From NCBI GenBank assembly GCA_947184155.2, contig CAMXCT020002062.1, forward strand, positions 53,400 to 117,399: a stretch of 64,000 nucleotides of DNA, in the 5' to 3' direction. The position numbers were made by a program, and so were the translations under genes. This DNA is from Cladocopium goreaui. Lineage: Eukaryota > Sar > Dinophyceae > Suessiales > Symbiodiniaceae. The notes below the pieces were generated by a model. It had not been told where the DNA came from. It saw only the letters and a list, made by a program, of their open reading frames with translations, and did not search any database. Below, one piece after another: positions 1-64,000 of this stretch. Each line of letters begins with the position of its first letter. Position 1 is the stretch's first letter.

Positions 1-2
1 GG

Positions 3-3000
3 GTGTCACTAGTAACCATGCAGCACCTCGGGACAGTTGCGAAACCTCTACTGCTCGAATTTCGCAACGCGTGGTCCCGGCAAATTCGAGCGTTGTATTC
101 ACTCCAATTTATGACCAAATGTCCGAAAAACCTACACTGCCTGCAGTCACTCTCCTTTTTGCCGCATGTACTCCAGATCCCCGCACCGTGGCCAATATTA
201 GATATCCAGACAGTGGCTCATAAGTGTGGCATCCGCAGTGAATGTTTTACCCACTCTCGACAACTCCTTGCACAATCACTGGCCAACTCTTCTGAGTTTA
301 GCCTCCTTTGTGCTGAAGTCCTCAAATATCGTCTCGAAAAGAAACAAGATTGCTGTACTGCCCTCAGACAGTTAACCACATGGAATGTATCAGGTTGGAA
401 AACGTTACAATGGACTAACCCTAAGACGCAAGCCATTCTCCGCCGGGCTCGGCACGGCATTGTCTGCCTCCAAGAAACCAGATGGACTACGAGTACTGCT
501 ACCAACTTTCTCCAAACCTATCCAGGCTTTAATATTGCGCACTCCCCATCGATCGCAACAGAAAACGGAGGCCTGTCGGGAGGAGTAGCCATATTGATTC
601 CATGCTCCTTTAGATTACTACAAGAAATTGTTATCATGCCTGGCAAACTCATTGCTGCACAAGTCCAGACCAGAACCGATTGCTTTTGGGTGATTTCGGC
701 ATATTGTCATCCCAGCAGCGCTAAAGAAGACTGTGAAACGCTTGCCAGATGGCTATCTGACCATCAGGACCATCCTGACCCCTTCTTCATCGTCGGAGAC
801 TTTAATCATGGTCATCACCTTTCCCTTGACGCCTGGCACCGTATTTTAAGTTGTGCTCAAGGAGACGACATTGTCAAAGATGAACCGACCTTCTGGGGCC
901 CAAATGGCTCGTCAGCAATCGACAAAGTCATTCTTCCGACCGAATACATGAATCGTGGGCTAATCCAACATCAGGTATTCTATGATCGTCTGTTTGAGTC
1001 TGCTGGGCATGCATGCATATCCATCCAATTGCGCCACAGGCCGCCAGTTTCGAGTAGCTCAGACCTGCCTCTCCATATGACCATACCAGCAAGTGTTTTT
1101 CAACCGGGTAAGGACCGACATGACACCCGACAAGTGTGGCCGTCACTCCAATCGCTGGTTCGCCGACTTTGCTTAGTCTCCCAGCCCACATTTGAATCCC
1201 TTCAGGCATTATTATGGCAATGGTGGATGTCACTCCCCAAGCGGCCCCGGGACTTCAACACTCTGAGGAAGCATCTCCAATCTGATCGACCACTGCTCAA
1301 CATCTCTAAACGGTTGCTGCGAGAGCTTCTGTCGGCCCTTCCAGGCTTCCGCCCTGCCCTAGAGGAATATTGCCAAACATCCACGGTAATCACGGTTCCT
1401 CGTACCTTCCTTTGGAAGTGTTTCGAGCTCCTTGATCTGCAGCTACAACAACAGCATCTTATCACTAGGAACAGAGAGGAAACTACCCGCAGTCGTGGCC
1501 TGGGCACCAATGCCCCTCTGTGGCAGAGATTACGAGCTAGCTGCCCGCGAACTGTATTTTATAATGGTCCTATTCTGGACGGTGCGGGCAACCAGTGCCA
1601 GACTGACCTGGACTTGTCGGCAGCCATGCTCGCCACTCGCAAGTTCTGGTTCCAACCGCCTGTCAAATATGATCCTGAGTGGACAGATTACCTGGAGCAG
1701 TATAAAGCACAAGCCCAGCCCTGGCCACATGTTCCCCCACCGGGCGCGGAAGACCTCATCAGAACTGTCCTTGCCACCAACGATTCTTCCCCAGGTCCAG
1801 ACGGAATACCCTATGCAGCATGGCGACTCCACCCTGGAGTGTCATCTGATGCGATGATTACACATCTCAATGATATCTGTAGATCCGCAGTCCCTCCCCC
1901 TTGCTCAGTCCAAGCATGGATCCCGAAAGCCAAAATGGGCCCCACTGCTGATAATTTCCGTCCATTGGGTATGCCATCGACATTTGAGAGAGTCATAGAC
2001 GGAAGCATCGCGACAGTCATGACCAGAGCCATTGCTCCGCTACTCCACCCCTCTCAAACGGTGTTAAATGTCTTCCGCGAACCGCAAAGTGCTGTCCAAT
2101 CCGTTCAAGCTGTTCTAGATCAAGATGCACCATGCGCATGCCTGTCATTGGACCTTTCCAAAGCATTCGAGCGGATTAACCCCCACTGGATCTTGCAAAT
2201 TTTATCAGCATGTAAAGCCCCCTGGTGGATCATCATGTATACCCGGCACATCCTCCTTTTTCGAAGATGCAGGCACAAAGTCCAAGGCAAGTTGTTACCC
2301 TCAAAAATGATTGTCACAGGCGTTGACATGGGTCGATCTTTTTCAGTCCTGCTTTTTTGCGTTGCCATGGATCCAGTTTTGACCTACCTTAACCGAATCC
2401 CCGGCATGCTGACAGTTCAAGGATATGTTGATGACACCACAATGGTGGGAGATACTGCAGCAGGCATGCAATGGCTCTCGGATGCCTGGCAAGCCTGCGT
2501 CCGTTTGAAATCCGCTGGCATCCAAATAGATGAACACCACTGCTGGCGAACCAATGGGATCAATATGCATGCAGCTAGCTCTGGTCAGATCGACCAATAC
2601 CCTCCATTAAACTGGACACAAAGTTTACCAGGACATGCTACATTGCGGCAAGCCTTGGTTCACAGAGCAGGTTATAGCACCACCACCATAGTGTGCCGAG
2701 CAAATTTGTTTGTGTGTCTTACCCCAGCAGAGGTTGATTTAATATTAACCGGAGGACATCTGGCTAAAATTGACCCACTCTTCCTAGCTCAGTGTAGTTG
2801 TTCCAACAAGTGCAGTGTATTGGTTAATCACCCTGCCTCCCATAGTACTCTGAATGCGCTTGAACGTTCCGACTGGGGAGCCCACCTCATTGAGGGAAAA
2901 ACTACAGCGCTGGGTCTGCTCCTGTATGGTAAATATACCCGTAGTCATCAAGGGTGGACCCCAGTAGAGGAACTGATAGGCACACAAGCCATTAACCCCA

Positions 3001-6000
3001 AAGCCATGTCCAAAGCTAACCATCGGCTTGCCCTCTTCGCCACACCTGCTCACTCTGTAGTGCAAAGAAGCCTTGCCAATAACTGTTTTATCCTGTCCCT
3101 TAATATTTACCAAAGTACATACTTTGGCTTCACTCCGGACGACATCAATTTATACCAACAACGCTCTGCGAAACTTATTCTTGGCAGACCATGGCTGGCC
3201 GCACGGTACCTCCCACACATATTTCGGTGGTTAGGTATTGCTTCTGCACTAGACCCAGCGGTCACACTCACTGCAGCGTGCTTGGGTTATTGGCTTAGAC
3301 AGAATGGCTCTACCGCCTTTCTCTCACCGGGGTACCCGGATGTAGGGACAAGGCAAGGAGCGGTTGTCCAACGCATTTTCCGCACATGGATTCCCCTGCT
3401 CGGAATTGACACAGTCGGCAACTTGTTACGCATAATTGCAGGACAAAACACCAGGAAACAACACCTCCAATTCCTCCGCCAGCTAAAACTCAGACTTTAC
3501 GAAGCCATCCAAGTGCATGCACTGCAATATCTACAGCCTAGAGTTAGCTTACAGCTTCTACCAGGCGGGGTATCGTGGGCTTGGTTGACCCATTTAGCCA
3601 CAGTGCCTAAACTTGCTGTTCATGGGGTTGCGCGCTTTGCTGTCTTGCGGTGGGCGGTGAATGAGGATGACGATGAATGCCTGCGGCTTCGACTTGCAGG
3701 CTCGCTGCAGGCTGAGCAGCCATGCCAACTCTGTGGAATTCCTACCCGGCTGTACCCACTTGGACTCAATTTTGCCCCAGCTTGTAAGAAATGCTGCCAT
3801 GACCATGATATTAACGCTACCACTCTGTACAGCGGTGTGAGATGGGGGATCCCGACCGCATCCCCCTGGCATGCCATCGCAGAAGCTGCTCGGGGATCTT
3901 TTCGTATTCCTGCCTCATGGCGTGACCGTGCACGAGATCTAGCCCCCTGTGTAGCGTGCGGACATGGAGACAATTCCTCTCAACATTGGGCTCGTTTCTG
4001 CATAGTGCCTGTTCTAGTTGCCAACGTTTTGTCACCTTCCCCCAATCCAGTGAAATCGTTGGACCAACTAGCCCGAGTCAACACAGCTGGATGCGTGATC
4101 GCGAGCCACATTCTGCATCAGTTCCGCCGACTCTTGCTTGAGCATGGAGGCATGCAACATGCGCCATCTTCAGTTCCCATAAGTGTCCCTGAATGGCTAA
4201 CCCGCCTACATGACAATGCGCTACAGGCAATCCCAACTCGTTTCCTCCCGGAGCTTGTCTCTCCCGTCAGACCCCAGAGTGCAGGCGCAGACAACCCAAA
4301 CCATCCTTGCTACATGCAAACCGCCGCCAACGAAGCAGTTACTCTCCACTCTGCAGCCCTTCCTGATCTAGTTTGCACAGCTACTACACCCATTGCCCCG
4401 GATCAGCCTATCGCTGTGCTCCCCCTTGGACATCCATGGCTAAGCCTCATTGCCCCAGCTCGAGCCCGGGTCGCTGGTTTCCGCCCTAATGCCAAGATTG
4501 TACCAGCCTGCCCCAACTCGCCTGATTCCTTCTGTACTGTTACAGCTCTTCAATCCATCAGTCCAAATGAGTTGATCTTAGCTATCCCTCCCGATGATAC
4601 ACCATCCGAACCCTCGATACAGATCGTAGGCCAATTCGATGGCAGTTGTATGCACGAAGATGCCTTAGGAGGAGCTGGATATGTCATCTATGTAATAGAA
4701 GGTGGTCGGTCTCGCGTTATTGCATGTCGGTCAGTCGCTCTGCCACATTGTTCAGATAATATAGAAGCAGAAATCATGGCCTGTTTGTATCTTGTTGAAG
4801 AAGTTGCTGTTGTCGTTAAGCAGCGTTTATCGAGCCGCGGCCTCACGCCCAAGGTAGTCATCCAAGGGGACATTCTTCCTGTCATTAAGTACTTTCAATT
4901 TGCAGGCCGTCTCCGGAGGATAGATATGCACCAACCATTGGAAAGCATTCGTTCAACCGTAAGTCTGCATCTCCCGAGTAGTTTATTCATATACCTGCCG
5001 AGAGTGGCCAACAGCATAGCAGATGACTTGGCTGGACAAGCCACCCAGTTCCTGTTGGCTAAATATAGGAGCAACCCTGCTGCCTTCAATCGGAATACTG
5101 GACCGGTGTCCATTAAGCCATCATTCCCAACGGGCCTCTTTCAGGTCGGAGGCTTTCACATTCAAAGTTTTGATCAACCCTGGAGCCAGCCCATACTTAC
5201 TCTAGTCGAGAGGCCCAGTATCGATCACGGTCTTCTCCGAAAACACGTGACCCTCCACCCCCATCACCGCCAGCTGATCGAATCCTATCTCTCCCCGTGT
5301 CTACCGCAAAACTGCAGTATTGAAATTGACTACTCCCCCAAAGCTGCTGACAACCACGGACGAAAATATTGCTGCACCATAGGAGGCCAGCGACTACCGC
5401 GAGCTGCCAGGCTGTTATTGTTCGGACAGAATCACTGCGAAATTGACCTCAAAGGATCTTTTTATGAACTTGTTCGACGCCTGGGACTACGTTTTGCGCC
5501 CGACTTTGTACCCCTCCCAACCATCGATGAGTTCCGCGCGCAGCTAGCTCGAGACCCCTATATTCGAAAAGTTGAAGCAGTCTGCCCTGACACCATCAAG
5601 CAACTCCCATTGAGAATTATCAATAGCTCTCTTGCTACTACATACCGATATCTAAGCTCTCTGGTTGATGACTCCCCCAGTGCGAGTGTCAGTGCAATCC
5701 TCTGCCAACTCGAGTCTTTGAGTACAACCCTGACTACTCAGTTGCTACCGCGTTTCCGCCCAGAGTTCCTGGTCAACCATAACGACAGCGCTTTTCGATT
5801 GCTAGAGCATTTTGAAGCCACAATTGTCGAGGACACCATTCGTGCACTCATTGCCCGCCACCCAACACAATCCTTGGTGTGGCTACACGATGGTTTCTTA
5901 GTTGCTCCCCCGCCTCCTGAACAAATGGTAAGACAGATCGAGAAGGAAGTTCTGTCCAATCATCAGCTTTACTTTGGTCAAACATGGTTTAAAGTCACCT

Positions 6001-6203
6001 CCCTTAGCGCGGCACGCAATGCATACGTAGACACTCTTAAGCATACCTCCAGTAGCCATACCCTATCCCTCACCCGTCGTGCACCCCACAGCTCCCAACG
6101 TAAGCAGTGCAGTGCTCAAGGATCGCCACACATCTGCGCCACGCCCTTGGAAGCCCTTTCCAAACTGCGTGCTCGACGCGAACGCCCGACGGGAGGGAGT
6201 TAA
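3..6203 (+). CDS. LINE retrotransposon polyprotein (endonuclease, RT, RNase H, extra palm-like domain)
   Basis: Single frame open to the left window edge, so the true start may lie outside; the first ATG is at 18. Residue positions count from base 3. An endonuclease/exonuclease/phosphatase fold spans about 122-345 (TTWNVSGW, LQETRW, VGDFNHG). The reverse transcriptase spans about 600-880, with DLSKAFERI (motif A) and the catalytic YVDD near 807. Cys-rich patches (CQLCGIPTR, CKKCC, CVACGHG) lie near 1240-1325. RNase H spans about 1540-1680 (QFDGS, EAEIMA, QGD, NSIADDLAG). The last 300 residues do not belong to a normal LINE: they carry CEIDLKGSFYEL near 1812 and WLHDGF near 1960, resembling motifs A and C of family A polymerases. 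Function: target-primed reverse transcription of its own RNA. Frame intact, so possibly recent. Confidence 0.88.
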   Translation: MSLVTMQHLGTVAKPLLLEFRNAWSRQIRALYSLQFMTKCPKNLHCLQSLSFLPHVLQIPAPWPILDIQTVAHKCGIRSECFTHSRQLLAQSLANSSEFSLLCAEVLKYRLEKKQDCCTALRQLTTWNVSGWKTLQWTNPKTQAILRRARHGIVCLQETRWTTSTATNFLQTYPGFNIAHSPSIATENGGLSGGVAILIPCSFRLLQEIVIMPGKLIAAQVQTRTDCFWVISAYCHPSSAKEDCETLARWLSDHQDHPDPFFIVGDFNHGHHLSLDAWHRILSCAQGDDIVKDEPTFWGPNGSSAIDKVILPTEYMNRGLIQHQVFYDRLFESAGHACISIQLRHRPPVSSSSDLPLHMTIPASVFQPGKDRHDTRQVWPSLQSLVRRLCLVSQPTFESLQALLWQWWMSLPKRPRDFNTLRKHLQSDRPLLNISKRLLRELLSALPGFRPALEEYCQTSTVITVPRTFLWKCFELLDLQLQQQHLITRNREETTRSRGLGTNAPLWQRLRASCPRTVFYNGPILDGAGNQCQTDLDLSAAMLATRKFWFQPPVKYDPEWTDYLEQYKAQAQPWPHVPPPGAEDLIRTVLATNDSSPGPDGIPYAAWRLHPGVSSDAMITHLNDICRSAVPPPCSVQAWIPKAKMGPTADNFRPLGMPSTFERVIDGSIATVMTRAIAPLLHPSQTVLNVFREPQSAVQSVQAVLDQDAPCACLSLDLSKAFERINPHWILQILSACKAPWWIIMYTRHILLFRRCRHKVQGKLLPSKMIVTGVDMGRSFSVLLFCVAMDPVLTYLNRIPGMLTVQGYVDDTTMVGDTAAGMQWLSDAWQACVRLKSAGIQIDEHHCWRTNGINMHAASSGQIDQYPPLNWTQSLPGHATLRQALVHRAGYSTTTIVCRANLFVCLTPAEVDLILTGGHLAKIDPLFLAQCSCSNKCSVLVNHPASHSTLNALERSDWGAHLIEGKTTALGLLLYGKYTRSHQGWTPVEELIGTQAINPKAMSKANHRLALFATPAHSVVQRSLANNCFILSLNIYQSTYFGFTPDDINLYQQRSAKLILGRPWLAARYLPHIFRWLGIASALDPAVTLTAACLGYWLRQNGSTAFLSPGYPDVGTRQGAVVQRIFRTWIPLLGIDTVGNLLRIIAGQNTRKQHLQFLRQLKLRLYEAIQVHALQYLQPRVSLQLLPGGVSWAWLTHLATVPKLAVHGVARFAVLRWAVNEDDDECLRLRLAGSLQAEQPCQLCGIPTRLYPLGLNFAPACKKCCHDHDINATTLYSGVRWGIPTASPWHAIAEAARGSFRIPASWRDRARDLAPCVACGHGDNSSQHWARFCIVPVLVANVLSPSPNPVKSLDQLARVNTAGCVIASHILHQFRRLLLEHGGMQHAPSSVPISVPEWLTRLHDNALQAIPTRFLPELVSPVRPQSAGADNPNHPCYMQTAANEAVTLHSAALPDLVCTATTPIAPDQPIAVLPLGHPWLSLIAPARARVAGFRPNAKIVPACPNSPDSFCTVTALQSISPNELILAIPPDDTPSEPSIQIVGQFDGSCMHEDALGGAGYVIYVIEGGRSRVIACRSVALPHCSDNIEAEIMACLYLVEEVAVVVKQRLSSRGLTPKVVIQGDILPVIKYFQFAGRLRRIDMHQPLESIRSTVSLHLPSSLFIYLPRVANSIADDLAGQATQFLLAKYRSNPAAFNRNTGPVSIKPSFPTGLFQVGGFHIQSFDQPWSQPILTLVERPSIDHGLLRKHVTLHPHHRQLIESYLSPCLPQNCSIEIDYSPKAADNHGRKYCCTIGGQRLPRAARLLLFGQNHCEIDLKGSFYELVRRLGLRFAPDFVPLPTIDEFRAQLARDPYIRKVEAVCPDTIKQLPLRIINSSLATTYRYLSSLVDDSPSASVSAILCQLESLSTTLTTQLLPRFRPEFLVNHNDSAFRLLEHFEATIVEDTIRALIARHPTQSLVWLHDGFLVAPPPPEQMVRQIEKEVLSNHQLYFGQTWFKVTSLSAARNAYVDTLKHTSSSHTLSLTRRAPHSSQRKQCSAQGSPHICATPLEALSKLRARRERPTGGS

Positions 6204-6937
6204 AACCAAGACCATCTCCAAGACCAACGGCCTGCCACTACCCAGGCAGCTTTAGGCTGCTGCAACGTAGTTATTGCTGAGTGAGATCTCCTGTGACCTC
6301 CGAGTAGCCCTCATCATCTCACTACCTTCTTTGTACCCACCCCCTACCAATTTAGTTCTCATACCTCATGAACACTGGTCAGTCCAGTGGGGTGGGCTCC
6401 CAGGGGTACCCTGGGTAGCTCTCCCCACCTGTGCAAGACCCATGAGGACATCGTAATCCTAAACCACTAGTCTCGGGTAGCCGAAGACCCATTCCATCAT
6501 TCAGCAAACTAGCCCAAAGTGTTACATGCGCACCAGTTTTCACCTGGAGGACCTTAAATATAGGCGACTTTTTGCGGCCCACTAATGATAGGGCACTTCA
6601 AAGGGATTAAGTGGTCCTACAGAGCGGACCCAGGCTCAGCCGCTCGCGGAAACTCAGCCAAGCCCAAATATCAATCTGCAACGCTATTAGATTGCCAGGC
6701 TGTAGTAACTGCTCATGACCATGTCCACCTCACAGTTGGCCAAAAGTCCATCCCGCAGTATAGCTCCACTATGTTTTGACCTCCTGTTTGCTTTTTTCTG
6801 GGCGCCCAGAGGGAATCAGCTTTCCACCCTGGGGAAATGGTGGAAAGTGGGGGGAAAAAAAATAAAAAAATACCACTACAATACTCTCTCTACTCCAGCT
6901 CCTTAGCAATCACAGGCATTGTGAAGCATCGTGTGCA
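6204..6937 (+). other. LINE 3' untranslated tail and host flank
   Basis: No convincing gene. It contains a 7-bp-arm hairpin at 6399-6415 and an A-rich stretch at 6855-6870, probably the 3' end of the LINE. The last 21 bases (6917-6937) match host repeat sequence at 46046-46066 with two mismatches and form the left flank of element D. Confidence 0.55.
6399..6415. repeat. Hairpin CCCAGGG-GTA-CCCTGGG
   Basis: Perfect 7-bp arms with a 3-base loop, in the LINE 3' tail. It has the same geometry as the CCCAAGG-GTA-CCTTGGG hairpins at 44-47 kb, but with paired substitutions in both arms. Confidence 0.7.
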
Positions 6938-7085
6938 GAACTATTTCTAACATCGTTAGACATATCTTTATTTTAAATCTGTGAGATCGGAAATTCCCTC
7001 AGAATTATTTTATTTCCGTGGCCATGGCTCAAGAAATTTCAAGAACCAAACATTGATTTCTTACATTTGCAGTGAAAATTTTTCT
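6938..7085 (+). repeat. Element D repeat A1
   Basis: 148 bases, identical to A2 at 43006-43153. Nine bases from its left end is an inverted repeat, TCTAAC-ATC-GTTAGA, a candidate recombinase binding site. Bases 7086-7160 are D leader sequence up to the insertion of C. Confidence 0.9.
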
Positions 7086-7160
7086 TTTGACAAACACCAG
7101 GGAAATTGAGGATTAATGCGTTCATTTAAAAAAAGCGATTTGTCACGGCAATTTGCCCTT

Positions 7161-7613
7161 GCTTACGGTCAACGTGTTGATAGTGCATTAAAGTACAGCT
7201 GAAGAAAAGTTTGTTAACAAACTTTTAGCCTACCAGCCTTGCCTGCAACCAATGCAAATCTCGCGGCCCTGCCTAAACCAGGCGCGCAAGATAAACACCT
7301 GTGCGCAACCTTAGGAATAATCCAACTGGATAATGCCTGTAACCTAATGGTTGCCCCAACCCTTAGGCGCAGCCGCGCAACACTGACTGTAATAACGTAG
7401 ATGCCCGGCTCTTGGATACCGCACCTCGTATCCAAACCGTGTATTGCCAAACAACCTGCTGAGGCTTTGAGTGATTCAACCAAACTTGTCTTGCCAGTTT
7501 GATTTTGAGTTCGCAGTGTCTTTCCACAACATGTTTCCCCTTTCAGTTGGCAGTCAGAAAGCAGGTGAACTCATCTATCAAGTTGCCTTTTTGCTTCAAG
7601 GGAATTTTCGTGT
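7161..7613 (+). repeat. Element C repeat A1
   Basis: 453 bases with no gaps and about three mismatches to A2 at 32668-33120. Starts with CGGTCAACGTGTTGATAG five bases in, a motif shared with the left end of element A. Small reading frames on the minus strand inside it are identical in both copies and are not treated as genes. Confidence 0.92.
7205..7226. repeat. Perfect 22-base palindrome in element C A repeat
   Basis: Arms AAAAGTTTGTT and AACAAACTTTT meet with no loop. The second copy is at 32712-32733. It may be a regulatory or recombinase/host factor site; function unknown. Confidence 0.75.
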
Positions 7614-7772
7614 TGCCAGCGCGGGCGGCGCGTCGCAGTTGTGGACCTTATTTCTTGGTCATTCATCTTTTGTGAAAGTTGCTTTCAGTGGCACTTCGTT
7701 TTGGGCATCTGTGTCTGCTTTGCGATCGGCATTGCAAGTTGCTTTTCTTACTTTTGCACGGTTATTGGGGGT

Positions 7773-9973
7773 ATGCAGAAACAATCTGATGAGTCGTTTG
7801 GAGGAAGTCAAGCTCAACCTTTACAACCTGATGATGTTGTTGTACCTGTTGGACCTTACGACCTTGGTTTTGCTTTCCTTGACCTGCCGCTGATCAACCC
7901 CTGTCAGGTAGCCCATGCCGTGATGCCCATGACGTTGATGGTGTCGGACCGCAGGAGAATTTTGGGTACTTCGAGTCAGGTGCATCGGAGGCAAGCTCTT
8001 CTGTTTTACCAATTGACGGTTTTTGATGGTGTGTCATTGCAACAGTTTAACTGCACACAGGTCGAGAGTCATTCTGTTGTCCCTTCTGCGGTTTATGATG
8101 CCATTTTTGCCAGAAGTTTTTTCAGTGACCTTGATGCGACGAACATTAAACTGTCTTGGGTAGAAGGGATCTTCAAGGAAGTTTTTGCCGACGATCCCAT
8201 GCCTGGTACCTCAGTTCCGAAGATGCCCATTGCAGAGTTTTGCAGTTTTGAGATTGACCAGCCCCCGCTTTCAGTCGCAAGTTCAATGGCCTGCTTGGCC
8301 AGCCCTGCATTGAAAATGCCCGTTTTTGAGTCATGTGTTGCGAGTGGTGATGATTTGCATTTTCACTCCAAGCGTCGGCAACTCAGAGATGCTGCCATTG
8401 GTAAGTTTCTGGTTTTGCTTTGATACAACTTGGAGGCCAGCGTCACTGGCACACAGATTCTTGATGCGTGCCAAATGACCAGTAACAACATCATGCCCAT
8501 GAGATTGTCGATGCTGTTTTGGGGGTGGAGTCCCTGGCGACCTTAATCAAGAGGGCCAACGCCCGCTTGGCTTCTGTGTGATGAGTTACATGTGAGGGCA
8601 AGACAGACTCAAACCCCTTTTTCAGGAAGCTGTGGTGTGGGAATACTTCCAGTATCTTAAGTCTTTTGGTGCCCCTGCAGCAAAAGCTGATACCATGGTG
8701 TCGTTATTGAACTTTGCCGTTCATATCCTTGGTTTTCCGTGCCTGTCAGGTGCTTTGTCGAACAGGCGCCTTGTGGGTATCTGTGAGCTGATGCTTGCAG
8801 GTAAGAGGCTCCTCAAGCAAGCATTGGCTCTCACCGTTCACCAGGTCACTGCTTTACATGCCCTCCTGGAGAGTGTGAACAGACGCATCATTGGTAGGGC
8901 GCTGGTGGCCTACATTCTTCTTATGTTGTTTGGTCGTTGCAGGAACAGTGATCTTTTGGCCACCCACTCATTGACCCCTGATTTCAGTGTTGATTGCGGC
9001 TACGTGATCACCACCACATGTAACCAAGAATCTGGCGGGATTACATCCCTCAAAACAAGACTCCTTCCGATTGTTGTGCCTGTGAGGGGATTGGATGGCA
9101 GTATTTGACCATCAAAGGCGTTAGCAATCAATTCCGCGGCTGGGTGCCCTACCAGGTCTTTCAACGAGAGACCTATTTTGCCGCACCCGCAAATGGCTTT
9201 GGAGATTTCTTGCAGAGGGGTTTGAGGTTCTCAGAAGTTTCAAAGATCTTCGAACTTTTCTAGGCATTGAGAGTTTGAGTAAAAACGGCACTGATGAGGT
9301 TGTCTCAAGTCACAGCCTCAAGGCAACCATGTTGGCTTGGGCAGCTAGGTTGGGCTATCCCCCCAGACCAGGTCACTTTTAGGCAGGCTCACATCTTGCC
9401 TCAGCTTGACTTTCGCCATTTATTCAAGAGACCTGGCCTGCGCCCCAGTTGCAGAATTGCAGAAGATAATGGATGCAATCCATAATGGAACCTTTCTTCG
9501 GATGGTGAGAGATCAACGTTTTTCAAACCTCGAACTCCTGTGCCTCACCAAGAAAGCCTGGTTGTTGTGAAGAAGGAGGCTGTCACAGATGATGGTTTTA
9601 TTTTCATTTCCAATGCTGAGTGCAATGATCCATTGATGTGAGTGAACATTTCAGCAATGTGGGCGTCCCCACAGCAGATGATGGCGATGCCTCGATCGAT
9701 GGTGACTCAGACTCGGACTCCAGCAGCAGTGGGCCTAGCTCCTCAGCTAGTTCAGATGCAGTTGTCATGCAACCACGGGTGAAGCTTTTCAGGGCGAAGA
9801 TACTTGATCATGAGAGCTGGTACGTTCATGCAAAGTCAACTTTAGTCCACAGGTCCAATTGGGATGAACACAATGGTGTCAAGTTTCTTGTGTGTGGCAA
9901 ACGTTTGACTGCAGCATACGGTCCTTGCACTGAAGTTACTGCATGGAACACCTTGTTCAAGTCATGCAATTGA
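7773..9973 (+). pseudogene. Element C tyrosine recombinase, broken
   Basis: Begins around an ATG at 7773 (MQKQSDES). A WVEGIFKEVF segment near 8155 corresponds to the PWE(K/R)G motif of the other recombinases. The frame is lost near 8420 and pieces resume in other frames: HEIVDAVLGVE near 8490; the helical core with FGRCRNSDL (catalytic Arg) at 8632-9108; SSHSLKAT (HxxK box) near 9305; and IYSRDL (catalytic Tyr) near 9415. An acidic Ser/Asp-rich stretch and the C-terminal VCGKRL domain follow at 9638-9973. All catalytic positions are recognisable but spread over at least three frames, so the protein cannot be made from this copy. Relative of the recombinase ORFs at 13369, 19916 and 36201. Confidence 0.75.
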
Positions 9974-10303
9974 AAATGACGTGACCAAAACCGGTCGCAT
10001 GGCAGATGATGCGTTAAAATAAAGTGGCGCCTTTTGGTTGCAGCCACATTGTGGTTTCAGTGGACATGTCTCCACCGTTGTGCTCTCTTTTTATGCAATG
10101 GAGGGTGAGCTCCTTGATGGCAAACCGCCATGGTGAATTGGTTCAAGATGGGCATGCATTTGAGCATGCATGAAATACGATGGTTCTTCATTTCCGACAA
10201 GTCAGCCGGAATCAACCAAGTGTTCTTTATCGTTCATGTTTGGATGGTTTGATTTTACCACGCCATTAGGTACGCCAGCTCATCCTGCCTTCACTCCACT
10301 GCC
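9974..10303 (+). other. Element C recombinase-Gag spacer
   Basis: 330 bases between the recombinase remnant and the Gag start. I see no gene or clear regulatory signal. Confidence 0.5.
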
Positions 10304-11535
10304 ATGGCGTCCATAGTCGATTCAGAGGCTCAATTTGACCTCAGACTGGATCAGGTTAAGGTCCCGGAGCATTTGCAGAGGGCACTAAAAATCGCCGGAG
10401 TGAGCACCATTTCAGCTCTGGCATATGCACACGGTCAACCAGGCCAACCTATTGTTGCAGCTGAATTTGAAACCTGGGTCAGGCAACTTGACCCATCTGC
10501 CACGGTGGGCGGTGTTGCGGCCTTGAAAAGGCTCTTGTTTGAAAGCCAGACCCAGTTATTGGCGATCTTGAAGGAGCAGGTCATGAACCCTGAGCCTACG
10601 GTGGCTAGAAAAGTGCCGCCTGCAGAACGGGAGACAAGGTTGGTGAACCTCAAGGCACGGTTGGTTGGTGTCCTAGTTGAGGGTCATTCAGAACCTAGCC
10701 ACTCACTTTTGGATGCTGCAACTCAGCTGTACGACCAAAATGTTTTGAAGTTCATCCCATTGGAGAAATGCTACAGTCGACTGACGGAGCTCTCCTTCAC
10801 CAATAAGCCTCAGTCAAAACTGCTCGAGGTGGAGTCGTCCAAGGTGGTCATTCGTGACAAGGATGCTGAATTTGAATCGAGTGTGCAATCATCCTATCAA
10901 GCGTTGGAAGCATTCAAGCGTATAGGGGCTTGGCGCTTGATTTTGCAAATGTGATGTCGTTCACGAACCATGATAAGTATGTCCAGCTCCTCTTTGCCCA
11001 CCTCAATAGAGAGCCACCTTCAGGTTACAACAGATGCAGTGTGTCTCAACTGCTCGCCGCGGACAAAGCAGCTTGGTGCACGTTGATTGAAAAGAATGTG
11101 AAACCCAGACCTGACGCAACCGGCGTCTTGGCTCTTGACTCAAAGCTTGAAGAGGCGCTCACATCATATGAGGTTAGCTTCACCCTCTTGCCGATGATTG
11201 CGAAGCCTGCTCCAAAAGCTACGCCCGTGCAGCCAGCTCCTGTAACGAGACCACAGAACGCCTTCCCATCGAAGGGGGGAAAAAAGGGACAAAACAGGTT
11301 CCGTCCCTACGTAAAGGGTAAGGGAAAATCCAAGACCAAGTCTGACGTCAGGATTCCCAGTGAAATCCGAGCTGCAGGAGGAACCGCCTCGACACCTGAT
11401 GGCGACCCAATCTGTTTTGACTATTCACTCAAGAAGTGCAAGGAAACAGTTACAGATGGCCGCTGTCGCAAGGGCTACCACCTGTGTTGCATTTGTTATG
11501 GTCCCCATTGCATGCTGGACCATAAGAAGAGTTGA
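10304..11535 (+). pseudogene. Element C Gag-like protein, one frameshift
   Basis: Starts MASIVDSEAQF, like the Gag of element A. Conserved blocks are AYAHGQPGQ, KRLLFESQT, an ER..R..LK..L.G repeat and IPLEKCYSR. After FKRIG near 10925 the homologous sequence (LDFANV, SGYNRCSVSQLLAADKAAW) continues one frame over, so an indel has split the gene. The C terminus has a Lys/Gly-rich basic stretch and a Cys/His cluster (CFDYSLKKC, CRKGYHLCCIC), probably zinc- and nucleic acid-binding. It ends with TGA at 11533-11535; Pol follows in the same frame. Expected role: particle protein binding the element RNA. Confidence 0.78.
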
Positions 11536-12420
11536 TTATATGACGTCAATACACATAAAAGAAAGTTTCACCAGTGTCCAGATCAGCCTTCCGAACAGTC
11601 AGGTTTGCAGAGGCCGACAAGGAAAATTTTTTCAGACAGCAATCAAGCCCAAGCTGCTTCTCACCAAAGGTGTTCAGTGTCACCTCACCCTGATGATGGT
11701 CAGGGCAATTCATGCAATTTTTCTCATGCTCCACGTTAGCACATCGATCACATGCAGACATAAAACCGCCTGCCTCTTAAGCTAACTCATTTGAGAGATT
11801 ACTTCATTCTTGAGATTTGCGCAGGTACAGCAAGGGTTACATCATGCCCTCAAAGCCTAGTACTCGCAAACTCCTTTGGCGTCGACCATCAAAGGCTTAA
11901 AAATAGCAGAGCTAGGGACATACCCGTAACATTGCCGAGTGGTCTTCAAGTAGCTGGTTCCCAACCATTTTGGTCTGATTCCATGCCGGATGGTTTACCA
12001 TACATGAGTTACCTTCATCGTTGCAGAGTGAAGTCCGCAAATGCTTTGTACAATTTTGCTACGCAGATTGCCCAATATACATTGCACATAATTTGCCGTT
12101 CATTGAAAACCCACGGTCATCCTTGTACCGGCGCACTTCATTCTTTTCACCACTCCGACAGCTGCTGCAGTTCCCTGCCATCAAGCATGTGCCTATGGGT
12201 CCGACAGACCGAATTGGACAATCCTTGCACATAACAACAGTACCACCCTGGCTGGTGTCTGTACAACTTAGCACAAACCTTGAGGTGTTGCTGTCGATGC
12301 CAACAACAAAAGAAAATTCCCCACCACTAGGTGTCCGCGTCCCGGTTGCCATGTCCTACCTTCCAGCCCAAGTCGGTCTGTCCTTGTCCCAGACATTTGA
12401 AGCAGTGCCAGCCGGCTCTA
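11536..12420 (+). pseudogene. Element C Pol, N-terminal methyltransferase-like part (decayed, interrupted)
   Basis: Continues the Gag frame after its TGA, with two more stops (TAG 11737, TAA 11761). From 11791 it reads FILEICAGTARV ... FGVDH, corresponding to motif I and the following acidic strand of class I methyltransferases in the other elements. The domain then shifts frame; FIENPRSSLYR (the ENP motif) is found near 12105. Element A is inserted directly after base 12420. The left end (VPAGS) joined to base 30160 reads on as KLLKRPP, matching PPGAQLLRTTPL in the Pol of element A. The CGTxSxAR block is not visible in this copy. Confidence 0.72.
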
Positions 12421-12735
12421 GTTTGCGGTCAACTTGTTGATAGCTCCTTATTTCTGGTGTTGGTGAGAGAACTTGTTCTCGTGCTGCTGGTTGCCCTTCC
12501 TTGTTGCTGTCTCCTCCTGCTGGCTGGTGGATCACTCGAAGTAACAAGTCAATCTTGGAACCTGAACACTCAGTTGTAAATGTTTTCAACAGTGTACAGT
12601 TCAACAGTCATTTGCAGTTGTGCTTTACAATGCGGTTCAACTTGGTGAAGATCATGTTGGAACATTCAATGCTTGGCAACATTGGCTCCTAGGGACGGGT
12701 GGCGGGTAGCCTCTTACTTTTTTGGTAGAGGTTGC
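12421..12735 (+). repeat. Element A repeat A1
   Basis: 315 bases matching A2 at 29333-29647 with about two mismatches. Starts with CGGTCAACTTGTTGATAG five bases in, whose TCAAC-TT-GTTGA core is an inverted repeat. Bases 12736-13368 are leader without a supported gene. Confidence 0.92.
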
Positions 12736-13368
12736 ATGTCAACTTGTTTGGTTGCATGTTTTGTTTTCTTTTTTGTGACCACAACAGTGCCAATGAATTG
12801 TGTTTCAGAGGTTGTCAGTTTTGTTTACTCACTCAGATTGCCGCGGCGCTGTGCGCGTCTGCTTGGGTGCAAGGGAGCGGGGCCGCGTTGCCGCCAACAG
12901 CCCTTTGGCGCTCCGACCTGTGCCTGTGAGCTCAGCTACGGTGCGAGCTCGAGATTGCGGTTTTTTCTGGAGTGGGTTCATTTTTGCATTCAGCTTGATT
13001 TCCTGGATTCTGTCTGGCATTGTGCATGTGGATCAGCCTGGAGCGATTTGCAGAGTGTAATCGTCAGGAACATTTCATTATCCATTTCCCTGGCTGGTTT
13101 GAACTTCAGACTTTGATTTTGGCTCATTTGACTCCAGCGGAATCGCATCTCTACTTGAGGACTTGCATATTTTTGATTGTGGAGACAAAGGATTTGACTT
13201 TGACGGCCACTGCTGTGCGGATTCATTACTCAGGGTCAGGTTTTTCTGTACCAACCCCACCTGTGCAGCCTGCGCTGCAGTTAGCCGGTCAAGAAGGGGG
13301 AGTTTAGGACCAAGCGTTTTCATCTGATTTTGAGTCCAGTGGCAGTGCAGAGAGTGAAGCCATCAGTC

Positions 13369-15366
13369 ATGCCGTGGAGAGCCAACACTCTGACTAAATT
13401 TGCTGTAGGGAAATCTGACGATGCTATCAGTGACTCTGACCAGGGTTTTGAACATGTTGGCCTGGAACCCAGTGCTGTGAAGCCTGGTCAGTTGCATGGA
13501 GCTGGAACCTCAGAGGATGGCCTTTTTGGAGTTTTTGCGGAAAATGTGCATGAGACAGGGCGCAATGTGTTTCAATTGGAGGAGCCTGGTCTTGTTAAAG
13601 GTCGCTGCTCACCGAGAAAAGGAGCGTTGGACCTCAAGGCAAAACTGGTGCCGAGGGGTCCTACACTCAATGAGGCAAGCTTTGAACAGCACTTATCTCA
13701 TGCATTTCTCAGCACTAGAGGCCAGATTAAGGTTGTCATGCCATGGGAAAAAGGAGTTTCCAAAAAGATCTTCAAGAAACAGCCAGAAGATCAGTTGCAG
13801 AACCTTTTCAAGCAGCCTCGTCATTGGGTGGGGCTGGATGCAGTGCCTGAAGTGGAAACGAGTGAAGAGCTGTCGTCGGCTACTGGCAGTCGGCACCAAC
13901 TGGTCGGGGCCTTTTATGAGCATGCATTGTCATCAGTTTCTGATCAGTCCTTCTTGCAACAGCGTCAAAGCATTTTGGAAACTGCGGTAGAGAAATGGTT
14001 CTGCATCATTAGAGTCAACATGCTTGCCTCTTCAATTGGGCATGACATCATTGGTTTGGGCAGCATGGAGGAGCAGAGAAAAGGTGCATTTCAAATCATA
14101 GAAGCGGTGATAGGCGTCAGATCCAGAACCACTGCAATCACAAGGGCCAACGCCTTGCTCAAGTTCTTGCGGTGGAGAGCTGACAACTCAGACAGTGATG
14201 GTAAAGATTTTTCAGAGATAGAGGCATGGACCTATTTGATTCATTTGAGAGAGAGCAGCGCCGCGCCCACAAGGGCTACAAGTTTTCTGTCGGCTTGTGC
14301 CTATGCATTGCACGTATTTGGATTCTTGGGACTGGAAGCCATCTGCTCCAGCAGGAGGCTCAAAGGTTTGGCGGAGTTGATGCACGCTACAAAGGCTCCT
14401 CTGAAACAGGCCTTGGTTTTGACAGTTAGCCAAGTGATGTTCCTTCATGACAAGTTGGCTGCACAATCGTGCAACCATGTGGATAGAGCGATAGTGGCAT
14501 ATTTGTTGATTGCCCTTTATGGCCGTTGTCGCCATAGTGATCTGCAGAATGTCGAGGATGTCATTCTCGACTTTGGCCCTGAGGGTGGGTTCATGGAAAT
14601 AACAACCAAAACCCACAAGACAGCACGAACGGTGGCGCAGAAAACCAAGTTGCTGCCAGTGGTGATCCCGGCGGTTGGCATCAATGGCAGAGAATGGATT
14701 TCAGAGGCAAAGGGTGCCCTGGAAGAGTATGGCCTGAAGTTGGAAGGCCACATTGGAGGCCCGTTGTTCAGACCCCCAGGGTCATCGGGTGAGCCTCATT
14801 GCAAGAGAGGAATCACATCGGCAGAGGTCACCCGCTTCCTGCGCCTCATGCTTGAAGATGAGGCATCAGTCCAGAAGGATACAAGGGTGTCGTCTCACTC
14901 CTTGAAAGCCACGGTTTTGTCGTGGTGTTCAAAGGCTTGCATGGAAGCTTCAGACAGAGCGGTCTTAGGAAGACATGCAAGCGCTTATGGAGAGTCGAGT
15001 GCAGTCTACGCTCGAGACCTTGCAATTGGTGCTGTGTTTAAGTTGCAGGAGGTGCTGAAAAAGATCCATGGAGGAGAGTTTTGCCCTGATGCAGCCAGGT
15101 CAGGGTACTTCCCGTTGCAAGCCCAGACCTGTGAGGTCGAATTGCCGCTTGAAAGTGATGTGGTCAAAGTCGAAGAGGAACAGACTGAAGAGGAGCGGGC
15201 AACTGCTGCCCCCGACAAGGAACAATTGCCTGATGAAGAACAATTTGATGGCTCCTCTGGCAGTTCGGAGTCGATGGAAGGCTCCGATTCAGAGGATGAG
15301 GTGGTGGAGCCCACCCCCAAGTGTTTTAGACACTTCGCTGTTGGTCCTCTCTCAGGCGATTTGTGA
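13369..15366 (+). CDS. Element A tyrosine recombinase
   Basis: Cuts and rejoins DNA to insert the circular cDNA of the element. The start is placed at the ATG giving MPWRAN because element B's protein starts the same way (MPWRSN). A conserved MPWEKG motif lies near residue 124. The catalytic domain covers about 240-560: YGRCRHSDL (Arg I) near 385, SSHSLKAT near 509 (HxxK where most family members have HxxR), GRHAS near 535 and the nucleophile in VYARDL near 547. An acidic Ser/Glu-rich tail follows. The frame stops at 15366, but the domain expected next (SCGRSLNQ ... CKRCKSN) lies in another frame at 15363-15560, so this copy has a frameshift in its tail; the catalytic core is intact. About 665 residues. 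Confidence 0.88.
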   Translation: MPWRANTLTKFAVGKSDDAISDSDQGFEHVGLEPSAVKPGQLHGAGTSEDGLFGVFAENVHETGRNVFQLEEPGLVKGRCSPRKGALDLKAKLVPRGPTLNEASFEQHLSHAFLSTRGQIKVVMPWEKGVSKKIFKKQPEDQLQNLFKQPRHWVGLDAVPEVETSEELSSATGSRHQLVGAFYEHALSSVSDQSFLQQRQSILETAVEKWFCIIRVNMLASSIGHDIIGLGSMEEQRKGAFQIIEAVIGVRSRTTAITRANALLKFLRWRADNSDSDGKDFSEIEAWTYLIHLRESSAAPTRATSFLSACAYALHVFGFLGLEAICSSRRLKGLAELMHATKAPLKQALVLTVSQVMFLHDKLAAQSCNHVDRAIVAYLLIALYGRCRHSDLQNVEDVILDFGPEGGFMEITTKTHKTARTVAQKTKLLPVVIPAVGINGREWISEAKGALEEYGLKLEGHIGGPLFRPPGSSGEPHCKRGITSAEVTRFLRLMLEDEASVQKDTRVSSHSLKATVLSWCSKACMEASDRAVLGRHASAYGESSAVYARDLAIGAVFKLQEVLKKIHGGEFCPDAARSGYFPLQAQTCEVELPLESDVVKVEEEQTEEERATAAPDKEQLPDEEQFDGSSGSSESMEGSDSEDEVVEPTPKCFRHFAVGPLSGDL

Positions 15367-15560
15367 TGCACGATGTTTCGAAGCTGGTCCATTATGCAGA
15401 CCCAAGTTTTGTGGACGGTCGAGGAGCCAGGATGATTTCATGTGGCAGATCGTTGAACCAGAACTATAAATACATCACTCAATTTGACTCAGTTGATGTA
15501 TGCAAAAGATGCAAAAGCAACGCTGTCAAAGACGGCGCATTACCGAAAGCACTTGCGTAG
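15363..15560 (+). pseudogene. Element A recombinase C-terminal Cys domain, out of frame
   Basis: Contains HYADPSF, SCGRSLNQNYK and VCKRCKSN, aligning with the C-terminal domain of the recombinases of B (WCGRKKSANY ... CQQC), C (VCGKRLTAAY) and D (ICGRALSQTY ... CVQC). It lies in a different frame from the upstream recombinase, indicating one indel near 15360. Pattern CG(R/K) followed by CxxC suggests a small metal-binding module. Confidence 0.65.
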
Positions 15561-15967
15561 GGAGAAAAAGTGGCATGGAAGGGTCTTTCGGTCCTAGCTG
15601 CATGGCAGTTAAGAACATGTTGTGACCTTGTCCAAGATATACAAGGCAAGTGCTTGAAGGAATCTCAATTGCTTTTGGGAACTTGGGTTGCGTGGCACCC
15701 TGTCAATGGCATGCTTTGGAGCGTGGCTCATAAGCACTGCATGGAAGAGAGTATCAGCACGGCATTTGGATTGTTTTATCCTCATGTGATGCATGATCAT
15801 AATAGTTGAGTTATAGTACCAAATCAGAACTGTCCAATTCAATGAACTGGAAGGCAGGCAAAAAGGCAGGAAGTCTACCAGGTCGTTTCACAGTGTGCTG
15901 TTGCATCATTTTAGAAAAGCAATCTTTTCTTTTTAGGAGGGATTGTAGTCGCGCCAACGCATTGGCA
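15561..15967 (+). other. Element A recombinase-Gag spacer
   Basis: About 400 bases without a supported gene. The Gag frame is open from 15806, but family comparison puts the start at the ATG at 15968. Confidence 0.5.
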
Positions 15968-17188
15968 ATGGCAAGTTTACTGGATTCAGAAGCTCAGTTT
16001 GTCCAGCGCACCATCGATTTGAGGCTGTCAGATGAATTGAAGCGAAGCTTGAGCAGAGCTGGTTTGCAAACATTTGGAACGTTTGCCTATGCACATGGGC
16101 AGCCTGGACAGAATATTGCAGATGAAAGCTTTGAAGCATGGGTTACAAATCAACTGATGACGGGAGCCACAATAGCAGATGTTGCTGGTGCCAAACGTCT
16201 CCTATTTGAGAGTCAAACCATGGTCTTAGCATCCTTACAGGATCAGGTCAACGCTACTGACCCCTCTTCCATCAAGAAGGTGCCTGTGGCGGAGCGTGAA
16301 ACCAAGATGCGGGCAATCAAGAACAGACTGACCGGCCTCCTGATAGAAGGGCCGCTTGAACCTGGTCATGCACTCCTTGACACTACAGCAAGTATGATGC
16401 AACTCAATGAAATCAAATACATTCCTCCTGAAAAATGTATTTCGAGGACCCATGAAGTTTTGAATCAAAAGTCGGCAACGAAACAGTTGGATATCTCAGC
16501 AGAGAGTTTGATTGTGAAGGAAAAGCAGGATACCCCCGACATGACAGTCACTTCGGCGCTTCAAGTGCAAGAAGCCTTTCAGCGTCGCGGCATAGCGCTG
16601 GTGTTCGCCGACCTCATCACCCATGAGAGCTACACCAGGTACCTTACCACTCTTTTTGGACATTTGCATAGGGACCCACCTGCAGGATATGCAAGGACCA
16701 ATGTGAGCCAGCTTGTGAATGCTGACAAAGCTGTATGGCAGATGTTATTGGAGGAGGGTGTACGGCCCAAAAGGGATGAGACGGGGGTACTTGCTTTGGA
16801 TTCAAAGTTGTTGGAGAGTCTCCAGAGCTATCGTGTGTCTTTTTCCTTGCTGCCGATGATTGCCAAGAAAGACAGCACCCCGAGCCCATCCAAAACCACA
16901 AAACCTTCTGTGAGCCATGGTGGAAAGGGTGCAAACTTGTCCGTGCAAAAACCCTGGATCAAGTCGAAAGGTGGCAAAAAAGGTGGCAAGGGAAAAGTTC
17001 GAGTGCCGAACCACATTTTCAAGCTGGGTGGCACTGCGTCGAACCCAGCTGGAGAAGCGATTTGCTTTGGGTTCAATAGCAGTTCAGGATGTTCAGAAGC
17101 AGCTGATGGAGCGAAATGCAGACGTGGCCTCCATATCTGTGCAAAGTGCTATGGAACGCATGGAATCCAGAAGCACGAGCCCAATTGA
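15968..17188 (+). CDS. Element A Gag-like protein with C-terminal zinc finger
   Basis: Start chosen at the ATG giving MASLLDSEAQF, which matches the Gag starts of C and D. Conserved blocks: AYAHGQPGQ (residue 45), KRLLFESQT, VAERETKMRAIKNRLTGLL, IPPEKCISR (near 157), PPAGYARTNVSQLVNADKAVW and LDSKLLESLQSYRVSFSLLPM. The C terminus is Lys/Gly-rich and ends in a Cys/His cluster (CFGFNSSSGC, CRRGLHICAKC), a CCCH-like finger plus CxxC, likely for RNA binding. About 406 residues. It ends TGA CTA at 17186; the Pol frame continues in phase for 60 open codons up to the first Pol ATG, so Pol is probably produced by readthrough as a Gag-Pol fusion. I infer Gag from position and finger; no capsid fold can be proved by eye. 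Confidence 0.82.
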   Translation: MASLLDSEAQFVQRTIDLRLSDELKRSLSRAGLQTFGTFAYAHGQPGQNIADESFEAWVTNQLMTGATIADVAGAKRLLFESQTMVLASLQDQVNATDPSSIKKVPVAERETKMRAIKNRLTGLLIEGPLEPGHALLDTTASMMQLNEIKYIPPEKCISRTHEVLNQKSATKQLDISAESLIVKEKQDTPDMTVTSALQVQEAFQRRGIALVFADLITHESYTRYLTTLFGHLHRDPPAGYARTNVSQLVNADKAVWQMLLEEGVRPKRDETGVLALDSKLLESLQSYRVSFSLLPMIAKKDSTPSPSKTTKPSVSHGGKGANLSVQKPWIKSKGGKKGGKGKVRVPNHIFKLGGTASNPAGEAICFGFNSSSGCSEAADGAKCRRGLHICAKCYGTHGIQKHEPN

Positions 17189-17191
17189 CTA
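17186..17191 (+). promoter_or_regulatory. Candidate readthrough stop, element A Gag/Pol
   Basis: TGA CTA between Gag and Pol in one continuous frame. UGA followed by CUA is an established leaky context. The equivalents are TGA CTA at 39532 (D), TGA CAA at 23721 (B) and TGA TTA at 11533 (C). Confidence 0.6.
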
Positions 17192-19454
17192 AATGAGCAG
17201 CAGGCCAACGGTGAAATCCTTGCGAGTAATCCATCGAACCGATGTGTCAAGGGCCCAGACAATTTTTCCAGTGACAATTTTTTAGTATCCGTTGCTTCCA
17301 GTGATTCATGCAGAAAGCGTGTTGAAGATGGCAACTTAATTCAGCAGAAAACCAATTACACTTTAGCGATGACTGTTAGTGATGTTGGTGCCAGTTTTGA
17401 TTACATTTGTGCAAACCCAGCCAGCAGCATTGATGCAGCCTGCATCGTCGAAACCCAAGCACATCGAGAAGAGCCTTCAGTTGGGAACCCAGCAGACTTG
17501 GATGGTTTAGTAGACCAAAACCTGTGTTCCAATGTCAGTTCAATGCAAACTTCAGTTGCAGACGGTTTTGCATTTAACAAGGAACAGTTGACATGTCCGG
17601 TTGTCATTGAAATTTTTTGTGGCAGTGCCAGACTTACAGCCAGCCTCAAAGAGGTTGGGATAAGGGACGCATTTGGCGTAGATCACAAGCTTGACAAAGC
17701 TGTTGCAACGGCGAAACGTTTGGACCTTACTGTAGAGTCAGAGCAACGAGTGCTTTTGCAGTGGCTAGCATCACCGTTGGTCGTTGGAATCTTTCTGGCG
17801 CCTCCCTGCGGCACCTGTTCACTGGCTAGAAACATCAAGTTGCGTGATGCCACAGGGAAAATCATACCCGGCCCCAAGCCTCTGAGATCAGCTGAATGGC
17901 CGGAAGGTTTACCGGGTTTGGGGCCACGTGACAAAGAGCGAGTGTCAGCTGCAAACAAACTTTATGACTTTCTGGCGATACTGGTTGATTTAGCACATGA
18001 CAAAGGTTTGTTGGTTGTGGTTGAAAACCCCAGATCCTCCATCTTTTGGCTTACGAGATTTTGGAAGAAAATCAAGGCGCCCTTACAATATTCGGCGCAT
18101 CAAGCATGCGCTTATGGTGGAGAGAGACCCAAGTGGACGGTTTTGGCTTGGAACCATCCAGCTTTTTCATCTATTTCCCTTTGCTGTCCAGGTGAATCAG
18201 ATGTGCACAGCCACAAACCTTGGGGCTTAGTACAATCAGAGTCAGGTTTTCATTTTTCTACAAGTGAAGAGACGGCGTACCCTAGAGGACTTGCTCACGC
18301 CATCGCGAGAGTGTTCGCATCCATTTTGTCAGTGCATGGGTGGAAACCTCCTCTTGAACAAATGCAAGAACAGCCTGACGTGTCCTTGCGCTCCATGAGA
18401 GCCATCGCAACTGCACAGCCAAAGGCATCGAAAATGCCGCCAGTAGTCAGAGAGCACAAAAGCGTGGTACTGATCACGGGGCCTTTTACTGCACTTGCAA
18501 CAGCACCAGTAGAGTGCATGCAGAGGTTGAAACAAAATTGGAATATTCCACCATCTTGTCAAGCGAATGTAGATCGCTTACCTCCTGGTGCCCAGTTGTT
18601 GCGTACCACGCCATTGCGGTCAAATGGGGGTTTGTTACAGACCAAGCAGTCAGGAGTTGGTGTCTTCGAGCAGGCGTGGGGCATTCCATTTAGTCCAGAT
18701 GAATTTATACAGGAAGCATTGGAGCGAGGGCATCCCAAATCTTTTTCTAGGCTGGTACCCCGAGTGTTACAAACTGCCATCGAAAACAACTTTAGCAAGG
18801 ACGCATTGCACTCCTTACCTTTAAGTAGGATTCAATGGTTCACAAAATGGACTGAAAGGGCCAAACAACTTCAGCAGCGAGATAGGGAGATCAAGAATGC
18901 ACTTCCAGACCATGCAGCCAAGATTTTGGAAGCAAAGCGTTTGGCTTTGTTCAAGGAAATTTTGGAAGACCTTGAGTATCCCGATTTGGGTGTGTTTGAT
19001 GAGCTAGTCAACGGAACTGACCTTGTGGGGGAAGTAAAGCCTTTTGGAATTTTTGAAAAATCATTCAAGCCAGCGGAGAGAACAGTACAGCAGCTGAGAG
19101 AAGCAAGCAAGTCAGAACGAATGCTCAATTTCTTCAAGTGCTCTTCATCAGGAGACAAAGAAATCGATGACATTGTTTACAGCAAAACATTGGAGGAAGT
19201 TGAGTTTGGTTGGGCCACAGGGCCACTGCGGTTGGAAGACTTGCCTGGAGACGCAGTGATCAGCAGAAGATTCGGCCTTCGACAGCCAGGCAAGATCAGA
19301 CTCATAGATGATCTTAGTGCCAGCGGAATTAACCAAACGGTGCAAACAGCGGAATCACCCAAACCACATTCTGCAGATTTCATAGCAGCCATGCTTTTGG
19401 CAGTGCTAAAAGTTAGCGAAGGTTCAAAGCTGATGGGAAGGTCTTTCGATCTAA
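17189..19454 (+). pseudogene. Element A Pol, first part: methyltransferase-like domain, linker and start of RT (cut by element B)
   Basis: Open from the Gag stop; first ATG 17369. The methyltransferase-like domain reads VIEIFCGSARLTASL ... GVDH (motif I and following acidic residue) near residue 75 from that ATG, APPCGTCSLAR near 146 (motif IV position) and VVENPRSSIFW near 217 (motif VI position). These motifs resemble cytosine C5 methyltransferases, though ENP replaces ENV and CGT replaces CQ. A conserved linker (LPDHAAKILEAKRLALFKEIL ...) precedes the RT, whose first motif is broken at GRSFDL; element B starts after base 19454. The remainder resumes at 27774, where joining the flanks gives DLKSAYKQL, a standard motif A of YR-element RTs. 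Confidence 0.85.
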
Positions 19455-19695
19455 GTAGGTGCATCATAGGAACTATGAAAACCTTGTCTTTTTGTGCCCG
19501 GCGTAGGAACGTAGCGTACAAGGTTGTTCATTTTATAGGTAAACAAAACTTCCTGGTAACAACACCAAACGTCAAACAAACAAAAAAAAAATCTTGACAC
19601 CCCGTGTCACTGAATTATTTATTTTGTACCGGACTTACCACTCAAGGGTAGAGGTGGGAGGGAGCACAAAATTGTGCAACCATTTCCTTTTTGCA
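19455..19695 (+). repeat. Element B repeat A1
   Basis: 241 bases; second copy (A2) at 27192-27429. Eight bases in is TCATAG-GAA-CTATGA, an inverted repeat. Bases 19696-19915 are leader before the recombinase. Confidence 0.92.
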
Positions 19696-19915
19696 TGCAT
19701 GCGCCGTTCTGCAATTCATAAAGGTCATATTGCCTATCACGTGCCTGTTTTTCTGGGACATCAGACCAAGCAGTTTACATCTTGGACTTCATTTCCCTGT
19801 GGGTGCATCGTAGGCCTTATTTCGGCCTTCATTTTGCTGTTTTTGTGGGTGCTTCAAGCGTGACGCTTTTCCAGATTTCCTGTGCTTGTTTTCCGGGGGA
19901 GAAGACCCAAGTAGT

Positions 19916-21964
19916 ATGCCCTGGAGATCAAATGTGGGAGAGCGGTATGGAAGTGGTGAAAACACAGTCGAGGCCTCACTGGGAGAGCAGACTTCGCCAG
20001 GTGGGAGCTCGAATGCGGCAGGCTCCAACACTGTTACGCATGGATGGGATGACAGTCTGGCAGAACCAGCACAAGCGGGTTTCTTAGAATCTGGACAGCA
20101 TGAATCCCCTCTTTTTGGAACAGATGATGCTTTGGAGTTTGGATCGGAAGTGCCGTCGGCAACTCACTATGACGGTGAGACTGCAACTGCATTTGAACTG
20201 CCTAGGAAGAGGCCCCTTGACGATACAATTGTACAACAACCTGTGGGTGTCGACAGTCACTTGTTTTTCAACATGGTGAATTTGAAGAAGCCTCAAGAGG
20301 CTTTGAAACAACCTTGGGAGAGAGGTGTCATGGCCCAGATTTGTGGTACTTCACAGCCAAAGCTGCCAATGCCCTGGCTCACGTTGCCAAGTGTGGGCCG
20401 TAGAGACAGTTTGATTGGCTCGACTCCCTTGGAAGAGCCACCTGAGAAGAAAGCTCTACGAACACCATTTCATTTTAGGCGTCTGTTGACAACCCGACTG
20501 GCTCAAACAGATGACCAGCTCAGAGCGAAGGCGTTACGACGCTTACGAGACCTGATTTTGGTTGCGCCTGACCAGTCTAGGCTGGGGAGAGCTTTGCTGG
20601 ACGTATCTGGACAGCTTACTGGAGAGGATCGCATTTCCAGCACTTTTGCAGATGCTTTTCGAAGCCGTGCAACATCAACACTGGTGAAGCGGTCCATGGA
20701 CTATTATAAGCTGGCCGTCTGGATGGACCGGCAACTGGACCTCCGGCCAATGCAGGTGTCTGAGAATGTCATTTATCAGTACCTTTCATTTTTGAGAGAA
20801 TCAGGATCAGCCCCGACCTTAGCAGATGCGACGGTGAAAGCAGTATGGTTCATGCACTCCACAGCAGGTCTCATTGACTTTCATGCTGACATGTTTTCAT
20901 CCAGAATTACAGGAGTCTGCAGAGACATGTTCATGCGGAAAAGGATCTTGAAGCAGGCTCCTGCCTTTCCTGCGCGTGTGGTCCGAGCCCTGGAGGAGTA
21001 TGCACTTCAAACCAGGAGTGCTGTAGATTCCAGATTTGTCAATTTCATCCTCTTTTGCATTTTCTCTAGCTGCCGTGTGGGGGATGCTTCGAAGATTAAA
21101 GAGGTGACTTTTTCTCAATTCCAGGAAGTGTATCTTGTGGAGGCTGCCACAACGGAAGCCAAGAACACTGCAACGATGGAACGTAGGAGAATGTTGTTGC
21201 CCTTCACTGCAGTAGGTTGGGGGGTGTACCCAAACCCATGGAGCATCAAATGGAAGATGCAGCTCGAGTCAGAGAAGTATGCAACAATCATGCCAGCGTT
21301 TTCTGAAGTGTCAGGCCGTTTCCTGGACAGGCGCTTAACAACGGCAGAGGCAAACATGTGGCTCAAAGAGATCCTCATGCGTGTTGGCCTTACGTTGTCG
21401 GAAGCTTGCAAGTATAGCACACACTCATGCAAAGCAACCATTCCAACTTGGGCTGGAAAATTTGGTGGTTTTTCGATTGACGAGAGACGGATGCTGACTC
21501 ATCACATGGATGCGGGGTCTATGATGCCGTTGACTTACTCGAGAGACAACCTCACTGCCTTGCATTCCAGAGTTTTTCGCATGCTCACAGCAATCAGAAA
21601 TTTTGAGTTTGATCCAGATGCCCCGAATGCTGCCAGGATCTTCAAAGACAATGCAGACTTGTTTGAGGTTCCCGAGGAGGTAGTGGAGCCTCCCTGCGAC
21701 TGGGCTGCCTCTGAGTCAGATTTGTCTGGAGATGAGAGTTTGCACGAAGAAGCGCATTTCATGAGAGACCATCAGACACAGGCCAGTGAGGTTTGTGGTG
21801 ATAGACTCCTCCACAAAGAGTCCATGGTCGTTCATGCTCTGAGAGATCAACAGACCTTATGGTGCGGCCGTAAGAAGTCAGCTAACTACCGAGAGTGGCA
21901 GATCGGCGACCCAGACTGGGAGCAGCTGCTGGTTTGCCAACAGTGCGACAAGTCCAAGCCTTAG
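19916..21964 (+). CDS. Element B tyrosine recombinase
   Basis: About 682 residues from the ATG giving MPWRSN, the same start as in element A; the frame is open a little further upstream from a TTG. QPWERGVM near residue 133 matches the conserved N-terminal motif. The core-binding helices span about 240-350, followed by the catalytic domain: SSCRVGDASK (Arg I) near 385, STHSCKAT (HxxK) near 503, LTHHMDAG near 529 and the nucleophilic Tyr in TYSRDNL near 541. The C-terminal domain LWCGRKKSANY ... VCQQCDKSK is in frame here, so this is the intact reference for the broken versions in A and C. Expected role: integrates the closed circular cDNA without duplicating target sequence. Confidence 0.9.
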   Translation: MPWRSNVGERYGSGENTVEASLGEQTSPGGSSNAAGSNTVTHGWDDSLAEPAQAGFLESGQHESPLFGTDDALEFGSEVPSATHYDGETATAFELPRKRPLDDTIVQQPVGVDSHLFFNMVNLKKPQEALKQPWERGVMAQICGTSQPKLPMPWLTLPSVGRRDSLIGSTPLEEPPEKKALRTPFHFRRLLTTRLAQTDDQLRAKALRRLRDLILVAPDQSRLGRALLDVSGQLTGEDRISSTFADAFRSRATSTLVKRSMDYYKLAVWMDRQLDLRPMQVSENVIYQYLSFLRESGSAPTLADATVKAVWFMHSTAGLIDFHADMFSSRITGVCRDMFMRKRILKQAPAFPARVVRALEEYALQTRSAVDSRFVNFILFCIFSSCRVGDASKIKEVTFSQFQEVYLVEAATTEAKNTATMERRRMLLPFTAVGWGVYPNPWSIKWKMQLESEKYATIMPAFSEVSGRFLDRRLTTAEANMWLKEILMRVGLTLSEACKYSTHSCKATIPTWAGKFGGFSIDERRMLTHHMDAGSMMPLTYSRDNLTALHSRVFRMLTAIRNFEFDPDAPNAARIFKDNADLFEVPEEVVEPPCDWAASESDLSGDESLHEEAHFMRDHQTQASEVCGDRLLHKESMVVHALRDQQTLWCGRKKSANYREWQIGDPDWEQLLVCQQCDKSKP

Positions 21965-22544
21965 AGAAAAGAGGAATGCAGCTGGCCAAGTTGGATAAGT
22001 TCGCAAAGTCCAAAGAGGTCAACAAGTTTCTCTTTTACTATAACACCTGTCTTGCGTTTCCATACATGTGGTTTTGATCTTGCCATATGTATTTGATTCA
22101 GATTGACAGCAGACACCCGTCCAATTTGTTTCAATTGCAAATAAGTTTGAGGCGGCCCATGAAAGTCGCAATCCAAACTCTTGCGCATAGCTTGAAACTG
22201 TGATTCAAGTGTGCCTCAAAGAGCATACAACCATGAAAAGTTGAGGTGAGTATCTCACAGTCCAACTTCACATGGAATCAATTGCCCAAACATGCCACGC
22301 AGTTTGAGGCGACTCTTGTCGTAATCCAAACACTTGTGAGCAGTTGCAATTGTCAATCGGTCTTTATGCCAACATCATCAACGTTCAGAGCTTAGGACAG
22401 CGTTTGTGCACTCTCATTTTGTTTTGAGTTTAGGCGCTGAAACAACTTGTGCAGAGCTTGACAATTTTTTTTCACATGAACATACTTTTCATAAGGGTTT
22501 TGCAATTTCACGTCACTTAGTGTGTCCTGACCCTCCTCGCGGCA
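21965..22544 (+). other. Element B recombinase-Gag spacer with imperfect direct repeat
   Basis: No gene recognised. Two related segments, about 155 bases apart (near 22146 and 22301), share AGTTTGAGGCG, a GTCGnAATCCAAAC block and a following CTTG. They may be cis signals for the Gag-Pol transcript, or simply an old duplication. Confidence 0.45.
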
Positions 22545-23723
22545 ATGGTGTCTTTGGAATCCAAAGCTGCCTGGGAGTCACGGGCAAGAGCAATTGGGGT
22601 GCCAGATGGTTTCATTTCAGAACTGCAAGACGGTGGTTTGAACACATTTGGGCAATGGGCTTTCTGCTGTGCGTCTGATCCTAGCAGCGCAGATGACACC
22701 CCAGTCAAAGAAGCAGTCCAGACCCTGATTGGAAGAGATGTGACTCCTCAGGAGATGATTTACTGTCGCAAACTCTTCTTTGAGGGTAAGACCTACGCAG
22801 TATCAGATATGCAAGCTCGAATTGACCGTAGTGCTGATGACAAACCTCGGGTGATGCCTCTTGCTGAAAGAATGGCACGCATTGAAAGACAAAAATCAAC
22901 ACTGATTGGAGTTACCTGGACAGCAGAGTTGGAGCCAGCTCACAAGCTGGTTGACAAGATCTTGACCATGAAGGAAGATGGCACTTTGGTTTTTATTCCA
23001 CCACAGAAGTGCATCAGCCGTATCCAGGAGATCCAACAAGAAAAGCATGAAGTTGCTTTGACATTTGACGCTGTTGGAAATGTCAAGATGGGCAAGCGTG
23101 CTGAGGAGTTGAAGTGTGATACCAGTGGAGAATTGAACCTTAGAAATGCCTGGACACGAAGAAACTTAGCATTCGATCAAGCTGGTTTAGCAAGCTTTGT
23201 GGTACTGGAAAAATGGGCGACGAAACTGATGCTAGCAAAGCTCAAAGAACCACCTTCTGGCTACAGGTATGTTTCAACCCAGCAGATTTGCGAATGTGAC
23301 AAGGAGTTTTGGATGTTGCTCTCCCAGCGGAGTCGGGGGAGCTTACACTCTCTTCATCCAGATGTTTACCCTTTGGACAATTTGATCGAGCAATTAACAA
23401 CGTCCCCAGAAGTGCTGTGCTTCTTGTCTCCACTGCCTGGCCAAAAACGTGAAGCCCAGGAGCCACCGGCAGCACCGGCTCCCAAAAAGACCAAGCCGGC
23501 AGCAGAAGGAAGTGGAGGTTCCCCAAAGGCGCCGGCAACACCTTCCGGTACCAATTGGAGAAAGCTTCCTCAAGGTTGTCAACGTAAAGGACAGAATGGA
23601 TGGCGTTGCCTTAAATATCAGTGGGGCCTTTGCAACAAGCAGAAGGAGAACAAATGCAAGTTCGGCATTCATGAGTGCTTCAAGTGCGGAGCCAAGCGAC
23701 CATACAACCAATGTGAACACTGA
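22545..23723 (+). CDS. Element B Gag-like protein with C-terminal zinc finger
   Basis: 392 residues from ATG (MVSLESKAAWESRARAIG). It shares the family blocks GLNTFGQWAF, RKLFFEGKT, PLAERMARIERQKSTLIG, FIPPQKCISRIQE (near residue 147) and PPSGYRYVSTQQICECDKEFW, though it is the most diverged of the four. A Pro/Ala/Lys-rich linker precedes a CCCH-like finger (CLKYQWGLC ... CKFGIH) followed by CFKCG. The stop is TGA at 23721-23723, followed by CAA; the downstream frame stays open into Pol with only 16 codons before the methyltransferase motif I. Neighbour layout implies Gag and Gag-Pol from one mRNA. Confidence 0.82.
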   Translation: MVSLESKAAWESRARAIGVPDGFISELQDGGLNTFGQWAFCCASDPSSADDTPVKEAVQTLIGRDVTPQEMIYCRKLFFEGKTYAVSDMQARIDRSADDKPRVMPLAERMARIERQKSTLIGVTWTAELEPAHKLVDKILTMKEDGTLVFIPPQKCISRIQEIQQEKHEVALTFDAVGNVKMGKRAEELKCDTSGELNLRNAWTRRNLAFDQAGLASFVVLEKWATKLMLAKLKEPPSGYRYVSTQQICECDKEFWMLLSQRSRGSLHSLHPDVYPLDNLIEQLTTSPEVLCFLSPLPGQKREAQEPPAAPAPKKTKPAAEGSGGSPKAPATPSGTNWRKLPQGCQRKGQNGWRCLKYQWGLCNKQKENKCKFGIHECFKCGAKRPYNQCEH

Positions 23724-23726
23724 CAA
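23721..23726 (+). promoter_or_regulatory. Candidate readthrough stop, element B Gag/Pol
   Basis: TGA CAA, the only stop between the start of Gag at 22545 and the end of Pol at 26897. There is no ATG between it and the first methyltransferase motif, which favours readthrough over independent initiation. Confidence 0.6.
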
Positions 23727-26700
23727 AGGTCCACTGAAGACCAGCCACACGACTCACGTCAAGCGTCTTTCGTGGAATTTTTCTCTGGTTCAGGTAGTTT
23801 ATCTCATACCTTGAGACAAGTGGGCTGCAATGTCTTCCCAGTGGACCACAGTTCAAATAGATTTACACCAAAGGTGCCGACTTTCACCATCGACTTAGGC
23901 AACTCTGATGAAATCAAAGTTGCAGAACAGTTGCTGCGTTTCACGATGCCCAAGGCAGTCCATTTTGGCTTGATGTGCGGCACTTGCTCACGTGCTCGGG
24001 TACGCTCCTTAGCACCATCACTACGTCGACAAGGGGCTCCTGAACCGGCCCCACTTCGAGATGAGCTGCATTTGTTGGGGAAGCCCAATTTGAGGCCCCA
24101 TGATAAAATCAAGGTCGAAAAAGCCAATCAAATTTACTCCAATGCCATTGTTTTGTTGCAAATTTGTTTTGAACTGGACTGCATAGTTTCAATAGAAAAT
24201 CCAGCCCGCAGCTGGCTTTGGCCCCTACTTGCAATGCTGGTCAAGGAGACAGGCCGGGCTGACTTCATCCGGTGGTATTTTTCTTTGGTTAGCACCATGT
24301 TTGATGCGTACATGCATGGCTCGACACGTGATAAAAGCACCACAATCCTTGGCTCCCCTGGCGTTTTCGAATCTTTGGGTATCAGATATGACAAATCTCA
24401 TTCACATCAAGCTTGGTCAGCCACCAAAACAATACACCAGGGATGGGTCTTTGACACTGCGGCAGAAGCTGAATATCCAGCTCTCCTTAGCCGACGCATC
24501 GCAGCATGCATAGTGCGCCAAATACCACAGCAGTGCCTCGACGTCCAGCGCAACAACTTGCGTATGACCAGTTTGCAAGTGCAAGGGCGACAACACAAGT
24601 CGTTGAAACAACTGATTCCAGATTTTGCCTCATTTTTCTGGGCAAAACTTCCATATGCACCAGCGAAAAATGAGAAATGTTTGCCACCCAAAACTGCGGG
24701 GGAAGAAAACGAGGTGGACAGTCAATGCAAGGAAGAACAGAACTCAGATGGGATGATCAAAGTGGGAGTCTTTTTGGAACCGGCCGATCATCTGGAACTG
24801 GCGCTACAACTCAAACACCCTATGGACACCACAGCAAGGTTGCCAGACCTCCTCAGAAAGGCGATCTTTAAAATGCTCACTACAGAGCCCTCGGACCTTG
24901 CCAAAGAAAGACTGGAGATGTTGAAGCTTTACAGGCGGCGTGCAGAGGAGCTGCAGCAAGCCGAGGATGAGCTACACGATTCGCTGCCGGATCATGTTAA
25001 AGAAGTAGTTCAAGGGAAGCGCATTTTGTTGTTAGAAGAAAGGCTGAAGACTACCGAATTCCCTGACTTGCAAGTGGTCGAGGATTTCAAACACGGAGTG
25101 GACCTAGTGGGGGAGGAACCACCATCCCCACTTTTCCTGGAGAAGTTACAACCTGCTTCTATGACTGTGGAGCAATTGGAAATGACTGCGGCAATGAATA
25201 GGGGTTTGGCTATGTCAAGGCCATTAACTGAGCATGAACAGCCACATGCAAATAGATTGGTCGAGCTCTCACAAGAAGAAGTTGAGGAGCGGTTTTTGTC
25301 GGGCCCTTATTTCTCTGAAGACGAGGTCTCTCAGAAGCTTGGAACAATGGCTTGGACCCTCACCAAAAGGTTTTTGTTGCTGCAAGGTGAAGACTTGAAG
25401 GAGAGGGTCATAGACGATTATCGTCGAAGTCTGGTCAATGCAGCATTTGCGTCAAGATCTTACTTGGAGTTGCAGGACGTGGACGTATTGGCGGCTATGA
25501 TTACAATGGTCATGCAACTGGTTGCTGAGGGCCCTTACGTTTCAGTGAAACTCAGCAATGGGACGGTCCTTGAGGGGACGCTTTCTCGATCAGTGAGATC
25601 GGGGGAAAGTTTGGTTGGCCGCTGTTTCGACTTGTCCAAGGCTTACAAACAAATTGCGGTCAGCAAGAGCAGTTTACAACACGCAGTGTTGGGCGCACGC
25701 AATGCGGAGGGTAAGTGGCACCTCTACACCAGCCAATCCCTTCCATTTGGATCCATTGCATCTGTTTACGCTTTTAATAAGTCAGCGAGGGCACTGCAGC
25801 ATTTGCTTCTGGAAGATTTCCACATCACGACCACAAATTATTTTGATGACTTTCCTACAGTAGACCTGGAAGTTTCTGGAGAGATCACCACGGGAATTGT
25901 CTCCCAAGTGTTTCAAATTTTGGGCTGGAAGCATGCGGTGGCCGGAAAGAAAGCCAAGCCTTTCTCCAAGACGTTTGGCGCTTTGGGAGTGGAATACAAC
26001 TTGGAAAAGATACATAAGGGCCACTTTACAGTGGGAAACAAACAAGTGAGACTGGAAAGAATTGGTCGCATGATCAGCCAGGTAGCGACAGAAGGGAAAG
26101 TGCTTCAGTCAACGGCAGCTTCAATACATGGATTGCTAAATTTCGCTTCTGGTTTTACTTTGGGGAAATCACTACAGATGGCGGCTCATGGGTTCTCGCT
26201 CCTTGCCTCGGGGTTCACTCTGCCAGCGGAATCTCTAAAGGACCTCTGCAACCATTCACTGATAATTTTGAAAACTTTGCAGCCGAGAAACATCGAGTTG
26301 CCCATAAATTTTTCACCTGTGATAATTTATACCGACGGCGCGTTCGATGCAGAGAGGGCAACCTGGGGCGCCATCGTGGTGGATACCCTGACTTCGACAA
26401 GGCTCTGCTTCGCAGGGGCCGTGCCAATGTTTCTTTTGGATGCTTGGAAAACCTTGGTGGGGGATCAATTGATATGCCAAATTGAAATGTTTGCAGTGCT
26501 TTGTATCAGATGGAAAATGAGGCATTTACTGAAGGGACGTCGCTTGCTCCTGTTCATCGACAATGAACCCTGCAGGTACGCCCTAATCAAAGGGCGTTCA
26601 GCATCCGACCCTTTGTTTCGGATGTCCCATGCCTGTGCTTGTATGGAGGCAGCCATACCTTGCTTCATCTGGTACGAAAGGATACCATCCTATTCAAACC

Positions 26701-26897
26701 CTGCAGACCTCCCATCGAGACAAAGGGCCCATGAGGCCTGTCACCTTTGGAATCTCCAATTTGCAGGCGACATTGTGTTGCCACCAGAGCTCATGACAGC
26801 GATAGTCGACGGCGTTTCATTTCCAGAAGTCGCTTGGGTGGAATCGGACCTAACATGGATCATTTCACAACAGGGGAAGGCAAAGGATGACAGATAG
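23724..26897 (+). CDS. Element B Pol: methyltransferase-like domain, RT, RNase H
   Basis: Continues the Gag frame; conceptual numbering here starts at 23772. The methyltransferase-like domain has VEFFSGSGSLSHTLRQVG and PVDHS at the very N terminus, FGLMCGTCSRAR near 70 (PPC is replaced by LMC, so activity is doubtful) and SIENPARSWLW near 143. A linker with SLPDHVKEVVQGKRILLLEE follows. RT: GRCFDLSKAYKQIAV near 618, QSLPFG near 657 and catalytic YFDDF near 690. RNase H: IYTDGAF near 853, QIEMFAVL, FIDNEP and the final acidic residue in NPADLPSR. It reverse-transcribes the element RNA. The stop codon TAG lies 16 bases inside repeat B1, as also happens in A and C. Confidence 0.9.
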   Translation, partial: QRSTEDQPHDSRQASFVEFFSGSGSLSHTLRQVGCNVFPVDHSSNRFTPKVPTFTIDLGNSDEIKVAEQLLRFTMPKAVHFGLMCGTCSRARVRSLAPSLRRQGAPEPAPLRDELHLLGKPNLRPHDKIKVEKANQIYSNAIVLLQICFELDCIVSIENPARSWLWPLLAMLVKETGRADFIRWYFSLVSTMFDAYMHGSTRDKSTTILGSPGVFESLGIRYDKSHSHQAWSATKTIHQGWVFDTAAEAEYPALLSRRIAACIVRQIPQQCLDVQRNNLRMTSLQVQGRQHKSLKQLIPDFASFFWAKLPYAPAKNEKCLPPKTAGEENEVDSQCKEEQNSDGMIKVGVFLEPADHLELALQLKHPMDTTARLPDLLRKAIFKMLTTEPSDLAKERLEMLKLYRRRAEELQQAEDELHDSLPDHVKEVVQGKRILLLEERLKTTEFPDLQVVEDFKHGVDLVGEEPPSPLFLEKLQPASMTVEQLEMTAAMNRGLAMSRPLTEHEQPHANRLVELSQEEVEERFLSGPYFSEDEVSQKLGTMAWTLTKRFLLLQGEDLKERVIDDYRRSLVNAAFASRSYLELQDVDVLAAMITMVMQLVAEGPYVSVKLSNGTVLEGTLSRSVRSGESLVGRCFDLSKAYKQIAVSKSSLQHAVLGARNAEGKWHLYTSQSLPFGSIASVYAFNKSARALQHLLLEDFHITTTNYFDDFPTVDLEVSGEITTGIVSQVFQILGWKHAVAGKKAKPFSKTFGALGVEYNLEKIHKGHFTVGNKQVRLERIGRMISQVATEGKVLQSTAASIHGLLNFASGFTLGKSLQMAAHGFSLLASGFTLPAESLKDLCNHSLIILKTLQPRNIELPINFSPVIIYTDGAFDAERATWGAIVVDTLTSTRLCFAGAVPMFLLDAWKTLVGDQLICQIEMFAVLCIRWKMRHLLKGRRLLLFIDNEPCRYALIKGRSASDPLFRMSHACACMEAAIPCFIWYERIPSYSNPADLPSRQRAHEACHLWNLQFAGDIVLPPELMTAIVDGVSFPEVAWVESDLTWIISQQGKAKDDR

Positions 26898-27191
26898 TTA
26901 ACACCGAGGTTTCAAACGAAACAATCCGGTGGATATCAACTTGAAAAGCTGAGGCCTTTGAAAAGGCGATCCAGCAACAGTCAGTCCGATTGCCAGATGA
27001 TTCATCCCCCGACCAGCAGCGAAAAAGAAAGAGACCGTCCGACTCAGTGTGCATCACACTTCACTGCATCAGTGTTTCAAACTATTTAATTTTTAACCTG
27101 TTTAAGTTTTAAGTTTACGCGTGCGTAGTTTAGGACGTTTGGTGTAACCTGGAGGTGTTACCTTCTAAACAACCTTGAGGGCTCAAAAGAC
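26882..27191 (+). repeat. Element B repeat B1
   Basis: 310 bases, apparently identical to B2. It begins within the last codons of Pol. Ends TTGAG-GG-CTCAAAAGAC, with inverted arms close to the junction. Confidence 0.93.
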
Positions 27192-27429
27192 GTAGGTGCA
27201 TCATAGGAACTATGAAAACCTTGTCTTTTTGTGCCCGGCGTAGGAACGTAGCGTACAAGGTTGTTCATTTTATAGGTAAACAAAACTTCCTGGCAACAAC
27301 ACCAAACGTCAAACAAAAAAAAAAATCTTGACACCCCGTGTCACTGAATTATTTATTTTGTACCGGACTTACCACTCAAGGGTAGAGGTGGGAGGGAGCA
27401 CAAAATTGTGCAACCATTTCCTTTTTGCA
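27192..27429 (+). repeat. Element B repeat A2
   Basis: Second copy of A1 (19455-19695), directly abutting B1. The B1/A2 junction represents the joined ends expected in a circular intermediate. A 34-base C-rich spacer (27430-27463) follows. Confidence 0.93.
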
Positions 27430-27463
27430 CCCACCCATTCCTTTCAGTCATCCCCACCCCCAA

Positions 27464-27773
27464 AAAGGATGACAGATAGTTAACACCGAGGTTTCAAACG
27501 AAACAATCCGGTGGATATCAACTTGAAAAGCTGAGGCCTTTGAAAAGGCGATCCAGCAACAGTCAGTCCGATTGCCAGATGATTCATCCCCCGACCAGCA
27601 GCGAAAAAGAAAGAGACCGTCCGACTCAGTGTGCATCACACTTCACTGCATCAGTGTTTCAAACTATTTAATTTTTAACCTGTTTAAGTTTTAAGTTTAC
27701 GCGTGCGTAGTTTAGGACGTTTGGTGTAACCTGGAGGTGTTACCTTCTAAACAACCTTGAGGGCTCAAAAGAC
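27464..27773 (+). repeat. Element B repeat B2
   Basis: 310 bases, second copy of B1. Its TTGAG-GG-CTCAA inverted repeat lies at 27757-27768, five bases from the right end of the element. Confidence 0.93.
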
Positions 27774-28993
27774 AAAGCGCGTATAAGCAACTCGCTATCT
27801 CACCAAATTCGTTGTCATTTGCGTTTGTAGCAGTCTACAACCCTGACAAAGCCAGAGCAGAGGTGTATCAATTGCTTGCAGCACCTTTCGGTGCAACCAG
27901 AAGTGTGTATTCATTTTTGAGGCTGTCGAATGCAGTTTGGTACATTGGCGTCAAAGCCCTCAACCTCATATGGAGATGCTTCTTCGATGACTATGTGGTC
28001 TTCAGCCGTGATGAGCATGTAAACAATGCGGAGCAGTCCGTATCTCTTTTGTTTAAACTGCTTGGGTGGAAATTTGCTGAAGAAGGGGACAAGGCGGATA
28101 CCTTTTGTAGAGAATTTGGTGCGCTTGGCATTCGCATCATTCTGGATGAAGCGGACAAAGGACTGGTCAAATTTACAAACGCTGAGAAAAGATCCACAGA
28201 GTTGATCAGCACAATAAACACCTTTTTGTGCAAAGGCAACATGACGGTTTTGGAGGCGCAAAAGCTCAGGGGACGCATGCAATTCATGGATGGTCAGTTG
28301 TTCGGACGTTTGGGAAAGTTGTGTATGAGAGAGGTCACCAATCATGCGTGTGACCCGAAAACTTCGAAATTGAGTGCGAGGACATACGATGCATTGCAAC
28401 GGTTCATCATCTTCTTGGAGCATGCAGAGCCACGACGCATACATCTGAGCACTGACGATGTTTGGCATATCTATACTGATGCATGTTATGAACCAACTTC
28501 GTGCGACTGGAAATGCGGTCTGGGAGGTGTCCTAGTAGGACCCAATGGAAAACAAGTCGCTTACTTTTCGGTACCTTTGAGCGATGAACAGATGGGGCTT
28601 TTGGGATCTGAATCGAAGAAGACAATAATCTTCGAAGCGGAGCTTTTGGCATTGGTACTCGCTTTTTCAGTTTGGCGTGAGTACATTGCAGCCTTCTCTC
28701 TGATTTGTTTTGTAGATAATAACTCGGCGAGAGATGTCGCCATTTCTGGAAATGGTAGGAACATCACTGCAAATTGTTTGATCGAATTTTTGCTGAAATT
28801 GGAAATGTCATGTTGCACAACACCCTGGTATGCAAGGATTCCCACACCTTCAAACATTGCAGACGAACCCTCTAGAGGGGAAATACAGAATTTCATAAAA
28901 TTCAACGTGCCTGGTACGTCTGTCCAAGACGGTTTGCACGAAATCATGTTAGCTCTGGCAGAGAACACGGTTATGAGGGGATCCTTACACTGA
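27774..28993 (+). pseudogene. Element A Pol, second part: RT and RNase H
   Basis: Resumes the RT of 17189-19454 after element B. In frame from 27776 it reads SAYKQLAISPNS, then APFGATRSVYSF, the catalytic FFDDYVVF near 27985 and the thumb (GWKFAEEGDKA, FGALGI). RNase H follows: IYTDACYE near 28470, IFEAELLAL, FVDNNSARD and NIADEPSR, giving all four expected acidic residues. The stop lies 17 bases inside repeat B1. The sequence itself is intact; it is inactive only because element B separates it from its first half. Without B the whole Pol would be one open frame. Confidence 0.88.
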
Positions 28994-29332
28994 ATTGCAC
29001 ATACAAATTGGGAGCACCACTTGAGAGTTTTTCTTGCCAGCGATTTATTTGATTGCTGGATCTGGTGGCAACAACCTTGGAGCGACAGGTCGACGTTTCA
29101 TACTTGCACAGCCCGTTGTCACTGGTGTAAGAAAAAGGAGCGAGTGAGTTCAGAAGCTTCATTCAATTTTTTCACCGTGCAAGTCATTTGAGTTGCAAGA
29201 AATTTCATTTGAAGCATCAAATGATGCCAAGGGTTCTTTGTGTTTTCTTTAAGGGTTCGTGGTGACCATCAGCCTTAACTTCATGGGGTTCGTTCGCGTA
29301 GGGTAACTAGCAGCCACCAATACCAGAAATAA
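28977..29332 (+). repeat. Element A repeat B1
   Basis: 356 bases, matching B2 at 29804-30159 with about one mismatch; abuts A2. Confidence 0.92.
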
Positions 29333-29647
29333 GTTTGCGGTCAACTTGTTGATAGCTCCTTATTTCTGGTGTTGGTGAGAGAACTTGTTCTCGTGCTGCT
29401 GGTTGCCCTTCCTTGTTGCTGTCTCCTCCTGCTGGCTGGTGGATCACTCGAAGTAACAAGTCAATCTTGGAACCTGAACACTCAGTTGCAAATGTTTTTA
29501 ACAGTGTACAGTTCAACAGTCATTTGCAGTTGTGCTTTACAATGCGGTTCAACTTGGTGAAGATCATGTTGGAACATTCAATGCTTGGCAACATTGGCTC
29601 CTAGGGACGGGTGGCGGGTAGCCTCTTACTTTTTTGGTAGAGGTTGC
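29333..29647 (+). repeat. Element A repeat A2
   Basis: Copy of A1 (12421-12735). Followed by a 156-base spacer whose last 63 bases (29741-29803) are a diverged partial copy of the beginning of the B repeat. Confidence 0.92.
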
Positions 29648-29803
29648 CCCACCCAACCCTCCCTTTGATGCTCCACTCCTGCTGACGACTGAGTGGACTC
29701 TTTCAATTATCCAACTTTGCTACAGTCCTTCCACTGCATTGCAGATACAAATTGGACGCACCACTTGAGCTTTTCTCTTGCCAGCGATTTATTTGATTGC
29801 TGG

Positions 29804-30159
29804 GGGGATCCTTACACTGAATTGCACATACAAATTGGGAGCACCACTTGAGAGTTTTTCTTGCCAGCGATGTATTTGATTGCTGGATCTGGTGGCAACA
29901 ACCTTGGAGCGACAGGTCGACGTTTCATACTTGCACAGCCCGTTGTCACTGGTGTAAGAAAAAGGAGCGAGTGAGTTCAGAAGCTTCATTCAATTTTTTC
30001 ACCGTGCAAGTCATTTGAGTTGCAAGAAATTTCATTTGAAGCATCAAATGATGCCAAGGGTTCTTTGTGTTTTCTTTAAGGGTTCGTGGTGACCATCAGC
30101 CTTAACTTCATGGGGTTCGTTCGCGTAGGGTAACTAGCAGCCACCAATACCAGAAATAA
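29804..30159 (+). repeat. Element A repeat B2 (right end)
   Basis: Copy of B1. Ends ...cagaaataa; base 30160 onwards is element C Pol. Confidence 0.92.
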
Positions 30160-32327
30160 AGCTTCTTAAACGCCCTCCTTAGCGGTTAAATGGGGGTAGT
30201 ACTGGGGGTAACCAAGTTGTCCCAAATAACCCGAGTATCCATAACAAGGAGGATAATGTGACTCATGTGGTCCACTTTGGTGTTTATTGCTCTTGTGACG
30301 AGTTTGTAGATGCTGCGGTGAAGGCTGGGCATCCAGTGTCCAGAGCTAACTGCCTCCCACAGGTTCTGCAGGAAGCGGTGAATGCCACTTCAACTAAGTC
30401 CTTATTCCAGTTGGCCAAAGGATGTCTTGCAACTTTGTCGCACTGGCTTGATAGGGCAAGGGTTTTGAGCTCTAGCGAAAAAGAATTATATAACAGTCTC
30501 CGGGAAGCACTCGGCCGCAGCAAAAAAAATAAATTACATGACAGCCTCCGGGAAGCACTTGGCCGCATCCTCGCCCCAAAGAGATTGCTCCTATGGAGAG
30601 AGATGCTAGTTCATTATGAATACCCTGACGTTGAAATGTTTGACGAGGTTGCCTCCGGGATCCACCTTGCTGGTACCGCCCCTGCGGTGCCTGCATTTGA
30701 TCCCTACTTCAACCAGCCCAGGTTTCCACTGAAGAGTTGGCCAACTCAGCGAAAGCATCCCGCATAGCCTTGTTGTCCACCGCCCGCTCAGCCGGTGACG
30801 CCGAGATTGATGCTACGGTGTACGGAAAGACCTTTGAGGGACCGAATTGCGGGTGGTTCTGGCCAGTTTGAAATGTCCCGTTTGCCAGACGAAGCCGTGG
30901 TCAGCAGGCGTTTTGGCAGCCGACAAAACTCAGGTGATGCCTCGAAAGCAAGGCCAATCGACGATTTTTCGACCTCTGGAGCGAATGACTCAGTACAGGT
31001 TGAGAACGCGACCAAGCTGCACACCTCGGACATTGCGGCTGCTCTTCGCCTTGAACTTTCGGGAGTGCCTGGAAACAACGCGTGGCTGGGAAAGACCTTT
31101 GGCCTTGCGTCAGCATACTTACACCTGGAAGTGGCGCCTGGCTCCTGTTGGGTTCCGTATACAGCAGTGGATGACCCCATTAAAAGTTCACCCCGCATTT
31201 TTGCAAGGCGTGCTCTCCCCTTCGGAGCAAGCCGGTCATTCTGTGGTTTCCTGCGTGAGGCGCACTCCCTAGGGTGGTTAGGATGGAAAGGGGAGTTTGA
31301 AATTGGCCTGGAGTAATTTCTTTGATGACTTCATAACGTTTGCCCGATGTCAAGAGGCGGGGATGGTTTCCGTTACGACCTTGCAATTTTTCACGCTCTT
31401 GGGATGGGGCGTATCGTTGGGAGAAAAGGGCCTCCCATTTGCAGACCGCTTCAAGGCCCTTGGAATAGAGATTGGCTGTACCAGGTGGCCGAAGGCTAAG
31501 GTTGCCTTCTCCAACACTGAGAAAAGGGTCACTGAACTCCTAGCTGCCATCGATTAAATACTGGTCACTAAGAGCTTGAGCAGACAAGCTGCTTTGGCTT
31601 CGAGTGGCAGAACGCAGTGGGCGGGGGCTCAGCTGTGGGGCAGATTGGCAAACCTGTGCCTGAGTGCCATCACCTCACACACCTTTCGCCCGGATTGTGG
31701 TGCCCTCAGTGTACGCACCCTGGCCTTCTTGCAGGTTTTCAGATGTCACATAGTGTGAGCCCGACCCCGAGTAATATCAGCTGATTGGAGCGCTCCGCTC
31801 TTCCTTTTCACCGATGCTTCCTTCTCGTATGAAGTTGAGGATTGGCCGGCCGGCCTGAGCGGGGTGCTAGTTGATTCCCAAGGGGTGCAGGTGTCAGTCT
31901 TCTCCTACAAACTTGCCGGTAAAGACTCAGAGGCACTGGCTTCACCCGGAAGACGACAGCCATCTTTGAAGCCGCGCTGTTTCCCCTTTTGGTCTCGGTA
32001 ATGCCGTGGAAGAAATTCTTGAGAGGTCGCCCATGTGTTGCCTACATCGACAACGTCTTGATAAGAGGTGTTAGCATCAGTGGGATTGCTCGCATATTTC
32101 CTGGCAATAGCTTGTTAGGGAAACCGCTCGAAGTTGAAGACGCCGTTGGTATAATCTCCTGGTTTACCAGAGTTCTCTCTCAAAGCAACATTGCTGATGC
32201 ACCCTCACGGGAATCCTTGGAGGGGCTGACAGTGAGCCCACTGTCACCACATTTGGTAGGCCTGGTTGTTGCTAAGTATCTAGATAACCTTGACCAAATA
32301 CGGATAAGAGGGGGTATGACTCAGTAA
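30160..32327 (+). pseudogene. Element C Pol, second part: linker, RT and RNase H (decayed)
   Basis: Continues from 12420. The linker reads CDEFVDAAVKAGHPVSRA and ILAPKRLLLWREMLVHYEYPD, close to that of element A (DEFIQEALERGHPKSFSR). An 18-codon stretch around YNSLREALGR is duplicated (30490-30567). RT pieces: GKTFGLASAYLHLEV near 31095, ALPFGASRSF near 31213 and the catalytic FFDDFITF near 31320, in different frames. RNase H: LFLFTDASFS near 31797, YIDN near 32043 and NIADAPSR near 32190. Frameshifts and stops (for example TAG near 30205) make it non-coding as it stands. The final stop TAA lies 17 bases inside B1. Confidence 0.8.
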
Positions 32328-32667
32328 TGTGAATAATGTATGTGGCACCGACTGGCTGGTGCAAGTGCTTGGCATTGGAGCCGTCCGTTGGATCGAGCGG
32401 AGCCTGAATGAACGGATCAAGCCATGAGATCCAATGAATATACTATAGATGGCTACAGAAGGTTTTTCAAATGCTTGGCCAATGAGGCCTGTACCTGGAC
32501 AACTCCCATCGTTGTCAAAGGAAAAAGTGTGCTGCGCGTTCGTTCAGACAGCAGTTGTTTGATGCATGGCAGTTTTTAGCTTTTGGTGTTTGTCGGTTTT
32601 GCACTTTTAAGTTTCCACAATGTAACAAGGAGGTATTGACTGGTAGGCGCCGTAAGCTGGACTTTAA
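32311..32667 (+). repeat. Element C repeat B1
   Basis: 357 bases matching B2 (33822-34178) with about two mismatches. Ends actttaa, abutting A2. Confidence 0.92.
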
Positions 32668-33120
32668 GCTTACGGTCAACGTGTTAATAGTGCATTAAAG
32701 TACAGCTGAAGAAAAGTTTGTTAACAAACTTTTAGCCTACCAGCCTTGCCAGCAACCAATGCAAATCTCGCGGCCCTGCCTAAACCAGGCGCGCAAGATA
32801 AACACCTGTGCGCAACCTTAGGAATAATCCAACTGGATAATGCCTGTAACCTAATGGTTGCCCCAACCCTTAGGCGCAGCCGCGCAACACTGACTGTAAT
32901 AACGTAGATGCCCGGCTCTTGGATACCGCACCTCGTATCCAAACCGTGTATTGCCAAACAACCTGCTGAGGCTTTGAGTGATTCAACCAAACTTGTCTTG
33001 CCAGTTTGATTTTGAGTTCGCAGTGTCTTTCCACAACATGTTTCCCCTTTCAGTTGGCAGTCAGAAAGCAGGTGAACTCATCTATCAAGTTGCCTTTTTG
33101 CTGCAAGGGAATTTTCGTGT
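32668..33120 (+). repeat. Element C repeat A2
   Basis: Copy of A1 (7161-7613), including the 22-base palindrome at 32712-32733. Confidence 0.92.
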
Positions 33121-33222
33121 CCCGCCCGTTGTACCAACTCCCACCCGGGATTTTCACAGCTGTTACACCAGCCGAACATAGTTGCTTTCGCTGTCCTTTA
33201 CTAAGATTCAATCCTCACCTCG

Positions 33223-33830
33223 TTGTTGACAGTCCCCATGCAATCCGAGTTGACATTACTCGCAGCTGGCATCAGCATCGTGTTGCAATATATGAATTCC
33301 TCGGTACAACAAGCCAACCGTAGTGACTGGACTCTCAGGGCTTCGAGGTGTGAAACTATCGACGAAATTCTGAAAGCCTGCGCCATTTTGTTGGAGTGCT
33401 GCGGGCGCTCGGACTTCATGCGGCCTATTTACCACTTATGGACACTTTGCAGCAACGCAATGTTCTTGTTCGAGCGACAGTGGTGGCCCGAGCAACCTAC
33501 GGAAACAAGGACACACATCACTACACCGCAGGTGCCTCTGAAATTATCGGCATTGCTACGGCCTGGATGGAGAGATCAACATCAGTTGGTCAGACTCGGG
33601 ATGGCCTCCCTTGTGATTTTCCGTGATTGGTTTACAGTTGTTTTGATGCTCATTTGCACCAGGATGTCCTCAACATCGTGAAGGACTCCCTCCTGATCCT
33701 CCAGACCGCGGTCGACCTTTTCGATTTATATGAAGCAACTCATCCCCAGCCTACTGCTGCACTGCCTGATGTTGAGGACACCCCTGAGCCCTCCTCCACA
33801 GACCCTTCCGCGCCCACAGGCGGGGTATGA
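33223..33830 (+). pseudogene. Element C small ORF between A2 and B2, frameshifted
   Basis: Not a recognised family. Pieces in different frames read ETIDEILKACAILLECC, LHAAYLPLMDTLQQRN, GIATAWMERS and QDVLNIVKDSLLILQTAVDL, then an acidic Pro/Ser/Thr-rich tail ending at 33830 just inside B2. Element D has an intact ORF of similar character (helical, Leu/Phe-rich, acidic tail) in exactly the same place (43195-43866). Homology is suggested by position and composition, not proven. Confidence 0.45.
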
Positions 33831-34178
33831 CTCAGTGATGTGAATAATGTATGTGGCACCGACTGGCTGGTGCAAGTGCTTGGCATTGGAGCCGTCCGTT
33901 GGATCGAGCGGAGCCTGAATGAACGGATCAAGCCATGAGATCCAATGGATATACTATAGATGGCTACAGAAGGTTTTTCAAATGCTTGGCCAATGAGGCC
34001 TGTACCTGGACAACTCCCATCGTTGTCAAAGGAAAAAGTGTGCTGCGCGTTCGTTCAGACAGCAGTTGTTTGATGCATGGCAGTTTTTAGCTTTTGGTGT
34101 TTGTCGGTTTTGCACTTTTAAGTTTCCACAATGTAACAAGGAGGTATTGACTGGTAGGCGCCGTAAGCTGGACTTTAA
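33822..34178 (+). repeat. Element C repeat B2 (right end)
   Basis: Copy of B1. Ends gactttaa; element D sequence resumes at 34179. Confidence 0.92.
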
Positions 34179-34937
34179 TTTCCCTAACCATTTGCATCAA
34201 TTGTGTTGCACAATCCAATTTCTTTACATCACATACTCACTCATCAAATTCTTAAATTTTCGTCCCGCTGCCATTTGTTGAATTTCTTGACGGCCCAAAT
34301 CGCAGCATCTTTGTCTTTACGACGTGGTTGTCTCAATTCAGTGAATTTTGCATTGTCTTCGTTCGAAGTGATTCATTTACAATTCTCATCATACAATTGT
34401 ATTGGTTTCTTTAATTCACTCACACATTCTCGACAGGTTCATGTCCTTGGCTTCTTGATCCTCGACGACCTCCGTCAGGACCGTGTTGCAGTTGCAACTC
34501 AAATTCAATTCTTTATATTCCCATTTCATTGCCAGTTGGCCATTCAATTGACATCAATTGATTGCAATCATTTTGGCATTTCAGATAGGAAATCTGAGCG
34601 ATCGATTGATCACTTTCTCCATCAGCCTCGGCGGCTCAATTCTCCCCCACATTCGCTCTTTTGCGCACCTTCATATTGCCATTTTGGGCCTTTTGGGCCA
34701 CTCAATTTGGGCCATTCAATTCTCTGGATTTCAATTTGACTTTTTCTGGACTTCAATTTGGCCTTATCTGCAAATTCGAATTTTTCTTTCTGTGACGATT
34801 GTCACTTCATTGCAGCTACATTTCACAATTCGCAATCTTTTTGACTGGCAATTTTGGAACTTGTCGGCATTTTGCTCTGGCCTACATCTCTGACTTGATC
34901 ATCCTTGCTCAGAACATCCTCTCGATCTTTGGAAGCG
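34179..34937 (+). other. Element D leader, resumed
   Basis: T- and C-rich sequence with many CAATTT/AATTC runs. Long open frames here come from the skewed base composition. No gene supported. Confidence 0.5.
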
Positions 34938-35759
34938 ATGTCATCCAATGTGCCTTCTCCTTGTACGCCGCCGAACCCTCCAGGGATGCCCCGTCTTGGA
35001 AACCAGACGCTGGAGCAGAAACGCAGTCATGTCTGGGGGTGGTACGCTACTATGTGTGCAGCCTTCACTTTGCCTTCGCTGCCATTGAGCCTGTCAGAGA
35101 TCTACTCCGAGGCCACGAGCAGTTTTGCTATGCCATCCTGGTTGCAAACTGGCGGAAATGCGCGAACAAGCTGCCAGAAGCTCTATGAGCTTTCTCAGGG
35201 ATTGGACTTCCGCCTCAAGTTCAGCATCAATCAGATTGCCGAGAACTTCAGCTGGGTGCGCTCACAACTGTGGACCATTTCACAGTCCATTCGAGACCTT
35301 CTTCGTCACCTTGCAAAGCTTGAGATCCTCATCGCGGTCCTGGATTCATCATTGGAGCGTTTGGAACAGCAGGTGCATCAGCTCCTTTTCCAGCCCATGC
35401 AGGCTCGAATCAAGCCAAAGGCCAAGCCGCGTGGTTCTACCGACAAGGTGCCATCTAAGAAGAGGATATCCAGCTTCAGACAACGCGTCGCCTCCAAGAA
35501 GAAGTCGAAGGAACTGGAAACAATCATGGCCAGGTTGGAGTATCTGGAACAACGTGACGCTCAACGCGATGTCTTGGGCAGAAAATTCAAAGCCTTTGCA
35601 GCCTCCCTCCACGAAGTCGAAGATCAGCTGGACAAACAGGGGATCAAGGTTCGCAGGCTGAATCAGATCTGCCGGAATTCAGAGAGGCTGATGAGGCAGA
35701 ACGGCCTTCTGGCCGAAGGGGAGGACATGTCGAAGACCAGCTCCTCTGAAATGGAATGA
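34938..35759 (+). CDS. Element D accessory basic coiled-coil protein
   Basis: Not a recognised family. About 273 residues from the first ATG (MSSNVPSPCTPPNPPGM); the frame is open slightly upstream. The N-terminal third is Pro/Ala/Leu-rich. The middle is helical, with a heptad-like Leu/Ile pattern (LRHLAKLEILIAVLDSSLE). A very basic block follows (KPKAKPRGSTDKVPSKKR ... SKKKSKELE) and then a second coiled coil (ARLEYLEQRDAQ, LHEVEDQLDKQGIKVRRL). It could be an additional nucleic acid-binding or structural protein. Elements A and B have no counterpart before the recombinase. Its real start and expression are uncertain. Confidence 0.5.
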   Translation: MSSNVPSPCTPPNPPGMPRLGNQTLEQKRSHVWGWYATMCAAFTLPSLPLSLSEIYSEATSSFAMPSWLQTGGNARTSCQKLYELSQGLDFRLKFSINQIAENFSWVRSQLWTISQSIRDLLRHLAKLEILIAVLDSSLERLEQQVHQLLFQPMQARIKPKAKPRGSTDKVPSKKRISSFRQRVASKKKSKELETIMARLEYLEQRDAQRDVLGRKFKAFAASLHEVEDQLDKQGIKVRRLNQICRNSERLMRQNGLLAEGEDMSKTSSSEME

Positions 35760-36200
35760 GAAAAAAAGAAGGGGTTTGTCGCTGCTTTGTTTCCTTGTGA
35801 CTTTCGTCCCACGTTGTGATGCTATTTTAACTTTGCATGTTCCCTTTCTTTTGTTTCTTGCTTTTCATACTTACGTCGCAGTTGCTGTTAACCCCTGGCA
35901 GGACCTCCTTCTTCGATCTTCTTCAGCTTCGACATCTTCGACACCTTCGTGGAGTCATTGATCAGCCTTCCTTTTCACGTGATTAATTTACGAAACTTCC
36001 AATTGGCTTTCATCAATTGATGTCAATTTTCAGTTTGCATCATGCTGCTTTTTAATCTCAATTTCTTCTTGCTTGACAGGACCACAATTGTGGCCCTCTG
36101 GATCGTCGACCACTTGGTCCGTGCACAATTGTGCAAAATTCTCTCAACTCAATTTCTTACAACCTCCAATTCTTCTTATTCATCTAGGCTCAATTCCAAA

Positions 36201-38132
36201 ATGGATTCTTCATTCCATATTGAATTTCGCACAGGTCGAGCCACCGTTGAAAGCCATGGCTCTCGTCCTGTCTTTCAAATGCCTTGGGAGCGAGGAATTT
36301 GGAGACGTATTTTCAATCCTCACCCATCCCCCCTCTCAATTCTTAGTCATTCCATTCCTCTCGATTCATCTTCATTTCAATCATCTTTCGTTCCAAATTC
36401 TTCCTCAAATCTCTTCTCAAATTCTTCGATCAATTCACATCTCAATTCCAATTTACCTTCTTTCTCAAATGAGGCAATTTCCTCTATCAATTCATCTTCC
36501 CCTCCTTTAAACGCTCCTACACAATCTTTCTGGTCCTCTTTCTTTGGCTATTCTGATCTTCAACAAGGACGCTCTGATGGACTTCGTCATCTCGCAATTT
36601 CAAGGTTTATTTCCATGCTGGCCTCCACCTCAGGATCAACTTTGTTCATGTCCTCCTCAGATCCATGGGACCTACATGACAGTTTTAGCGCTGCACTGTC
36701 GATGAAGGCTACAAGTACCATCGTTAAACGATCCATGGATCTTCTTCGTTTCAAATCCTGGTGTGATCTACATGACAAACAGTTCATCCCATTTTCAGAA
36801 AATGTTCTTTGGCAGTTTCTTCGTGATTTACAACATTCTGCTAAACCATCTGGTTTACAGTCGATCCTTCAATCAGTGAACTTTGCCATTCACGTTCTCG
36901 GATGCCAATATGAAGGAATTTCACTGGCTTCAGTACGAATCAGAGGCATCTGTGCAGGCCACAAGGCTCTTGCCTTACAAATCAAGCATGCACCACCACT
37001 CTCAGTCGATCAAATTATCCATTTGGAAACGCTGTGCTGCTCCTCTTGTGATCAGTATTTGAAGCTTCTCTATGGATCTATTTTGATTGCCTTATATGCA
37101 CGATCTCGATGGAAGGACATACAAGGAGCACATTCCATCGACTTTGACCCAGATTCTTTTGCACCGCAATACATCGAGTTACCATCTCAACATTTCAAAA
37201 CTGCTGCCATGCTGGCCAAGAAGTTGCACTTTTTACCAATTACGGCTATTACTTTCTCATTATCCGGACAACCTTGGATTCATCATTACATTCAAGCCCG
37301 TCGCCATTTGAAGTTACCAATATCAGGCAAACTTTCTTCACCATTTCTTCCTGTCAAAGCTGATGATCAATTATCCAATGAGCCTGTCACTTCTTCTCAG
37401 ATTACGAAGTTACTACGAGAACTTTTCCAGAATGATCTTGTTCGTTCACATTCTTTGAAGCATACCTGTTTGAGTTTTGCAGCCAAAAGAGGTCTGGATC
37501 CACATACTCGAAAATTATTGGGATATCACCTGGACAGAAGTGAAGTAACTCTGGCAACCTACAGTCGTGATCTTCTTGCAGAACCTCTACGACAACTCAA
37601 ATTTCTACTTGTAGAGATCCAGACCGGCATCTTTCTTCCAGATTCCACCCGTTCAGGGTACTTCCCAGATACATCAATAGATGAAGCGCCAGCCAAAGCT
37701 GACTCAGATGAATCCGTTTTTGAATTTCCGCATTCTGATCCTGAAAACCATCAGGTTGCACCAGATGCTTCAGAACCACAAGATGAAGTCCCTGCTTACA
37801 CCGAAGAGCTCTGCGGCCACGAGTCGTCATCTTCATCATCTTCATCCTCTTCGTCTTCATTCGTTGACGACGAAGACCAGGTTGATCTTGTGCCTGATTT
37901 TCCTTCTTCATTACAGAACAAGTGTTTTCAACATGTGGAGAAATTTCTCCCTGTCAAACACAAACAAACTCATCGTTTACACCTTTTGGTGAATGCTGAG
38001 CATACAAGATTGATTTGTGGCAGAGCACTTTCACAGACGTATGAACGTCTTGACCATTTCCCTTCACACCCTCTGCCGACATGTGTTCAATGTTTCGCCA
38101 GCAAATTAGTTGGCTCATATGACGAATGCTGA
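36201..38132 (+). CDS. Element D tyrosine recombinase
   Basis: About 643 residues from MDSSFHIEF; the frame extends upstream but this ATG precedes the conserved region. FQMPWERGIWRRIF lies near residue 27. A Ser/Asn/Pro-rich stretch follows. The core-binding domain starts near 170 (STIVKRSMDLLRFKSW, also in B as STLVKRSMDYYKLAVW). Catalytic domain: LYARSRWKDIQ (Arg I) near 300, RSHSLKHTCL (HxxK) near 417, LGYHLDRS near 440 and the Tyr in TYSRDLL near 454. The tail has RSGYFPD, an acidic stretch, a Ser run and then RLICGRALSQTY ... TCVQCFASK, the conserved Cys domain. The frame is intact. Expected role as for the recombinase of element B. Confidence 0.9.
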   Translation: MDSSFHIEFRTGRATVESHGSRPVFQMPWERGIWRRIFNPHPSPLSILSHSIPLDSSSFQSSFVPNSSSNLFSNSSINSHLNSNLPSFSNEAISSINSSSPPLNAPTQSFWSSFFGYSDLQQGRSDGLRHLAISRFISMLASTSGSTLFMSSSDPWDLHDSFSAALSMKATSTIVKRSMDLLRFKSWCDLHDKQFIPFSENVLWQFLRDLQHSAKPSGLQSILQSVNFAIHVLGCQYEGISLASVRIRGICAGHKALALQIKHAPPLSVDQIIHLETLCCSSCDQYLKLLYGSILIALYARSRWKDIQGAHSIDFDPDSFAPQYIELPSQHFKTAAMLAKKLHFLPITAITFSLSGQPWIHHYIQARRHLKLPISGKLSSPFLPVKADDQLSNEPVTSSQITKLLRELFQNDLVRSHSLKHTCLSFAAKRGLDPHTRKLLGYHLDRSEVTLATYSRDLLAEPLRQLKFLLVEIQTGIFLPDSTRSGYFPDTSIDEAPAKADSDESVFEFPHSDPENHQVAPDASEPQDEVPAYTEELCGHESSSSSSSSSSSSFVDDEDQVDLVPDFPSSLQNKCFQHVEKFLPVKHKQTHRLHLLVNAEHTRLICGRALSQTYERLDHFPSHPLPTCVQCFASKLVGSYDEC

Positions 38133-38277
38133 TCGAAAAAGCAGATGTGCTTGATCATGATGCTTTCTCATGACCTTTGCATTTTTCTTCCCTTTTCTTT
38201 TTCATTTCCTTTCTGCAAATTTCCTCTCAAGAATCCCATTCGAACTTTTGATTCTTCAGCGAATTCTTCTTTCAATC

Positions 38278-39534
38278 ATGGCACTTCTGGATAGCAAAGC
38301 CCAATTTTCTGCAAGAGCCAGAGAAATTGGACGCTCTACTCCATGTGTAAATTCCCTCCAAGTACATGGCATCGATTCTCTCAATTCTATGGCCTTTGCT
38401 GTTGGAACTACGCCAGGAGAATGTTCATCGCAAGACTTCCAACAATTCATTTTGGATAAGAACATCGTTCTTGAGGGATCAGATGAGTTCCTTGTGAAGA
38501 GGTTGATTTTTGAGGCACAGACCCTCTTTATGACAACCATTCAATCTCAAGTGCTATCAGCAGGTTTGCCTGGAGGGTCCGACTCAACCACCAAGAAGCT
38601 TCCACCGGTTGAGCGACAAGCACGAATCGTTGAACAAAAGCAGCGTCTAGTCGGTGTGATCATTCAAGGCGAAACTGAGCCATCATTTGAACTTATCGAT
38701 TTGGCATATGCGATGATTGAGTCCAAATCTATCAAATTCATTCCACCTCATCGCTGTACCAAGAGAGATACAGAGCTCGTGGAGAACACCAACAAGGATA
38801 AGGAAGTCCTTACCATTGAGCAGGGTCGTCTTACATCTAAGAAATCATCGTTGCCAAATACCTCAACTTCAGACGCTTTGAAGCTCTCCAATTGCTTTCT
38901 TAGACGAGCCCTAGCTTTGGATCTTGCTCAAGTTACTTCTTTCTCCCAGATCAACAAGTACCACCAATTGCTTCTTGCTCAGCTCTCAGTCAAAGCTCCA
39001 ACTGGTTATGTTGCGGCCAGCCTCCAACAGATCATCCAAGCGGATAAATTCTTTTGGACCAAACTTGCGGAGAAAGTTGGCATTGAGATCTCGCCTCAGA
39101 CAGTGGACGTCTTCATCCAAGAAATCATGGTCAGCCCAGAATTTTCTCTCCATTTCCTTCCCCGCCCGGAAGCTCCTTCTGTGGCTCCATCTCCGAAGAC
39201 TACTACACCCTCGTCCTCGTCCTATGGTAAGAACTCCGATCGACCTCGTTCAGAACGTGATGGTCCCTACAAGGGCAAGACTTCGAAAGGTAAAGGCAAA
39301 GGCAAAGGCAAACCGCCTTCTGTCTCCATGCCTGCACCGCTTCGTGGTTTGAACCCACGCACCCGTAACAACAAACCTAAATGCTTTGATTTCAACATGA
39401 GCCATGGGTGCCCCAACAAGGATTCGTGTTCCAAAGGTGATCATTCTTGTATGTCATGGTCGTGTGGCGACGCCAAGCACTCCTACCAAACATGCCATGC
39501 CAAAAACAAGAAGCCTGGCCAGAACCAGGCTTGA
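38278..39534 (+). CDS. Element D Gag-like protein with C-terminal zinc finger
   Basis: 418 residues from ATG (MALLDSKAQFSARAREIG); the frame is open further upstream but this start matches the family. Shared blocks: KRLIFEAQT, PPVERQARIVEQKQRLVGV, EPSFELIDLAY, KFIPPHRCTKRDTEL (near 155) and APTGYVAASLQQIIQADKFFW. The C terminus has a KGKTSKGKGKGKGK stretch and a good CCCH finger (C-x8-C-x5-C-x4-H: CFDFNMSHGC ... CSKGDH). The stop is TGA CTA at 39532; Pol follows in the same frame. Expected to package the RNA. Confidence 0.84.
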   Translation: MALLDSKAQFSARAREIGRSTPCVNSLQVHGIDSLNSMAFAVGTTPGECSSQDFQQFILDKNIVLEGSDEFLVKRLIFEAQTLFMTTIQSQVLSAGLPGGSDSTTKKLPPVERQARIVEQKQRLVGVIIQGETEPSFELIDLAYAMIESKSIKFIPPHRCTKRDTELVENTNKDKEVLTIEQGRLTSKKSSLPNTSTSDALKLSNCFLRRALALDLAQVTSFSQINKYHQLLLAQLSVKAPTGYVAASLQQIIQADKFFWTKLAEKVGIEISPQTVDVFIQEIMVSPEFSLHFLPRPEAPSVAPSPKTTTPSSSSYGKNSDRPRSERDGPYKGKTSKGKGKGKGKPPSVSMPAPLRGLNPRTRNNKPKCFDFNMSHGCPNKDSCSKGDHSCMSWSCGDAKHSYQTCHAKNKKPGQNQA

Positions 39535-39537
39535 CTA
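39532..39537 (+). promoter_or_regulatory. Candidate readthrough stop, element D Gag/Pol
   Basis: TGA CTA, the same hexanucleotide as in element A, with 11 open codons between it and the first Pol ATG at 39568. Confidence 0.65.
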
Positions 39538-42036
39538 TCTTCTTCTTGCTCAGAACATGCACAGCCGATGCATGAAGAACCATTGCCCTCGAAGTCAGTT
39601 GCAGGTTCACATCCGAATTCGTCAGCAGCCAGCAGAATGCCATCCATCGGTGAGCTCCTCATCATTGAAGTATTTGCTGGGTCGTGCAACCTTTCCTCAA
39701 CCTTTGTAAAGTTTGGCTTCCAGGCCATTGCGGTTGACCATACACAGTCTCACCAATTTCGCGTAATGCAATTGGACCTTACCATTCAGCATGACCAATC
39801 TTTGTTATTGGATCTTATTCATCACCAAAAGCCTTTTCTCGTTTGGATGGCACCTCCGTGCGGTACAGCATCACGGGCCAGAAATATCCCTGCAAAGAAC
39901 AGGTTTAGCAATGCTTTTGCAAGCCCATTGAGATCTGACCTATGCCCAGATGGACTACCAGATCTATTTGGCATGGACCTCGAACGGGTCTTGTCAGCTA
40001 ATTCTCTTTATGAACTTTGTGAACGTATCGCATCTCTTTGCGACCTACTTGGCCTCTATTGGGTGATTGAGAATCCCTTCGATTCTTTATTCTGGTTTAC
40101 TTCTTGGATCTCTCAACGACATCAGAATTTCCCCAAAATTTTGTTACACAATTGTATGTTCGGTGGCTCTCGCCCGAAACGCACTGGCTTATTAGCAAAT
40201 TTTGACCTTACGTCTTTGGCGATTCTATGTGATGAAGCTCATGAACATGCTCCTTGGCGATCCTTCTCTGAAGATTCTATTCATTTTTATACGGCTGAAG
40301 AAGCAGCATATCCTCTTCAACTTTGCTCTGCAATCGCTTCTCTCCTGTCTGACATCGCTCTTCATCATAATTTTTGTCCACCACCATCTCACATTTTCGA
40401 TTTTGACACAAGCGACCCACGTCATGCTCGACATCTTCTTCGAGGATCAGTTGGCATTCAACCTCGTGGTGCTCAATTTTCTTTCTTACCTTCGTCTTTT
40501 CAAGACCTCTGGGTTGCTCAATCTAAGTTACCTGACATTTATATTCCAAATGACAAACTTCATTCTCCTTTTCTCAAAGGGACCGTTTTCCCTCCTGAGC
40601 TTCAGTTTGATGATGGGTCGTCTTCAAAAGCTCAGTATTCAATTCGGACAGATGACTCACGAAAGATGAAGGTTCTTGTTCCAATTTCTCCATGTACCTA
40701 CCTGCAGAAGTTGGCAGGGACAAAACATCCGAGCCAAATTAATTCTTCCTCTTGGGGTTGGTATTCTCAAGCCATCGAAGACATGATATCAAAGCCTCAA
40801 GACGAATACCTGAGGGAACAAGCACAAACTCTGAAGTCCATTTTGGACCGGGCGAAAGAACTGAACAATTTGGAAAGGAAGCGCAAGCATAATTGTGATG
40901 GTGTCGTCAAGGCCATCAATTCGAAGAAGCGTCTCTGTCTTCTTGAAGAGTTGCTGTCTTCAATACAACATCCAGACGTGGACATCGTTGGGGATCTGGA
41001 AGCTGGCTTCAGACTGACTGGATGGCTTAACCCTTCTGGACTTTTCACAAGACAAACAACGCCTCCACAGATCTCAAAGTCTACTCTTGAATCGCTTTCT
41101 CCCTTTCTCAATCAATCTGTAATTTTCAGGTGTGAACGGAACTCTTCCGGAGAGTTGGCCTCGGATCTTCTGGAGATCACGTTGGAGGAAGTCCAGAAAG
41201 GTTGGATCGTCGAGGAAGTCAATGTGGAGGACCTTGATAAAGGAGATGTACTGTCACCAAGGTTCATCATCCAGCAGGGTGACAAATCCAGAGCCATTGA
41301 CGATTTCTCCTTTTCAAGTATCAATGCAACCATTGGATCCACTGACAAGATTGCTTTGCAAGGGGTTGACGAGATTGCAGCCCTCATTAAGCGCCTGATG
41401 GGATCAGGCATGGACGATCTGCTGGGTCGTACATACGACATGGAGGCCGCTTACCGCCAGCTTCCTATTCATGCGAGTGAGCGTGGGAAAGCGATCATTT
41501 GCGTTTTCGATCCCAACAGTAAGAAGCCAAGACTGTTTAAAATGGCAACTATGCCATTTGGCGCTATTGCTTCCGTTCATGCGTTTTTGAGGACAGCAGC
41601 AGCCATCAACAACATCTGCTGTACTCTCTTAAAGGTCCCTGTCACCTCATACTACGACGACTTCTCTGTCGTCACAAGGAAGTCGTTGGCCAAGGGTACA
41701 GACCTAGCCATAAGGACGATTTTCGAAGTCCTGGGACTCAACCTCAGCACAGCGGAGAAGAAAAACCGAGACTTTGCTCGAGTCTTCAGCGCTCTGGGTG
41801 TTGCATTTGACCTGCATAAGATGCCTGGCGACTCTTTTGAGATCAAGAACACCGATCAACGAGTTGAAGATCTTGTCAAAAGGATTGGATCAGTCCTCTC
41901 CTCTGGCAAGATATGTGGTCGTGATGCAAAGGGGCTAAGGAGTAGACTTAGCTTCGCGTGCTCGCAATTGTACGGGCGGACGGCCGCATCCGTAATTAAA
42001 AGATCTGGGAAGGTACGAGTGTCAGAAACACTCTAA
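39535..42036 (+). CDS. Element D Pol: methyltransferase-like domain and RT (frame ends before RNase H)
   Basis: Numbering from the ATG at 39568. Methyltransferase-like domain: LLIIEVFAGSCNLSSTF near 30, AVDHT, MAPPCGTASRAR near 93 (best-preserved motif IV of the set) and WVIENPFDSLFW near 167. The linker reads AINSKKRLCLLEELLSSIQHPD. RT: GRTYDMEAAYRQLPI near 617, ATMPFGAIASVHAF near 660, catalytic YYDDF near 696 and FSALGVAFDL. It stops at 42036 after RSGKVRVSETL; the expected next sequence (CQKHSKRIDPNTRRLLEIM) lies in another frame from about 42014. This is either a recent indel or a programmed shift; since A and B carry RNase H in the same frame, an indel is more likely. Confidence 0.87.
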   Translation, partial: LSSSCSEHAQPMHEEPLPSKSVAGSHPNSSAASRMPSIGELLIIEVFAGSCNLSSTFVKFGFQAIAVDHTQSHQFRVMQLDLTIQHDQSLLLDLIHHQKPFLVWMAPPCGTASRARNIPAKNRFSNAFASPLRSDLCPDGLPDLFGMDLERVLSANSLYELCERIASLCDLLGLYWVIENPFDSLFWFTSWISQRHQNFPKILLHNCMFGGSRPKRTGLLANFDLTSLAILCDEAHEHAPWRSFSEDSIHFYTAEEAAYPLQLCSAIASLLSDIALHHNFCPPPSHIFDFDTSDPRHARHLLRGSVGIQPRGAQFSFLPSSFQDLWVAQSKLPDIYIPNDKLHSPFLKGTVFPPELQFDDGSSSKAQYSIRTDDSRKMKVLVPISPCTYLQKLAGTKHPSQINSSSWGWYSQAIEDMISKPQDEYLREQAQTLKSILDRAKELNNLERKRKHNCDGVVKAINSKKRLCLLEELLSSIQHPDVDIVGDLEAGFRLTGWLNPSGLFTRQTTPPQISKSTLESLSPFLNQSVIFRCERNSSGELASDLLEITLEEVQKGWIVEEVNVEDLDKGDVLSPRFIIQQGDKSRAIDDFSFSSINATIGSTDKIALQGVDEIAALIKRLMGSGMDDLLGRTYDMEAAYRQLPIHASERGKAIICVFDPNSKKPRLFKMATMPFGAIASVHAFLRTAAAINNICCTLLKVPVTSYYDDFSVVTRKSLAKGTDLAIRTIFEVLGLNLSTAEKKNRDFARVFSALGVAFDLHKMPGDSFEIKNTDQRVEDLVKRIGSVLSSGKICGRDAKGLRSRLSFACSQLYGRTAASVIKRSGKVRVSETL

Positions 42037-42643
42037 GAGGATAGATCCGAACACAAGGAGACTTCTTGAGATCATGATCTCGCACTTGAAGGTCGGTATG
42101 CCGAGGAAAGTCTTTTTCGGACGGTCTGAAGTAGAACATGTATTCACAGACGGATCCTTGGAGCCAGCTGGTGACTCGGATTCAGTTGCTGGAGTCGGTG
42201 CTGTGTTGGTGAGTGAACGTGGAGATTGTCTCAAGGCCTTTTCATTTTCGCCTACCCGTGAGCAAGTTCAAACTGTTGGTGGGAAGATTCATCAATTGGA
42301 GATTCTGCCAGTCATCATGGCTTGCATTGCCTTTGAGGAAGAATTGAGGTCGAAGCGCGTGTTCTTTCACGTCGACAACTCTGCGGCACAATCAGCTTTG
42401 ATCAATGCCGGCTCCATCAACCATTCATCAAGATCCCTTTTCTACCTCTTTCTTGATCTGGAACAAAGGCTTCAATTCGTACCCTGGATATCCAGAGTGA
42501 ACTCCTCTTCTAACATTGCGGATGGACCATCCAGGGACTCACTGGATGAAGTACGAGACCTTGGCGCTGAATGTTTTGTTTTCCCATTGGAAGTCTTTGA
42601 CTTCATCATCAAGGAATTTCTCAGAAAACTTGAAGGTTCATAA
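42014..42643 (+). CDS. Element D RNase H, shifted frame
   Basis: Follows the RT in another frame. From the ATG at 42074 it contains HVFTDGSLEPA near residue 23, QLEILPVIMA, FFHVDNSAAQSA and SNIADGPSRDSL, giving the Asp-Glu-Asp-Asp set of an RNase H that removes RNA from the cDNA hybrid. It ends 24 bases before repeat B1. Independent translation is unlikely; treat it as the displaced C-terminal part of Pol. Confidence 0.82.
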   Translation, partial: YECQKHSKRIDPNTRRLLEIMISHLKVGMPRKVFFGRSEVEHVFTDGSLEPAGDSDSVAGVGAVLVSERGDCLKAFSFSPTREQVQTVGGKIHQLEILPVIMACIAFEEELRSKRVFFHVDNSAAQSALINAGSINHSSRSLFYLFLDLEQRLQFVPWISRVNSSSNIADGPSRDSLDEVRDLGAECFVFPLEVFDFIIKEFLRKLEGS

Positions 42644-42666
42644 CAATCAAATTTACGAGGATGGGA

Positions 42667-43005
42667 TGGTGTTGAGATTTGATTCTTATGACGAGGCATT
42701 TCCATTATTACAAATCTATACTTTGATTCTAAACCTCATCGTTGGTTTTTCATTTTCGATCCCGAGACAACTCCTGTGTGTTGAAGTTCCCACCAGACAT
42801 CTGATTCTCAGAAAATTGGTAGCCCAGATCGATTTCAAATATGTCTCATTGAATTCAACTGATGACTCGTTTCCCCATCGTGGTTAAAAAAAAGAAGGAT
42901 GCGCGGTGTCAAACTTGTCTTGGTGTGAGTTGATTGGAAAGATGAGTCTTTCCTTCTTGTTTCTTTTGGGTCTTGAATTTCTTGAGCCCCAAAGATTTAT
43001 AATAA
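42667..43005 (+). repeat. Element D repeat B1
   Basis: 339 bases; three mismatches to B2 (43884-44222). Ends gatttataataa, abutting A2. Confidence 0.92.
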
Positions 43006-43153
43006 GAACTATTTCTAACATCGTTAGACATATCTTTATTTTAAATCTGTGAGATCGGAAATTCCCTCAGAATTATTTTATTTCCGTGGCCATGGCTCAA
43101 GAAATTTCAAGAACCAAACATTGATTTCTTACATTTGCAGTGAAAATTTTTCT
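43006..43153 (+). repeat. Element D repeat A2
   Basis: Identical to A1 (6938-7085), 36 kb away across the nested insertions. Confidence 0.92.
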
Positions 43154-43194
43154 CCCTCCCTCCTCACCCTCTTCTTTTGTTCTTCTTGCCAGGT

Positions 43195-43866
43195 ATGGAT
43201 ACTCTGAGCGAGACTCTTCGTGAATGGCTTTCGATGCACATCGATAACGGACAACGACTCGTTCGTCTTCTCAATATCGTTTGTTTCCTTCTTGAGAACA
43301 TCTTCGACAGTTTCACAGGCCGCCATTGGGCCTTCCTTTGTTCAGTCATCCATTGTTCATTTTCTGGACATTTTGAACCAATTTCCAGCTTCTTTGTCGA
43401 TCATCCTTCTACCTCCGTCTTCCTCTTCGCAAATTCTCTTCTCCCTCCAGGCCTTGATCAATTCATTTCAAATTTATCCTTTCTGAATTGTTTAATTCGC
43501 GAACTCATTTCCTTTCATCAATTCAAGAGACTCCCAAATCCGGAGCTCCTTGTTTCCTCCTTGTTTGCAGCAGCTGACTGTCTTTCAGTCGCCATGCTAA
43601 CCAAATTCGTGAAATCTGTACCTGTTTTGCTTCCACAATCTCAATTTGAAGACAATGTTTCCTTTTCGCCAGAACTCAGTCTCATTACAGAGATTGACTC
43701 TGAATCGCAACCTGATCAACTAGAAGTTGATCCCACTGAAGCTACTCATATACAACAACAATATGAAGATCATCTTGCTCAACAAAATGACCAAGATGCA
43801 TTTGATTTTGAACAATTTCATTCTGGCTACCATGGAATGTTTTGGGACGATCTGGATGGGAACTAA
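43195..43866 (+). CDS. Element D small ORF between A2 and B2
   Basis: About 223 residues from MDTLSETLREWLS; not a recognised family. Rich in Phe, Leu and Ser with several hydrophobic helices (LVRLLNIVCFLLENIF, SLFAAADCLSVAML) and an acidic, Gln/Asp-rich tail ending GMFWDDLDGN. It lies wholly in the spacer between A2 and B2, so it sits downstream of the B1/A2 junction and would need its own transcript or a transcript through the repeats. Possible roles (accessory, membrane or transactivator-like) are guesses. Element C has a decayed ORF at the equivalent place. Confidence 0.55.
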   Translation: MDTLSETLREWLSMHIDNGQRLVRLLNIVCFLLENIFDSFTGRHWAFLCSVIHCSFSGHFEPISSFFVDHPSTSVFLFANSLLPPGLDQFISNLSFLNCLIRELISFHQFKRLPNPELLVSSLFAAADCLSVAMLTKFVKSVPVLLPQSQFEDNVSFSPELSLITEIDSESQPDQLEVDPTEATHIQQQYEDHLAQQNDQDAFDFEQFHSGYHGMFWDDLDGN

Positions 43867-43883
43867 TACAGTTGGTTCTGATT

Positions 43884-44222
43884 TGGTGTTGAGATTTGAT
43901 TCTTATGACGAGGCATTTCCATTATTACAAATCTATACTTTGATTCTAAACCTCATCGTTGGTTTTTCATTTTCGATCCCGAGACAACTCCTGTGTGTTG
44001 AAGTTCCCACCAGACATCTGATCCTCAGAAAACTGGTAGCCCAGATCGATTTCAAATATGTCTCATTGAATTCAACTGATGACTCGTTTCCCCATCGTGG
44101 TTAAAAAAAAGAAGGATGCGCGGTGTCAAACTTGTCTTGGTGTGAGTTGATTGGAAAGATGAGTCTTTCCTTCTTGTTTCTTTTGGGTCTTGAATTTCTT
44201 GAGCCTCAAAGATTTATAATAA
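43884..44222 (+). repeat. Element D repeat B2 (right end)
   Basis: Copy of B1. The inverted repeat TTGAG-C-CTCAA at 44199-44209 lies 13 bases from the end; B has a similar one at its right end. Host sequence starts at 44223. Confidence 0.92.
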
Positions 44223-44295
44223 ACATTTTGCCCTGAGAGGATGGACTAGCGGTGAGATCATCACTATATGCAACTGCCATGCGACCATTTCTATT

Positions 44296-44312
44296 CCCAA
44301 GGGTACCTTGGG
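44296..44312. repeat. Hairpin CCCAAGG-GTA-CCTTGGG
   Basis: 7-bp arms, 3-base loop, 73 bases right of element D; followed by gtaatgg-like sequence as in the other copies. Confidence 0.7.
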
Positions 44313-45183
44313 TAATGGAAAAAGTTTCTCAGTGACCTCCATCGAGCGGCTAAGGCTCCTTCGGACTGATATAAACTACGTAAAAAGCCGTAGTCACCTG
44401 TTGCTGTCTTTGCATCCCGTTTTCTGTCGGTCCGTAGGTACGTCCTGTACCATGCCATACTCCACGATCCTCCGATCTACCTGCGCATTGTATCCCACGA
44501 CACAATTATAAGCTTCTAGGTTAGTTTTTGGAGTCATTTGCTTCGGGTCGTCCTACTCGAGTGTTGTACCAATGGTTAGGTGCAGCAGTTCACGCTGAGT
44601 AATCCTGCCCTTCGGCGTTACTTGCCACCTACATTGTCTCCTTTTCGAATGAAGCTTCTCGTAGTAAAAACGAATGGATAACACTTCCCTGTCCACGTTC
44701 AGATGCCAACAAATGCTGGGTAGTTACGGATGATTCGCCTGTCCCAGGAAAAGATATATCTTCTCCGCTCCAACCATAATAATTACCATCAATGCACTGC
44801 CCAAGCGCGCAACCCCTCATCTCCCACATTGTAGCTCACCCTGCGAGTGGATGTTGTAAGCTGGCCCTACTCCCAGAAATAACTGTTGCCCAATTGTCAT
44901 TAGTCCAATTTACCACATCAAAGAGGGCCTGGTTCCTGATAGTTATTGCCCTGTTGGCAGCATCGCTAGGCTGAGCAACGCTTATGCTTAGGGTCGTTCT
45001 CCCATTATATCATCTTGCCAACTGGCGCACGATCTTAGCTTAAGTTGTAGTGCTACCATCCACGTGGCTATAAGAAATTCCGTCGAACTATCCAATGAAT
45101 GAGGGTTGCTCCCGGGTGTGGGACATCACTTCCCGCATGACACCGCTGAAGATCCAGGGCCATGCACCACCGACGCAGGATGA

Positions 45184-45520
45184 AGAAGTACCACGATGAC
45201 GCCTCCCTCGTGCAGTATAATTGAGCCGGTAGGACATTCAGTGCCGCTAAGTTCCAGTGGATAGAGCTCTCGCCGCCCATTGCACCTCATACTCAGAGCT
45301 TAATAGAGCCTAGGGTGCTAGCAGTTTAGGACAGCTGCTGTTCCCAAGGGCACCTTGGGTAATGGCGAGTTTCTCACTACGACACTGAAATGCTGTACAC
45401 TGTTCCAAACCGATGCTATCTTGGTGTTCTGTACTTAATTCGCGCTGAAATAGCCTCTGCTTTACCCCATATAGATGAGGCATGCAGCTGTTAGCTTATT
45501 TGTCAGCAAGTCTTGGCGCT
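45184..45520. repeat. Diverged host repeat, copy 1
   Basis: Starts agaagtaccacgatgacgcc and ends near gtcagcaagtc; similar along its length to 46089-46430, with scattered differences and small gaps. Confidence 0.75.
45343..45359. repeat. Hairpin CCCAAGG-GCA-CCTTGGG
   Basis: Inside host repeat copy 1; loop GCA, arms intact. Confidence 0.7.
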
Positions 45521-46045
45521 GGTGTCGTGGACGGAGTCTAATTAGAGCGCCAGGCACAGAAAAAAGCTCTGGCCACGGTGAAATCTCCAGTTGCCGTAAT
45601 AGAATCGAAATCACCATCTGTCCAAAGGGAAGACGTTGAAACTGCTGTTTTTCCTAGCCCCCCTGTTGTGCCCGATGATTATCCTTTACTGCATGATCTC
45701 AATGTTATTATTTTTGGTTTCGAACATATCCATTTGGAGGGTATTGATTGCGGGCCTCGTGGTAGTAATGAGTGACCAGTTAATTGTTCAATACTTATTC
45801 AATAACTTTCAGAGGTTAATGAACCCTCCAGACATGCTGCCAACAGCTGCAGGAAAGACTAGTGCTTCCTAATCTCTGGTAACACAGCTCCAGCAAGCGT
45901 CTTGCCAGTAGCTATCATGGCCTGTTTCCTTGTCTAGTTACAAAGCTCAACAAATTGATTGCCGACTAATTTGCCTCTTGGTAACCTGGAGATACCATGC
46001 AGGACCTCAGCTACTGGACAATGACAAGGCAGCGTGTGCAACAGA

Positions 46046-46085
46046 CATCGTGAAGCAACGTGTGCAACATTTTGCCCTTAGAGGA
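46046..46085. other. Unoccupied paralogue of the element D insertion site
   Basis: 40 bases matching bases 6917-6937 joined to 44223-44241 with three mismatches; the join falls between 46066 and 46067. Gives the exact ends of element D and shows that no bases were duplicated. Confidence 0.8.
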
Positions 46086-46088
46086 CAG

Positions 46089-46430
46089 AGAAGTACCACG
46101 ATGACGCCTCCCTCGTGCAGAGTAGTTGAGCCGGTGGGACATCCAGGGCCGCCAAGTTTCGGTAGATAGAGCTCTCGCCGCCCATTGCACCTCATGCTCA
46201 GAGCTTGATAGAGCCTCGAGTGCTCGCAGTTTAGGACAGCTGCTGTTCCCACGGGTACCTTGGGTAATGGCGAGTCTAACTACTACACTGCAATGCGGTA
46301 CACTGTTCCAAACCAGTGCTATCTTAGTGTTCTGTACTGAAGTAGCTCTGAAATAGCCTCTGCCTCGCCCCATCTAGATGGCGGCATGCAGCTGTGAAGC
46401 TCTCCTTGGTCAGCAAGTCCATTAGCGCTG
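46089..46430. repeat. Diverged host repeat, copy 2
   Basis: Partner of 45184-45520. The unoccupied target site of element D abuts its left end. Confidence 0.75.
46249..46265. repeat. Hairpin CCCACGG-GTA-CCTTGGG
   Basis: Inside host repeat copy 2; one arm mismatch. Confidence 0.6.
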
Positions 46431-46722
46431 TACAGCATTTCGGACCTTGTCCATGCACAGGGCAGCGCGTAGCGCAACTGCTGACCACGTTCGTGCCTTA
46501 CTCCAGCAGATCTTCCTATGTCCATCCTGTCAAACTTTTGACCATGAGATTGCAGTGCCAGTTGGATGGAACCATGAATGCCCTGGACGACATAGGGTTT
46601 GATGACATAGGGTTTTCCCGCACTCCATCATTTATCTAAGTCGTCCCGCATGCCCTCACCCCCCGCTGTGCCCCTCACATCGGTAGGAACATGACACATG
46701 TGTCTGTTATTCCTCTACTGTT

Positions 46723-46739
46723 CCCAAGGGCACCTTGGG
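46723..46739. repeat. Hairpin CCCAAGG-GCA-CCTTGGG
   Basis: Fifth member, preceded by ctgtt and followed by gtaatgg like the copies at 45343 and 46249. Confidence 0.7.
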
Positions 46740-47268
46740 TAATGGTGAGGGCTCAGCTCCGTTTTCACCCTACCAGGTACTCATCTCACATGGTTCATGC
46801 CCTCATGACTGCCACCCTCTCCCCAATATCCCGACAGCTATGTATACTCTCAATAATGTGTACTCCCTCCTGATGATGCTCCTCAGCGTCCATCTTTTCT
46901 AGCATATCTTATACTGATAGCCACCCCCGCCTGTCATGTGCTACGGCCCCACCACTTGCCCCGCCCCTTGCTACTCCCTCCTGTGTCATGAATCTACTAC
47001 TGAACCACAATGCACCGTCCCTCCAATCCTGTCACCGGTCATATGTTGTACATATTTCCTACTGTTGCAGTGTCTGGTATTTTGTTGACTCTGCCTGGAC
47101 CGAACATGATTCACTGTCTCCGTCAGCAGCCATTGGTTCGAACTGTGAGGACACCACACCTGCATAAGCCAGGGTTGACTGGATCCTCTTTTTTATCCAA
47201 CTTCTAATTTGCTCGCCCGTTCATACGTTCAAGCCAACACGGGGTCCTAGGCATGTTGCTGGCCAGGT

Positions 47269-48056
47269 AGATGGCGGCAGCGCGAGCCACGCTTCAGAGT
47301 GCAGATTCTTTGCTGCTCAGCTGGTCATGACAGGTCAGCAGAGGGGCATGCAAATTGTTATGGAGAAGGGAAAAAGGACAGGGTTGAAATTTGCAATGAC
47401 CAACATGATTTTTGACGAGACTGAGCTGGAGGTGAACCTGCAATCCTTCGGCCTCGGCGCCTGGTCCATCCTAGCTTCTCATGCCCAGTTGACTTTTGGT
47501 TTTTCCGATGAGATTCAGGATTTCGACATTCTTCGACTGCCTGTGGCAATTCCCAACAAGAAGGCTTCCACCATGTGGCCCGCGCTTTGCGCAGGTTTGG
47601 GGGGCCTTTGGCCGGGTTTGTCCACTTTGCCTGCGAAGTACAGGCTGGTTCTAGTGACTTGTGATGCTGTACCTGCCAATATTAAGTTATTGGGGCATTT
47701 GCAGTCTGTGCTAGACAGACAGTCTATATTCTTCCCGTTTTTGTGTTTGCAGCACAGGACGGGGAATGTCATCGAAAGAGTCACGAAATTGCTGGGTGTG
47801 CTTACCGGAGCATACGCTGTGGCAAAAACGCTTCGTTCAGGAGTCGTGGTTCGCAAACTGGTTGCCGAGGTGCGCAACATTTTGCAGGAGGAAATGCAAA
47901 TACTCCAGCGGATTCCAGATGGCTTAGCCGAAGAATGGGCCTTTGGCCAGGTTTGCGCGAAGCAAATCTTGGCCTTAGTGAAGCAAGGAGATGAGGAGCA
48001 AGGCGTGGCTATATATGACGAGTTTGTGGAGTTCTTCGCTGGTCCGTGGACAGGAC
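47269..48056 (+). pseudogene. Transposase-like gene, 5' part
   Basis: Open from a possible splice acceptor (ggccag) near 47269; the first obvious Met is at 47327. FDETELEV, LVTCDAVPAN and FLCLQHRTGNV suggest an RNase H-like nuclease core (Asp residues, then a CxxH-like box), and the whole resembles a multicopy dinoflagellate transposase-like family that I recognise only loosely. The part ends at GPWTG over CAGGAC (48051-48056). The sequence after the second CAGGAC (51595-51600) continues in frame as PPVHVCRGCC, so about 3.5 kb lies between as an intron or insertion. The downstream half has stops, hence the pseudogene call. Confidence 0.5.
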
Positions 48057-48258
48057 TGGGTTCATCACTTTTGATGTGTTTTTTTCTTGATGGAAGTTCT
48101 ACCCCTGTTTAAAGGTATTGTTTGTTCAGGGTTGAATTTTTAGGGGAAGTGGTTGCCAGTGGTGTCTATAGCGCTGCAAGTGAATTTTTCTGACATTATA
48201 GATTTTTTGGGCTCAAGCGTTGCACGTGTGCTTCCGGAGTTGAAGCCAGTGGAGAACC

Positions 48259-48526
48259 ATGCCCGCAGTCTACAGCAAACCGGACCCGAAAGGCCTGAGC
48301 GATGTTTTGCGCAAGCATGGCTTGGGTGCAGCCTTTGCCCCCCTTGACAGCCGCTGCCAGAGTGTTCGTGGCCTCTGGCCTGGTTCACAGGTGCTGACGG
48401 ATGACGAGGCTTTGACCAGGGTTGTACGTGAACTGAGCAGATGCCTGGTTGCTGACACCTATGGTGGAGTTGAAGCTGTGAAGTGGGCCAGGGATGCTTA
48501 CAATTCCCGGTCGCTGGGTACAGATG
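48259..48526 (+). CDS. Putative first exon of the phosphatase/ankyrin gene
   Basis: ATG at 48259 (MPAVYSKPDPKGLSDVLRKHG) followed by 89 codons up to RSLGTD, where a GTTAG donor-like sequence starts an AT-rich stretch (48527-48794) ending in a T-run and GTGAG. No domain recognised. The exon assignment rests on composition and reading frame only. Confidence 0.35.
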
Positions 48527-48794
48527 TTAGTTTAGTGTTTTGTTTGTTCTGGTTTGCTCTTTCCAGGAGATAACATATGGTACAAATAACTATCAAATAT
48601 CTATGTTGTATGATATAAACAGCAGACATATATAGATATGTAGATGCCTTCATTCTTAATTCCGTAAAAAACACAATGATATTTAATATTTATAACAGCA
48701 TTTTGCTTCTTTAATATCCCCCACCGACCCAATGACTCATATTTGTACTTGTTGTTGGATGGAATATTGTTTCTGTACTATTTTTTTTTGTGAG

Positions 48795-49907
48795 CGAGTC
48801 GGACATGAGGCACCCTATGCATATGGTGTTCGACATGGCCAAGGCTGTGCCAGGGTGCTCTGGAAGCCTTTGGCTGGGTGGCGAAATGGCCAGTGGAGAC
48901 CAATCCTTGTTGGAGGCAAATTTCATCACAGTGATCCTCCCGGCTGCTCGCAAGCCCGCGGTTGTAGATTCAATGAACATCAAGGTGCTGCCCTACATTG
49001 ACGGAACAGGCCTTGTCAACGGTGATTATTCCCTCCGGGCATTCTTGGACGTGGCTGATCAAATTGTGAAATATTTGAAGGCAGGTCATTCTGTGCTCAT
49101 CTGTTGTAAAAATGGCGCCCATCGCAGCGCAACTTTGATTTGCGCTGTGATTATGCGCCTGACAGGATGGAAGGCCCAGGAAGCTGAGGCATACTGCAAC
49201 ACCTTGCGCAATATCTTCGACCTCAGCAGCCTTCCTCCGCCCAACGCTTCAAGACGCCGGCCTACAAAACCCATCCACTGGCTGTGTGACAATGAGGCGA
49301 AGATTCTGGAAGGAGCCGAGAATTTCGCCGCTGCAGAGATCATCACGCCGGTGAACTTCAGGAAGAAAGCCATGCAGTTGGACTTTGAGCTGGTTGGACC
49401 TCATGGTTCGAGACCCAAGGTGAAGGCTATGCCACGACCAAGCCGCGATTCTTCTGGGTATTCTTCTTTTGAGTACATCACCAGTGAGAATGATGCGGTC
49501 TCTGACCATGGTTTTACCACACAATCCAGCCGCGAAGGTTCTTCCGTGGAGTCCTCTAATGCTTCCTTGCCAACTCCACCAAAGAAGCAGAAGCAAGAAC
49601 ATGGAGATGGAGGCGAGGAAGGGGCTCAGCCCGAGTTTGAACTCGTGCCAGATGAGCTCCACAGCAAAGATCCTCGGGAAGCCAAGCTGAAATCCTTGTG
49701 CGACGACCTGGAGAAATTGAACTTAAAATTGCTGAAAACTTTGCAGCCAAAGTCCCCTTCTGAGGCACCAGCCGAGACTGCAAAGAGTCCGAAGGGCGCA
49801 GCTTCGGCCTCTGGTGCCAAGGTTAAGACAACTGATCCAGAGACAAACGCAGATCGTGCAGACGTTGACATGGGTCAGGGACCGTCTGAGGGAGACGCCA
49901 GCAGCTT
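48795..49907 (+). CDS. Dual-specificity phosphatase-like protein
   Basis: First Met at 48805 (MRHPMHMVFDMAKAV). SLWLGGEMAS opens a compact domain, residues about 20-140, with the signature LICCKNGAHRSATL near residue 97, which fits the Cys-x5-Arg loop of cysteine phosphatases. The usual His before the catalytic Cys is Cys here. SLPPPNASRRRPTKPIHWL follows, then a Ser-, Lys- and Glu-rich, probably disordered tail. The frame ends in a T-rich stretch (49908-49989) that looks like an intron, after which an ankyrin-repeat exon begins. Substrate unknown. It lies inside the split transposase-like gene, same strand. Confidence 0.6.
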
Positions 49908-50018
49908 GTGCTGGTTCGAATGTTTTTTATTCCTCATCCAATTCAAATCATCATAACACACCCTTTTTTTCATTTCTTTTTTTTTGTAGGGCTTGTCCTT
50001 GTGTGCACAGCAGCAGGT

Positions 50019-50756
50019 ATGGAAGAGAAGCCCGACTGGGATGCAGACGATGCTCCTGATGCTGACGAGCCCAAGGACTCGGAGCCGAAGCCGTTGGACC
50101 CCGCTGCTTTTTCGAAGCAGGATGGAGAGACCATGGCACGCATTGTTAACCTCCTGGAAGAGCAAAGGCTTCACCGCCAGGCTATGTTGGCCAAGAGCTT
50201 GGAGGACGCCAACAAGGACACATTCAAGGAACAGGTCTTCTTAACCCTGTGTGGGACTTCGCCTCTGGCGGTGTTGCCTATGCTGGACGAGCCAGCGGTC
50301 ACAGAGGCAACGATTCTCCACTTCAAGGATTCCAACGGCATGACTTTGCTGCATCATGCTGTCAGGGTTGGATGCTGGGAGGTGGCGGTCAAGCTGACCA
50401 ACCTGAACACGCATTTGTGCGACCAAGTTACCTCTCCTACCGGAAGACCTCAGCAATGGACGCCCCTTATGGTATGCGTGGACGTAGGCAAGACCAGCAT
50501 GGATGAAGGAACTTACAAGTTCATGTTGAGCCACCTGCTGGAGCACAGCGCCTTGACAACGGTGGAGTGCCGGTCTGGAAACGGATCCACTGTGTTGCAC
50601 CACGCCTGTTCAAAAGGCATGGTATACACAACGAAGAGGATGTTGTATTCGATGTACAACAAGGCCAACGGCACAGATGCGGCCTTTGGCCTGGTTTCCG
50701 CTGTGATCAACCAAGGCAATGGTCGTGGACTTGGCTGTGCTTCTTGGCATGTTTGA
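50019..50756 (+). CDS. Ankyrin-repeat protein or exon
   Basis: From ATG 50019: an acidic start (MEEKPDWDADDAPDADEPKD), then helical sequence (ARIVNLLEEQRLHRQAML) and at least two ankyrin-type units, NGMTLLHHAVRVGCWEVAVKL near residue 107 and NGSTVLHHACSKGMVYTTKRM near 188, with QWTPLMVCVDVGK between them as a possible third. It probably forms one gene with the phosphatase-like part upstream, since spacing and splice-like boundaries fit. The frame ends at 50756 after a likely exon end. The next possible exon is at 50974-51075. Confidence 0.5.
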   Translation: MEEKPDWDADDAPDADEPKDSEPKPLDPAAFSKQDGETMARIVNLLEEQRLHRQAMLAKSLEDANKDTFKEQVFLTLCGTSPLAVLPMLDEPAVTEATILHFKDSNGMTLLHHAVRVGCWEVAVKLTNLNTHLCDQVTSPTGRPQQWTPLMVCVDVGKTSMDEGTYKFMLSHLLEHSALTTVECRSGNGSTVLHHACSKGMVYTTKRMLYSMYNKANGTDAAFGLVSAVINQGNGRGLGCASWHV

Positions 50757-50973
50757 TCGCAGACCTATCGGACAGTTGTTGTCATTGTGTTTTTTCAAGA
50801 GCATTCCCCATGTATGGTAATTGATGATTTAGGTTTTGCGGGTCCATAGGTTAGCTCACTATATTGATAATAGTTAATAATTATAATAACTCGTCATACT
50901 TATTTTTCGAACTTGGCCCAAGGTTGATCTTGCACTCCGCTGCAATGTTGATTTGGCCATGTGCCTCCAGCAG

Positions 50974-51075
50974 GTATGGAATGGTCGCCCTTTGCAGCCT
51001 CCTCCGGATCGCACTGACAACCACAGGACCTGGCAAGGCCGCAACACTTGGTACAGAGGCAACCTTTGGTTCTAG
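50974..51075 (+). CDS. Possible terminal exon, Arg/Trp/Pro-rich
   Basis: After a CCAGCAG acceptor-like sequence, 33 open codons (VWNGRPLQPPPDRTDN ...) end in TAG at 51073. Might be the last exon of the ankyrin gene. Weak; based on splice-like context only. Confidence 0.25.
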   Translation, partial: VWNGRPLQPPPDRTDNHRTWQGRNTWYRGNLWF

Positions 51076-51600
51076 GCGTTTGTGGCTTCCAGCCAGGTTG
51101 GATCTGACACGCTTCTGCCCGTAGGCCTTTTCTGCTTTGCCCCGCAGCAGCAGCTACGCAAGTATTATTCCTTATTTAACAAGCCACTGCATTTGGAATG
51201 AGCTGTTGTTTCGTTTGAAAGTGCTGCGGGGCCTCGGCCTGGTTTTGCAAAGCGTTAGATTTCAACCTTCGAGCCGCAACCAGCGGACTCTTCCACAGCA
51301 GTCAAAAAGACAGCGCATCCAGTTCTTCTGTGCTTCATTTTGTTGTCAGTTGGTTTGCAAGGGGAGTTGCTGTTTGTAACGGTTTGTTTTTCAGGTGGAA
51401 TGTAAAATAAGTAAGTTTTCCAAGGGGATTAAATAGCTATGAATGTCAACGCATGACGCAACTGGAAGCATTAAATCAATAGTGTAACGCAATTTTCCGG
51501 ATGATAGGGGGGTTGGTGTGCCCAAAGGAGAGTTCCAGGATGCCTCTGGCTAAGTTACATTTTCCAGTTTTGATTCTTGATTCTGCTCCCCTGGCAGGAC

Positions 51601-53826
51601 CGCCGGTGCATGTCTGCCGAGGATGTTGCAGCAGCGAAGGCGAGAATCTTGAAAAAGCTGTAAAGTTGGTCCAAGCCGTTTTTCTACGTACTCTCACTGC
51701 TCCTGCATTGAATAAATGGACTACCGTAGCGCCCTGCATCAACCTGGTTTCAGCGATGCAACATTTCTGCAACGTTGTTCCTGAGGCGTTTCGTCGTTGT
51801 TTTGACAACGGGTCTCAGGCCAACGTTAGCGAGTCTGAAGACGAGGGCCTTGCAGAAGATAAGGAACTTGGGGTTCTCTTGGATCAAACCAAGGTGTGGC
51901 GAAAGTTGGCCCGCAAGAGGCAAAAAAAGGCAACGCACTTCTTGGGTGACGCGCAGAGCCAGTGGTTCACCATGTTGTGGTCAGTTGTGACAGCACCAGT
52001 GATGATTATACATTATTCTCTGTTCAAGAGAGGCATTTAGAAGACAGAGAGACCTCAGCCAGAGCCTGAGAGGTAACTTGATGATCCACCAGCGTCAGCT
52101 GGTTTTTTCGCCGACCCTGTCCGGAATCCAGCTGCCAAAGCCCAGTCTCAGTTAGAAGACTTGCTGCTGGATACTTTTGGGGTTGATGCTTGGAGCCCGC
52201 TGCTGGGACACTATGGGCCCATCCTTGCTTGGCCGCAGCCCAGATTGCGAGCCACCCGAAGATGCTTGTTTACAACCATGGGCCAGTTGCACAGAAAGTT
52301 AATTGAGCCTTGGACGCGATACCCATGGAAATTGATCAAGTTGCTCGACCCACTCTTGCAAGAAAATGCTGCCGACCTTTTCTTCCAGGCTCCAGCTTGT
52401 TTTCTTGACTGCTTCAGTTTGAAACTGCGCGCAATTGTCCAAAGCAAAGAAGCCTTGCTTCATGAAGACACTTTGAAGTTTCTAGCAGAGGTCTTCGACC
52501 GGGTTGTTCCCACATCCACATGCATTGAAAGAGACTTTGCAAGACTAAACCGCTGGTGTGACCGCAAAGGACCCAAGCCCAAACTCAGCACGCTGGCAGC
52601 AAAGCATGTGGTTTACCACTTCCGGCGGTTAACTGAGATTTGGCGATTGAAGGCTATCAAGGAAAGACAAATTTGCAAGCCAAAGAGTAATAGAGGTAGG
52701 CCGGCTTGGGCACACGGTGCAAAAAGAGGCCGCTCTCAAAATGGTATACACATTTTTGCAAAGGAAACTGGGCTCAACCCCGCCAATGGTCTCATGCGGC
52801 AGTGGAGGCTCTTGCCTCTAGATACCCGCAGGCAATATGCTACCCTTGCAAGAGCCCAAAATTTGCAATCCAAAGCTGCTCAGGCTAGCGATCGTTCTCG
52901 CTTGCTCGAGAGTGAAAAAGTTTGTGGTGGTTTTTGGGAGATGAGTGCTTCCTCTGGGTTTCCCTTGCGCAGAGACATTGTGGTCGACAATCTCGAAGAT
53001 TTCCACAAGTTGGACCAAGAGTTTAAGGACTCAAGCTGTGACCTGTTGCCTGAAGCTGATAATAGCTTTGCCGGCGCTCCAGAAATGCCAGGGCCTTTGT
53101 GGGCTGAATGCCATCCCGACGCATGCCCCCATGGCCTTCCAGGGCGGCAGCGCAAAGCGTATTCAACCTTGATTGATTTGGTTTTAGAGACCATTATGAG
53201 ACAGGCGCCCCGCCCTTCGTGCCCAATGGAGGAGCCCCTGCTTTTGCAATTTACTGCGCCCACGGCAAGGGCAAAGCGCTATGCGGCTGTTGCTTACAAC
53301 TCCCGGAAAAAAACCAATCGATGCAGTTTTGGCGGGCCTATCCGTTTTGCCAAGAGAACAAGTGCCTGAAGGTACTCTGTTTACTTTGGCTTGCGAGAAA
53401 AGCAAAGGCGGATCTTTAACGTGCCTGGGGGATAAGCGCTTCTGTGTTGAACTGGTGAAATTGGCCGACGACTGGGAAATGGCCACTCTCAAGGTTGGCC
53501 CTGTGCGGCTCTTACATCTTTTTGATGTTGTGGCTATTCAGCCAGTTGACATTGACTCTTTGCGTCGTCAGCTGCAGCAAGAGAAAGACGCAAAGCAAGC
53601 CCTCGGTGCTTTCAAGCTCTTAACCAAAAAGCGCGCTCCAGCTGCAAAGAGGCGCAGAGAAGGACAGCGTGGCAAGGCTTCTGGCAAAGGCAAAGAGAAG
53701 AGAAGCGCAGATGCAGCAGAGCTCAGCGATCCAGCAGATGGGGGTGGCTCATCAGAGTCTGCATCAGTGTTGCTTACTCTTACTTTCCTTTTGCTACAAA
53801 ATGCGGATTCATTCTTTTTTGAATAA
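51601..53826 (+). pseudogene. Transposase-like gene, 3' part, with two stops and a frameshift
   Basis: Continues the frame of 47269-48056 across the CAGGAC boundary: PPVHVCRGCCSSEGENL, LTAPALNKWTTVAPCINL and WFTMLWSVVTAPVMIIHY. Two in-frame stops (TAG 52038, TAA 52074) precede AWSPLLGHYGPILAWPQPR, TRRCLFTTMGQLHRKLI and YPWKLIKLLDPLL, which continue the same protein. TSTCIERDFARLNRW near 52515 and a GRPAWAHGAKRGRS basic stretch follow. At an A7 run (53307-53313) the frame shifts, and the C-terminal part (KPIDAVLAGLSVLPREQVPEG ... KKRAPAAKRRREG) is read from 53281-53826. Probably an inactive copy of a repeated transposase-like family. Confidence 0.55.
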
Positions 53827-54360
53827 ACAGCTTGATTTCAAATGATTCTTGGTACTTATTTGGTTTCATTCTTTGTTACACAATGTTCATATTGAATTAC
53901 ATATTTTCTTTTTGAACATACCATGACATTCATCCTGGACAATTGTCCCATATATATGGCTCAATGTTTTTGTTTGAAAATTAAAGCTTTGGTAGCCTCT
54001 TGATGCCAGTAAACCTTTTTTCCTTGAAGTAGAAAGCGTTTTTTCTTACATTCAAAACAACACAAAAACAGAGTTAATAAGAGTTATAACTAGTTAGCTA
54101 ACTCAACATAACTCTACATAATTAACATAACTCTACATAACTAGTTATAAAAAAACGGGACTATGTAAGCACGCTTCGTTGCGGCGTTGTAAATCCTCAG
54201 CCATTCCATGTCGCTGAAGGGGTAGGATGATTCACCGATCTCCCTTGCGTTGGCAAGTCCGAAGCACAAGCAGGTGTACGTGGCTACCCTTCTAAGGTAT
54301 TGACGCCAAGTTGATTGCACCCTGTTCGCCATTGGTCCTTGGACGTACGACAGAGCAAAC
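53827..54360. other. AT-rich spacer with short direct and inverted repeats
   Basis: No gene. 54070-54155 is rich in TAACTAGTTA palindromes and contains cataactctacataa twice. It may include the 3' boundary of the Copia element on the minus strand; no second long terminal repeat is inside the window to test this. Confidence 0.45.
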
Positions 54361-55149
54361 TCAGTCCACGTGGATGTTCAGGAATGATCTCACCTGAGTG
54401 CCCGTGTAGTCCGTCAACGCCCTGCAATACAGGATCACGTTTGAAGGTGTCAATGGTGGAACATAGTCCGTTGCAGGAGTCTCACGTCTTGGCATTGGCT
54501 TCGCCGCAGGCTTGGGTGCCGCCTGTGGCGGTGGTGGTCCAGCTGAACCTGACGCTTGAGATCCCGATGCACTCGGCCCTGAAGGTGCCGTCTGTGCCGA
54601 TGGTGATGTTGGTCTTGCCTTCGGCGGTGGTGGTTTCGCCGATGGATAAGGCTGTGGCGGTGCTTTGTATCCAGGTGGTGGTCCAGGAGGTGGCCTTGGT
54701 CCGAACCTGTTGATCCTCGGTACAGGCACTATTGGATCTGGGATCGTCACCCATTCTGGAATCCACGATCTGGGTGGTTCCGGCGGCCAAACTCCATCAC
54801 CAAACTTCAGGACCTTTCTCCATTCGCTTGATGCCACTTGTACCCCTGGTTGTCCTCCACCAGCCTGAGTTTCTGAGAGAGTCGTCATGAAATCTCTCAG
54901 GGCAGAAAAGCATCTATTTCTTTTCATGATCTCTCCGTGGTTGCCGTCCTCAACGTTGATGACATTGTACCCATGATTCATCAGAATTTCTGAAGTAAGC
55001 ATCAGAGAATGTTGAATCTTGGCAAAGTAGTCGTTAATCTTTGTCATGTTTGCCCTTGCGGTATCGGAGAATCGCCAATACCTCTCCAGCTTAGCCTTGG
55101 CTCTGAAGATTGGTGGCGACAAAGCCAGAATGCAGGTGAAGTGGTTCAC
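54361..55149 (-). CDS. Pro-rich ORF downstream of the methyltransferase-like ORF
   Basis: 262 codons, no recognised fold. The first third is helical (TARANMTKINDYFAKIQHSL, a Met-rich helix); the middle is Pro/Gly/Ala/Ser low complexity (PRPPPGPPPGYKAPPQ); the end reads ALTDYTGTQVRSFLNIHVD. Its first codon (GTG) overlaps the TGA of the upstream ORF by two bases in a different frame, so it could be a frameshifted extension of that protein rather than a separate gene. Confidence 0.5.
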   Translation of the reverse strand: MNHFTCILALSPPIFRAKAKLERYWRFSDTARANMTKINDYFAKIQHSLMLTSEILMNHGYNVINVEDGNHGEIMKRNRCFSALRDFMTTLSETQAGGGQPGVQVASSEWRKVLKFGDGVWPPEPPRSWIPEWVTIPDPIVPVPRINRFGPRPPPGPPPGYKAPPQPYPSAKPPPPKARPTSPSAQTAPSGPSASGSQASGSAGPPPPQAAPKPAAKPMPRRETPATDYVPPLTPSNVILYCRALTDYTGTQVRSFLNIHVD

Positions 55150-57638
55150 CGGGCAGCTCTTTCACGGCCCAGTTTGGTGTTCTGCTCGATAAGGTCATTG
55201 ATTGTCGTTTCCAATGTTATAGGTTCTATCATCTCACCCTCATCGTCGACTTTTTGGTTGTAGCACCTCCATGCATGCCCAAGATGGATGACTTGTCGCT
55301 GCCATTCGTCGAGCATCGCATTGAACGTGTTCTGGGTTGACTCCGATTGCCAGGACATGCCCATGTCGAAGTAGTGAAGCTCACGATGAATCGCCCTGAA
55401 TGAGATGGTAATGGGTACATCAGGATCTGACGGATTGAGAACTCCGTCTTTCTTCCTCGTTGCACTCAACCATGTGTCCTCCCCAGGGACAGATTGGTGC
55501 ACACCTCGTAGGTCACCTCCGTAAGGTCGAAGCTTAAATTCTCGAAGGTGATCACGTAGCATTGACACTGTGAACGATCCTTCGACTCGAATTGGGTGAG
55601 GTACATGGAAGTTCTTAATGCACTCCCACATGTTTCCCAATCCATTAATACATTCCGATGTACAAAACCCAAGAACTTTGTGATTGTTCCGAGATGCCAG
55701 TTGGACAAAGGTCTTCATGTAGGTAGTGCACTTGTCCAAGAACCTTTTGGCCCCAGTGTTCAGCTCTTCCTGGTTCTTGATCAATTCCAAGATCTGGAGG
55801 TATAGTGTGATCGCCTCCACCTCGGACCGGTTCGATGGCACCTTACCTAAGTAGCAGGCTGAGGCCGCAGCGATCGGACTGATCCCAATCGCATGCCACT
55901 TGTTGACCGTGCTGTCGGGCTGGCTGCTGATGGTCGGGTCGTACTCCTTGTACATGGCCGGGATCGCTGCTTGTCTCCCATTTTTTCTCAACGCAATGAG
56001 GATCTTGTTGATGTCGTTGAGATCATGTTGCGCAGAACCAATGATCTGCGTGTAGTTCGACATGGCGACTTGACCGTCAGGTTCACGTACTAACCGTGGC
56101 AGATGTGCCCTCGGTGTTCCGATCCCCTCGAGGTCACGTACTCCCGGTCGGAGATTTCCGGTCCGGTTTCCGATCACTCGTTTGACGATACAAGGCGAGT
56201 GAGAAGTCGCAAAAGTCTTGACGTTTTGACTCCTCGTAGATTGACAACCTGAGAAAACAGGGTCAGCACTGATCCGACATCTATCCTTGTGATATATCAT
56301 CAACCACATGAGATCTGCTGTAACTTCACTGTTGTCATATGTAACTGATACCGCTGTCTTCTTGATGGATCGTCTGTCATGCATGCAACTGCTGCAAATG
56401 TCATCCTCATCTGACAACGACTTCTTGAACCGAATAGACACATATCGACATATAGTCTTCAAGATAACGTCGACGATCTGCTGGGTGTAGGTCTGAGTGA
56501 TCCTTGTTTCACGACCTTCACATTTACCATGATCATGTCTTCGGTCACATCTTTTGTGTAATTCAAACTTAACCCCCCACGATACAATTCTCCATGGCTT
56601 CTTAATAGGGATGTGACGACCATCAAACTGCGTCTTCAGACCGTACATACATCCGTCAAAGTCATGAATGTGTGAGCCCGTACCTTCAATCATGCACTTC
56701 ATCCGTTCATCATGCCAATAGTCGCAACCTCTCGGTAACTCCAATAGTGCCATAGCATCTAACTTGATCACTTTCAGAAGACAATTTGAAAACTCTTCCC
56801 ATAGATTCCAGTACAGGCGTGCTTTGGCTTTGATCATGTGTGCTGTAACAGAACTAACTCTTTTGTTCAGCCTGTTCCACGGAGATCCGCCTGTGCAAGG
56901 TCCAGCGAAGAAGACGCAATCCTTGTTGCTGCGGAGGCATCTCCTCCACTTCGCGCTCCTATATCTGGAGAGAAGGTCATCATCCTCTGTGATCAATTCC
57001 AGATGAATAGATGTGTCCATAATTGTACTGTATCTCTTTGTCATCAAACTTGAAGGTTCAGCACACATCAGTATCATAGTGGGTGTTCTTTCGGGCAACT
57101 CCTGCATGGTAATAGTGACGTTCTTCCCCAGATACTTCGTGCTCTCAAGGTCGGGAATAGATCTGACGAACGTATACTTCATGCATTGCCCATTATCACG
57201 AACCAATAATAGGTTGATCAGACTGTCCGCAAACACATTCAACTCATTGTCATTCTTGTTCTCTTCGATCACCATCCGATAAGTGTGAGGAATAAATATC
57301 TTGTTTGGTGAAATGATATCCAGACCCATGGTGTTGACACAAGCCATCAGATTATCATCCATAATGCAACTCGCAACCGGAAGAACCTCCTGATGTCTCA
57401 AAACACGAAAGATAGACTTTCCAATCCAGAACTCATTTCGATTGTTTGACCTTTCTCCATTATCACCTGGGAGACGCCAATTACTTTTGTCCACCCTCAC
57501 ATTCGACTGGAACTTCAATTGAGTTTCTCTCCAATCTTGAATCAAACGATGATCACAGGGACAATCTTCACAATCGCTTGGAACGAACATTTCTATTCTC
57601 GGTATATTGTGGATCCTTTCCAGAACATGATCACCTAT
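55146..57638 (-). CDS. Methyltransferase-like protein linked to the Copia element
   Basis: ATG at 57590; the same frame is open to a TAG at 57639 and again beyond it to 57836. The middle contains DCVFFAGPCTGGSPWNRLN near residue 225, LLELPRGCDYWHDERM near 282 and HDFDGCMYGLKT near 309. The order and spacing (PC box, then a strand ending E-x-P followed by an aromatic pair) parallel the CGTxSxAR and ENPxxSxxW boxes of the Pol proteins of elements A, B and D, consistent with a class I methyltransferase-like fold. Cys/His pairs occur at CEDCPCDH and CDRRHDHGKCEGRE. The C-terminal third is unrecognised. 814 codons from the ATG. Assignment by motif only; enzymatic activity unproven. Confidence 0.5.
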   Translation of the reverse strand: MGDHVLERIHNIPRIEMFVPSDCEDCPCDHRLIQDWRETQLKFQSNVRVDKSNWRLPGDNGERSNNRNEFWIGKSIFRVLRHQEVLPVASCIMDDNLMACVNTMGLDIISPNKIFIPHTYRMVIEENKNDNELNVFADSLINLLLVRDNGQCMKYTFVRSIPDLESTKYLGKNVTITMQELPERTPTMILMCAEPSSLMTKRYSTIMDTSIHLELITEDDDLLSRYRSAKWRRCLRSNKDCVFFAGPCTGGSPWNRLNKRVSSVTAHMIKAKARLYWNLWEEFSNCLLKVIKLDAMALLELPRGCDYWHDERMKCMIEGTGSHIHDFDGCMYGLKTQFDGRHIPIKKPWRIVSWGVKFELHKRCDRRHDHGKCEGRETRITQTYTQQIVDVILKTICRYVSIRFKKSLSDEDDICSSCMHDRRSIKKTAVSVTYDNSEVTADLMWLMIYHKDRCRISADPVFSGCQSTRSQNVKTFATSHSPCIVKRVIGNRTGNLRPGVRDLEGIGTPRAHLPRLVREPDGQVAMSNYTQIIGSAQHDLNDINKILIALRKNGRQAAIPAMYKEYDPTISSQPDSTVNKWHAIGISPIAAASACYLGKVPSNRSEVEAITLYLQILELIKNQEELNTGAKRFLDKCTTYMKTFVQLASRNNHKVLGFCTSECINGLGNMWECIKNFHVPHPIRVEGSFTVSMLRDHLREFKLRPYGGDLRGVHQSVPGEDTWLSATRKKDGVLNPSDPDVPITISFRAIHRELHYFDMGMSWQSESTQNTFNAMLDEWQRQVIHLGHAWRCYNQKVDDEGEMIEPITLETTINDLIEQNTKLGRERAAR

Positions 57639-57836
57639 CTATCTCCATTCGTCACGAACAGGAACTTCATCATGACCACATTCTGTTACTGATGCTATTT
57701 TCTTAGCGTTTCTTCTCCGTACGGGCGATTTTGGTAACTGCATCTTGGAAAACTTTAAAATTTGTTGTTTGGAATCCTCCATGTCTCTCCCCCCATGAAC
57801 AAGGCGTACTAGGGCATTGATCACCCTAATAGTCAT

Positions 57837-58340
57837 GGAATTCCCTTCATGTAACGAAAACGGGATCTTTTGGGGACGTTGAGCTTATTCAAAGAGTATT
57901 TCAGTACTGAATGTGAGGCTCGGATGATTGTCCAGTTCCAATGTCGACGCCCGTAGGAACTGTTTGCTGGCCGCCGTGGACGCACTTGCGGGCAGTGAGA
58001 CAATCGGAGCGGAAGTGGGGTAATGATATTGGAAACATGCCCGTTCAATCCATTTGTCAAAACGTGATTGTTGTAGCAAAGGTGGAACACGATCCTCAAC
58101 TTGTTAACACTTCCCGTGGACTAAGATCCAGGTGCTCCGAAGGCAATCTGCAGGAAGCTTGACACCAGCTGGTCTTGTTCTGAACAACGTAGGGGTTTTG
58201 ACCACAAAGATAGGATCCATACCAGGTAGCTCTTAAAGCTTTTCTCGACTTGAAAGACCCTTACGATACACCTCAGGTGGCAGTATGGGTGTTTCAGTAT
58301 ATGGAAAATTGGGAACCTCATCTGTCCTTGACTGAAAAAC
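57837..58340 (-). other. Copia element, region between RNase H and the methyltransferase-like ORF
   Basis: About 500 bases with no supported gene; short open frames only. May contain the decayed start of the methyltransferase-like ORF. Confidence 0.4.
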
Positions 58341-59948
58341 TTAACGAACTGTAGTGTCAACATCCGTAGTGGGCTGCACTAGGTCTGCCAATTGCTTCGA
58401 ACCAAGGTCTTCGGGTTCCAAAAGATTGATCAACATACATGCCTTTTTCCAGGCGAGTGGGTTTGTAAAAGCTTTTGTGTGGATGTCCGCGGCCATCTTC
58501 GCGGTAATCTCATACATGAGAACGAAGTGATCTTTGCTGAAATGCTCATGTAATGACGTAATAGCAATTCCATGAGTCCTTTCCAGATGCCGCATTGTTG
58601 GATTCCTTCCAGAACGAACCACACCAATTATCCCTTGATTGTTATCATGAAATAACAACTTTGGAGATGACGCTGTAAGCGTTTCCCAAATACTGAGTGC
58701 AGGAGGACCCATTGTTCGAAGGGTTACATCAGCGGCTACAATCTCAGCTTCAGGTGTAGCGTGGCTCACACACCCCTGGCGTTTGCTTCCACCAGCCAAT
58801 GGAAACCGAGTATGTTTCCCCTAAATATGCATATGAGAACCTGATGTGGACCTCAAAGATTGTGCACATCCCGCAAAGTCAGCATCTGCATACAACGCAA
58901 TGGATAGATCTTTCATATTGTTACCGACCCATCCTATCATTCTCTTCCCTAAGGTAGAGTTGACGTAGCACATCAGATGGTATAGTTTTGCATCATCTTG
59001 AATGGACCATTTCGTCACATTTCGTGCTAACGTATTAATCGATCTCAACAAATCAAATCGGGCGATCCTTGCTGCATATAGAAGCTTCATCAAGATGCTA
59101 GCAGCATGAGAGGCAAGTGCACCTCGTTGGACTTCAACAGATTCCGGCCGAGAATCGGAGGCATCGGGCGGTAGGGCAACCGACGATCCAGGATCGAATT
59201 TTGTTAAACACCAAGGGCATTGAACTGCATGCTTAGGGTCCCCAGGTGCTGGTGCTCGAGACTTATGTTGTTTAGTCTCTTCGGGGAGGCTAGGCGTTGA
59301 GACCTGTTTTAATTTGGTATCCTTCCCAACAAGTTCAAGATACCTTTCAACAGAGAGTTTCAACAAACCCTCCATATTATAGGTCATTGTTGTGACCTCT
59401 GTACCATCAAATAGGCGATTGGTTCCTTTGCTTAGCAAACAACCAAGATAAAGACCCAGATCAGTCTCTGGTTCTATGCGCAGCTTAGACCTTAACATTT
59501 CCCAACCTTTGGTGAGGTTCTGCGCTGGTCCAGCTAGCCTAAAATCATCCACATAGATAACTAACAAAAGTTTGAGTTCCTTATGGAAATACATCGATGG
59601 CCATTCCTCCCCTACTGGCATGAAACCGACTTCACGGACATGTTTGTCACAATGTTGTTCCCATATCGTGCCCGCATCAGGATGACCATAAAGTGCTTTG
59701 ACAAGTCGCACTACCGGCCTTCTGAACTTCCGGATGTCAACGTCGTCCGGCCATGCATCTTCAGGGAGTTCGACCCAACAAGGAGGTCCCGTAAGCCTCG
59801 CTTAAATATACGCTTGGATAGCATCTGCCAACTTCACATTGTGGCCGGGGACACAACCATAGAAATCTGCCCATCGGGAGGCTTCAAATGTCGCCGGAGA
59901 ATTGCCGAGGTCTTGGAAGAACGCGGCTTCCCAGTGCTGGTTCTTAAC
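58341..59948 (-). pseudogene. Copia RT and RNase H with in-frame stops
   Basis: Continues the Gag-Pol frame past TAA at 59949-59951. Reads VKNQHWEAAFFQDLGNSPATF, GCVPGHNVKLADAIQAYI, then TAA (59802-59804), ARLTGPPCWVELPEDAW and VRLVKALYGHPDAGT, and the catalytic IYVDDF near 59550. The connection domain (LLYAARIARFDLLRSINTLAR, YADADFAG) leads to a TAG at 58821, beyond which RNase H continues in the same frame: VSHATPEAEIVAADVTLR, LLFHDNNQG and DIHTKAF. All stops are single-base changes in one otherwise continuous frame, so this was recently a functional RT/RNase H, or the stops are suppressed or edited. Confidence 0.85.
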
Positions 59949-62900
59949 TTAATTGCCAAGTAGAACGCCTCTCCCTTTGAACTTGCGTCCAGGGCTCCCC
60001 TTCGGCAGCTGATAGTTCTTTTCGACACAAATGCCGTGAACTCGTGCCATGTGGACTTCTTTACCTTCACGTTTTGCTTCTGCAACAACATCATCGTATT
60101 CACGAATAACGGAGAAATCATAGACACCCTGCTTATGCTGACCCAACCACTCACTCCTCATAGAAGCCTTGGCGTCCGGGTCTTCCATCATCTCTTTACG
60201 ACCAACAGGACGAGAGACCATCGCATTGAACAACTTCCCAAACCTCACATCAGTTTGACCGAACTTCTCACGATGCTCAAGGTCTTGATGAACACAAGGC
60301 ATACAAGGAATCGAACTCACGAAGTGGTTGACCTTGGACTTGCCGTCGGAGTCTTTTGAGGTAGGAGTCGATGGTGCAGCATTAGCAGGTGCTGTGACCT
60401 TCCCAGTGTTGAAGTCATAGTGAACATCTTCCCAACGAGCTTTTGGTCCATTTCCAACTTCATGTTCAGACCATTCGTCCCATTCATTCAAGAACTCTTG
60501 ACCATCATCATCACTTGGAACGTTTGTGCTCGTTTCACTGGGTGCTGAAGGAGATGTGGCACTGCGCTTCTTGATGTCGATGAGATCACTCGCTCCATGG
60601 GACGTCGACGAACGTTCCCACGGGTTGCGACCTCGATTGTGGTTCAGTCTCGTCATCGGATCATGGGACGTAGATATACGTTCCCACTCTCCTCGGAGCA
60701 TCCCCACACCGACAGCAGCGTCTTTGCCTCCATCTTTGCCTGAGCTGTTTTTTAACTTCTTATTATCCTTTTTCTTTTTCTTCTTTCGGCTTTCATCTTC
60801 AACTGGACCCTTGGATGAACTTGAGTCATGTTTCTTCTTTTCGGAGATCTCGGCTTTGGCCTTCTTCTCTCTTTCTTTCTTCAACTTGATCTCCTTGAGC
60901 TTCTCAGCCTCTTCCTCAAATTTACCACGACGAATGATGACATCTCTCTCCTTAGCCGACAATGCTCTCCATTCTTCAGGACTGTAACTGCTCTTTGGCC
61001 TAGGTAATCCACGTACTTCTTTGCGACCATCTGGACCAACACGATAAAGTCGTCCACGTTTGTCGAGCTTGACATGCTCGCCGATGTCACTGAGGTAGAT
61101 GATACCGTCACCAGGTTTGCCCATAGAGTGATGTTCAGGTCCATCATAAGGAGGTTCACCATCAGGGGGAGGTAGAGGAGGACCATCAACGACTTCTGCA
61201 TCATCAGCTTTCTCTTCGTCGAGTTTGATGTCCATTTCCTCCATGAGACGCTCGAATTCTTCTTCTTGATGTTCAACTCGATTGGTGGTCTTCCCTTTCT
61301 TGGGTTTAGCATCACCATCGCCATCGTCATCGTCGTCTCCATCATCATCATCATCATCGTCTTGTTGATCTTCAATGAAATCAGGTGATCCTTCAAGGCG
61401 ATCTTTCACTGCTAACCCTTCCAATGTGGTGTTCACCTTCTCATAGATGTCTTTGCATGGAAACGTCAATGGCAAGTGTACCTCAATCTTCTCAGTGAGA
61501 TGTGGATGGCGTAGCTTGTCGATGATTGTTTTAGCATTGAACGAGTAGTTCTGCTTCGTCATGTCAGACAATGCCCATGCCATATACTGTCGTCGCCAGT
61601 TGACGCCTGGGGCAATTTCATAGCCTGCGAAGACACCAGGGATGCCCTTGGGGTCGAACTTGTGAGCTTGTTCGTTGGCTCTTGCTCCACTCGGCTTGAA
61701 GTAAACCAATGCACCAAATGGGATCTTGTCGCCCTTGAACTCGGCGCCATGGAGCTTACACCATGCACTCACATCGTCTTCACCAGGTTCCACATTGAGT
61801 AGGTGACATACACATCGTATGGCAAACTTCCAGAAACATGCTGGTAGTCCAGCCTCAAGTAAGCATGTGGTAGTAGTCGCAATGACGAACTGGTTGTTGC
61901 GCTCGGCAAGAGAATTCGTCGAAGGTCTTCCCGGCAGAGCATGATCAAAAGGGATCTTGAGAGCCTCCATGCCCTTGACAAACTGTCTGGCTTTATCGGA
62001 GTAGGCTTCTCTAATGGTTCGTCTTCCCATAAAGTACTTCATCGCTCTCACAACATCCTCAGTGTTCTTGGTTGGAGAAGGGTAGCTCTGAATGATGCCG
62101 GTGTACCTATCTCGAATGACAAGAATCTCTTTGACCGTATCATAACCCAACTTGGTCGTCTTGCGAGTGTCCATGAAGTCGAAGGTGATGAGGTCGCCGA
62201 ACTTAGTGAGCTTTCGGCGGAATGCACCACGGTAAGTCTTGTGATGCTTCATCTTGGCCCTTACACAAGAATTGCAGTATGGGTTCTTGTACCGATGTGT
62301 CAAGAGGTGTTCAAGAGTACGTGCTTCATGTTTCAATGTACCTCTCTTCGACAAACGTACTCCTCTGTCAGGATCATCAACATCGATATCATCCTCATCA
62401 TTTTCTTCTTCAGGTGGTCCATGCTCAACACCAATTTCATCTTCATCGGATTGATCGACTTCTGGAACATCATCAGCTGCTGGCACTCGATCATCATCAT
62501 CTTCTTTATCTTCATCCGCACCAGGAACTTCATCAACATGAACTTCATCATCTTCTGGGTCGTCTTCGCGGATGGACTGCTCATATTCATCATCGTCGTC
62601 GAGTTCCTCACCAGCTGCTGCAGGAGTTGTTCTCTTCTTGGAACGCTTCTTCTTTCTCGTCTTCCTCGGAGACTTCATTGGCCCGTCGACGAACGTACCA
62701 ATTCCGTCATCCGATTCAGACATTTCATCACCACTTTCACCATCAAGATATATCGTTCTCGATGCATGGTTGTCACCACCGAGACCTAACACCTTCATCA
62801 CTAATTCGGCCTCGTGGTCAGGTGTAGGCCTATAGTCCTTGGCTCCAAGGTAGACATATGGGATGAGGTCATGAACCTCCATCTTGATCTTGTCACCCTC

Positions 62901-64000
62901 GGAGTTAATCATGTAGGGTTCTCTTCCATTAGGCCATACAAAGGTGTAACCTTGTTCCATGCATCGCTTTCCCAACGACAAAACAGATGGAGTGTCCTCC
63001 AACACATGAGCCCTTGCAGGTTCATTGAACGTATCAAAGTCTAAGTCCACCATCGTGGATGTGGATGTGATGCCATTTGCAGTGTGGAAGTTAACTCTAT
63101 CGCTCTGGTAGGTGTCGATGTCCATTCTATCCACTCTAGTAGATGAGATAAGATCATGACCACTGCCAGAGTCCATGATGAAACGTCTGTCCTTGAGTTC
63201 AATCGGTATAGTGATGCACATAACATTGTCACGACGACCATACTGTCCTGGAACATAAGGGATTACTTCCTCATAGCATATCTCAGCTCGAGAGTTGTTC
63301 TCCAAGAATTCGATGTTGTTGATCTTGAGCTTGATATCATTCTTAGGTCCCAGGATGACATGTACTTCGTCAACATCAGAGAATTCACCATGGTCATCCA
63401 TCAGTATACCAATTGCACGTGCCCTTATCGTTCCCAACTTGGATTGTAGTACCCATTGTTGGTCATCCATGATTTCTTTGGTGGTTCTGTACGTCAATGA
63501 TTTCTTCTGAGCTCTGGACATGTTTCTCCTCGGTTTCCTATTAGAACATTCCACAAAGTCAGGCTTCGCATACACGATGGTTTTCACTTTGTCGTTGAAC
63601 TTGACATCCATCTTCATCTTCTTCTCGATAGGAACTGCGTTCACGATGAAGTCATCATCGTACTCACGAATCAATGCAGGAGTAGCTTTGGCGTCGGACG
63701 TCTTTGTGGAAGGCGCCGCTCTCTTGCCCTTCATACTGGGATCATGCTTGAAGGTATACTTGTCACCTTTTTGACAATCGCCCTTTAGCCACCCATAGCA
63801 ATGTCTATCCTTCTTTCCACCAGGAGTTTGCGACCTTCTTGGAGTAGCCGATCTGCTGCTCTTACCTTTCCCACTCTTGTCCTTCCTCTTATCCCAATGA
63901 TATTGGGAATGGCTGTATTGGCATTTATCGCCATGTTTACAATTGCCCTTGTTGAAGTGGAAGTGACAAAAGGTTTTCGACGTGTCTCGTGTGGAAGGCG
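59949..64000 (-). CDS. Copia Gag-protease-integrase (5' partial)
   Basis: Open to the right edge, so the start is outside. Just left of the edge is a perfect CCCH finger (C-x8-C-x5-C-x3-H, CHFHFNKGNC ... CQYSH); a second finger near 63770 has lost its third Cys (Tyr instead). From the Met at 63734: an aspartic protease motif, RFIMDSGSGHDLISS, near residue 190; a charged Asp/Glu-rich linker; an integrase zinc-binding HRYKNPYCNSC near 482; the catalytic core with FDFMD, YSDKARQF and NSLAERNNQF (D, D, E) near 515-610; then a long acidic and Lys-rich tail. It ends TAA at 59949 just after GRKFKGRGVLLGN, which is inside the RT start, so the stop is premature. Confidence 0.87.
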   Translation of the reverse strand, partial: PSTRDTSKTFCHFHFNKGNCKHGDKCQYSHSQYHWDKRKDKSGKGKSSRSATPRRSQTPGGKKDRHCYGWLKGDCQKGDKYTFKHDPSMKGKRAAPSTKTSDAKATPALIREYDDDFIVNAVPIEKKMKMDVKFNDKVKTIVYAKPDFVECSNRKPRRNMSRAQKKSLTYRTTKEIMDDQQWVLQSKLGTIRARAIGILMDDHGEFSDVDEVHVILGPKNDIKLKINNIEFLENNSRAEICYEEVIPYVPGQYGRRDNVMCITIPIELKDRRFIMDSGSGHDLISSTRVDRMDIDTYQSDRVNFHTANGITSTSTMVDLDFDTFNEPARAHVLEDTPSVLSLGKRCMEQGYTFVWPNGREPYMINSEGDKIKMEVHDLIPYVYLGAKDYRPTPDHEAELVMKVLGLGGDNHASRTIYLDGESGDEMSESDDGIGTFVDGPMKSPRKTRKKKRSKKRTTPAAAGEELDDDDEYEQSIREDDPEDDEVHVDEVPGADEDKEDDDDRVPAADDVPEVDQSDEDEIGVEHGPPEEENDEDDIDVDDPDRGVRLSKRGTLKHEARTLEHLLTHRYKNPYCNSCVRAKMKHHKTYRGAFRRKLTKFGDLITFDFMDTRKTTKLGYDTVKEILVIRDRYTGIIQSYPSPTKNTEDVVRAMKYFMGRRTIREAYSDKARQFVKGMEALKIPFDHALPGRPSTNSLAERNNQFVIATTTTCLLEAGLPACFWKFAIRCVCHLLNVEPGEDDVSAWCKLHGAEFKGDKIPFGALVYFKPSGARANEQAHKFDPKGIPGVFAGYEIAPGVNWRRQYMAWALSDMTKQNYSFNAKTIIDKLRHPHLTEKIEVHLPLTFPCKDIYEKVNTTLEGLAVKDRLEGSPDFIEDQQDDDDDDDGDDDDDGDGDAKPKKGKTTNRVEHQEEEFERLMEEMDIKLDEEKADDAEVVDGPPLPPPDGEPPYDGPEHHSMGKPGDGIIYLSDIGEHVKLDKRGRLYRVGPDGRKEVRGLPRPKSSYSPEEWRALSAKERDVIIRRGKFEEEAEKLKEIKLKKEREKKAKAEISEKKKHDSSSSKGPVEDESRKKKKKKDNKKLKNSSGKDGGKDAAVGVGMLRGEWERISTSHDPMTRLNHNRGRNPWERSSTSHGASDLIDIKKRSATSPSAPSETSTNVPSDDDGQEFLNEWDEWSEHEVGNGPKARWEDVHYDFNTGKVTAPANAAPSTPTSKDSDGKSKVNHFVSSIPCMPCVHQDLEHREKFGQTDVRFGKLFNAMVSRPVGRKEMMEDPDAKASMRSEWLGQHKQGVYDFSVIREYDDVVAEAKREGKEVHMARVHGICVEKNYQLPKGSPGRKFKGRGVLLGN

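Follow-up and report, generated by a model that had tools for sequence, protein, structure and literature searches.

The DNA analysed here, a 64-kb window from Cladocopium goreaui, raises the question of how YR retrotransposons enter their targets without duplicating them. Self-BLAST of the window showed four such elements lying one within another, in the order D>C>A>B and all on the + strand. Element D (6938–44222), recognised by its A1/A2 and B1/B2 repeats, is the outermost. Inside it lies C (7161–34178), identified by its repeats and by an empty site in 18 D-family matches; inside C lies A (12421–30159), identified by its repeats and by an empty site in C-family relatives. The innermost, B (19455–27773), sits inside the pol frame of A and is supported by its repeats and by an empty site in 31 A-family matches. 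Self-BLAST and the printed junctions gave one layout for A, B, C and D: A1-genes-B1-A2-spacer-B2. The repeat pairs (all +) are 98.3–100% identical over 148–453 bp, far beyond chance. In D, A1 (6938–7085) and A2 (43006–43153) show 0 mismatches in 148 positions, and B1 (42667–43005) and B2 (43884–44222) show 3 in 339. The corresponding pairs in C differ by 3 mismatches in 453 (A1 7161–7613, A2 32668–33120) and 2 in 357 (B1 32311–32667, B2 33822–34178), and those in A by 2 in 315 (A1 12421–12735, A2 29333–29647) and 2 in 359 (B1 28974–29332, B2 29801–30159). In B, A1 (19455–19695) and A2 (27192–27429) differ over 241 positions by a single mismatch and a 3-base gap, while B1 (26882–27191) and B2 (27464–27773) are identical over 310. 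Recovery of these pairs bears out the nest order and the split direct repeats that an earlier note on this DNA had described for all four elements. The four families were inserted successively: D first, then C, A and B. The layout of D was repeated in 10 further copies fetched, eight of them complete; the window copy lacks ∼410 bp directly after A1, a segment present in all 10 sister copies.

The earlier note had proposed searching the assembly for empty sites, and each of the four target sites was indeed found uninterrupted elsewhere in the same 1.17-Gb genome. For B, the join was crossed in 31 of 34 matches, the remaining three comprising a partial match and both halves from the window, and there was no gap at the join in any of the 10 loci inspected. 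For A, it was crossed in five of seven matches, and the four loci inspected were in register, given an A start at 12421. The DNA join left by removal of B, which underlies the RT motif given in the earlier note, is confirmed. The C join was crossed in 18 of 41 matches, the six loci inspected showing a difference of about one base close to it, within a short C/T run. The D host site, with 259 candidates, had its join crossed in all 40 matches scored; eight of 10 inspected loci were exact and two had a 3-base gap. The host sequence at 46046, which removal of D was said to reproduce, does cross the join, although over just 45 bp (46041–46085) and at 91% identity. The claim that ends can be placed to the base holds in that the ends are near-base-precise; the start of A was corrected to 12421.

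An independent A-in-D nest was found on another contig; locus L098, included in this check, showed no element end. Repeat-bearing contigs might have been wrongly joined into a nest during assembly, the elements being multicopy and the nest being known here from the assembly. Such an artefact is highly improbable, because the flanks of the nest rejoin to sequences that are uninterrupted elsewhere in the genome, and those of the second nest likewise rejoin in register.

In A, B and D the YR frame comes first in the gene order. ORFs and motif alignment placed it at 36021–38132 in D (703 aa from stop to stop, before gag), at 13285–15366 in A (693 aa) and at 19814–21964 in B (716 aa), all +. There follow, also on the + strand, a gag-like frame, an in-frame TGA and, in D (38161–42643), MTase-like/RT/RNase H frames, pol shifting frame near 42000 in the window copy; in A (15806–28993), a pol frame split by element B; and in B (22521–26897), an MTase-like/RT/RNase H frame. 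A single in-frame UGA-C divides gag from pol. At this border the TGA (+) is followed by CTA in D (39532–39534; TGACTA in 11 of 11 D copies inspected, window included), by CTA in A (17186–17188; TGACTC in two A-like relatives) and by CAA in B (23721–23723); the border lay outside loci L089 and L091. Reassignment of UGA is unsupported, the stops within RT frames elsewhere including TAA, TAG and TGA.

The YR tetrad is R-H-R-Y, with HxxR usual. Among 116 aligned proteins, three of them from the window, the motif columns held R in 111/112, K in 106/109, H in 101/105, H in 95/100 and Y in 95/100, and the second-arginine column was lysine in 96/102 (HxxK). The YR regions had no Pfam match above chance, NCBIfam and PDB sequence searches also gave no name, and the profile resembled XerC/XerD weakly (global P 8.9e-5; local P 0.008 and 0.034). 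Because Pfam finds no match, the YR assignment rests on the ordered R-K-H-K-H-Y motifs together with the weak XerC/XerD similarity. The RT is recognisable, and the earlier identification of these elements as YR retrotransposons is supported. RVT_1 was detected in the pol of B at E 4.3e-5, below the curated Pfam cut-off, and above the cut-off in relative P0053, accompanied by a sub-threshold RT_RNaseH match; the RNase H segments of A, B and D have 24 invariant columns in common. In the MTase-like region a PPCGT-like motif was seen by eye, its C-G-T being invariant in 30 aligned proteins. The region had no Pfam or NCBIfam methylase match, and the best methyltransferase in PDB profile searches reached just E 0.35 and 0.52. 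Named relatives occur in Durusdinium, Symbiodinium and Cladocopium; in IMG/VR, 15 stretches fitting the pattern were found, none related.

The nest adds a further case to a kind already known, and the nearest relatives met in print are the SymbioDIRS elements. SymbioDIRS-Dnmt3, from Symbiodiniaceae, is described as having A-coding-B-A-B repeats, a separate YR frame, and a single Pol frame that combines RT with a cytosine methyltransferase domain (de Mendoza et al. 2018, PMC5890265). Host lineage, repeat layout, the separate YR frame and the coexistence of two YR/Pol orders are alike, whereas the MTase-like region of the present elements differs in matching no Pfam methylase; the main text of that paper makes no mention of hairpin, palindrome, target site, nested, gag or frameshift. 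PAT, Kangaroo and Toc share split direct repeats and YR, with a zinc-finger Gag in Pat1, but here the YR frame comes first and on the same strand; the main text of that source does not mention hairpin or palindrome (PMC4157794). Ngaro elements have an A1-[ORFs]-B1A2B2 layout with YR, and their insertion into other elements (virophages) is reported; they carry Gag, RT/RH and YR in that order, unlike the YR-first order of A, B and D, and pol here opens with an extra conserved region (PMC8547959). DIRS1-like elements are also YR retrotransposons, with a proposed circular intermediate and no target duplication; DIRS1 has inverted terminal repeats, and its recombination is proposed to take place at a 3-bp sequence that the target shares (PMC3266345). 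Neither feature was seen here: there were 0 inverted pairs of at least 40 nt (20-nt seed) in the window, and the flanks examined gave no 3-bp identity.

The junction fold, the coreless targets, the YR-first gene order and the in-frame UGA go beyond the earlier note. Its claim that target duplication is absent holds at the empty sites and in 16 copies with both flanks. Across 22 left and 37 right ends, one end position was found per family, to the base; since ends were located by terminal-sequence match, any that had shifted might escape notice. Several copies have a flank with 1–2 bases in common with the start of the element, and their ends were fixed from the family's other copies. L070 and L085, with flanks identical to those of L069 and L084, were dropped as duplicates. 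No flank repeated the 3 nt of element sequence next to it (0/22 left, 0/37 right), nor was a straddling triplet common to the flanks (0/16 flank pairs), and a DIRS1-like 3-bp core was rejected on these counts. In the 16 two-flank copies, flank-end matches of 2 nt occurred four times and of 3, 4 and 6 nt once each, with none of 5 nt; the longer ones fall within stretches of A or AT. Had ordinary double-strand exchange left a mismatched overlap to be resolved at random, two alternative ends would be expected; one was seen (by terminal matching), and this route was likewise rejected.

In all four families a long predicted fold has the junction between the B and A repeats (B/A junction) at its inner edge. 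The fold is made up of an outer stem, an inner stem, a 27–31-nt apical loop that contains a mini-hairpin and, towards A, a side hairpin; the element ends where the B-side arm has its inner edge. In element A the folded junction spans 29300–29408 (+; crossover after 29332; DNA fold z −10.3), shows A-like covariation and scores 124.5 bits with R1, a model built from A-like junctions of which it is a member. In B it spans 27161–27266 (+; crossover after 27191; z −4.0), with B-like covariation and 116.6 bits with R2, the model that includes it as a member. The D junction (42970–43117, +; crossover after 43005) had z −6.5 (RNA parameters, 148 nt) and −3.2 (DNA parameters, 140 nt), and shows D-like covariation. 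The C junction (32637–32745, +; crossover after 32667; z −5.8), which was left out of the building of R1, was matched by it end to end (30.6 bits, E 1.5e-4), but R1 scores on C junctions (29–31 bits) are not above those on the antisense strand of A-like junctions (29–37 bits). R1 matched no B or D junction in the window and 26 loci (27 sources). L068 and L082 have no usable repeat pair, yet were matched by R2 and R1; L078 had neither a repeat pair nor an R1/R2 match.

Two-sided pair changes numbered 14 in A-like junctions against 5.0 in shuffles (0/500), four in B-like junctions against 1.9 (22/500) and seven in D-like junctions against 4.9 (38/500), counts that overstate independence because the sequences are related. 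Changed cells in D-like junctions numbered 16 against 7.1 shuffled (0/500). Further pair types were not above shuffles in B-like junctions (377/500), the corresponding figure for D-like junctions being 44/500. The D-like count excludes L107 and L108, which fold weakly (z −3.0 and −2.9), L108 having no outer stem. The arms of D, C and A were more complementary than those of random sites, and the B arm pair alone was within chance (10% of random sites). The B/A junction of every element folds better than does its end as joined to the host flank; over 110 nt, the D junction was not more stable than random sites (887/1500). Overall, a junction fold conserved in the A, B, C and D families is a well-supported prediction from these sequences. 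An Rfam search of the window gave no match, and the fold was not found in a literature search that lacked the main YR-retrotransposon reviews, weak evidence of its absence from print.

Evidence for a strand preference of the fold is weak. Of 26 distinct junctions, 23 were more stable as the sense strand, which was favoured in A- and B-like junctions; D-like junctions had no sense preference, antisense being the more stable in five of 12. Single mismatches within the stems of the 26 junctions, duplicates removed, were G-T in 12 cases, A-C in one and other in 14, six of the 12 G-T mismatches coming from two near-identical A copies; the 12 D-like junctions had one G-T, two A-C and 19 other. A sense RNA fold would account for a sense bias as well.

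The position of the junction at the edge of the fold suggests an unusual mode of integration. There is something close to an even chance that the successive YR-element insertions seen here integrated via a folded single strand of the B/A junction. Element RNA would be copied to circular cDNA bearing this junction, one strand of which would fold; the element's own YR would recognise the paired arms, cut a single strand where stem meets loop and join it to a single strand of practically any DNA, the insertion being completed by replication or repair. One-strand exchange would explain the missing target duplication, the absent core and the invariant ends together. Put forward more tentatively is the wider proposal that these elements may form a eukaryotic retrotransposon lineage in which an HxxK YR acts on a folded single cDNA strand and, in integron-like manner, exchanges one strand with near-arbitrary DNA. 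In integron attC sites, the crossover lies beside the stem of a folded strand and one strand is exchanged; these sites belong to bacterial gene cassettes, with a different recombinase family and a preferred target. The likeness would be one of working, with no membership claimed.

The B1A2 fold might instead serve as a packaging, priming or template-joining signal in reverse transcription, integration being ordinary double-strand YR recombination. B1A2 is the sole site at which the two arms adjoin in the linear element, a full transcript would carry it, and the 23 of 26 junctions more stable in the sense strand agree with a role in RNA; such a role leaves unexplained both the coreless insertion and the coincidence, in all four families, of the element end with the inner edge of the B-side arm, and we consider it rather unlikely. 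The arms might also be inverted half-sites to which YR binds on double-stranded DNA, the palindrome then serving to bind protein, with an overlap too short to show in the flanks. Inverted repeats flanking the crossover are the usual design of YR sites, matching half-sites would covary between families too, and the D-like junctions show no strand preference. Usual half-site spacers, however, are of 6–8 nt, against the 27–31 nt found here; the side hairpin is one-sided, A-like junctions are sense-biased, and inspection by eye showed arms placed symmetrically around the crossover in C and L084 only. This arrangement is less likely again.

YR-retrotransposon integration without target duplication has so far been modelled as involving a circle junction with a short shared core. 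Here, the insertions of several families are coreless, each with a single end position and a covarying fold predicted at the crossover. Integration through a folded strand is thereby open to direct test with short oligonucleotides and purified recombinase, and the junction fold may provide a structural signature for locating element ends in dinoflagellate genomes.

Self-comparison of the window revealed four sets of paired direct repeats, each enclosed in another and each arranged as A1-genes-B1-A2-spacer-B2, which bore out the four-deep nest with split direct repeats described in the earlier note. Element D (6938-44222) is outermost, followed by C (7161-34178), A (12421-30159) and B (19455-27773). 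All four start with a G; A, C and D end in TAA, and B in GAC. In 551 aligned bases, the repeat pairs of element B differ by a gap of 3 bases and one substitution, those of A by four substitutions in 674, those of C by five in 810 and those of D by three in 487. Since it shows the fewest differences, the innermost element B is the youngest; repeat divergence does not rank A, C and D. About 410 bp located directly after A1 in all ten sister D copies fetched are absent from the window copy (7085-7161), suggesting that the latter is probably internally deleted.

The genome (1.17 Gb in 6,202 contigs; the window lies on contig C2062) was searched with the joined flanks of each element, and uninterrupted sites, three of which the earlier note had proposed seeking, were found for all four. 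The join was crossed by 31 of the 34 matches for the B site, all 40 scored matches (from 259 candidates) for the D host site, 5 of 7 for the A site and 18 of 41 for the C site. Inspected base by base, the B site was gapless at the join in 10 of 10 loci and the D site in 8 of 10, the other two having a 3-base gap there. The four A loci inspected were in register provided that A starts at 12421, and the six C loci showed a difference of about one base within a short C/T run. Further, contig C6138 carries an A-like element inside the spacer of another D copy. Its 40-nt left flank matches window D at 43309 with one mismatch and its 40-nt right flank at 43349 with ten, the two halves being exactly adjacent. 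On contig C1246 (loci L065 and L066), a B-family copy is interrupted by a 9.4-kb insert with ends unlike those of the window elements and a possible 3-bp target duplication. Nesting thus recurs in this genome, and together with the uninterrupted sites this makes an assembly artefact an unlikely source of the nest. The D target falls within a host repeat of which there are at least 40 further copies; two host-repeat copies of ∼340 bp each, 86% identical, adjoin the D insertion (45184-46430).

Of the coding frames in elements A, B and D, that of the recombinase is the first. A gag-like frame, in which cysteine/histidine clusters were seen by eye, follows it and precedes a pol frame with a methyltransferase (MTase)-like region, reverse transcriptase and RNase H; element C retains broken pieces in what appears by eye to be the same order. 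Gag and pol share one frame, interrupted by one TGA whose next base is C (17186 in A, 23721 in B and 39532 in D). All 11 D-family copies inspected and window A had the stop context TGACTA; window B had TGACAA, and two A-like relatives had TGACTC, two further stretches retrieved for comparison lying off the site. UGA-CUA is a leaky stop context, and readthrough at this stop, a candidate case of programming, is therefore likely. The conserved MTase-like region opening pol (39535-40524 in D, 17489-18388 in A, 23724-24623 in B) has a PPCGT motif, recognized by eye; it had no match in Pfam or NCBIfam, and comparison with PDB methyltransferases gave E values of 0.35-0.52 at best. The recombinase frames (36021-38132 in D, 13285-15366 in A, 19814-21964 in B) contain R, K, H, K, H and Y in that order and show weak similarity to XerC/XerD in profile comparison. 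The usual tyrosine-recombinase motif is HxxR; in an alignment of 116 proteins, three of them from the window, 96 of the 102 with a letter at the last position had lysine (HxxK) and one had arginine. Named relatives occur in Durusdinium trenchii, Symbiodinium natans and Cladocopium goreaui. Between A2 and B2, element D carries an open frame of 240 aa (43144-43866), which is 240-242 aa long in 9 of 10 sister copies. Outside the nest, the stretch 48736-50753, whose frames encode a dual-specificity phosphatase domain together with ankyrin repeats, is probably a host gene, and a Copia-type reverse transcriptase fragment (RVT_2) lies on the minus strand at 58824-59801.

Across the window and the genome copies, 22 left ends (13 D, 5 A, 3 B, 1 C) and 37 right ends (15 D, 8 A, 12 B, 2 C) were located, every one at a single base per family; location was by terminal-sequence matching, which shifted ends could escape. 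Where a flank shared one or two bases with the element start (e.g. L071, L072, L075), the end was set from the family's other copies. The left ends exclude a 5′-truncated D copy (C1102) and a B-like end that was not found (C2002). The right ends exclude a D copy without B2 (C1038), A-like L058 (unscanned), L098 (not found), L068, L078 and L082 (no usable repeat pair) and the duplicates L070 and L085. The flanks compared showed no clear consensus. Among the 16 copies with both flanks, flank-end matches of 2, 3, 4, 5 and 6 nt occurred in 4, 1, 1, 0 and 1, the longer ones falling in A or AT runs; the insertions therefore lack a target duplication, and the ends that the earlier note had placed without one hold, with near-base precision. 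The model outlined for DIRS1 (PMC3266345) proposes that the element recombines at an identical 3-bp sequence in the target. The elements studied here disagree with it: none of the 22 left or 37 right flanks was identical to the element's adjoining 3 nt, and none of the 16 copies shared a straddling triplet.

The element end coincides in all four families with the inner edge of the B-side arm of a stem. The A repeat holds, 27-31 nt inwards, a near reverse complement of the last 13-18 nt of the B repeat, and these arms are present at the B1-A2 border and equally at the would-be circle junction. A 14-nt arm match as good occurred at 0.06% of 5000 random sites for D, 0.04% for C and none for A; for element B, where the pairing is bulged, it was not rare (10%). 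Farther from the loop, B pairs with A again in a second stem; the A side also bears a side hairpin, and the loop encloses a small one. Fold z-scores with DNA parameters were -10.3 (A), -5.8 (C), -4.0 (B) and -3.2 (D); for the D junction, RNA parameters over a longer window gave -6.5. Over 110 nt, the junctions of A (0 of 1500 random sites as stable), C (2) and B (6) were exceptional, and that of D was not (887).

Relatives maintain the pairing with changed letters. Pairs changed on both sides numbered 14 versus 5.0 in shuffles for A-like junctions (0/500), 4 versus 1.9 for B-like (22/500) and 7 versus 4.9 for D-like (38/500), D-like changed cells being 16 versus 7.1 (0/500); the structures derive from the same sequences, an advantage in the sliding control. 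Further pair types exceeded shuffles in A-like (0/500), partly in D-like (44/500) and not in B-like junctions (377/500). The rows were selected: six each from the nine A-like and the twelve B-like junctions, the others being near copies, and eight from the twelve D-like junctions. The four D-like ones omitted were two near copies plus L107 and L108, which fold weakly (z -3.0 and -2.9; L108 without the outer stem); both C junctions were uncounted. A model built from A-like junctions matched the C junctions end to end at 30.6 and 29.3 bits, about equal to its scores on the antisense of A-like junctions (29-37 bits), and matched no B or D junction among 27 sources.

The nest, the single end positions, the lack of a core and the junction fold are established. 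To account for them, we tentatively propose, at somewhat under even odds, that the recombinase acts on a folded cDNA strand, which would be inserted by one-strand exchange; ends, targets and fold would then be explained together. The sense strand gave the more stable fold in 23 of 26 distinct junctions, and single mismatches inside stems, with duplicates dropped, were G-T in 12 cases, A-C in 1 and other in 14 (15, 1 and 14 with duplicates), half of the G-T cases coming from two near-identical A copies. D-like junctions in a longer window showed no strand bias (in 5 of the 12 the antisense fold had the lower energy; G-T 1, A-C 2); thus it is in A- and B-like elements that the data suggest a fold of the single sense strand. 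The sense bias would equally follow if the fold were an RNA signal, a rather unlikely reading that leaves the position of the element end unexplained. Covariation would also be expected if the arms were recombinase half-sites on double-stranded DNA; this appears more doubtful still, as neither the 27-31-nt spacer nor the one-sided hairpin is explained by it.

In layout, these are split-direct-repeat tyrosine-recombinase retrotransposons nearest, from the published description, to SymbioDIRS-Dnmt3, which already include two gene orders (PMC5890265); for the cytosine methyltransferase reported there, the window elements have a candidate counterpart in the MTase-like region, which has no Pfam or NCBIfam match. 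Terms for hairpins or palindromes are absent from the main text of the publications examined on such elements, and no report of folded sites in them was recognized in the literature surveyed by listings, which is not proof of absence. The nest is a further example of a known phenomenon; what appears to be new is the junction fold together with core-free insertion.
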